A stretch of DNA of 64,000 bases, taken from assembly GCF_022458985.1 (NCBI RefSeq), contig NC_061771.1, positions 30,244,322 through 30,308,321 on the forward strand. Reading direction: 5' to 3'. A program made the position numbers and the translations under genes. The DNA comes from Mugil cephalus (taxonomy: Eukaryota; Chordata; Actinopteri; Mugiliformes; Mugilidae). Each line of letters opens with the position of its first letter. Position 1 is the first letter of the stretch. This document shows, in pieces, positions 1 through 64,000 of the stretch. Below the pieces are notes generated by a model, which worked only from the letters and a program-made list of their open reading frames with translations, was not told the origin of the DNA and made no database searches.

Positions 1-497
1 TATAGGTGTGTGCAGGTAGAAACATGTGTGTACAGGTGTGTACAGGTAGAAACATGTGTCTACAGGTGTGCACAGGTAGAAACAGGTGTGTATATGTGTG
101 TACAGGTAGAAACAAGTGTTTACAGGTGTGTGCAGGTAGAAGCATGTGTTTATAGGTGTGTACAGACAGAAACAAGTGTGTACAGGTGTGTGCAGGTAGA
201 AACATGTGTTTATAGGTGTGTACAGACAGAAACAAGTGTGTACAGGTGTGTACGGGTAAAAACATGTGTCTACAGGTGTGTACAGGTGTGCACAAGTGTG
301 TACAGATAGAAACAGGTACATACAGGTAGAAACAGATGTGTACAGGTATGTACAAGTAGAAACATGTGTGTACAGGTGTGTACAGGTATGTACAGGTAGA
401 AACATGTGTGTACAGGTGTGTACAGATGTCTAGAGGAGTCCACAGACGTGTACAGGTGTGTTCAGGTAGATACAGATGTGTACACATGTGTACAGGT
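1..497. repeat. Minisatellite at the 5' end of sos1 intron 9
   Basis: Tandem units built on tgtgtacaggtagaaaca with variants in acaggtgtg, mixed roughly 20-bp and 10-bp spacing, running to the left edge. On the sos1 strand it starts only a few nucleotides after the exon 9 donor at 505, which reads CTCAG|GTACATTA. The same GTACA occurs throughout the array. Weak open frames in it are by-products of the repeat. Confidence 0.9.
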
Positions 498-505
498 TAA
501 TGTAC

Positions 506-7061
<6,556 letters not shown>

Positions 7062-7870
7062 GGCCGCGGCGGGGTCTCCGCTGTCGGAGAAGAAGCAGCC
7101 GGACTCACTGGCTCGGGTCAGCGGTTTACATGAACGCCGTGAGGGGCTGTCCGGGTCCGGTAGGGCGGGTGAAGCGGGCAGCCTCAGAACATCCAGGACG
7201 ATCCTCCGGAACAGCTGCCGTCAATGCGACCATCCTCGGCCGCTACGCGGAGATCGGCTAAGGGCTAGCTCCGCGGCTAGCGGCTAACTGGTGGGTGTAG
7301 CTCGGCTCACCGGGATGAGAGCATGGTGGGTGGCCGGTACCGGACCACCAGGACCGGGATGACAGTTAGCTGTGGTTAGCCTGTTAGCATGTAGCCGCTG
7401 CTAAGGTCAGCGGCTAGCCTCCATCGGCGGAGGGTCCGGGGGGAGGGGGGGGTGGGGGGGGTAGGGGGGGGGCTGACAGGTCACCAACGGTCGGTCCGAT
7501 CAACGGCCGCTGTCTGACGGTTACCGGCTGATTGCTGCGGATCAACGGCTGCTCTGTGCTCACCGCTCCGCCGCTAACACCGACACACCGGCTGTGGCGA
7601 GGCGACTCTCTAACGCTGTCCCCCCCCCCAAGATGCTCTGAAATGTGTCCGCTCTTCCAGCTCTATCCCCCGGACTCCCACAGACACCGGCTCCGGTCCC
7701 GGGCCCCAGACGGTCACCGAGCTAACGGCGGGCGGTTGTTGTGACTCCGGTGTGAGGTACGGTAGACGGTGGAGCGGTTACGCATGCGCGGTGGACAGGT
7801 GCTGACGTACATGGGCGGGGCTCCAGAGTGGGAGGGTGCGTGTCACAACCGCGACGATGCGCATGCGCTA
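7062..7870 (-). promoter_or_regulatory. sos1 5' UTR and CpG-rich promoter region
   Basis: GC-rich, CpG-dense sequence directly upstream of the sos1 start codon, without transposons. It contains a long G-run at 7438-7472 on the plus strand that could form a G-quadruplex. No TATA box is obvious. The transcription start cannot be placed from sequence. Confidence 0.65.
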
Positions 7871-8995
7871 CTTTAGACTTGCTGATGGAGAGACACACAC
7901 ACACAATAAGTACACTTTTTTCATACTGCCTTATCTTGCACAACCTACTACCTACCTGTCTATATTTAATCATTTTTCCAATTATATTAATTTGCATTAC
8001 CAATTTCAGTCATTTTAACCATCCCACAATATACAGAATGTTGCTATTTTTATTTTAAAAATAAAAACAGTAATTCTTTATTCCTTCTGAATAAAGAATT
8101 GCTATTTTTTGGTTATTGTTTTTATGTATGTATGCATGATACATGATCATAGGTCTAGGTTGCTAGGGGATGTCCCATGATGCACCGAGCTCCTGTCCTC
8201 TGTCTCCTCTATCTTCTGAGATTCGGTTTCTTTTTTGTTTTTTTCGTTTTGCATGCATCTACCCTGGGACCCCAGGAAGACCCGCTGACTGCCCGAGCAT
8301 TCAATGGGGATCCTTAAAATAAGTAAATAAATAAATAGATCCCTTGTTCCTCCACTGTGTCAACGCGTCACTCGTGAGTTTATTTAAAAATGATAGTTAC
8401 TTTTAGGTTCATATCAAAAGACTAAACTAAATTGAACTATTCTTTAAATGTCATTTCTATTTCTTTTTTCATGAAAAGACAAAGAAGTAGTTTCTCCTTC
8501 GTATTTGTATCTAGTCCTGAATTGTTAGAGTAGAAGAAGAGGACCAAGATGTCTCCACATTGCCAGCGTTGCTTTGTTTACCCCAAATGGAGCAAATGTG
8601 CTCAGAAACTATGAATTTATTCCAACACAGAGGAGATTCACAACAAACCTCTACACCTCGTCGTCATCCATGAGTCTGGCTATTAATTACTGATTATTGA
8701 TTAGTGTGAGATCTGATCATCAGCGGCTTCTTCTAGAGATGAAGGTTGGACACATAAAAGTGAAATCTGTCAACATATAACGTCTTATCAATAATCCCTT
8801 TCATGTGTTGTCTGGTACCATCTCTTCAAAAGTTTATCGTCCTCTGATCAATAATTCACATGATGCCGATCGATGTGAGTTTATCTGGGATGAACCACAG
8901 AGTCGCCTTAGTTCACCGGACAAATATTTAATCATAATAAATACAATCAACCAGTTGCACCAGAAACCAGGAGACACTTCAGTCTGTTCATGTTT
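7871..8995. other. Intergenic, AT-rich, with a LINE 3' tail
   Basis: No gene seen. The segment 8255-8336 (ccctgggaccccaggaagac, then ggggatcc and a TAAA-type repeat) is typical of the 3' end of a teleost LINE. The rest is unique-looking AT-rich sequence. Confidence 0.55.
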
Positions 8996-9035
8996 ATTTA
9001 CAGCAGGGGGCGCAAGAGGGCACCAGAACGTCCAG

Positions 9036-9900
9036 AAGTATCAGAGGGTATCAGAGTAGCAGAGGGTATCGGAGGGTATGAGAAGGTATCAGAAGGTATC
9101 AGAAGGTATCGGAGGGTATGAGAAGGTATCAGAGGGTATCAGAGGGTATCGGAGGGTATGAGAAGGTATCAGAGGGTATCAGAAGGTAGCAGAAGGTAGC
9201 AGAGGGTAGCAGAGGGTATCAGAGGGTATGAGAAGGTATCAGAGGGTATCAGAGGGTATCAGAGGGTATCAGAAGGTATCAGAAGGTATCAGAGGGTATC
9301 AGAGGGTATCGGAGGGTATGAGAAGGTATCAGAGGGTATCAGAAGGTAGCAGAAGGTAGCAGAGGGTATCAGAGGGTATCAGAGGGTATGAGAAGGTATC
9401 AGAGGGTATCAGAGGGTATCAGAGGGTATCAGAAGGTAGCAAAAGGTAGCAGAAGGTAGCAGAAGGTATCAGAGGGTATCAGAAGGTATCAGAGGGTATC
9501 AGAAGGTAGCAGAAGGTAGCAGAGGGTATCAGAGGGTATCAGAGGGTATGAGAAGGTATCAGAGGGTATCAGAGGGTATCAGAGGGTATCAGAAGGTAGC
9601 AAAAGGTAGCAGAAGGTAGCAGAAGATATCAGAGGGTACCGGAGGGTATGAGAAGGTATCAGAGGGTATCAGAAGGTAGCAGAAGGTAGCAGAGGGTATC
9701 AGAGGGTATCAGAGGCAATGAGAGGGTATCAGAAGGTAGCAGAAGGTAGCAGAAGGTATCAGAAGGTATCAGAGGGTATCGGAGGATATGAGAGGGTATC
9801 AGAGGGTATCAGAGGGTATCGGAGGGTATGACAAGGTATCAGAGGGTATGAGAAGGTATCAGAGGGTATCAGAAGGTATCAGAGGGTATCAGAAGGTAGG
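9036..9900. repeat. 10-bp minisatellite, unit agagggtatc
   Basis: About 85 copies of a 10-bp unit, varying mainly between agagggtatc, agaaggtatc, agaaggtagc and ggagggtatg. Variants recur in fixed runs, so there is a higher-order pattern. The flank to 10030 holds decayed units. Intergenic between sos1 and tmem178. Confidence 0.95.
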
Positions 9901-10030
9901 CATGAAGAGTCTCAAAGGGTTTTGGGAGATATCACAGTATCGGGGGTATCAGAGGGCAGCAGGGAGTAGTACGGGTATCAGAGGGTATCAGGGTGTATCA
10001 AGGGGTAGTAGGTATCAAGGAGTGCATTAG

Positions 10031-11292
10031 GATTACATGAGCGGGCATAGACACCGACTCTGACTCCTTGATATGGTAAATAACACAGCACCAAGCAACA
10101 GTCATTCTGTTATCAGGGTCATATACCTGGACCACCTGGTCCACCTGGACCTCCCCTCACTTCCTGTGTGAGACAGACCCAGAGTCTGAGGGGGAAGGGG
10201 GTGAAGGTCTGGTTCTGGACCAAGAGTTCTGTGGTTGTATGTCGGTGATGTTCCTCATTCAGTTTGTGGTGGAGCTGGAGGCGACGGTAGAGTTTATTCA
10301 GTCATATAAATATTTTATATACATATAATTGTCTGGAGGAAGAACCCTGGGATCCAGACTTCCAGTGACTCCAGGACACGGTTCTGTGGTCAGGTGGGTC
10401 GTCCTCTGGGACCAGAAGATAAAACATCACGATCAGAAGATTCAAGTGATTCTGGTCCAGTCTGATCTCTGTCTCTGGTTTCTCAACATTTCAGCCTCCG
10501 TCATAGCTACAGTAACTCGGACTCCGTGGGTTGTGATTGACACAATTATTGACACCTGGACTAGAGGACAGGAGATGGACAGCTTGTCCATCAGTAGAAC
10601 TTAATGATTGTCTTCACCCTGATGCTTCAGCTCCTGAACATTAAAGGTTATACCAGAGATGAACTGAGAACTGAGGAACCACTTCACCCTTTAGACCCAG
10701 TGATTGATTTAGAGTCAGCTGAAACCAGAACCAGATCCACCACCACCACAGAGATAAACCAGACAGCAGAGATGATCAGCTGGAGAATCTGGACAGATGG
10801 AGCAGGTCTGAGGATTTGGATCATGTCAAAAGACCTGGACCAGGACTTCTACCAGGTCTGAGGACTAGGACCAAATCTGAGGACTGATCTCAGTGCTGTC
10901 AGTTCTGTTCAGTGGTTTTTGTTTATATCTGATTCTGGTTCTAGTCAAATCTCATTCAGTCCAGCTGATCTGTGGCCTTGACGCACCTGGACTCACCTGG
11001 ACCTGATTAATGATCAGCGGAAAACAAATCCTGATCACACCTGTACACGAGGACCAGGTGAGTCCAAGCCGGAGCTCAGCAGCAACTAGATTTACAGATT
11101 TCATGAACTAAACATTCACCTCGATTTTAGATTGAGTGTTTTTAAAGGTTCATTAACATCCACATCAGAAACGACTAATACTGGAGGAGTTCCTCCCAAA
11201 AACTGGCTTCAATGGATCTGCTCCAAACTTCTGTCATTAACCACTACTCCTCCTTTTCTTCCTCTTCCTCCTCCTCCTCCTCAGCCAGCTGA
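10031..11292. other. tmem178 3' flank, probable 3' UTR
   Basis: No coding region supported. A minus-strand AATAAA lies at 10293-10298, about 1 kb past the tmem178 stop, and could end its transcript. A CT-rich stretch lies at 11247-11285. Confidence 0.4.
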
Positions 11293-17529
<6,237 letters not shown>

Positions 17530-17530
<1 letters not shown>

Positions 17531-18840
17531 TCAATAAACATGAACACATGAACACAAGATGAACACACGATGAACGTGGTGAGCTCATTATAAACACATG
17601 ATGAACTCATCACACGATGAACACTTGACGAACAAATGATGAACACATGATAAACACATTATGGTCAGATGATGAACACAACACACATGAACACAACACA
17701 TGATTAACTTATGAACACACAATGAACACGTGACGAACACATGATTAACACATGATGAACATGTGACGAACACATGATGAATACATTATGAACACATGAT
17801 GAACAAAACACACGACGTACATGACACGATGAACACATGAAGAACACAACACATGATGAACACATGAACACATGATGAACATATTATAAACACATGATGA
17901 ACAAATGATGAACACATTATGGACACATGATGACTATAACACACAATGAACAAATGATGAACACATGATTAACTCATGAACACATTATGAACACATTATG
18001 GACCCATGATGACCATAACACATGATGAACACGTGATGAACACATAATGAACTCATCACATGATTAACACATGATGAACACAGGACATAATGAACACAAC
18101 ACATGATGAACTCATTATGAACAAGTGACAACACAAAATGAACACATGATGAATACAACACATGACGCACATGACACACGATGAACACACGGTGAACACA
18201 TGATGAACATATTAAAAACACATGATGAACACACAATGAACACAACACAAGATGAACACATGATGAATACAACACATGACGAACATGACACACGATGAAC
18301 ACACGGTGAACACATGAACTCATGATGACCATATTATAAACACATGATGAACACATGATGACCATATTATAAACACATGATGACCATATTATAAACACAT
18401 GATGAACACATGATGACCATATTATAAACACATGATGAACACATGATGAACACATGATGACCATATTATAAACACATGATGAACACATGATGTACACATG
18501 ACGAACACATGATGAACACATGATGACCATATTATAAACACATGATGAACACATGATGAACACATGAATATATGATGAACACATGATGAACACATGATGA
18601 ACACATGAATATATGATGAACACATGATGAACACATGATGACCATATTATAAACACATGATGAACACATGATGACCATATTATAAACACATGATGAACAC
18701 ATGATGACCATATTATAAACACATGATGAACACATGATGAACACCTGAATATATGATGAACACATGATGTACACATGATGACCATATTATAAACACATGA
18801 TGAACACATGAATATATGATGAACACATGATGAACATGTG
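17530..18840. repeat. Minisatellite, unit atgatgaacac with longer composite units
   Basis: Over 100 copies of an 11-12 bp core (atgatgaacac). From about 18320 it forms a composite period of roughly 30-45 bp with accatattataaacacatg. Open minus-strand frames rich in MCSSCVHHVF are by-products. Confidence 0.95.
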
Positions 18841-20090
18841 GTGTGGATGCTGGTAGCGTTGTCATAGAAACACCAGCAGTGACTGAGTCACTGTCTCAGA
18901 AGTAATAATAAAAATAATGTAGGACTCTTTCACATGACCAAGTTTAGTGACGTCACCGTTGACCGATGAAGACAAGGATGAAGATTTAATAAGAACAAGT
19001 GAAGGTGGTGATGGAGGCCATGATGAAGATGATGATGATGATGAAAGTGACGATGATGAAGGTGATGACAAATGATGATGATGATGATGATGATGAACGT
19101 GATGATGATGATGAAGGTGACTTTACCCGCCCTCTGTTGGTCTCAGCTGACTCGTCAGGATGTTGTCGTGTTTCCGTGGCGACCTGGTGACTGAGGCCTC
19201 ATGGGAAATCTCAGGTGACTCCTGTCGTCCTCTCAGAGACAAACTCAACGTGACGGAGAAAAAAAAAAAACTTGTCCATTAGTTGATCAATAATTCATCA
19301 GCGTCCCTGCTGGACTCTGCTGCTTCCTGTAACACGACCCCCCCACACCACCTCCCCCTGGAGTCCCCCACCTTGACTTTGACATCTGCGATTGGCTGAG
19401 AGGACAGAGCTGGAAATAACTAGTGGTAAATGTGGTCATAAATCAGCTGATCAATAATCAGCTCTGAAATAAAGAATAAAGAAAACAGATCAATAAACGA
19501 CTGATCGTTAAAATCGTTTACTGATCCACAGACTCAGACAGACCGATTAAAGCTTCAGATGGGTCAGATTCTACAGCGTCAGCTTTTCTGTTTGCTGTTC
19601 AGGGTGACTGCAGCTCTACAGGGAAACACATTCAAACTCTGGTTCTATTCCTGGTTCTCAGGTAGAGAACCAGGAATAGAACCAGAGCAGTAAATAGTGT
19701 GTTACTGCACATATCGGGTTCATGTTGGTTCATGTCAGGCCTCAGTCATCTAATCTAATCTAATCTAATCTAATCTAATCTAATCTCTACCGATGTTCTG
19801 AATTTCAGACAAACTAAGCACCTTTCATCTTTGATCACTGAAAACTGACGTGTCACAGAAATACATTTATTCCATTTCGTTATGTTGGTGTGGTTTACAA
19901 ACAACTCACAGAGAACCAGACAGGGAACAAGTCGGTGAAACAGAACCATGTGACATACCAGATCACGTGTTCTTGTGTTTAATGCTGTGAGATGAAACCT
20001 GATCAAATAAATATTGATCTGGAAGTCATCTGAGCGCGCTCAGTGACCTCCGGGCCTCCGTGTTGAAAATTAATATTTGAAGATCAGCTG
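18841..20090. other. Intergenic with GAT microsatellite and (TAATC)n tail
   Basis: No gene seen. GAT-rich repeat at 19012-19118, and seven units of taatc at 19748-19786, a tail type seen on fish LINE/SINE copies. A second such tail is at 27092-27138. A short inverted pair around 19637-19687 (ggttctattcctggttctc against its complement) could fold. Confidence 0.5.
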
Positions 20091-20099
20091 ATTCACCGG

Positions 20100-20935
20100 C
20101 TACATGTAAAGAAGATGGAACGTACACTGTACAAACATGGAACCAACGTGGAACCAACATGGAAACCAATATGGAACTGGCATGGAAACAATATGGAACT
20201 GGCATGGAACCAACATGGAACCAACATGGAAACCAACATGGAACCAATATGAAACAACATGAAACCAATATGGAACTGGCATGGAACCAACCTGAAACCA
20301 ATATGGAACCAACATGGAAACCAATATGGAACTGGCATGGAAGCAACATGGAACCAACACTGAAGTAATATGGAACCAACATGGAACTTATATAGAACAA
20401 ACATGAAACCAACATGGAACCAATATGGAACCAGCATGGAATCAACAATAAAAAACAAATATGCAACTGGCATGAGAAGAAACATGGAACCAACATGAAA
20501 CTAATATGGAACCAACATGGAACCTATATGGGAACAAACATTGAACCAAAATATGGAACCAACATGGAACCTATATGGGAACAAACATTGAACCAAAATA
20601 TGGAACCAACATGGAACCAACATGGAACCAATATGGAAACCAATATGGAACCAACATGGAAACCAATATGGAACTGGCATGGAACCAATATGGAATCAAC
20701 AAGGAACCAATAAAAAACAAATATGCAACTGGCATGCGAAGAAACATGGAACCAACATGGAAACCAATATGGAACCAACATGGAACCTATAAAGAACCAA
20801 CATTGAACCAAAATATGGAACTGCCGTGGAACCAACCTGAAACCAACATGGAACCAACATGGAATCAACACTGAACAAACATGGAACCAACTGGGAGGTA
20901 ATATAGAACCAGCATGGAACCAATAAGGTTCATAC
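20100..20935. repeat. Minisatellite, unit ggaaccaacatggaaaccaa
   Basis: Mixed units of about 10-17 bp (ggaaccaacat, ggaaaccaatat, ggaactggcat) in varying order, plus a longer duplicated segment around 20520-20600. Shares over 30 bp of exact sequence with the tmem178 intron hairpin at 14562-14660. Confidence 0.93.
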
Positions 20936-22550
20936 ATCTTCACGACATGAATAGTAAACATGAGTGATGAAAGGAACAGTGGCAGTTTTTAGACTGAAAA
21001 CCATGGAACTAGAGGAACGACCACAGTTTGATCATCAGGACTAAAGAGGAGGAAATATCTGAGTGACTCCACAGGAACACAGGCGTCTAGGAGGCGTTGA
21101 GTTCCAGGTGTTTCCAGTCTGAGGACAGGAGGCCACCGGCTTCTATTCACATTACCAATAATTATGTTTCTCCTCAGTCTTCCACCAGCTGCTCAGAGAC
21201 AGAAACCCCCACAATCAATACCTGGGTGGAATATTTCCCACGATCCTCAGCTCTCTGCGTGTCATTAGCATTGTTTGCATCAGACCCCATCTACCCACCA
21301 CCCCCATCATCAGAAGTTATTGATCGCTGTCCTCCATCAGTTCGTATCGACCGACAGGACAGATACTGCTGCCTCACCTTCCACCAGGCAGGAGGGGGCG
21401 GGAGGACTTTGAGGTGGGGTGGGTGTGGGTGGGGGGGGGGGGGGGGGGGGTGGAGATGATGATCATGACCAGAGTTTTAATTAACGCTCGGTCAGAGCGA
21501 CTGTTCACTCTCTGAGGTGTGAATATAATCGCTGTGTTGAAACTGCTGATGATAGAGGTCACAGAGTGGGGGGAGGGAGGGGGGGTTATTGATTGGTGCA
21601 TTGAATCCTTGCAGACTAGTTCACCGTCACCGTCACTGTTTCTAAACCTTCAAGATGAAAACTGATGGATTTATTGATAAACTGTTGATTGACTGATTGA
21701 TCTGCTGACTTCCTTTTATTGATTCACAATAAAAGCCCGATGAGAGCTGATGGGTTGTTAGTTAAAGCAGTATCAGTGATTTGTTTCTTTAACTTTAATT
21801 ATATCTATTGTTTTTCTGAAGTCATGTTGACTCTGTTTGTGTGATCGGGTTATTGATCAGGTTATTATTGATCAGTTTGGACGGGAAGTGTTGAACCATC
21901 AGACTCAACTAATCGACCATCTGTGTCAAGGTCAAATTCAACCAGACTCTATGTGACTGAAGACGGAGACGTTTCTAAAATGTCCTTATCAGGTGAGACA
22001 TGGTAGGACTCAAACAGCCTCTGTCCTGCATGTTCACCAACCGCTACAAGAAATACATCACTCCATCACCTTCATCGTCGACAGCTCCTTCAGCCTGCAG
22101 ATCAGTTTCTCATCTTACTGTGTTTGATTTCCACCAGTGATCTCATGATCATCCTGCAGGTGGAAAACAAAACTCATGCCAAGAATTCTGATGGTGTCTT
22201 TTCTGCAGAAACGTTATTCACGGAAAAAAAAGAGGAACATATCTAACTGAAACAGCAGAGTGAGACGCTCTCTCTCACTCTCAGTCTTTTTAATGAGCTG
22301 CTCCATAAATCCTCCATATTTATCCTGATCATCTGACATAAGCCTGAAGCATCTTTGTTCTCCCTGAGAGTCAAACACGATGAACACGTTCCTTCATGGA
22401 CAGAATAACAGAACCTACCGGACGCAGTCTGCATGCTGAGCAGCTAGAGACGCTGAGAGTTCAACATTAACATTCACTGCAGAGACAGAACACAGCAGCT
22501 CATCAGCTGACGACACCGAGCTTTACTGTTCATCAGCAAGCTCTGAGCCC
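20936..22550. other. Intergenic, no gene seen
   Basis: Contains a G-run of about 20 at 21430-21450. No supported exon. Short frames on both strands have no recognisable motif. Confidence 0.5.
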
Positions 22551-22551
22551 A

Positions 22552-23905
22552 AGGTAGACTGGATACAAGCAGATTACACTGTAGAACCACCAGATTACAC
22601 TGTAGAACCATCAGATTACACTGTAGAACCACCAGATTACACTGGAGCACCATCAGATTACACTGTAGAACCATCACATTACATTGGAACACTGTAAAAC
22701 CATCAGATTACACTGTAACGCTATAACACCATCAGATTACACTGTAGCATCATCAGATTACACTGTAGAACCATCAGATTACACTGGAGCACCATCAGAT
22801 TACACTGTAGAACCATCAGATTACACTGTAACGCTATAACACCATCAGATTACACTGTAGCATCATCAGATTACACTGGAACATCGTCTGATTACACTGG
22901 AACACCATCAGACTACACTGTAGCGCCATAAAATTACACTGTAACACTGTAACATCACCAAATTACACAGTGGTACTCTCAGATTACACTGTAGCATCAT
23001 TATATTACACTGGAACACAATATTAAACTGTAACACTGTAACATCATTAGATTACATTGGAACACAATCAGATAACACTGCAGCATCATCAGATTAAACT
23101 GGACAGATTACAACATCACTATTAAATTACACTATAACACAGTCAGATTGGACTATAACACTGTAAAAGCACTGGATTTCATCACAAAACCTTCAGATTT
23201 CACTGTAACACCATCAAATTACACTGAAACATCACCTGATTACATTGGAATGTCATGTGATTACATTGGAACATCACCAGATTACACTGTGGCACCCTCA
23301 GGTTACACTGTAGCGTCGTTATGTTACATCGGAACACTGTAACATGACTGGATTACACTGGAACACCATCAGATTACACTGTGACATGATTAGATTACAC
23401 TGCAACACCATCATATTACACTGTAATATCATCAGATTACATTGTAATGCTGTAGCACTATTGGTTTACACTGTAGCGCCACCATCAAATTACACTATAA
23501 AACTGTCAGATTGGACTATAACACTGTAAAAGCACCGTATTTCACTGTAAAACATTCAGATTACACTGGAACACCATCAGATTACACTGTATAACCCTCA
23601 GATTACACTGGAACATCATTGGATTACACTGTAACATCACCAGATTATGGTGTAACACCATCAGATTACACTGGAACACTGGAACATCATCAGACTACAC
23701 TGGAGCACCATCAGATTATACTGGCACACAATGAGATTACAGCATCACCATCAGATTACACTATAACACAGTCAGATTGGATTATAACACTGTAGAAGCA
23801 CTGGATTCCATCGTAAAACCTTCAGATTTCACTGTAACACAATCAGATTATACTGAAATATCATCTGATTACACTGGAAAACCATCAGATTACACATTTC
23901 ATACC
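22552..23905. repeat. 21-bp-type minisatellite, unit cagattacactgtagaacca
   Basis: About 60 diverged copies of cagattacactgtagaaccat and related forms (gtaacaccat, ggaacaccat), with a duplicated larger block: the segment near 23145-23260 recurs near 23770-23885. Confidence 0.93.
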
Positions 23906-25263
23906 AAACTGAAAGATGTCCCCTTATTTTTTGCAAAGAAATATTCATTCATTTCACAATGTTCTAAATCCACTGGGAGTCTTGGGTTCCTTTGGGTCTT
24001 CTTGATTCATTTTGTTTTGTGGAGACGCGGCAGCGTTTAAGCTGCTAGCGCCACCTACCCTTAAAACTAAACACAGTCAAGTGCAAGTGTCCATGTGTGG
24101 GCCATTTTCTATTATGTTTAGAATTTACTGCGGGACAATTAAAAATGGACCACGAGCCACATTTGTCATACAGGCCATAGTTTGGACACCACAGATGTAG
24201 GACATAGCGCCAAGTAACTCCATGGCAATAACTTTTTATTTTATGCCTTTCTTTTTACTTGTGGTTCTTAAGACATAAGACATTGTTTATTTATCCAATG
24301 TATGGGAAATCACAGTAGTGCAGACATTCTGACAAGAATATATGCAAGAAATAATAACAAATTTAATGGAAAAATACAAAAATAACAACAGTGACAAATA
24401 TGTAGATGTATGTAAGAGTTTTTCCTTATGTGAAACTAAGCTACTGTGACCAAGCAATTTCCCATTAAGGTCTATCAAAGTCTAAGTCTAATGAACCTTG
24501 TATTAGTTCTTCAGACCACAAAAATGTATTTGTTGAATGAGTAAAGGATGGCCTCAGACTCTCTCTACACCAGTACATGTTTGACATAAAGAGCATTTAC
24601 GGGAGGATGATGACTGAATGCATAAATGTTCAGGTTTACTGAGTTAAAAGTCGAAGCTGCTTCTTCTCTGACTCTTTGTTCAGCAAACATTCCCACTTCC
24701 TGCTGCGCTAGAACATCTGACCTCGGTAATGAGAGCCTTCAGTCTCCATTTTTGTGAAACGTTTTCTCTCCGTCCACCCTCGGCTGTCCCTGTCGCCATG
24801 ACGACGCCCACGCCGCCGTCTCCTCGTGGCTCGTTAAGGCCGGGGGTGTCGGGGCGTCGGCGAGGTTTAATGAGGCCCAGTGGTGAAATGGTGGACGCTC
24901 AGCAGCTCGGCCTCATTAAACCTCGGCAGCAACGCGCAGGGTGACCTGGGCCCCCCAACCCCCACCCCCCCACACCTCTGAAACCCCACCACCCACCACA
25001 CTGCTGGGCTCAGATAATAAACCCCACCACCCCACCACCAGAAAATGAGGACGCCAAGGTTGACCACAGCCGACTCCCTGCAGGCAGATAACGATCTGAA
25101 CGGCTTCAAACTGCAGCTTCAGATGGGGTCAGGTTTAATGTGTTCATCGTGTTTAACGTGTTCATGAAGCTGCACATGAACGGCGCCATCTTGTGGTCAT
25201 GGCCTCATAGGTTTGTGTACACGAGTTTCAAGACGTAAGTGTCGTCACCAGTTACATCTATCC

Positions 25264-25296
<33 letters not shown>

Positions 25297-25429
25297 GTCG
25301 ATCTGTCTGTGTTGCCATGGAAACAGTGATGTAATATTAATGCATCCAATCAGGGAGCAGGTGAATTATTAATGACCTCCAGGTTCAGACAGAATATTCA
25401 GTTTGATGGACAGCTGGAGGGAAACATAA

Positions 25430-25462
<33 letters not shown>

Positions 25463-25690
25463 CAATAGAAATACAGACATGTCCAGCCGGGGGACAGGTG
25501 TCCAGTGAGGGGACAGGTGAGGACTGGTTTGGACTGAAAACGTCTTCATGTCTTTGAAGCACTGAAGCTGGAATCCATGTGGACAGAGACAGAGACTTCT
25601 AGGACTCTAAGAGAAGGACACGGAGGAGACGATATTTCTTCTTCTTCTTCTTCTTCTTCAATTTCCGGTAGATTTGAACCTCATCATCAG
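23906..25690. other. Intergenic with dispersed repeat fragments and microsatellites
   Basis: A fragment at about 24105-24200, with ggaccacgagccacatttg and catagtttggacacca, resembles the end of a hAT-like element. 24280-24490 looks like an AT-rich LINE 3' region. Microsatellites: (TATC)n at 25255-25295, (ATT)n at 25428-25459, (CTT)n at 25638-25660. No gene seen. Confidence 0.5.
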
Positions 25691-25714
25691 TAAAACTTTG
25701 ATTGTTTTATATAA

Positions 25715-26370
25715 TTGATGATGAACACGAGAGACAATAGAGACATCAGAGACAAATAGAGATATCAGAGACAAACAAAGATATCAGAGACAAACAGAGA
25801 TATCAGAGACAAACAAAGACATCAGAGACACCAGCAACAGAGACAAAGAGAGACATCAGAGGCAAACAGAGACAGAGACATCAGCTACATCAGCAACATC
25901 AGAGACATCAGAGACATCAGAGACAAACAAAGACATCAGAGACACCAGCAACAGAGACAAAGAGAGACATCAGAGACAAACAGAGACATCAGAGACAAAC
26001 AGAGACATCAGAGACACCAGCAACAGAGACAAAGAGAGACATCAGAGACAAACAGAGACATCAGAGACAAACAGAGACATCAGAGACAAACAGAGACATC
26101 AGAGACAGCGACAAACAGAGACATCAGAGGCAAACAGAGACAGAGACAAAGAGAGACATCAGAGACAAACAGAGACAGAGACAAACAGAGACATCAGCGA
26201 CATCAGCAACATCAGAGACGTCAGAGACAAACAGAGACATTAGAGACAAACAGAGACATCAGTGACAGAGACATCAGAGACAAACAGAGAGAGACAAACA
26301 GAGACATCAGCGACATCAGCAACATCAGAGACATCAGAGACAAACAGAGACATCAGAGACAAACTGGTCC
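25715..26370. repeat. Minisatellite, unit gagacaaacagagacatca
   Basis: About 35 units of roughly 18-20 bp, with variants in caccagcaacagagacaaag and catcagcgacatcagcaac forming longer composite units. Confidence 0.93.
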
Positions 26371-27600
26371 TTTTCAGTTTTTCTTTCTGACTCAGCAGCA
26401 GTCGACCAATCAGCTGCCTCCATGTCCAGTGATCAGCTGATCAGAGACCCGGTGTCCCGTGGAGGACGAGGACGAGGACATGTTGACGACTGGTGGGGTC
26501 ATGTGACCTGAGTCAGGCAGAACCACAGAAGAAGAGAGGCTGAGCTCTGCAGAGCTTCTAGTGAATAATTCATCACTGATGAAAATTTAAAGACGCTGCA
26601 GCAGAGCTCTTTAAGACCTGCTGACGCTGGAGAAAAAACAGCTGACGCCTTCTACTGCCGCTCTGACCTCTGACCTCTGACCCCTCAGAGACAGGTAAAC
26701 AGGAAGTGATGTCAGCAGAAAGAACAGTGTCTCCTGTGATCAGTCTTGAGCGCCTCCTGCTGGTTAAACACTGTATTTCAACCTCTTGGATGCACTATCC
26801 ATTACCAGGTTTGTGTTTTAAATTATTTTATATATTTTTTTTCCAGTTGGTTTATTCTGTGTTACTTATTTTACCTGAGCACTGGGGACAAATAAAGTTT
26901 TCTGAATCTGAATCTGGGATGAACTTCTGATACTGCGGCACCCCCAAAATGATCAACATGCAACAGAAGATAATAAATATGTGTAAAATGTTAACATCTA
27001 CTAATTTAACTCGGCACGGAAAATCACGAATGACATAAATGCAGTCGATTGGCTGACGATAAACCTTTGATCCCTAAAGATAAATAAAGTACTAATCTAA
27101 TCTAATCTAATCTAATCTAATCTAATCTAATCTAATCTAAAATCACAGAGTCCTGGAAACATCAACCCAGAATCAGAACCAGGGACAGGACAGTGTTTGT
27201 TGACACCTATTGCCACATACAGGAATGTTCTGTGACGTGACCCATCACCGTGACTCTGGTGAAACCGGAGCTCAGAACCGAAATCTGAAGTTTAAATTTC
27301 CCATAGAGATCGATACTATAATTTCCCCCTTGTGCAGAGGTTTGCACGTTTTTATATAAGTATTATTATTTATTTCCAAGACTTCCGGTTTCCTGATTTT
27401 GTGCTTTAATTTATTCCTTGTCAATTATTTTCCCTTAAATGTATGCCACGTTAACACAATGAATGTGAAATTGCCATTTTTTGTTATGTGCCAAGATTAA
27501 TGTAAAAAAAAAAAAAAAAAAAAAAAACGGAAAAGAAGTTCTAAAAAAAAAAAAGATGACGTCTTCGTCGCCCTGTAGACTCTTATTTTGAAACGCCGTT
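26371..27600. other. Intergenic with LINE/SINE tails
   Basis: 26800-26925 ends in ggggacaaataaagttttctgaatc-type sequence, and 27040-27138 ends in a ten-unit TAATC run; both look like 3' ends of retroposons. Poly(A) runs at 27506-27530 and 27541-27554. No gene seen. Confidence 0.5.
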
Positions 27601-27706
27601 GACCGGAAACAGAGAATAAGAAGAAGGAACCTTACCGTTGTTGTTGTTGTTGTTGTTGACGACGACAGTACAGACTCACCTGGCGGACAGGTGCGACCCG
27701 AACACG
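27600..27706 (+). other. Possible non-coding first exon of the SOUL-family gene
   Basis: A strong donor, AACACG|GTAAGA, lies at 27706/27707 in GC-rich sequence. The next acceptor is TCTCTGCAG at 28368, starting the exon with the start codon. A 5' UTR exon is therefore plausible but inferred only from these signals. Confidence 0.4.
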
Positions 27707-27779
27707 GTAAGACAGCTTCCTGCGGGCCGAACCCACGGGCTCCCGGTTCTGACCGAGCGGTTTCGGTCCCGGAGGCGTG

Positions 27780-27965
27780 CTAAACATGCTGACGGTGGTA
27801 ACGATGGTAACTGTGCTAACGTTGCTAACGGTGGTAGCGATGGTAACGGTGGTAACGTTGGTAACGGTGGTTAAGGTGGTAAAGGTTCTAACATTGGTAC
27901 CGGTACTAACGGTAGTAACCATGGTAACGGTGCTAACGGTGCTGACGTTGGTAGCCCAGAACGGC
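27780..27965. repeat. Short array, unit ggtaacggtggtaacgttgg
   Basis: About 18-20 nine-base units (gctaacggt/ggtaacgat/ggtaacgtt) in the presumed first intron of the SOUL gene, about 75 nt after its likely donor. Confidence 0.85.
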
Positions 27966-28436
27966 TACCACTGTTAGCACAGTCAGTACCGTGCTAAGTG
28001 CAGCCGGTCCGGTTCCGTCCCGGGTCCACTGCGGTCGGTGTAGTCCGCCTGGAACCTCTGACGTGTGTAGAACCAACCTGTGACGGGTCCGAGTGGGTCG
28101 GTAGGCTGTCTGGACCGGGTCCCCGGTGACCTACTTTCACTCCTGGGCGAACGTGAACCGGCTGACCCGGGACAGGTTCGGTGATCGATTAACTGAACTG
28201 ATCAGTATCGACCCGAACGGGTCACGTGTTTATTCACTGACTATAAACAAAGGCTTAGCAAAACAAGACCCGAGTTTAGTTTTACCGGAAGTGTGACACC
28301 ATTTAAAACTGAAATCACCTGTCTGCCCCACCTGTCTGTCTCTGTCTCACCTGTCTCTGTCTCTGCAGGAACAAACCAAGCTGCTGTTTGCGGGTCAGAG
28401 GTCAGAGGTCGGAGGTCTAAGGTCGTCTGCAGCATC

Positions 28437-31196
28437 ATGGCTCTGATCTCCCTAGAAGACCTTGAGGGATTGGACGAGGAGCAGCTGGACGATGACATCA
28501 CAGACAACCCTGAACCAATGGATGAGGAGGAGAGAGACCGGCTGCTGGCCCACTGGCAGGCTGTGGCCAGCACCCACCAGGTGTCAGTCCCCCCAGGTGA
28601 GGGGGCGGGGTTACGTAGCCTGAATGGCGAGATAAACCCTCTGATGTTATTTTTTAATAATATAAACAGAAAATGTAATTAGAGCAGAGAGTAAAAAACA
28701 AAAAACAACAAAAAAAAATGATGTTTTTCTATGGGGTTGGAAAGGCCACGCGATGCATTGTGGGTCACAAGCGCCATTTTTAGGGTCAAAGACTGTTTGT
28801 TCACATTGGTGCTCCATTCACAGATCTGCCACTTTTAAGGAACGCCGGTAAATGTAACGGAGCAGCAGGCTGAAGCGTTCAGGCCGTTAGTCGCGTCGGT
28901 AACGGCAGAATGTCCCGGTACGTTCGGCTCACGGTAACACCAACAGCAGCTAGTGTTTTTCGGCACCATTTCACCAAAGCTTCACCCCGGAGTCGCCGCC
29001 GCCGTTTTTTTTTCCGGGATTGGAGTCTGAAACCGTTAAGAGCGACTCCTTTGCACGGTTTTATATCACTAACATTACAACAACAAGGACAACAACAAAA
29101 AAAAAACCACACGCTTCTTTTCCCGTTGGTGACCGCTGACCACTTCCTGTGTTACAGAGATGACAGGACCCATCCAGGAAATGACCCGCAACAGCCAGCA
29201 GAGGGAGGCGCTCCCCTACACCTCCATCTCCTGCCACGAGAAGGTAAACGCCACCCACCACACACACGGGTTGTGTTCAAGTGTCGGTGCCCGACCAGTC
29301 ACTGTCTCCCCCCCTACTCCCTCCCTCCCTCCCTCCCTGCATCAGATGGGGGAGGTTGTGTTCGAGGAGCGTCAGTACGCGGCCGGCCACTGGGCCTGTG
29401 TGACGCAGAGTGAAGCGCTGTACGAACAGAGCATCTCCAAAGGGTTCATGAAGCTGATGCGTTTCATCTGTAAAGAGAACTCCGCAGGTATTCACCCAAA
29501 TCAATAACGTTCTGATGTCGCACTGACAAATATTTGTTCTGATGCACATAAAAGCGTCAGCTCTCCTCTCAGACTCTGTCACCACCTTCAGATCCCAGCT
29601 TAGAGTTTCATCTGCCGTCATTTCCACATATGCTTCACAAATACGTATGTGTTTCATTTTCATTGTGTTTTGTTGAAACAGCTTTGTACAGTGACCTTAA
29701 ATGTCCAATTCCCAGGTGGCAAACATACGGCCCGTGGGCCAAAAGCGGCCTGCTAGAGGCTCTAATTTGGCCGGCAGCCTGAATTTTGCCAAAGTTACAC
29801 AGAAGACTGTAGTTTTTCAATGAAAATAACTTCTGTCCCTAATTTGCAATCCACTGTTTCATTCAGAGAAGTGGACAGAACACAACACTGAGACCCAGGA
29901 CTAAACAGCAGACAGCAACAAACCCAAGGCATTTTTACTTTTTTTTAAAAGGGTTGTTTATTAACTGTGAACATTCTTCTAATTTACTTGTTCTTCTTCT
30001 TCTAAATCAAATGGAAAAAGTCTGGAGTTGTGGTTAGTTTTCGGTCAGAGTGTGGACCAGGGTGCTGATGGGGTGTCGATGGTGTGCAGGTCGGTACCTG
30101 GGGATGACGGTGCCGGTGCTCAGCAACATCCAGGTGACGGCGGACGGACACGCGTTCCACAAGGAGGTGGAGACGGCGTTCTACCTGCCGGCCCAGTTCC
30201 AGAACGACCCGCCCCGGTCCTTTGACCCGGACGTGTCCATCGTCCACAGAGGGCCCATCAACGTCGTCACCAGGTCACAAAACCTTCACCTTTGTCATCA
30301 CCGTCCCTGAAGGCAGCGTTTTTCGCCTGATCATCTGATTGGGCCCTAAAAAAAAAAAAAAGCCTCCACCTGGATTTAACTAATTAAATAACCAGGAGCA
30401 ATGATGCAATGAGCAGCTTCTCATTTCTTAAACAACCACGTGGAAAGACGCATCATGTGGTGATGGAGAAGATGTTTGTCTGTTTGAGAAGTTTCAAATT
30501 ATTGGCTTAGAAAATATCTAAGGAGACTAAAGTAGAAACTACTAAAACTAGGTTAAAAACCGTCCGACGCTGCATTATTAAAAACTGGAAGGATGGTGAG
30601 GAACCATCGTCTTCCAGGAAGAAATGTGGTCGGAAAAAAACTCCCTGATTAAATGTTTGAAATCAAATGGATAGAAAACCAACAGACGAACTGTTTAATA
30701 GTGAAAATGAGATAATTTCCACATGAACAATGTGAAGGGAACTGAAGGGACTGAACAGCTGTGTAAAGAAAACCACTAATCAGTGAATAAAACCGGGGAA
30801 AAGGCTCTGGAGACACGGAAGAAGGTCGTGTGGTCTTGGACGAATGCGTCCAACCAAATATTAGAATGAAGCCTTTTCTCTCTTTTTTTTGGCCCGTCTG
30901 TTTATAATCGAACTCTTCGATCTGCATCAGCCAATAGAAACTGATCAGCTGCTTCGCTAATGTTGTGATGTCACTAATCCCTGCGTCGTGTGACTGACAC
31001 TGCTCTCTGATCGGCCGTCAGGGTGTTCTTCGGGACGACCACCGAGGAGACGGTGTCCCATCAGGTCCGTCTTCTGTGGGAGATGCTTGGCGCGAGGGAA
31101 GACCTCCACAGAGAGCGCTACCTGGTGGCCGTGTACGAGAACCCCGGCGTGCCGCGGCGCCGCAACGAGATCTGGTTCATCCGCCGCGACGCATAG
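28437..31196 (+). CDS. SOUL/HEBP heme-binding family protein
   Basis: Five coding exons: 28437-28596 (exon starts at 28369), 29158-29243, 29346-29487, 30090-30273 and 31022-31196. Phases agree and give 248 residues. Residues 1-50 are an acidic leader (MALISLEDLEGLDEEQLDDD). The SOUL domain follows: VVFEERQYAAGHWACV, then GFMKLMRFICKEN, GMTVPV, FYLPAQFQNDPPRSFDPDV, VFFGTTTEETV, YLVAVYENPG and NEIWFIRR. The family (HEBP1, HEBP2) binds heme or porphyrin through a hydrophobic groove. The layout resembles the zebrafish soul3 type from memory; I am not sure enough to assign the symbol. The acidic leader is extra relative to HEBP1/2. The 3' UTR ends near the AATAAA at 31679, convergent with eif4a3. 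Intron 4 holds a Tc1-like fragment. Confidence 0.88.
29705..29815. mobile_element. hAT-like element fragment
   Basis: Reads ggcaaacatacggcccgtgg, then gccaaaagcggcc and ctaatttggccgg, an end segment common to teleost hAT-like elements. In intron 3 of the SOUL gene. Confidence 0.45.
30343..30880 (+). mobile_element. Tc1-like transposon fragment, family B copy 2
   Basis: In intron 4 of the SOUL gene. Shares with 5370-6310 the block aatgatgcaatgagcagctt through cgtcttccaggaagaaatgtgg. The central and 3' transposase region is deleted or scrambled. Confidence 0.78.
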
Positions 31197-31678
31197 ACTC
31201 ACCGCATCACGTCTCGCCTCCTCCTCCTCCACCACCACCACCACCTACTGGTTGTCCATTCACACACTTCCTGTCTCAAACTGGCCAATCAGTGCAGGCG
31301 GCGCCAAGCCCCGCCCCCATCCAGTCACAGGACCCGTTGGTGTCGAGGGAAGGTGTCCTGGTTGGTCGGTTTGTCCATGTCCTCGTTGATCCTACGTGTG
31401 TGTGTGTGTGTACGTGTCATTATGCACACGCCCATCTGAGGCTCCACCCCCTTCCCTGGTCAGCACGCAGCGTCAATCAGTCAAGATGGCGGCGCAGAGG
31501 CGGAGGCGGAGCCTCCACCTCAGGTCACCACAACCGGATGGTGATTGTCAGCCATCTTGGAAGTGATCTAATCATGTTTTTAGATTCTTTTTTTTTTTTC
31601 CTGCTGCATTTGATTTGTTGACCAGTGACTCTCTTCAGATGAAAGTCTTGTGTTATTTTTCCTTCTGTTTATCCGAGA

Positions 31679-31684
31679 AATAAA
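31679..31684 (+). terminator. Poly(A) signal of the SOUL-family gene
   Basis: AATAAA about 480 nt after the stop codon, facing the eif4a3 signal less than 100 nt away. Confidence 0.7.
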
Positions 31685-31776
31685 ATCCTATTTAAAGATA
31701 CATCATCTCTGATTAATTAATGAACTTAGCTGAAGGATTAATCAACCTGAGTCTCATTTCTTCAAACCAAAACATC

Positions 31777-31782
31777 TTTATT
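31777..31782 (-). terminator. Poly(A) signal of eif4a3
   Basis: AATAAA on the minus strand, about 120 nt after the eif4a3 stop at 31903. Confidence 0.7.
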
Positions 31783-31902
31783 TACAAAAACAAAGCTGAC
31801 GGTCAACTCTCCAACGTCAAATTAAGAAAAAAAAAAAAACACTAAAAACAACAGGAAGAAAGGGGCGGGGCTTCTGTGTGATGTCATCCAGGTCAGATCG
31901 GA

Positions 31903-34900
31903 TCAGATCAGATCAGCCACTGCAGAGAGAAAACAAACATCACAGGTCAGAGACTAACATTAAGCTAACGGTAGCTAATATGGCGCTTCCGTACAGGTTC
32001 CATGTCCTGTCTCTCTACGGCCTGTCTCTGTCTCCTGTACTTCCTGTCTCTGGCTCCTGTACTTCCTGTCTCTGAATCCTGTACTTCCTGTCTCTGAATC
32101 CTGTACTTCCTGTCTCTGACTCCTGCACTTCCTGTCTAACATGGTGTTTCCGTACAGGTTTCTCTGGTTCCTGTCTCTAGGGCCTGTCTCTGTCTCCTGC
32201 ACTTCCTATCTCTGACTCCTGCACTTCCTGTCTCTGGCTCCTGCACTTCCTGTCTCATGTACTCCGTCGGTTCTTCTCTGTTCCTGTCTCTGGCCTGCCT
32301 TCTGTCTACATGTGTTTCCGTACAGGTTTCTCTGGTTCCTGTCTCTAGGGCCTGTCTCTGTCTCCTGCACTTCCTATCTCTGACTCCTGCACTTCCTGTC
32401 TCTGGCTCCTGCACTTCCTGTCTCATGTACTCCCTGTCTCTGTCTCCTGTACTTCCTGTCTCTGGCTCCTGCACTTCCTGTCTAACATGGTGTTTCCGTA
32501 CAGGTTTCTCTGGTTCCTGTCTCTAGGGCTTGTCTCTGTCTCCTGCACTTCCTGTCTCATGCATTTCCTGTGTCTGACTCCTGCACTTCCTGTCTCTGTC
32601 TCCTGCACTTCCTGTCTCTGTCTCCTGCACTTCCTGTCTCTGGCTCCCGTCTCCGTACCGTTCATGGGCATCTCGTCGATCTGGGTGGAGTAGTACTGCT
32701 CGATGTCTCTCAGGATCCGAATGTCGTCGTTCTTCACAAAGTTGATGGCCACACCCTTACGGCCGTAGCGACCAGACCGACCAATCCTGGAGGAGGCGAG
32801 GGGTCGGAGGTCAGGTTACTGAACACCGGGCTGAGGGACTACTTCCTGCGTAGGGATACGTACCTGTGGATGTAGAGCTCTCTGTTGTTGGGCAGGTCAT
32901 AGTTGATGATCAGGGAAACCTGAGGGACGTCCAGACCACGAGCCCAGACGTCGGTGGAGATCAGAACGCGACTGAAGACACAGACACCGGCAGGTTTATC
33001 AATCAATCAATCAATCAATCAACAGACAAGTCATCAATCGGCGATCGACCAATCAGAGCGTTACCTGGCTCCCGATCTGAACTCCTTCATGATGGACTCC
33101 CTCTCTTTCTGCGGCATGTCTCCGTGCATCGACGACACCGTAAAGTTGGCCTCCCTCATCTTCTCCGTTAGCCAGTCCACCTGAAAAACAGCACACTCAG
33201 ACTACGCTTCCCACAATGCCGTGCTGACAGGACCCGTCAGAGTCAGGCCGTATAAAATGTTTAGTTTAGCATTTCTAGCAGCTGTGTTGTTTGCAAGTTT
33301 TTTAGTTGCTACCTTTAGCCCCTTTCAGACGTTATTTTTTTCTGTTAACTTTATCTTTTTATGTCTCAAAGTAAAACTCTACTCATTTGAGGATCATTAT
33401 CATAAAATTATTGGTCAGACTTTTCCACCTGCTGGATTTTGGTGTGTGCTGATTAGGAGCATTTTAAGAAAAGTACGAAAGCAAAGTGTCTTGTCTGACC
33501 TTCCTCTTGGTGTTGCAGAAGATGACGGCCTGTGTGATGGTCAGGGTGTCGTACAGGTCACACAGAGTGTCGAACTTCCACTCCTCTCTCTCCACGGCCA
33601 CGAAGAACTGCTTGATGCCCTCCAGAGTCAACTCATCACTGAGGGCGAGAGACATCCAGTCAGACAGAGGGAGGGGGAGAGGGAGGGGGAGGGAGAGGGA
33701 GGGGGGCGTCTCTCACCGTTTCACCAGGATCCGGATCGGGTCGGTCATGAACTTGTTGGTCATCTCGAGGATCTCATGAGGCAGGGTGGCGCTGATCAGA
33801 ACCACCTGAGTGGCCGGAGGCAGGTACCGGTACACGTCGTAGATCTGCTCTTTGAAGCCTGGACAGTAAGAGGGAACCACAACCACGTCAGTGACGACCA
33901 AGAACCACAAACAGAACCTCACGAACCACCTACACCAGACTCCATTCACAGTTTAGTCTATTCTAGACGATCAGACAGCTACAGGTGTCTTCAGGTGCGA
34001 CTCACCTTTGTTGAGCATCTCGTCGGCCTCGTCCAGAACCAGCATCTTGATGGCTCTCGTCCTCAGACTCCTGCGACGAATCATGTCTGAAGAAACACAA
34101 CCACACACACTCCAGTGAACATCACGTTCCGAGCAGACGACCAATCAGATATCACCTGAAGCCCGCCTCCCGCCAGGGGGAGGAGTCAGTCACCGGGCGT
34201 TGTCGTGACAACCCACCAAACACTCGTCCAGGTGTGCCGGACACCACGTGCTGGCCGTAGTCCAGTTTGCGGATGTCCTCTCCAACGTTGGTTCCTCCGA
34301 TGCAGGCGTGACACTGGACGTTCATGTAGTCTCCCAGAGCCAGCAGCACCTGGGCACAGACGACCAATCAGAAACAGGCCGCGCATGGTGGCGATGCTAA
34401 TGGAAATGCCAGTACAGGTACTAATGGTGACACTAATGTACAGACCAGTGGCAATGCTAATGGCGATGCTAATGGACAGACCAGTAGCGATGCTAATGGT
34501 GATGCTAATGTACAGACCAGTAGTGATGCTAATGGTGATGCTAATGTACAGACCAGTAGTGATGCTAATGGACAGACCAGTACAGGTACTAATGGTGACA
34601 CTAATGTACAGACCAGTAGTGATGCTAATGGTGATGCTAGTGGACAGACCAGTGGCAATGCTAATGGTGATGCTAATGGACAGACCAGTAGTGATGCTAA
34701 TGGACAGTCCAGTCGTGATGCTAATGGTGATGCTAATGAACAGACCAGTAGTGATGCTAATGGACAGACCAGTAGTGATGCTAGTGGACAGACCAGTAGT
34801 GATGCTAATGGTGATGCTAATGTACAGACCAGTAGTGATGCTAATGGTGATGCTAATGGATAGACCAGTGGTGATGCTAATGGTGATGGTAATGGATAGA

Positions 34901-37733
34901 CCAGTGGCAATGCTAATGGACAGACCAGTGGCAATGCTAATGGTGATGCTAATGTACAGACCAGAAGTGATGCTAGTGGTGATGCTAGTGGACAGACCAG
35001 TAGTGATGCTAATGGACAGACCAGTGGCAATGCCAATGGTGATGCTAATGGATAGACCAGTGGCAATGCTAATGGTGATGCTAATGAACAGACCAGTAGT
35101 GATGCTAATGGACAGACCAGTAGTGATGCTAGTGGACAGACCAGTAGTGATGCTAATGGTGATGCTAATGTACAGACCAGTAGTGATGCTAATGGTGATG
35201 CTAATGGATAGACCAGTGGCAATGCTAATGGTGATGCTAATGTACAGACCAGTAGTGATGCTAATGGTGATGGTAATGGATAGACCAGTGGCAATGCTAA
35301 TGGACAGACCAGTGGCAATGCTAATGGTGATGCTAATGTACAGACCAGAAGTGATGCTAGTGGTGATGCTAGTGGACAGACCAGTAGTGATGCTAATGGA
35401 CAGACCAGTGGCAATGCCAATGGTGATGCTAATGTACAGACCAGAAGTGATGCTAATGGTGATGCTAATGGACAGACCAGTAGTGATGCTAATGGACAGA
35501 CCAGTGGTGATAAGAGTGGTGATGCTAACTGTGATGCTACCTTCTGAATCTGTCCGGCCAGCTCTCTGGTTGGAGCGAGGATCAGCGCCTGGGTCTCCCT
35601 CACCTGCAGACAGGAAGCACATCACATATTACACACCTGTTCAGGCACAACGAGACAGATCCAACATGGCCGACACTGACCTGGATGTCCAGACACTGCA
35701 GCACCGACACACAGAAGGTGGCCGTCTTTCCTGTTCCGGACTGGGACCTGAATGTAGCACAGATCAGCTGTTAGACAAGAGGGGGGGTGGGGAGGGCAGA
35801 GGACAATCAGCTGATTTGAGACTTACTGAGCGATGACGTCTCTGCCTTTGATGATCTGTTTGATGGCTCTCTGCTGGATGGCCGACGGCTTCTCGAAGCC
35901 TGAAACGCAAAACGTGACCTTTGATTTGATTTTATATGACAGATATGTCAACAATAACAACAACATGGGAAAAGGAAGAGGAAAAAATAATGAAAAAGGC
36001 GGGTACAGTAGACAAAAAATATCTAATTTACAGATCCTGTAAATAATGTATATTTGTGGTGGGACTGAAGAAAAAGAAATCCAATAAATAATTGATCTCG
36101 GTGATTTTTAATCATAGATACTCACAAACAGGCTAATAACAGACCGCAGATCAATCAGACAATCCAGTAGAGATGCTAATGGTGATGCTAATGGAAAAAT
36201 CAGAGTTGATGCTAATCATGACGCTAATGGTGATGTAATGGACGGACCAGAGGCGATGCTAATGGTGCTGCTAATTAAAGACATCATTTGCTACCACGTT
36301 AATCCAGACGATCGTGCTCTTGAACACCTGATGAACTTTATCATCAATTACGCAAAATTCTTTATTCACAATCAAAAATTTGCTAATTCAGTATCTAAAT
36401 TCGCTCCTTTTTTACTTGAACTAAAGTCTCTGTTTAACTCTCTTTATTTGATCAATAATAAAAAAAGAGCAATAAATTACTGGACAATTATAAAAAAAAA
36501 ATTTTCCCCCAAAACCTCTGACCAACCCTCTATTAATGACTACTTTGTTTCTCTTTTTTACAAAATATTATTTTTATTTTATGTGTCTTGGCGTATTTTT
36601 CATCCTTGTACACATTTCTGACTTTATTTTATTTTCAAGCCTTATTATATAATTTACTCTATCACGTTACTGTCCCTTTGTGTTTGCCTGGTGCTGCTCC
36701 ACATAAATGTACCCTGTTGATTCTGTAAAATTTGTTCAATAAACTTTTTTTTTTAAAAAAAGAGTGGTGATGCTAATAGTGACGCTAATGGCGGTTTTAT
36801 AATAGATAACATGTCAGTGCTGCACACACTGAGGATGCTAATTAATAAAAATGTTTAAACAAATCTGATATTAGTTTATTTAACGTCTTCAAAAATCACC
36901 AACCGGTGAATGAAAACATCAACAGGCCAACTTTATGTCCCATCCATCAACCCAGATCTCCTCCGAGCTATGGCGCAACTGCGCACTAGCGTTAGTACAG
37001 GAGGCTAATGCTAACAAACATGATAAACTTTAGGGTTACCAGACGGCGAACAGCCCCCTTTTTTTTTGGTGTGACTTGTCCCCACGGCTAAAGCTGTCCC
37101 TGAAAATGTCCCCGATTTTAGCGAAAAAACAACATTTTTAACGGAATCCGCCGGATAAGAAGCGCTAGTAGTGAACATGTTGAGCACAGAGTAAAACTAT
37201 CATGGTAGCTCATTGGTAGCTATTAACAATACAGACATTACAGTTTAAATACGAATAAATATGTCAGAATTAATTAAACCGTAATTGTCCACGTTTCTTC
37301 ATTTCATCTTGATAACATCATTTTTTTTTATCTCCGAGCTGTAAATATACCCGGATTTCATTTCAGAAATCTGGTCACCTCAATAAACCCCCGACTTAAA
37401 AACACACCATATTCTTAACTCTAAACATGTTTATTTTTTAATCTTTATCTAATTATAGGACCAGGTTTCATGAAATTGATCCATTTAATGTCTCCAAAAG
37501 CTCTGCGGAGATGAACCGTTAGCATTAGCATCGTGTGCTAACTCCTCCACCACGGAGGCCGCTTGGATCCCCGGCCTACCGTAGGCGTAGATGCCGCGGA
37601 GCAGGTCCTCCCGGAGCCCCATGGTGTCGAACGTAGGGGTGACGTCCACCTCCTCGCTGGTCTCGAACTCCACCTTGGTCATGTCCTCCTCCTTCAGGAG
37701 CCTCTTCCTGCCCTGCGTCCCTCCAGCAGCCAT
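31903..37733 (-). CDS. eif4a3: eIF4A3, DEAD-box RNA helicase of the exon junction complex
   Basis: Twelve coding exons: 37580-37733, 35827-35899, 35681-35747, 35541-35603, 34217-34349, 34006-34086, 33717-33858, 33500-33638, 33065-33180, 32864-32971, 32659-32786 and 31903-31919. They total 1221 nt, 406 residues, with all phases consistent. Helicase motifs in order: SQSGTGKT (Walker A), [21 protein letters not shown] (DEAD box), [18 protein letters not shown] and [11 protein letters not shown]. The C-terminus is VADLI, its last residues coming from a 17-nt coding exon. The protein clamps spliced mRNA in the exon junction complex with MAGOH, Y14 and CASC3 and is needed for nonsense-mediated decay. 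Introns 4 and 11 are almost wholly minisatellites; intron 1 contains an L1 tail. AGQIQK replaces the AVQIQK I recall in mammals. Confidence 0.97.
32010..32651. repeat. Minisatellite in eif4a3 intron 11, rich in ACAGGAAGT
   Basis: Units of about 23 bp (tgtctctgactcctgcacttcc) with a higher-order period near 172 bp, marked by ggtgtttccgtacaggtttc starting near 32150, 32315 and 32490. On the eif4a3 strand the array begins within about 10 nt of the exon 11 donor. The nonamer acttcctgt occurs about 15 times by eye. Confidence 0.92.
34376..35540. repeat. 12/24-bp minisatellite filling eif4a3 intron 4
   Basis: About 95 units of 12 bp in two forms, gatgctaatggt and the pair gatgctaatg-gacagaccagtagt, with occasional three-unit variants. 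It starts at the first bases of the intron on the gene strand (GTAGCATCACAGTTAGCATC) and ends about 25 nt before exon 5. Open in several frames on both strands. Confidence 0.95.
36160..36272. repeat. Outlying copies of the eif4a3 intron 4 unit (left part)
   Basis: About eight gatgctaatgg-type units in eif4a3 intron 1. They appear to be continued at 36762-36800 after an inserted LINE end. Confidence 0.8.
36273..36765 (+). mobile_element. 5'-truncated L1-type LINE, 3' end with poly(A)
   Basis: A reading frame from about 36250 to 36621 encodes sequence typical of the L1 ORF2 C-terminus ([20 protein letters not shown], then [17 protein letters not shown]). A 3' UTR, AATAAA at about 36739 and an A-rich tail follow. 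The frame is intact over this part, so the insertion is probably young. It lies in eif4a3 intron 1, antisense to the gene, and interrupts a minisatellite. Confidence 0.75.
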
Positions 37734-37930
37734 CTTTCTCGAAGATTTTAATTTCGGACGACGACTCGAAACTTTCCGCGCGCCGCTCGGTACAGCTGCT
37801 AACTGCTAAACGCTAGCAACGGGAGAAGAAAGACCGCCGCATGTGTCGCGCGGGTGACGTCAGCAGCCGGCGACGAGACGCGGGGCGTCATAACATACGG
37901 GCACTGGGTGTGGTTTGTCCGGTTTGTAGC
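37734..37930 (-). promoter_or_regulatory. eif4a3 5' UTR and promoter
   Basis: GC- and CpG-rich sequence directly upstream of the eif4a3 start codon. No TATA box seen, as expected for a housekeeping gene. Confidence 0.55.
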
Positions 37931-38497
37931 ACGGTTCTTAACTAGTTCTTAGTAGTTTCCGCTTCAGTGTTTTCTCTGCTTGACGCAGCCAAACTAACAG
38001 CTTCTCCATCACCGCGTGTTTTTGTCTTTCCACATGGTTTGTGGAAGAAATGAGTAGCTACTCCTCGCATCCGTTGATGTTAAATAACTTGTTGCCACGC
38101 GGTAATTATCCAATCAAATAATAAATAAAATAAAACATGAGACCTACGATGCATAAAAGATCAAATAGCGCAGAAATATTCACAATACACAGAAGTAAAC
38201 AGTTACAAATAAGTTACGGAAGAGTCTGAAGAGTGAAGAGAGACCAACACTCGTTTATAAAGTTTAATGTGCTCCTTTAATGAGTCTGTTGAGGTACTGT
38301 TCTCTTTAGACTGACCAGTGTGTTGTGGAGTGGGTGGGAGTTGTTGTCCAGGAGCAACACGTATGGGAAATCTCCTTGTTATATATATATAATTATATAT
38401 ATGTGATGTTAAAATCAACCCGACACCATCTCAACATGAACCGATGAAGGACACTGGAACACCCGTTGCCTCCGTTACAAAGCCGTTATAAATAAAG
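37931..38497. other. Intergenic, eif4a3 upstream / srf downstream
   Basis: A segment at about 38190-38350 looks like a dispersed repeat related to that at 43780-44050. A minus-strand AATAAA at 38498-38503 could end srf transcripts. Confidence 0.4.
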
Positions 38498-39063
38498 TTT
38501 ATTGTCGCTGATAAAAACACTGGAACACGTTCACAGCCTTAAAATATTCTTTAATTTCACCCACGTCGGGGACACAGTTCATTTGATGACTGATCGATGA
38601 CCTGATCAGGGATCTGTACATCTCCAACCGCTGAACCCACCGCTGTCAATCAGTCATCAACGGTCCACTCTGAACATCCTCCTCTGTGTGTGTCCTCTGT
38701 GTGTGTCCTCTGTGTGTTTCATGTTTCACTGTGACGACTCCGTGTACTTTATTACACTCAGCCTGGTCCCGATGCGTCCGGCTGATCGGTTCTGATGCAG
38801 GAACATGATGACGACGACGTGCGAATTGTCGATTTGGCACTTGGAAGATTTCTGCTGAGATTTTTTTTTATTATCTCAACATAAAAAAAAAAGAAAAAAA
38901 ACACACTCGCTAACACACGTGAACACACACACACACAAACACACATTACAATCCTCATCTACTTTCAGTCGCAGCGTGTTTTTTTGTTGACATTGTCATA
39001 ACAAACGAACAAAGAGTAAACGAGTTGAAAACAAAATAAAACTGATGAAGTCCAGCTGAGTGT

Positions 39064-39110
39064 GAGTGTGTGTGTGTGTGTGTGTGTGAGTGTGTGTGTG
39101 TGTGAGTGAA
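39064..39110. repeat. (GT)n microsatellite
   Basis: Interrupted run of about 20 gt units in the srf 3' UTR. Confidence 0.9.
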
Positions 39111-39140
39111 GTGTGTTTTTGGGCTCCGATCATGTGACTC

Positions 39141-42100
39141 TCAGTCCTCTTTTGATTGGTGGACGTCCAGACTGACGACCTGCAGCTCCGTCAGGTTGCT
39201 GCTGCTCTGTTGACTGATCACCATCTAAACAAGAACAGAATGATAATAAAAATAAAGTATAAATATATATATGTGTGATAATATAATCAATAGTTGATCA
39301 TAGTGTGTGTTGATCAGTACCGGGTGCAGCTGGACCGCAGACACAGGGATCTGAGCGGCAACTGGAGGGAGAGACGTTAGGAAGACCTGAGAGACGGCAG
39401 CTAAAAGACACAAACGTTCATTAGTCATCAGAGCGGATCCGTTAACGGGCAGAGACTCACGTGATAATTAGCATACGAGTTAAATGGACTCGGGTACCGG
39501 GGTCGTGTGACTGAGCGTGACCCGTGGATGAGAAGGTGTTGAGGACGGTGAGGCCGCCATCGGCCAGCGACGGCGTCGGTGTGGCGTACATCACCGTGTG
39601 ACCGCCGGGTAACATCATGTGACCCGATACAGAGGAGGAGGAGGAGGAGGAGGAGGAGGTGGAGGTGGAGACGATGGAGACGGGAAGACTGGCTGCAGAG
39701 ACGAGAGAGAGAGAGAGAGAGACAGGATGATCTGAAACGTATAGTAGTGCACGGTCAAAGATCTACCCAAAGTACAAACCAGGGACCCAGAATTAGTTTG
39801 AAAAACAACAAAACAAACTCTGGATTCCACTTCCAGGTCTCGCTTATTGTTTTATTTCTGCTATTAGTTGTGTTCCATAAAGAACTACACGGATATGACT
39901 GTGATGCAAAATATTTACGACCTTTTTAAGTCTCATCCTGTAACGACTCCTCCCAAACACTAGGTGGCACTGTGTCTTTTTTTTTTTTTTTACCAGTCGG
40001 GTTAATTGTTGTTTCTACTTCCTGGTTCACTTTCAAGCGTGACGTCTACTACCGAGACGACCGATCGCAGCTCTCGTTCTCTGCGCCGCCACCATGCAGT
40101 CCCATTTACGGGGAGGAGGTGGGCGTTAGCTACGCGATGAGCCTTTGTGTCGATTAGCGCAGCCTTCGATTAGCCCTTCGAAATAAAAGGCGAGTGACGA
40201 GGAGGCGGGGGCTATGTTCTCACCTGAAGAGGAGGCGGGGCAGTGCATGTCAGAGCTGCTGTGGATGGTGGAGCCCTGCTGACTGCTGGTCTGGACCTGG
40301 ATGGTCTGTAGCTGCTGAGAGACTCCAGACCCTGATGAACACATGAACATGGACGTGAACCAGGAGGCTCCAGGTGTGAACGCACACCGGGAGTCACGTT
40401 CACAGGCTCTGACCTGACAGTGAAACGGTGGCGGGGAGGCGGAGCAGCGTGGTCGACTGAGTGGGCGTGGCGTGCAGCGTGGCAGCGGGGGCCGGGGCCA
40501 CGGGGCCCTGGATGGTCAGGGACTGGCCCTGCAGCTGGCTGAGGGGGATGGTGTGCGTGCCGGGGGGCAGCGAGGCACCTGTGGAGAGGTGGAGGGACCG
40601 GGGGGTGGAGCCAGAGGCAGGTAAGCTGTGCACAAGCAGGAAGAACAAGCCGAGGGGGCCGATCTAAACCCCGCCCACCTACCTGACATCAAGGTGAAGC
40701 CTCCAGGGAGGACGACGCCCGCCGACGTCTTCAGCAGCGTCCCGTTGGAGGAGGAGGAGGAGGAGGAGGAGGAGGTGGAGGACGAAGGCTGGGCGGAGCC
40801 GGACAGGCTGAAGGACGGTTTGATCAGGTCCTGCAGGGACACGGAGACGGACTGAGCACAGAGGGACAAAACGCCGGTCTGTCCGTCCCCTTCGTCTCCC
40901 GGCGCCACCTTAAGCTTTTATGGTCGACCAGTCGACGATTATTTTTTTTGCGAAATCACACACCAGCACGAAGCAGAGTCAACATTAGCTTTAAGGTTTG
41001 ACGATGGTACATTCATCTTCTAATGAACTTTGCAGCTTGTACCAGAATTTCTTTAAATGTGATGTGTAAATTAAAATGAAGGCACAACTCTGACCTTTAA
41101 CACTTTTAACACATAACCTCTGCGTGCTAAGGCTAATGAAACCGTTAATGTTAGCCTTAAGCTAATGATGATGATTACAGCTATATATATATATATATTT
41201 ATATAAGTAAGAGGTGTTAGCAGCTAACTAGCCAAATAGCTTAATTACTGAGACGACTGTTCCTCTTCGTCAGAAGCTGTGTTTCCTTTTCAGACGCTCG
41301 TGCTTCACCATGAAAGACGAGTTCTAGAGATTAACGCCACTGAGCGTCAAGGACAGAAAAGCAGTGGGAGGTTCAGAGAGAAAAACCAAGCTTCAAAAAA
41401 CAGTAACAGTCGATGCGATCGTGACCAGTCAGCTACTCTGCGTTAGTCTTCCCCCGGTGAGAAACATCTCTGGCTCGTTCTGTAACAACTCCACCCAAAA
41501 CACTCGTCGCTGTTGGGTCTTTTTTTGCCAGTCATGTTAACTTTTTCTTTCTGCTTCCTGTTTCACTTTCAGCATCGGAGGCCGACTCTTGTTTGAGGAA
41601 CGCGATTCGTACAAAATGTCTGTTATCTCCAAACCTCACGGATTCTCCACTGAAAAAGCCGGAAACACTAAAGAGGAAAAAAAACACTACCACTAACTGT
41701 AACCGCGTAGTTACTTGTTTCTGGGGAGGTGGTCGTCAGCTGTGACGCCGGTGTCTGCGTTACCTTGGCGCCCTCGGGGAGGCCCTCCGCCTCGGAGACC
41801 TGGTAGGTGAGGTCGGTCTCCTCGAAGCCCGTGGCGCTCATCCTCTGGTCGGTGGAGGGGTCGGAGCGCGGCGGCGAGTCGGGGGAGTTGAGGCAGGTCT
41901 GGATCAGGGCCTTGCCCGTCTCCGACGTGATCATCGGCTGCAGCTTCCTGGTGGCGAAGGTGTAGACGTGACCCGTCTCGCTGGCGACCAGCAGCAGCAC
42001 CTGGGTCCCGGTCAACGTGGACAACTCGTACGCCTGCAGGGAACAAACACAGGGCGACCGGTTCGATCACACTCTGGACCGAAACCGTGCGCCGAGCACA

Positions 42101-42770
42101 GACCGTTGGCCCACGCAGGACCGGATGGCGAGGAAGGAAAAAACGCATCAAACAAACAAAACACCACATCCCATTTTATTTCAAACAAACAAACAAACAA
42201 AAACAGACTGATGTGGAGTGAAATGAGGAATGTACGGACTTAGACACTGGGGGAAACCAAACAACCACAAACACATGTCCCAACACAGGAGAACCGGCTC
42301 ATCAGGGAACCCAGCATCTCTGACAGAACAACACCACAGAAGAAGAAGTGATGTGGCCTCAGGTGTCTACCTGCCAGGTGTCTCACCTTCTTCATGATGC
42401 CGGTCTTCCTCTTGCTGAAGGTGGTGTAGCGCCTCAGCTTGTTGTCGATGAACTCCATCTTGATCTTGACTCTGCCCCTGGTCTTCTTTCCGGGTTTGAC
42501 TCCCGGTACCCCGGGGCTGAGCCCACCGTAACCCCCGGCCATCAGGCCTCCGGAGGAAGAGGACTGACGCTCGGGGTCCCTGTTGCTCCTCACCCGCTTC
42601 ACGCCCCTCCTGTCCCCGCCAGAGCCCACCGTGTCCTCGTCATCCCCGGAGTCCGAGTCCTGGTCGGAGCCGCTGTAGACCACCTCGGTGCTGAACTCCC
42701 GGTCCTCGAACTGGCCTCCGTCCGCCTCGGAGTTCATCGGTCCCGGTCCGGATCCGGTTCTGGTGCCCAT
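39141..42770 (-). CDS. srf: Serum response factor (MADS-box transcription factor)
   Basis: Eight coding exons: 42387-42770, 41764-42033, 40683-40830, 40414-40578, 40224-40331, 39522-39692, 39321-39400 and 39141-39224. They give 469 residues in phase. The MADS box (about residues 95-150) is complete: KPGKKTRGRVKIKMEFIDNK, then RRYTTFSKRKTGIMKK, then AYELSTLTGTQVLLLVASET. The SAM extension and GFEETDLTYQVSE follow. The C-terminal activation part ends with QIPVSAVQLHP and SSNLTELQVVSLD. SRF dimers bind CC(A/T)6GG and, with ternary complex factors or MRTFs, drive immediate-early and muscle/cytoskeletal genes. Exon 3 could begin 21 nt earlier at an alternative in-frame AG. Ser-rich and Pro-rich stretches replace parts of the mammalian middle region. 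Which teleost paralogue (a or b) this is cannot be decided here. Confidence 0.95.
39935..40030 (+). repeat. Short dispersed repeat, copy 1 of 3
   Basis: In srf intron 5. Holds tgtaacgactcctcccaaac, a tggcactgtgtc block, a T-run, ccagtcgggttaatt and acttcctggttcact. Sister copies are at 41480-41575 and, inverted, 48655-48735. Probably a SINE or MITE. Confidence 0.65.
41480..41575 (+). repeat. Short dispersed repeat, copy 2 of 3
   Basis: In srf intron 2; aligns with 39935-40030 through tgtaacaactccacccaaaa, gggtcttttttt-gccagtc and cttcctgtttcactttca. Confidence 0.65.
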
Positions 42771-43129
42771 ACCCGCCCCGTTCCCCCCGCAGCGCCCCTC
42801 CCCTCCACCCCGGACCTGCCCGGAAGCTTCCTCCTCTCAGCGGTGAGAGCAGCAGCTCCGCCCCGCCGCCCGGATGTCCCAATCCGGGCAAACTCGGCTC
42901 TGTGCGCCGCTGCCTCAGCGGCTAACGGAGCTAAGTGGCTAACAGCTAACCGTTACTTTAGCAACAAGTCCAGCCGAGTGTCCCTCATCGAAGACGACGG
43001 ATCATCCACGTAGAATTGGAGAAATGTTTTCAATAAACTGACTGAATTCAACCAGAAATAGGACAAAAAGTTACAAAGTTATGTTTCTCCGGGAATCCGC
43101 GACACCCGCCCCCCTTAGATCACTCCGCG

Positions 43130-43139
43130 CCACATAAGG
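43130..43139. promoter_or_regulatory. Near-consensus CArG box upstream of srf
   Basis: CCACATAAGG, one base off CC(A/T)6GG, 360 nt upstream of the srf start codon. Confidence 0.5.
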
Positions 43140-43367
43140 AAATGACGGGTAACACCCACAGGTATCCGTCCGCGAGAAAAAATAGGGATTCACTTTGGGC
43201 TTATTATCCCCGTGTTCCTGCTTTAAAACATCAACCATTTTACCAGAAACGACACGCTAACGGATTCCGTGCCGTGTTTCATAGGAACGGTGACAAGTTA
43301 ACGCAGGTTGTGCGCAGTGATACCAAGGCCGACGTGTTTGTATGACATGTGGAGGGACTACTTTTCT

Positions 43368-43377
43368 CCTTTTATGG
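43368..43377. promoter_or_regulatory. Consensus CArG box (serum response element) upstream of srf
   Basis: CCTTTTATGG is a perfect CC(A/T)6GG site, 598 nt upstream of the srf start codon. The SRF promoter of mammals is known to be autoregulated by CArG boxes, so a similar loop is plausible. Confidence 0.6.
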
Positions 43378-43499
43378 TGCAGCCTCTTCCTCATATGGTC
43401 AACGACTTCCGGCTAAGCGACCGAAAACACGTGGAGAGAAGAAGAAACTACGGAAACCCGTTTGTTGCCGGGACCTTTTTAATATCTACAGTAGAACAT

Positions 43500-45400
43500 A
43501 AAATAATAATAATAATAATGAAAAGAAGTTTAACGAAGTCGAAATTATGAGGCATGAAGGAGCAAAAACAGTTCAATAAAATAGAATAGAATAGAAGTAG
43601 CTTGTATACAAACATACACAGACATCAACATAATATAATAATGTACTAACATGCATGTTCGTGCAAAAAAATACAAGAAATACGGCTGTGCAGAGTGAAA
43701 AATAAAACCGCAGGAACAACATGAGTGCAAAAAAGTCTGTCTGAGTGGTAGTGGTTCAGTTAACCAGACATTTTTAAAAGGGAACATTACACTGTGGCGT
43801 TGGACAGTCTGATGGACCTCCTGAACCTCTCAGTCCTGCAGCGTAGTGAGAGAAATCTCCCACTGATTCTGCTTCTCTGCCCGTCGAGGATGTCATGAAG
43901 GGGGGTCCCAGGTGTTGTCCAGGATGGACTGCATTTTGTTGCAAGTGTGTCTCTCAACACCAGTCCCCAGTGAGTCCAGACTTCTGCCAATCAGATCAAA
44001 GACCAAGGCTTCTTAACCAGTCTGTCCAGTCTTTTAGAGTTCCCACAGGAGAGCATTGGCAACCAGCGCCAGGTCAAGACCATAAAACCAAGTCTGAACC
44101 ATGGAACCCCGGTCTAACCCTAGAACCAGGTCTTATCCCAAGATTTTATTTTGACGACCAACAGAAAACAAGCTGATCAATGGATCGTGCAGATTAATCA
44201 ATGAAGTCAACGGAACGCATGAATGGAATAAACAAAGCAAATAAACAACCCCGCCCCCAGTAGCTGTGGGGTCAGAGGTGAGACAGCCGATGGTTATCCG
44301 TCTGAAACAGGATTTGTAAACACACCTGATGACCTGAGATCAGCTGATCAGACCTGGCAGCTCCCTCCTGAGCTAAGCTAGCAAAGTTCATCCAAGGTCA
44401 AACTCATTCAACACGGATGTATAGAGCAGAGATATACTGGTTTACACTTCCACCGTATTTAACTACGCAGTAAAGCGCGCTTCAAAAGGAAATTAAGAGA
44501 AGCAGTGATTAGGAAATTCTCAGTGTGTAGAATATAAAATTTTTTGTTGTTTGCATTTTCATTTGATCTCAGATCATTTTTGTTTGATTTAGTTGTGTTT
44601 TAGTTGCAATGAGTGTATTATATTAAGTTTTAAGTTTGAAATATGAATACTTGGCCTCTAGTAGGAATAACCTTCACTGCTGTGAGGGCGAATGGGGATC
44701 CATGATAAACAAATAAATAAATAAATTCAACATGGATCAAAACTAATCATGAATGAGAATCACTGATCGGACCAGTCAGAGGTCACTGAGCTCGGTTATC
44801 AATCAACTCATTAATAACAGCTGGAATAAATAATCATTTAAACTTTTTAACGAAGAACTGGAGATGTTTAAAATAAAATGTACAGACACAAAACAAACGA
44901 GAGCTAGGAAATAAAATAAAATGAAAAATATTACATAACACAGCACACTCTGACTTGAAAAAGATATTGAGAGTCAATGTGTGGTACATAACAATCCCAT
45001 TTCTCCAAAAGCCGCAGGGTAAAGGTAATTTTCTCCATCACACAGATAGTTCCCAATATCCTTTTTCCTTTTTCAGTAGCTACCATGAAACTCTTTAAGA
45101 TGCTGAGGCCTTCTGGAATTTTTGACAGATGCAGGGAAGTGAATGCGTTACATTCGACGTCTCAGCAATTAGTTTCCCCACATCTCTCTAGAAAGATAAA
45201 ATATGTGGGCAAGACCAAAAAAACACAACCTTGGACTTCTGGTTGGGTATAACAAAAATCAGACCAGGTTCTTCCAACGGAAATCAAGACAAAGAGGAAG
45301 ACGGAGAAGTTGCGGTAACTTCTGACAGTGACTCTCTGCAGGTACCAGACTCGATCTGATCAATAAACTCAGCAGGGAACCACCGATCAATCAGCCAATC
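43500..45400. other. Intergenic, several dispersed repeat fragments
   Basis: No gene seen. 43780-44050 resembles a widespread fish retroposon 3' region (block gttggacagtctgatggacc). 44655-44732 is a LINE-type tail (gcgaatggggatcc followed by AAATA units). 44880-45240 is AT-rich and unassigned. Confidence 0.45.
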
Positions 45401-45474
45401 AGAGCTGTGCCGACCTCTGACCCCTCCCTGCTGTCTGCTGCTTCCACGCCAGTTCAGCTGAACCAGGATCAGCT

Positions 45475-45494
45475 TCTATATTTAACCCAGATTA
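45475..45494 (+). promoter_or_regulatory. Possible TATA-like box and CRX/OTX-type site before the opsin
   Basis: TCTATATTTAAC lies about 85 nt upstream of the start codon, followed by AGATTAG, a variant of the OTX/CRX site (TAATCY on the other strand). Both are common in photoreceptor and pineal gene promoters. Short motifs, so weak evidence. Confidence 0.35.
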
Positions 45495-45566
45495 GAAGCG
45501 GAGAGACGTTTCTTCAGAGCAGAGAGCACGGCTACTACATACAACGCACAATACACAACATACAAC

Positions 45567-48500
45567 ATGTCGTTCAGCGGCGCCGCCGGACGTGCCCTCC
45601 CCTGGAGGAACCACAGCTTCATCCTGGGAGGAGGAAGAGACCCTCCTCTGTCTGACCAGGGAGAAACCATCATCGGAGTCTATCTGCTGCTGCTGGGTCA
45701 GTACACAATATAAACAACACTATAAACAACACTACTTACACACTAGATACACACAGGATACACAGACTCTGTGCACTGCAGTTACTGTTACTCCAGATGG
45801 AAACTTCTCATGGATTTTGTTGTTTTTCTGCCTGATGTGATAACATGGACACACACGGTGCTGCTTAAAGGTTTTTATTCCTTCTCAAGGACTCAAACAT
45901 CAGATGATTTTTACAGAAATCCTAGAACCACACAAAGAACAAACAAATCAACCAGAAATGTTACGCGTTTGTATGTGTTTATTCAAGTTTTGTTCGTATC
46001 TCCTTGAAACTAAATGTTTGTGGTAACTGCTGATCAGTGGTCTACAACAGTTTCCTCTCATCAACTGATGCTACAACATTTCTACTGGATGAAGGTCAGG
46101 ACATTGACTTGTTCCTAAACATTTATCTGGTTCTTCTGGAGAACCACTGGTGTTCTTGGGCTCCTTGTCTTCCTCCATGACCCAGTTTCTCTTCACATTC
46201 AGCTCATGGACTCATGTCCTGACATTTTCTTCTTTTCAGAGTTCACTGGTAGAATTCACAGTTCATTGGTCCATCAATGATGAGCAGATGCAGTAGAACA
46301 GGCCCAAACCACGACATTAGCGCCCCCATGTTTTATGGAGGGATGAGGTTCTGATGCTGGAATGCAGTGTTGGTTCATCTCCAAACATTTAACCCAAACT
46401 ATTCTACTCTGGTCTCATCTGTCCACTAAACATTGTCCAGATGTTCTTTGTGGACAGAGAGCAGTGTCTTTGGTTGTTGAGTGGATTCATCAACATTAAC
46501 ATCAGCCAATGTGAGAGAGGCCTTTAGCTGCTTAGAAGTTCCCCTGGGTTCCTCTGGTTCCTCTCCCACTATGATGGAGGGATGTTTGTTGGTGGACCAC
46601 TCCTGTGGAGGGGAACAGTCGTCTTCAGTCTGTCTGACTCTCTGTGGATTATTTGTGGCTTCCAGACTCTTTAGAGATGGTTGTGGAACCTTTTCCAGCC
46701 TGATGAGCAACAACAACTCTTTTTATCTGAGCTCCTCACAAAGCTCCTTTGATCTATTCTCATCATTCAAGTCATCGGTCCCATCACATTGATGGAAACA
46801 CTTCTGAAAACACGGACTCTGGTTTAACCTTAAAATTAACTTGTAATCCTAGAGATGCACCTCACATATATGTAATATTGTCTCGTTTTCAGAATAAACA
46901 ACCGTATAATACTTCTTTTTCATGTGTTTAATTGGGTTCTCTATATCTACTTTCAGGACTTATGAAGAAATGTAGAAAATTCTGAAGGAGGTTAATATTT
47001 AGAAGCAGCCTGTTCAGATTCAGACTTTCACTGGTCTCTGGTTCCTTCAGGATAAAAGTTCAGACTTGCCTTTGTTCTCTACATGAACCCCTGTGTTGTG
47101 CTGCAGGCTGGTTGTCCTGGTTTGGAAACAGCATCGTCCTCTTCGTCCTTTACCGCCAGAGAGCCTCGCTGCAGCCCACCGACTACCTGACCTTCAACCT
47201 GGCCGTCTCCGACGCCAGCATCTCTGTGTTCGGCTACTCCAGAGGAATTATCGAGATTTTCAATGTCTTCCAGGACAGTGGCTACCTCATCTCGTCCATC
47301 TGGACCTGCCAGGTACGGAAACTGAGACTCACCTGAGCTTCATCTTTGAGACTCACCTAGGACTCATTTGGAACTCACCTGGGACTCACCTGAGACTCAC
47401 ATAGGACTAATTTGAGATTCTCCAGAGACCCATTCGAGACTCTCCTGAGACTTGCCAGAGACTCATTTGAGACTCATCTAGGACTTACTTGAGATTCATC
47501 TAGGACTCATTTGAGACTCCCCTGAGACTTGCCTGAGACTCATTTGAAATTCTCCCGAAACTCATTTAGGACTCACCCGAGACTCAGTTGAGACTCTGCT
47601 GAGACTAACTTGAGACTAACTGAGGAGTGTCTCAGATGATCAGAAACTCCATCTTCTGATGTCTGTGACTCATTTATGCTGTGTCTCCTGTAGGTGGACG
47701 GTTTCTTTACGCTGGTGTTTGGTCTGAGCAGCATCAACACTCTGACAGTGATCAGCGTCACGCGCTACATCAAAGGCTGTCACCCAAGCAAAGGTTTCCG
47801 TCTGAACTCCATTAACAGGCTTGTAATGACCAGGTGTTCCTCGGGTCTTCCTCTAAACATGAACGTTTATGTTGCAGCGCGTCACATCAACCGGACCAGT
47901 GTGTTCGTGTGTCTGCTGCTTATCTGGATCACGGCCGGATTTTGGTCTGGAGCTCCGTTATTTGGCTGGGGCGGCTACAAAGGCAGGACGCCATGAAATT
48001 AAGTTCTGTTGACGGTGGTGTGTTCGCTGACCTCTGAAACCTGACCTGTGGTTCTCTGCAGATCGAGGATACGGCACCTGTGAGATTGACTGGACTAAAG
48101 CCAACTACTCGAGCGTTTACAGGTCCTACATCATCTGCATCTTCATCTTCTGCTTCTTCGTGCCGGTGCTCATCATGCTCTTCTGCTACGTGTCCATCAT
48201 CAAGACAGTGAAGAGAGGCAACGCTCTGTCGTCAGAGGGCGACCTGACCGACCGCCAGAGGAAGATCGAGAGAGACGTGACCATTGTGAGTGTTCGAGAC
48301 CACATGTTCTTCCAGTGAGGAGCTTCAGCGGCATGTAACGCCTGGACAGTGTTAGTGTCAGTGACCAGTGTGAATGAAGATCGACATTTATGAGTTAGTT
48401 GTACCCACAGTTTGGGCTTCTGCTTTAGGTCATAATATCAAAGCTGACGTGTACCTCCCCAGAAATGTGACATAAGAGCTTTTAATTGGTTTCCTCTTTA

Positions 48501-49797
48501 GTATTAACGGCTGCTTCTCCATTTCCACAATTTTCAAACTGATTGTTTTGGATCAATAAAGAACTGGTAACTGAGGAGGTTTTGGAGGTACAAACATATG
48601 TACGACTCGTGTTCAGTGAAATTTCAGCAAACAAGAGTCACTCGCCATAATTTAAAGTGAAGCAGGAAGTAGAAACAAAAATGAACCCAACTGACAACAA
48701 AAGACACGGTGCCAACTAGTGTTTGGGGGGAGCTGAGACAGACTGACAAGTACAAATGTTTTCCAGTTTTACTATAAAAGAGCCTTTAGTCTTCAGATGA
48801 AAATTTTTATTAGTCTTAGTCACATTTTAGTTATTTTTAGCTTCCATAGTGTCAGTTGAAGTTTTCGTCAACTTTTAGTCAAACAGCATTAATTCTATAC
48901 GTTGCCTTTAGACAAAATATTAAGCTGAATTTTTCTAACTTTATAAAGCTTCCATCTGTAGCATCCAGGCAACAGCCTGTATCTACACTGCTCTCTTAGC
49001 ACTTGTTCATTTCCACATATCTCTTTCCATTGTTGGAAAAAAAGAAAAAAGAAAAGCTGCCATTACAGTAATGATGTCACATCGCTGCTGTTGGCTGCAG
49101 GTTGGGGGGTTGAGGTGAAAATTAAGTTAATCATGAAGGTCTTCCAGACAAAAGCACAACTTCCCAGTGTTCAGCCACACTTGGAATTTTGTGAGTTACG
49201 GTAATTCTGAAGGGTTAAATAATATTCTAGTCACGTCTCATTAACATTTCCGTATACTTTTTACCATCAGAAGTTAGTTTTAGTTGGCCTTTGTCTCCGA
49301 CATTAACTCTGATTTGTGTCCTCCAGGTTTCCATAGTGATCTGCACGGCCTTCATCCTGGCCTGGTCTCCGTACGCTGTCGTGTCCATGTGGTCGGCCTT
49401 CGGCTTCCATGTCCCCAACCTCACCAGCATCTTCACCCGCCTCTTCGCCAAGTCGGCCAGTTTCTACAACCCCCTCATCTACTTCGGCCTAAGCTCCAAG
49501 TTCCGCAAAGACGTCTCCATCCTGCTGCCCTGCGCCCGCGACACCAAAGACACCGTCAAGCTAAAGCGCTTCAAGCCGAAGGCCGACGCCCACGGCCGCC
49601 CCGCTGCTGCCGGAGGCAAACTCAAAGTTCCTCCGAACCGGCCTGAGAAGAAGTACCAGCCCTACCCGGCCCCTAGTCCAGACGGCGCCGTGGGCAGCCC
49701 ACCCTGCACGCCTCCACCCGCTAATAAGGAGGTGTTCTACATCGAAGTGCCCCGCCCCTCCGAGACTGGCTCCGAGTTTGAATGTGAAAGACTGTGA
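45567..49797 (+). CDS. Non-visual opsin of the neuropsin (Opn5-related) group
   Basis: Six exons: 45567-45696, 47107-47312, 47694-47793, 47878-47982, 48062-48285 and 49327-49797, giving 411 residues with all phases consistent. Seven-transmembrane features: N-glycosylation site NHS at 15, GNSIVLF (TM1), LTFNLAVSDASISVF (TM2), the loop cysteines of SSIWTCQ and YGTCEIDW, TRY in place of DRY at the TM3 end, AWSPYAVVSMWSAFG (TM6), and FAKSASFYNPLIYF (TM7) with the retinal-binding lysine and NPxxY. It should therefore bind retinal and act as a light-sensitive G-protein-coupled receptor. The tail is long, Lys- and Pro-rich. TM6 and TM7 match OPN5 best, but identity is too low for OPN5 itself; one of the fish opn6-opn9 classes is likely. 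Intron 4 uses a GC donor. A Tc1-like relic and a tandem array occupy introns 1 and 2. Confidence 0.88.
45870..46975 (-). mobile_element. Tc1/mariner-like transposon relic, family A copy 2
   Basis: In opsin intron 1. Longer than the copy at 1318-2125. On the minus strand it contains the decayed motif corresponding to DNDPKHTS (about 46130-46170) and the SPDLNPIE region (about 46075-46110). Shares gcccccatgttttatggagg and ccagcctgatgagcaacaac with copy 1. Confidence 0.78.
47319..47640. repeat. Degenerate array in opsin intron 2, unit gagactcacctgggactca
   Basis: About 16 diverged copies of a unit near 20 bp (gagactcatttgagactcac). It begins within about 10 nt of the exon 2 donor (CCAG|GTACGGAAACTGAGACTC) and ends about 50 nt before the exon 3 acceptor. 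Confidence 0.85.
48655..48735 (-). repeat. Short dispersed repeat, copy 3 of 3 (inverted)
   Basis: In opsin intron 5. Reverse complement of the srf-intron repeats: gaagcaggaagtagaaacaa, aatgaacccaactgac and gacacggtgccaactagtgt. Confidence 0.6.
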
Positions 49798-51540
49798 CGG
49801 GTCCAGGTCACCCGGAGGACGTCCCGAAGCGCCACCGACCGATGAAACTCATCAACTCAACGAATCCAATGACGTCTGCGATCAGAACGACGCCCAGAGT
49901 CAAAGAAGAAGAAGAATCAATAGTAGAACGGTTTCTGTTCAGTAGATTTGACAAACTTCTCCTTTGACTGAAGACACTGAGCAGCTCGTCTGTCCCCCCA
50001 TCAAAATCCATCCACCTGTAAAGAGTTCTCATAGCTGCTGGGTCCAGGAACGTTTTGAAGTAACTGAGAACCGTGGGTCTCAGGTTCAGACGTCACATTA
50101 ACATCAGATCGTTCCGTCTTTTAATTTTACATTTATTTATTTTTACATTTATTTATTCAAATTAAAAAGTGTCAGCAGCAGCGCCACCTTGTGGTCAGAA
50201 GAATATTGTATCAGATGCTGTCTCTGATGGATCTCTACCTACCACTGGACCAGAACCAGGAACATGATGGTTGTTGACTTGGAGACATGATCCAAATTTA
50301 GGAACACGATGTAAATTCTCACATTAAGTTCTTCTTCATTTTATTTATTTATTTATTTATTTTTATCTCCGTCCTAACGTCCTGATCTGAGACGAAGCTC
50401 AGATTAGAAATGAACCCTGGAAGATTCCAGACTGAGGTAGTGGTCTGAGATCGGATCTGGACTCTAACCTCTGACCCATCATCTGAACAGAACTCTCAAG
50501 ACAGAGGTTAATGTGACGTCCGAACGAGGCCTTGGAGATGCTTTTTTTTTTTTATTCGTCCATCCTTTGGTTAAATTCATTTGCACTGTTCTCAAACTGA
50601 GAAGTAAAACCAGCCAGTCTTTCTGTCTCTGCTCTTCTAGACGGACGATGTCCAACAGGACTGAGACTCAGAGCTCCCTGGTGGACAGGTGGAGAATAGC
50701 AGGATGGAAATACTAAACCAAACTGAGATGTTTTTTTTTTTTTTTTAAATTGCGAGACTGTTTTTATTTGTATTATATTATATTTTACATTTAAAATGAT
50801 TCATGTTTATTTTGTTGATCAGGATCTGGTTTGACTTTTAAGTGCTGAGATTTCTGCAGCTCAAAGTGTTGATATCGAGCCCATGGTCGCCATGTCAGCG
50901 TATGATAAACACAAAATAAAACTTTAGACTGAACGATGAGTCCGAGCAATGTGTTCCTAATAATGTGGCGTAACAGCACCGACATAGAGGAGCCCTGAGG
51001 AACCACCTCTCAGCAACTCAACAATCCTCATGGCTCTGATTGGTTGGAGTTTGCTTAGGTCGCATGTTTTTATTGTTTGTTGTTTTTGTTGCCTACAATT
51101 TAAACCACGCCCACTTTACCTGCGGACTCCCTCAGATTCACATCGTGTTTGTGATCAGGTAGGTAGTCAAGTCCTCAGTCACTTTACAGTTACAACATTT
51201 TTATTAATAACAGGAACAAAAAATGTGGACAAGGATAAAAAATCACCTGGAATCTAATTCCAACAAGAGCCGAATGAACATAAAGTTCAACTCCGCTGTA
51301 TAGATCTGCTCTTGCTCTTCATTTTTCAAAGTTTTATATCCTAACGTCCAATTTATGTTGTCTTTTTTACGCTTTTATTTATTTTATTATTTTTTTTACG
51401 CTCATTTAAGTTCTGTGTTTTTGTACTAAGCGAACAAAGCGACCGGAGTCAAATTCCTTATATGTGTATTTGGCCAATAAAGGTGATTGTGATCATTTGA
51501 GGCTGAGAGCAACTTCATGAGGCCGACAAGAGCCGAATGA
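49798..51540. other. Opsin 3' UTR and intergenic sequence
   Basis: No further gene seen. 51400-51495 ends with ccaataaaggtgattgtga, a common fish LINE/SINE 3' end. 50900-50980 includes gttcctaataatgtggc, seen at the ends of fish MITEs. TTTA-type repeat at 50340-50365. Confidence 0.45.
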
Positions 51541-51736
51541 AGCCGAGGATAGACGAATGTACCCGACAACAGCCGAGTGAAGACGAACGGATCCGAGTCA
51601 GATTCCTCCAGTCCTCTCCGCCAGCATCCGTCCCCGGTCGGAGGAGGATGACTCCGCCGCTCTCCGCTCTCTGACGCCCCCGTGAACGAACCGGAATCTG
51701 GAACAGAAACTGGACAGAACCGGACTCCGTCCTCAG
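51541..51736 (+). other. Likely non-coding first exon of wasf3
   Basis: GC-rich sequence with the donor CCTCAG|GTGAGT at 51736/51737. The next good acceptor is the one at 53541, seven nt before the wasf3 start codon. The 1.8-kb intron between them holds an (AC)n run at 51898-51930, three copies of an 18-bp unit (ccctgtgattaatctcaa) at 52683-52736, and no gene. Confidence 0.45.
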
Positions 51737-51869
51737 GTGAGTCCGGTCGATCCGTTATGGCGCCCATCGGCCTCGAGCTGATGCGTTATCGACCATCGAT
51801 CAGTGATCGATCGGAGACCGGCGCTGACGTCATCATGTGACAGTTCGGGCGATCGATCGATGAAGCGTG

Positions 51870-51895
<26 letters not shown>

Positions 51896-51930
<35 letters not shown>
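51896..51930. repeat. (CA)n microsatellite
   Basis: About 17 ca units preceded by a CT-rich run, in the presumed first intron of wasf3. Confidence 0.9.
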
Positions 51931-51933
<3 letters not shown>

Positions 51934-53548
51934 CATATGTTACTGCATTACGTCATCTCTGCACAGTGTGATGGAGCAGCGCGCGAGTGGGTGCTTGAGA
52001 GTGAATGTGGGTGTCAGTGATGTCATTACCTGTGGAATGTGACGTCACATGTCCACGTAACCGGTCTGTGAGGGTTCGTTCAGGCCAAAGACATTTTTCT
52101 CTTGTTGTGGTTCTAGTAAGTCTGTCAAAGGTAACGTGTTAACGCAGATTAATCCGTCATCATGATTAATCTGAAAAAAAAAACAAAAAAAAAAACAAGA
52201 CGGAACATAAAGTATCATCACACTCTGCAGGAAGGAGTTTTCTTTTCACCAAGCAAACGTTAGTTGGGGATTCTGGTAGCACTTTGCCTAACGCATCGCC
52301 AGCTTGAGACAAACCAAGACAAAGACAAACTGGCGATGCTGACTTGTAAATATGTGTCCGCTCCTTCAGTTTTAGCAACATTATAAATAAGAAGTGGTCA
52401 GCTCTCTTCAACAACGTCAACAAGTAAGTTTGTCTTAGTACCAACAGGGACACGTTAATGTGGACACGTGCTGGTTTAAAAAAGACACAAATAGCTGTTT
52501 CAAGTTGTTTTGTTAAAACTGTTGAAGAAATGTGTTAAGTGCAGATATATCCCCCTATTTCTTAAACCTGTTTTCTCATGCAAAATGAAACACGATTTAT
52601 AGAGATTAAAGATGAATGATATTTAATTGTAGCTGGGATAGGCTGATAGTTAATCGAGATTAGTCAAAATTAATCCACAGCAGCCCTGTGATTAATCTCA
52701 ACCCTGTGATTAATCTCAACCCTGTGATTAATCTGCTGATTTTGTTTCATCTCTTTAACTTTTATTAACCAGCAAGTTACATGGCGTAAAAGAACCAGAA
52801 CAACAATAAGTCTCCCAACTAACTCAGAGCTACTGTTAGCCTCCCAGCTAACAGTAGCTCCTCCTAGCATCCCAGGTGTTGGAGCAGCTGCTATGTGATT
52901 ACCATGCCTTCCTCTCCGTTTGTTTCCTAGCAACAGTAACCGTGGAGAGTAACCATGTATCCAGCCTGAGAGGCTGCGTTACCATAGCGATGCAATGTGA
53001 GGCCGCACTGCTCACGCTCAGTGTGAACACACACACACACACACACAATCTACATGTATATACAGTCAATGGCGAGGACCGATGATCACAGCAGCTCCTG
53101 GTGGACGCCAGAGGAACTGCATCATGACGTCAACTTCAATTTAGATCCACGTGTCCGAACTAATGGGTCTCGGGATGTTTTCTGGGATAAAATCTAAGAT
53201 TAGTTTCAAACCTTCAGTTAATTCACATTGGCTCAGCCTCTGTCTTCATCTACAGCGAGTCTCTGGTTTTCTATGTCTCGGTATGGAAGTCTGGTTGCCT
53301 AGGTAACCCTTACTGAACATGTCTTGTGAGTGGGTTGAGCTAGCTGCTCTTCTTACATCTGGGGTTCACGCAAGACTCGAAGCTGCTATCTTTCTGGAGG
53401 ATTTGGTGGTAGGAACCAAAATGGTCGACGGTGTTTCCTTCAGTTAAACGTTCGGTCCCATTGGTCCAGATGAGTTCAGTTCGGTACAGCCCACTTCACT
53501 TCTTAATGGCCTCTGAGGACGAACCTCTGATTTCTGTGCAGGTGAGCC

Positions 53549-56500
53549 ATGCCGTTGGTGAAGCGGATCATTGAGCCCCGGTACCTGTGTCGAGGAGCTC
53601 TGCCTGATGGCGTCGCCAGTGAGCTGGAGTGTGTCACCAACAGCACCCTGGCTGCAGTCATCAAACAGCTGGGCGGACTCAGTGAGTGGTTATCATTGTA
53701 ACCCTGGCTGCACTGATGAACTGACAGAATCATAAACAGAATCAAAGAAGTGGGAAAAGCCACTCTGTGAACATTTCTGACTGAAATTTACAAAAAATAC
53801 ATCAGAGTCAGCTCAGGTCGTTCCCTCCTGGTCACTAGACAGATGTTGCACCACAGTGTGTCTTTGTCCTGGTTCGGTGTTGACAGCGTTTGCTGTCGTG
53901 CAGGTCGTCACGCCGAGGACATCTTTGGGGAGTTATTTACGGAGGCCAACAGCTTCTACCTGAGGATGAGTAGCCTGCAGGAGAGGGTGGATCTTCTGGC
54001 GGTGAAGGTCACACAGCTGGACTCCACCGTAGAGGAAGGTGGATAACACTTCATGGCCACGTGGTTTAACCCTTCGTGGGGCGAGGAACCATATTTAGTC
54101 ACTTCAGCAAATTTTAAATTGCATCCCTGGTTTTCATTCAGCCAAATGAGAGAAAATCAAGGAAACATTCTCAGGTCTAATCAGGGTCTAATGTGGTCTA
54201 CGAGGTCCACCTCTGCATGAACTCTGAGCACAACTGATTCATTAGGAACCATGAAGAAGAAGAAGTGTCCTAATGTTGTCTAATGTGATAATGTTGACAA
54301 GTCTCTGATGTTCTAATTCTCTAAACCCATGTTTACATTAGTTTACAGCTTAAGGTCAGGGAACTATATTTAGCAAATTCATTCATCTTGATTTTCTCCA
54401 TTAAAAAAAAAAAAAAGTTAAAAAGTCTTCTAACATCCTGTGATAACACTCTAGAGTTGAAATTTAGAATTTCCAAGTATTTCAATGAGTGCTCTATAAA
54501 GGGTTAAACTATGTGATTAAGTCTTAATTTGGACCTCCCGCCGTCCTGAGAACTAAACCAAACCTGCTGTTGTCCTTTCTAGTGTCCCTGCAGGACATCA
54601 ACATGCGGAAAGCGTTCAGGAGCAGTACCATCCAGGACCAGCAGGTGGTGTCACGGAGCTCCATCCTTAACCCAGTACTGGAGATGTACCATCGCTGTGA
54701 CAAACCACCTCCGCTCAACATACTGACGCCCTACAGGTCAGTGTCCAATCTCAAGGGGCAAATCTGGGGTCAGAGCTTCAGGGGTCCACTCATGTAAAAC
54801 TATCAATGACACAAAGCTACTATTTGGTTTAAAAAATAAAGAAATTGCAATTAAATGAGAAAAACAGTAAGTGTAAAACGAACTTAAACATATGAAGGTC
54901 AATGAAGACAGGCAACACTGCCAGAGAGACAACAGAGACAGCTTGAGTTCCCCTAAAAATGTGCTAGACACACCTGTGGCTAACACGCTAACATGCCAGC
55001 ATCCCTGTGAACCTCCGACTCTCCTCTGTCTGCAGGGACGACAAGAAGGACGGCCTGAAGTTCTACACCGACCCGTCGTACTTCTTCCACCTGTGGAAGG
55101 AGAAGATGCTGCAGGCCACCGAGAACAAACGCAAAGAGAAGAGACGACAGAAGGTTCGTCAGCGAGTCCATCCATTCACTTATCTATTCATCAACTCAAC
55201 TCATCCTGATCCTCCTCGTTTGTTTCCAGGAGCAGAAGAACGTGGAGGAGTCTTCAGGACGGGAGGTGAAGAAGGTAAGTTTGGACTGAACTGATCCAGA
55301 ACTTCGTTTTATCTGGAGAGTCTGGTCCACTGGAGGTTCTCTAGGAGCTGGTGGAAGAACCTGGTTGACGCAGAAACTCTGCAGAGATTCTAGACCAGGG
55401 CCCATATTCATAGAGATTTTGAGAGTCCTCTCATTTAGCTGCTAACTTAGCCTAAAAAATCACAGCAAGGTGTTTTAGTTTAGGAATAATTCCAGAACAT
55501 TCTCATTTTAACTCAGAGAAAGAAATGGACAGAAACTCTGACCTCTGACTCTGTGAGGTATGAGGTATGAGGTATGAGGCATGAGGCATCATTTCACTGA
55601 TCCTAAAAGCTGGACAAAAATACACTTTTGGTGACAATGGCCATAGAATGGAGAATCAAATCAATAGACTTAATCACACAATCTAATCTCTATGAAGACT
55701 GCGTCATTGTAAATATTTATAAATAAAAGAAAATCTTTGCTAACCTCTCATCATTCCAGATGTTTTGAAAAAAAAAATAGGATTAAGGATATTTAGGACA
55801 TATCTAAAGTAAACTGAACGTTGTTCATGAACATTTTGGAACTCATTCATGGTCTTGGTCTCTTTTAAAAGCCAAGACTCTGAAGTTTCTGTCACAAAAA
55901 CAGAGTCACTCTAAGTGGTTTTGTTCTTGAGGAATCAAAGTTGGCACAGAGTTAAAAAAGAAGAAGAAGTTGCGTTGAATCCTATAATGACTTTTATCAA
56001 TGAAATCAGAAGAAAATGACAGGCAGCATTTACTCAATCACAACTCATGTACCGAGCTCTGATTGGTTCAAAAAACCTGCTGCTAATGAGTCAAATGTGT
56101 GTAAAGTCCGGTCCAGTGTTGCTATCATGCTGATAGTTGGATTTATTTACTTCCATTCATTTACCACGTTGGGTCATTTTAACGAGGGTAAAATAGCTCA
56201 GCTTTCATCAATTTCTAGGATTCCTGCACCGTCACCTCATCTTCTACCACTTATCCTCACTAGGGTTGCGGGAGTTGCTGGAGCCCATCTCAGCTGTCAT
56301 TGGGCGAGAGGCAGGGTCCACCCTGGACAGGTCTCCAGCCTATCACAGGGCCAACACATAGACAATCGACCAATCAACCATCACACTCACACCTAGGGTC
56401 ACTTTAGAGTCACCAATCAGACTAATGAACATGCAAACTCCTCCCAGAAAGACCCGAGCTGGACTCGAACCCGGATCTTCTCACTGGGAGGCATTAGTCC

Positions 56501-59186
56501 ACTCCTGAACCTGATCTCACCTTAGGAGCTCTCTGAAGAGCTGGGATTCTTTAGGAATACCTTTTGTCTTTACCAGGATCTCCTCTGAACTTTGAGGGGA
56601 AACTTTTTTAGAAAACATCAAGATTTTTCCGTAGACTTTGGCCACTAGGAGCAGCTCCTTGAATGTTTAGGACTACGGGTCCTGGTCTGAGGTCAACAGA
56701 TGGACCTGAGACCAGAGGATGATGATTCCTGGTTTTATACTTTGGTGGTTGTCCTCATCCTTCTGTCCCCAGGTGCGTAAGGCTCGTAACAGGCGCCAGG
56801 AGTGGAACCTGATGGCGTACGATAAAGAGCTCCGCCCGGACGCCAGAGTGACGCCTTCCCCTCACCACATGTCCGACGGCTCCATGTCTCCGGACAGGTA
56901 GGACGTCCTCATCAGATCGTCCCCATAAACCCCCCCGTCCCGAAGGTCTGACTCCTCCCCTTCCACAGGTCAGGGATGACGGACGACCCCTCCTTACCTC
57001 CCACCCCGCACCGCCACGAGGCCCATGGGCATGATGGGAAGGATCCCGTCTCCGCGGCAACCAGTGGAAGCGGTCAGACTCAGTCTCTGGACCGCGCCCT
57101 CCGACCCGCCGCCGCCGCCGCCGCCACGGCTTCCGCTCGACAGCACTCTCTGGGCCGCAACCAGCCGCAACACCACCACCACCACCACCCCCACCACCCC
57201 CCGCCACCGCTCAGCTCGGCCAATCAGAACGGAGCACGCACCAACGCCGCCAAGGACGCCATGTAAGCTCATACAGAAAGAGGGGAAATTATTCACATAT
57301 ATTCAGTCTGTGAAGTGACTGCAGCGAAATAGTAGAGCTGGGCGATACTTGGAATTTTGGTATCGATCCGATACCAAGTAAACTAGTATCGCCGATATTT
57401 TTTTCTTGAAATGTCGTGACCATTGAAGAACTTTGTAATTTTGCCTTTAGTTACATGGTTTCGATTATAATAAAATACAGGACAAATATTTAGGCAAATA
57501 CACTGATCTTTTCTGAACTAATTACAGTATAAAACAAAAGTATCGATCCGATGTTGATATGGGCCTTGGTATCGATACTATTTGACGTTTAGGTCGATAC
57601 ACTCAGCCCAACCGAACTGAGAGAAGCCAATTTAGAGATTGGACAGATTTGGGACATTTAGACATTATTACTGATTGGGACACCTGATAGTTTTGGAAAT
57701 GGTCCTATTTCAATGTAAACAGTTGTAAACAACTATACACTTTAGATTTGCATTCTAAGGTATAAAAATTATTCGTTAAGCGTGTTTGTGGCTCCTCCCC
57801 TCCCCAACAGTGACCATCAGATCCCTCCCGCCCCCCCGCCGCCACCTCCTCTCATGCCGTCGGGACAGAAGGCGTTCCCCAACAGCTCCACCCACAACGC
57901 TGCCGTAGCCACGCCTCCCGGTAACCAAGGTAACAGCCATTTGTCGTCCTTCCTCTCAGCACACAGAGAAACAGGCAAGCAAACAGATGAAACACCTCCC
58001 GTTGGTTTTGTCTTCAGGTGGCGCCGCTGCCCTCCCTCGCCCATACAGCCCCTCGCCCCCGCCGCCTCCACCTTCTAACTACACCCCCTCCCCGTCCCGC
58101 CCTGGAGCCCTGGCCTCTGCCGCGCCCCCGTTACCCCTGGCAACAGATGGCAGGAAGCCTCCTGGTGGACCGAACGTGCCGATGAACGACGCCCGCAGCG
58201 ACCTGCTGGCCGCCATCCGCAGAGGTCACCGGGCTAATGATGCTTTAGAGATGCTAGCAAGAGCTTTAGCGTTAGCTCTAACTCTTAGCTCTGGTTGTTA
58301 GCATTAGTTATAGTGCTGGGGTGTCAAACTCATTTTAGTTAGTACACTAGTTTAGTGTAGTAACATATAAATAATGACAACTTCACGTTTCCTTTTGTTT
58401 TAGTGCCAATAAATACGTTATGAAAGTGTTTACATTTAATGAACTGCACAATTACAAAACATGTAATGAACAACAGGACATTTCTTAAGAAAAAGAAGTG
58501 CAATTTCTGTGTAGTCCGAGGCCTTAGTTGTTGTGCACGTCCACACTAGAACAAGCTCAAAGTTCAGTTTGCGCAGATTAAACTGAAAAAATTCACATTC
58601 ATAGTTCGCATTTTGTAATTTTGACCTATGTTCGACTCCAAAATGAACAATTTGTGTTAATTTTTTCCAGTTTTGTTCGTATTTTTTGTGTTGCTTCAAA
58701 TTCAACAATAATGTGCTGGACATCGAGACTTTTTTTTTTATCTTAGACCCCGTGGACAAAATTTACAGAAAAATTTAACTCCTTAATGTCTGTGTGGATC
58801 AGTCTACGTCCACACGTCTACTTTAATTGTAAAAAATTGCAGTCAATGTCTTCAATGTCGTTTTTGCACTTTGCTGAATTCAACCCGTCGTGGGCCAGAT
58901 TGGACCCTGTGGCGGCCTGTTTTTGGTCCACCGGTCGTATGTTTGGACACCTGTGTGTTGGTGTTAGCTCTAGCTGTTAGCGGTAGCCGCTGTAATACAC
59001 TGTCTCTTTTTCCGTTCTGCAGGGATCCAGCTGAGAAAGGTTCAGGAGCAGCGGGAGCAGGAGGAGGCCAAGAAACGCGAGCCGACGGGGAACGACGTCG
59101 CCACCATCCTGTCGCGACGCATCGCCGTGGAGTACAGCGAATCAGAGGAAGAGTCCGAGCCCGAGGACCAGGACTGGTCTGACTAA
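53549..59186 (+). CDS. wasf3: WAVE/SCAR actin-nucleation-promoting factor, WASF3 type
   Basis: Ten coding exons: 53549-53681, 53904-54038, 54583-54736, 55036-55153, 55230-55274, 56773-56897, 56969-57262, 57811-57929, 58018-58224 and 59023-59186, giving 497 residues in phase (human WASF3 about 502). Residues 1-170 are the SCAR homology domain ([44 protein letters not shown]). A basic segment follows; [20 protein letters not shown] points to WASF3 rather than WASF1 or WASF2. The middle has a histidine tract (HHHHHHPHH), then polyproline blocks. The C-terminus has the WH2 motif [19 protein letters not shown], a central helix and the acidic end EDQDWSD that binds Arp2/3. WAVE proteins work in the WAVE regulatory complex under Rac to build branched actin at the cell edge. 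The a or b paralogue cannot be decided. Confidence 0.93.
56215..56500 (-). mobile_element. tRNA-derived SINE
   Basis: On the minus strand a tRNA-like head with a B box (GGTTCGAGTCC, near 56464-56476) precedes the body ggagtttgcatgttcattag. It ends in ggataagtggtagaagatga, the tail of a very common teleost SINE family. In wasf3 intron 6. Confidence 0.7.
57330..57615. mobile_element. hAT-like MITE with gctgggcgatac ends
   Basis: In wasf3 intron 8. Left end gctgggcgatac and right end gtcgatacactcagccca are inverted. Inside, tatcgatccgatac and its complement repeat near each end. Confidence 0.65.
58316..58957. mobile_element. hAT-like non-autonomous element
   Basis: In wasf3 intron 10. Left end ggggtgtcaaactcatttta and right end gtatgtttggacacctg are inverted, as in common fish hAT-type elements. 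The right part has gtgggccagattggaccctg. No transposase coding seen. Confidence 0.6.
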
Positions 59187-60720
59187 AGAAATAATTCATG
59201 TTTTCTGGTTTTCTGGTCAGTGTGATGCAGGTGTGATCCTGTAGCGCTCCCCCAACCCCCCTCATGATGAGACAGTTATCTCCTTGTGTTGTGCTGAATT
59301 CATAAGGACCTTAAATGAGGAGGTTCCTGCTTCTTCTTCTTCTTCTATGAATTGTGTTCAGTGACATTGGTATTTATTTACGATTTGTCGTTTCAAATAA
59401 TTTTTATTAATTTTCCAAAACAGAGGTCCAGTTCAGGGCAATACACAGATCGATATTCAACTCTTAAAGATGTAGACATGTCTGACATTATTAGGACTAG
59501 TTCACGATGTGTATTTTTTGAGAATAAACTGAAAATTAAAGCCACAATCAAATAGTCAGGAGTGCTGCTCGGGTGTAACAATATATTGCCCTTCAGTTTT
59601 AGGGATCTGAGGCAATTTTGTGCAATTAAAAAGCCTTTATTTAAATGTGGCTGTCACTTAAAATCACTTAAAATAACTTAAAATCACTTAAAATCGTGCC
59701 AACGTGTTCCCGCCCTGGTGGCCTTCTTGGTAACTTGCCTTTACATGAATAAACAGAAGCCTTGTAGCTTAGCACACAAGACAACTTCAGTAAACTTACA
59801 TTTTATTAGGAAATTTCAGGAAGAAAATATTGTGTAACTCCACTTAAGAGTAATGGATTATGTGTAGGACTTTGAATTGGATTAGGTGATGTCTAGGATT
59901 TAATCTGGAGTCCCACTGTTTATTTACTATTTATTTATGTGCTTATTTTAATTAATCTTTTTTGGGGTTTTTTTTGTGGTTTCTTTAGTTTTTATTTTGT
60001 ATCTGCGACTAGCTGCCCGTTAAACTGTCCATTGGTTGCCATAGTAACCGGAGCCAAGCTCATGTCTTTAATGGACACGTCCCATGATGCCTCTGTTCAT
60101 CGGACAGAAGCGTCACTGATTAATGTGAAGCGCTGTCGTCATAGTAACGCTCACCTGGTGACGTCAACGCCCCCTGCCAGGGATGATGTCACCAGAGGGG
60201 GCGTGTACTTCTTGCTCTGTACCATCTGTGATTGGTTGTAGATAAAGATTGATCTGTGATTGGTTGTGGTTGTTTGCATGTTGGTGGAAAAAAAAAAACG
60301 GAAATAAGAAAACTTTGACAAAAACAAAAGTCTGATTGATTTATTTATTTTGTTCTTGCAAATGTTACTCTATTGTCATACATTTTAATTTACATTTAAA
60401 GGTAAATGTTTATTTTAGATTTAGATTTTAGACTTAAGAACCACAGGTAAAAAGAAAGATCAACAACCATTATCAGGAATAGAATTGAAATTTCATTATT
60501 ATTATTATTATTATTATTATTTAAAGTAGAAATGTTGAGAATAAAGTTGAAGACAGGATTGAATTTTTTCTCAATATCGACTTTACTCTAGACATTTTGA
60601 TTTGAAAATACCCTAATGGCCCTAATACCCTTCCGTAGATTTATTACATATTTTATAACAGATTTTTAATCTTATTTATTAAAATGTAAACTGATGAATT
60701 AGCTGCAGCGCCGCCTCTGA
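59187..60720. other. wasf3 3' UTR and intergenic sequence
   Basis: An AATAAA at 59523-59528 may end wasf3. (ATT)n at 60492-60520. Remaining sequence is AT-rich with no supported exon. Confidence 0.45.
60492..60520. repeat. (ATT)n microsatellite
   Basis: About nine att units between wasf3 and eola1. Confidence 0.9.
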
Positions 60721-60734
60721 CCTGTGGAGGCAGC

Positions 60735-60802
60735 ACAGCGGAAGTCATGTTTAAATGCTTCCAACGAAGAAGAAGCAGAGGCGGAAGCGCGGCGGTTTAT
60801 AA
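60735..60802 (+). other. Possible non-coding first exon of eola1
   Basis: CpG-containing sequence (gcggaagcgcggcgg) ending in the donor TATAAT|GTGAGT at 60802/60803. The coding exon's acceptor TTTGCAG is at 61387. Confidence 0.4.
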
Positions 60803-61287
60803 TGTGAGTGATTTTTTAACTCCTCACTTTAAAACTGAACTTTTGTGTGAAGTTTATTTTCAGTTAAAACCCAATAAACAAATATCAGAATAAGAAAAGA
60901 ATCACTGAACGGGCTGTGATCACCGTGTTCGCAGAGCGGCCCGACCAAACTTCATTAAAAGAACCTGAGAATTAACGTTTCACTGTCCCTCTGCGGAACA
61001 GTTTAGTTTGATGGAAGATGAAACCGCTTTAGAGACAAAGTGGAGTTTTCTCTGGAAATCGGCATAAACATTAAATGTGTTCAGTTGAAATGACGCGAAG
61101 AAATATGTCAATTAACGTTCCTCTGTGTGTTGAGCGACTTATCATCAACTGATGTTAAAAACATCAGAAATATGAATAAAGTATGGTTCGCTTCCAGACC
61201 CGTCATGTTTCTGATTCACATAAATCATACAGTAATTTAATTCTTGTAATACAACAGAAATGTGTTGGCTATTATACACAAATATAA

Positions 61288-62303
<1,016 letters not shown>

Positions 62304-62416
62304 CGACCGGCGTCCGCGACAGTCAAGATGGTGGCGGCTCGCCAACGACCACAGAACAACTGTGTTTAGTTTCATTATTTCAGTGACATTTTCTTTTCAT
62401 TATTATTGTTATTGAA

Positions 62417-62422
62417 AATAAA
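62417..62422 (+). terminator. Poly(A) signal of eola1
   Basis: AATAAA 114 nt after the eola1 stop codon. Confidence 0.7.
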
Positions 62423-63086
62423 GTTTATTTCCTGTTATCTCGGTGTTGCCATGGAGACGGCTTAGAGCCATGAAGGAACTTTATCTGAAGCAGATGTTAA
62501 GAAGGGTTCAGTCTTTCTTGTCAGGTAGTTTGAGATGTTGCCATCTGGATCACGCTTCAAACTATTCAGAACCCACAGATATAAACAGCTTTTTATACCT
62601 GCAGCCATTTTACTTCTCAGTGCTATAAAACAGTGGTTCACAGCCTTTTCCGACTCAAGGCCCACTTTTAATTCCTAAACATTTTCACGGCCCACAAACA
62701 CCACAGACAACACGTAGTCTGACCCTGTACAAATTGCCCCATTGGGGGACAACAAAGTAACTTGTACTTGAAAAAGAATCAAGTCTGCAGGTGAAACAAA
62801 CTTTATTCTAACAGAACAGTGAAGAAAACATCAACACAAAAAGGTCCCATCAACAAACAGGGACTGGCCCCGCCCCCTCCCTCTGATTGGCTCAACACAT
62901 GGTCGTTCACATAAACAGAGACAATTACTGGTCCTCATGATGCCACTAACGAGCTAAACAATTAAAGGACTTAACAAAGGTTCCAACAGGCGACTAATGA
63001 GAAAACAAGACTAATGCTAACATGCTAATCTCCATTCAACATTCAGATCTTTAATTCTTTTATTTGGACGTGAACCATGGGTGGAT
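62423..63086. other. Gap between the convergent eola1 and proline-rich gene
   Basis: 62630-62705 (cagtggttcacagccttttc and ggcccac blocks) is the end of a hAT-like element. A minus-strand AATAAA at 62802-62807 fits as poly(A) signal of the gene ending at 63087. No other gene seen. Confidence 0.5.
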
Positions 63087-63845
63087 TTACATGGTGGAGG
63101 GAGTGTAGTGTGCCGTGTGGTGGGGGGGCGGGGCTGTGATGTAACCGACCATGTGGGCAGAGTTGGGGGCAGGGCAGTAGACCCGAGGGGCGTGGCCTCC
63201 GTTCTGGAGTGCCCCCCAGGGGGCGGTGGAGGGGATGCAGGGGTGGTAAGAGGAGTGATGGGTGAGGTGGGTGGGGTGAGGATGGATCGGGTGGGGGGCC
63301 GAGGTCAGGTAGGCGGCTGGAGGTGGAGCTTCATATGACAGGTGCAGCAGAGAGGGAGGGGGGAGGGGTGTCTGATCTGGGTACAGCAGAGCAGAGGGAG
63401 GGGCTGAGCCTGAAGGGGCGGGACCAATGGAAGAGGAAGTAGCTTCGATGGAGGGGGTGGGGCCTAAGGATGTGGGAGGAGTCAAGAGAATCAGGTCAGA
63501 GAGCGTTTTATTATTATTTTATTGTTTTCTATCAGATTAGTACTGACCCTCGGTCTGTCCATCAGCCGCCCTGGAGGATTCTGGGTAGGAGGAGGGGGGC
63601 TGGTGGAGGCCTCGGCCGCCGTCTGGGAACGAGGGGGGGGCACCTGTATAATAATAATAATAATAACACCTCACCAGGACGGATGCACTAACCTGCAGCG
63701 GTCATTCAGAACGGGTGCTGATCTTACCGTGGAGGGTGGGGTCATGGCTCAGGTAGGGGGGGTAGTGCTGATAGGGGTAGGTGGTCTCAGGTGAGGCGGG
63801 GGGGTAAACCTGCTGCTGCTGCTGCCAACAGCTCTGATGATACCA
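63087..63845 (-). CDS. Unrecognised proline/histidine-rich protein, C-terminal exons (partial)
   Basis: Three exons with good splice signals and matching phase: 63728-63845, 63548-63643 and 63087-63463, stop at 63087. The upstream part lies past the right edge. Sequence: WYHQSCWQQQQQQVYPPASP, then YPYQHYPPYLSHDPTLHG, then a Pro/Ser-rich stretch, then HPIHPHPTHLTHHSSYHPC and a final SAHMVGYITAPPPHHTAHYT. Low complexity, no catalytic motif. The Tyr-His-Pro richness resembles activation regions of transcription factors or RNA-binding proteins, but I cannot name the family. The three matching exons, rather than one open frame, are the reason to call a gene. Confidence 0.6.
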
Positions 63846-64000
63846 CTGGGGAGAGACAGGAAGACAGACGGGTCACATCAGGATCAATAACTATTTATTA
63901 ATCAATTAAATAATTAAATATTAATTGCTAATTTATTATTAAATATGTTTCTCAGTCTCTGAATGAACATTGTGAGGACTGTCCTGTCTCTGTGGACTGA

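Follow-up and report, generated by a model that had tools for sequence, protein, structure and literature searches.

Tandem arrays crowd exon edges, chiefly just downstream of 5' splice sites, in a minisatellite-rich domain of Mugil cephalus

Arrays and genes in the window

The window, a stretch of 64,000 nucleotides (C2:30244322-30308321), belongs to a genome of 634.8 Mb assembled in 24 contigs. It carries sos1, tmem178 and eif4a3 genes on the minus strand, an opsin gene on the plus strand and a SOUL gene, and 15.7% of it is minisatellite.

Six introns hold an array at their donor. In sos1, a 30-nt unit is repeated from 8 nt past the donor of intron 9 (505): the array occupies 1..497 and extends past the window edge as far as about -467, for a total of 965 nt. 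Intron 2 of the same gene has a weak array of 11-nt units (5060..5121), 3 nt past the donor at 5124. In tmem178 the intron 3 array (11938..12716) reaches 16 nt into exon 3, the intron being 11535-12700; it repeats the exon end together with the donor, and GCAGGTA occurs in it at 14 places. The array of eif4a3 intron 4 (34389..35528) fills the intron (34350-35540) from 12 nt past the donor to 39 nt short of the acceptor, and that of intron 11 (32021..32647, intron 31920-32658) leaves 11 nt at the donor and 101 nt at the acceptor. In opsin, where 47312 is the last exon base, the intron 2 array (47322..47624, intron 47313-47693) begins 9 nt past the donor and stops 69 nt short of the acceptor. 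The original prediction had named these six donors, and rightly so: relative to the intron, the arrays start between -16 and +12 (8, 3, -16, 12, 11 and 9), and the five minus-strand exon ends fall, by translation, where it had placed them. The weaker case it saw in sos1 intron 1 disappeared: that intron has no array at the threshold used and none among weak repeats.

Other repeats of these genes vary in position. A small repeat of 2.5 copies sits 8 nt past the donor of opsin intron 1 (45705..45734, plus strand, intron 45697-47106). The minus-strand array of tmem178 intron 1 (13569..14569) begins 2063 nt from its donor and is not donor-adjacent; the SOUL-gene array (27792-27953) lies 5' of the earliest coding exon that could be modelled. 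In sos1 beyond -8251, outside the window, an array begins about 20 nt past a donor whose next exon was not located; it stays uncounted.

Two ideas about the units fared less evenly. Each had been said to include the first five to nine bases of its own intron. GTACA, GGTAAC and TAGCATCAC do recur in their own arrays (35, 12 and 40 times), but GTATA is found only twice, and GTACGGA three times in the array of eif4a3 intron 11 and never in that of opsin. The first 12 intron bases are contained beyond chance in two of the six arrays, sos1 intron 2 and tmem178 intron 3. The units had also been called unrelated: no two of the six arrays are alike, yet eif4a3 intron 4 shares its unit with an array of intron 1 (36172..36275, minus strand), which lies 1304 nt from its own donor, so that only one of the two is at a donor.

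Arrays at exon edges inside and outside repeat-dense domains

We counted arrays in two regions, both domains of one genome in one assembly: an 84-kb stretch made up of the window and a 10-kb flank at either end, and a 40-kb stretch at the end of contig C11, picked for its repeat density after 3.5 kb of it (locus L023) had already been read. Exon ends were set by translation, with a gene predictor trained on homology-supported exons followed by hand curation; the srf, wasf and eola models rest on these steps, and the entry 'myo1b' denotes the 3' portion of myo1. The boundaries of eif4a3 introns 5 and 11 and of myo1 intron 11 were corrected by hand before counting, and opsin intron 3, whose boundary is unsettled, was dropped beforehand. 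Introns lacking a located next exon (sos1 beyond -8251 and the last myo1 intron), UTR arrays and SOUL arrays were left out. The resulting 112 introns are all GT-AG. Arrays were called with Tandem Repeats Finder (score at least 80, unit at least 7 nt). To place them, we removed array bases and located the insertion point in the remaining intron, the donor zone being its first 16 positions.

Arrays are present in 29 of the 112 introns (39 arrays). In 20 of these 29, no more than 15 nt separate the donor from the start of the first array, and in 10 the same holds for the acceptor and the end of the last array. With array bases removed, 18 of the 39 arrays fall in the donor zone where 1.78 are expected (p=2e-14) and seven in the acceptor zone, again against 1.78 (p=0.002); the remaining 14 are mid-intron. 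This amounts to 10.3 arrays per kb at donors, 4.0 at acceptors and 0.40 mid-intron; outside the curated gene spans, the two regions have 0.37 and 1.34 per kb.

The donor excess is no product of the introns that first drew attention: without the seven of the original prediction, 12 of 31 arrays are donor-zone against 1.55 expected (p=1.4e-8). Shuffling within genes gave a mean of 2.78 and a maximum of 11, and none of 20,000 rounds reached 18; permutation within the same intron raised the mean to 7.14, with again none of 20,000 reaching 18. Nine of the 13 gene entries contribute donor-zone arrays, with at most five introns each, and at least 14 such arrays remain whichever entry is dropped. Each region contains nine. 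The C11 region alone yields 9 against 1.95 expected (p=5e-5), and the window region stripped of the previously named introns 3 against 0.37 (p=0.005). At the strictest setting (score at least 300, length 150) these become borderline for C11, 3 against 0.90 (p=0.054), and 1 against 0.11 (p=0.10) for the stripped window region. All seven acceptor-zone arrays come from C11 and none from the window, so that enrichment at the acceptor end is confined to one region; its count has p=0.017 under within-gene permutation. Tandem arrays thus crowd exon edges, chiefly just downstream of 5' splice sites, in the minisatellite-rich domain that contains the window.

In control introns from other loci, the pattern is absent. 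Minisatellites make up 32% of the C11 region, 2.2% of a 10-kb stretch close to the C4 end and 0.64% of other loci totalling 224 kb (L023 included). As control, we used 199 introns predicted in 41 of 43 myosin and SLC6 loci (L009 and L023 excluded), which were fetched around compact genes and are thereby biased against expanded introns; the C4-end locus yielded two introns, the seven GTACAG loci none. The control introns hold no donor array of score at least 80 and a single weaker repeat, of score 60, that begins 13 nt past the donor. Of their repeats scoring at least 30, one in 55 is at a donor against 2.2 expected. As a genome-wide rule the donor excess is therefore not supported, and the phenomenon belongs to repeat-dense domains. 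The C11 region is about 0.1 Mb from its contig end, the window 4.2 Mb from its own.

Some observations were made in passing. L009 (C21:279157-281187) has a whole myosin head domain in a single open frame of 1974 codons and is apparently intronless there. In an SLC6-gene intron, degenerate GGGTTAGGGTG repeats (L050, 3028-3461) resemble interstitial telomere sequence. Three tandem CAGGTRAG words match the genome 873 times, overlaps counted, whereas the reversed word matches 48 times. Among the matches listed, every such donor-word array lies near the middle of the 54.5-Mb contig C1, in the interval 23.8-28.5 Mb. C1 is longer than the other contigs looked at (16-35 Mb), and the cluster perhaps marks an old chromosome fusion junction.

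Junction copies and kinship of units

What the arrays contain varies. The first 12 nt of the intron are found beyond chance in 8 of the 20 donor arrays (combined p=6e-8) and unmatched in 12; the exon end is found beyond chance in three (combined p=0.37) and unmatched in 17. The notion that every unit carries the donor is rejected on these counts.

Three arrays, those of tmem178 intron 3 and of introns 5 and 7 of myo1 (a myosin-I gene), do repeat the junction: 16 of 16 junction bases recur within the array, so that a duplicated, junction-bearing segment is found in 3 of the 20 donor-adjacent arrays. Copying is clear at myo1 intron 7, where four extra copies comprise 35-36 nt of the coding exon end (at least 85% identity) plus the donor, one of them being exact across 30 exon nt. 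It is likely at tmem178 intron 3 and at myo1 intron 5, which has eight copies of 9 exon nt with the donor. The proposal that arrays arise by repeated copying at the donor thus keeps the donor excess and the junction copies at a few introns, but most units lack the donor and a genome-wide rule is not supported. Array homogeneity showed no polarity towards the donor (7 of 13, p=0.51).

Intron positions of myo1 were compared with 29 other myosin loci, mostly of other classes. The intron 9 position is common to many of them. The intron 7 position is common to three, with two reading through, that of intron 12 to two, with 20 reading through, and those of introns 5 and 8 to none; since most of the compared myosins belong to other classes, absence there does not show gain.

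By structure, the arrays are minisatellites: head-to-tail copies of units of at least 7 nt, as called by Tandem Repeats Finder. One sequence spread across many introns, as in introners, was not found: there are eight like pairs among 65 arrays, four within one gene, two in a repeated element of C11 and two between genes. A single pair joins two donor-side arrays, on different chromosomes: sos1 intron 14 (window -6490 to -6443) and pi4kb intron 6 (E11 10606-10771, position 1 being C11:27888000) are 83% alike over 48 nt, with a CACCTGTCT-type unit. The other donor-adjacent units have nothing in common at E 1e-6. The C11 element itself occurs at 1792-2412 and 24773-25686 of the same coordinates, 85% alike over about 600 nt; both copies hold an identical pair of minisatellites, and it is probably a repeat-bearing mobile element.

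Origin of the donor-side arrays

Arrays might arise anywhere in non-coding sequence, with no seeding bias, and grow until exons or splice signals stop them. Introns here are typically short: the 83 array-free ones have a median of 98 nt and a lower quartile of 78 nt, the shortest being 61 nt, and introns of about 80 nt leave arrays nowhere else to be. Many arrays do span their intron from near the donor to near the acceptor (eif4a3 intron 4, otud4 intron 6, selenbp1 intron 3, pi4kb introns 4, 6 and 7, myo1 intron 12 and prune1 intron 3). eif4a3 intron 4 has 51 nt of non-array sequence in 1191 nt, beside neighbours, introns 2 and 3, of 79 and 77 nt; eight introns, counted as remainder plus a single unit, fall below the 61 nt of the shortest array-free intron, so the original intron sequence there has been overwritten. 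Random placement within the same introns already accounts for 7.1 of the 18 donor-zone arrays. Moreover, short introns alone (150 nt or less) have little donor excess once space is accounted for: 10 arrays against 8.2 at score 30 or more (p=0.22), and 9 against 5.65 at score 50 or more (p=0.018). Much of the donor closeness in short introns comes from arrays that fill the whole intron. Over all introns, the acceptor excess was not significant in the space-corrected test (p=0.09 to 0.18).

Unbiased filling does not, however, reach the longer introns. Those with more than 150 nt outside arrays have four donor-zone arrays against 0.39 expected, and with splice signals excluded 4 of the 11 that bear arrays have one on the donor side against 0.30 (p=1e-4). 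Small donor-side arrays (30-67 nt, 2.5-4.5 copies) occur in introns of 556, 715, 799 and 1410 nt, two of which (715 and 799 nt, myo1 introns 1 and 2) also carry long arrays deeper in; and control introns show no such pattern. Nine of the 22 weak arrays (2.4-6 copies) begin no more than 11 nt from the donor. Where introns lack a strong array, seven weak ones are donor-side against 2.67 expected if splice signals are not excluded (p=0.002), and the excess is not significant if placement is allowed only from +7 to -31 (5.76, p=0.10). The share of array-bearing introns is flat with length, 18 of 68 with at most 150 nt outside arrays and 11 of 44 longer ones, which fits a seeding rate set by the number of intron ends and not by the number of bases, with the caveat that overwriting shortens members of the first class. 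We regard filling with no seeding bias as doubtful: the long-intron excess and the small donor arrays are unexplained by it and favour seeding at exon edges, at about even odds.

Selection may instead have retained donor-side arrays because they aid exon or intron definition. Splicing does seem to act on the arrays. Those ending within 21 nt of the acceptor are richer in pyrimidines on the sense strand than the others (0.69, n=14, against 0.53, n=25; p=7e-4). By a simple weight table, 15 of the 20 donor arrays contain no decoy that matches or exceeds the real donor in score, and GGTRAG occurs in the intronic arrays of both regions twice in sense (one array) and 32 times in antisense (six arrays), a strand skew that suggests loss of arrays with sense decoys. 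Pyrimidine-rich acceptor arrays and the scarcity of strong decoys are signs of a splicing filter on arrays. Donors with arrays are also slightly weaker (mean score 1.49 against 2.56), a trend only (p=0.06). These features nevertheless speak of the purging of harmful arrays rather than of a benefit; donor-side units differ from one another, save the pair of sos1 intron 14 and pi4kb intron 6, and 5 of the 20 arrays hold decoys equal to the real donor. Positive retention is accordingly improbable.

An error of assembly or gene models could also put arrays at exon ends. The exons come from our own predictor and hand curation, and some introns of two models may be wrong: otud4 as listed has 10 internal stops, though the exons flanking its intron 6 continue in frame, and opsin with its shortened exon 3 has one. 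Yet all 112 introns are GT-AG, and spliced sos1 and eif4a3 proteins align without gaps at array-bearing junctions to the human SOS1 and eIF4A3 chains. PI4KB aligns to the human chain over its solved parts, introns 5 and 6 being in the uncovered part; its model has five surplus residues at intron 9, an array-free intron. The spliced models of tmem178, selenbp1, myo1, prune1 and pi4kb give open frames, and the donor count is 17 without otud4 and likewise 17 without opsin. Such an error is quite unlikely as the source of the pattern. Still less probable is that the base composition of intron starts prompts the finder to report arrays there: some donor-side repeats are of low complexity (eif4a3 intron 7, pi4kb intron 8), but the same finder with laxer thresholds gave no donor excess in control introns (1 of 55 against 2.2). 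Least credible is delivery of arrays or introns by a mobile element, introner-like or a repeat-bearing transposon: four C11 arrays outside the counted introns are indeed part of a repeated element present in two copies, but only one of the eight like pairs joins donor-side arrays and the other donor units are unshared, so a shared element as their source is rejected, the one pair between two genes notwithstanding.

We therefore favour, with a probability of just under one half, tandem duplications seeded at exon edges in repeat-dense domains, their growth then being filtered by splicing; the seeding bias is what we infer. Small tandem duplications would arise preferentially at exon edges in minisatellite-rich domains, and some would span the junction and carry copies of exon end and donor over into the intron. 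Such duplications would be tolerated because the first, exon-attached donor still yields normal mRNA. Arrays could then expand, overwriting the intron up to the sequence needed for splicing: a few bases at the donor and, where the unit does not itself provide one, a pyrimidine tract at the acceptor. More tentatively, and at less than even odds, junctions and donors above all may be duplication hot spots in certain domains, where exon end and donor are copied and gene-private minisatellites rewrite introns with the coding sequence intact.

Related phenomena are known. Hypervariable minisatellites of vertebrates cluster subtelomerically; the C11 region, which is 32% array and lies about 0.1 Mb in from the end of its contig, resembles this, whereas the corresponding distance for the window is 4.2 Mb and the C4 end is 2.2% array. 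Introns can be created by tandem duplication of exon sequence bearing AGGT. Here too duplications cross the junction and copy the donor, but existing introns are enlarged and no new intron is shown. Introner elements fill entire introns with repeated sequence, as arrays do here, but our units are mostly unrelated between introns. In Sparus aurata, intronic minisatellites are described in introns 1 and 3 of growth hormone and intron 1 of myostatin-2 (PMC3045353); these are likewise variable-number tandem repeats within teleost introns, but in the parts of that paper available to us they concern single genes with no donor link claimed, in contrast to a positional excess across many introns. Human minisatellite VNTRs also have units of at least 7 nt, are common in genes and, when intronic, can cause differential splicing; in the portion consulted of that survey we found no analysis of splice-site distance, and 'splice' is absent from its main text (PMC8096271). 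Nothobranchius minisatellites are centromeric, from the part of the source seen (PMC2688266). Among the matches listed in the open-licence literature, by title and start of abstract, nothing concerned arrays at intron donors. Intronic minisatellites in fish genes are thus already known, and among the papers listed we found no match for donor-site arrays.

tmem178 intron 3 and myo1 introns 5 and 7 would make it possible to study, in a natural setting, how the spliceosome passes over numerous copies of its donor close by. Should the donor excess hold genome-wide in such domains, it would tie a process of minisatellite birth to exon-intron junctions, and it would give introns a route to grow and be rewritten with the protein unharmed.
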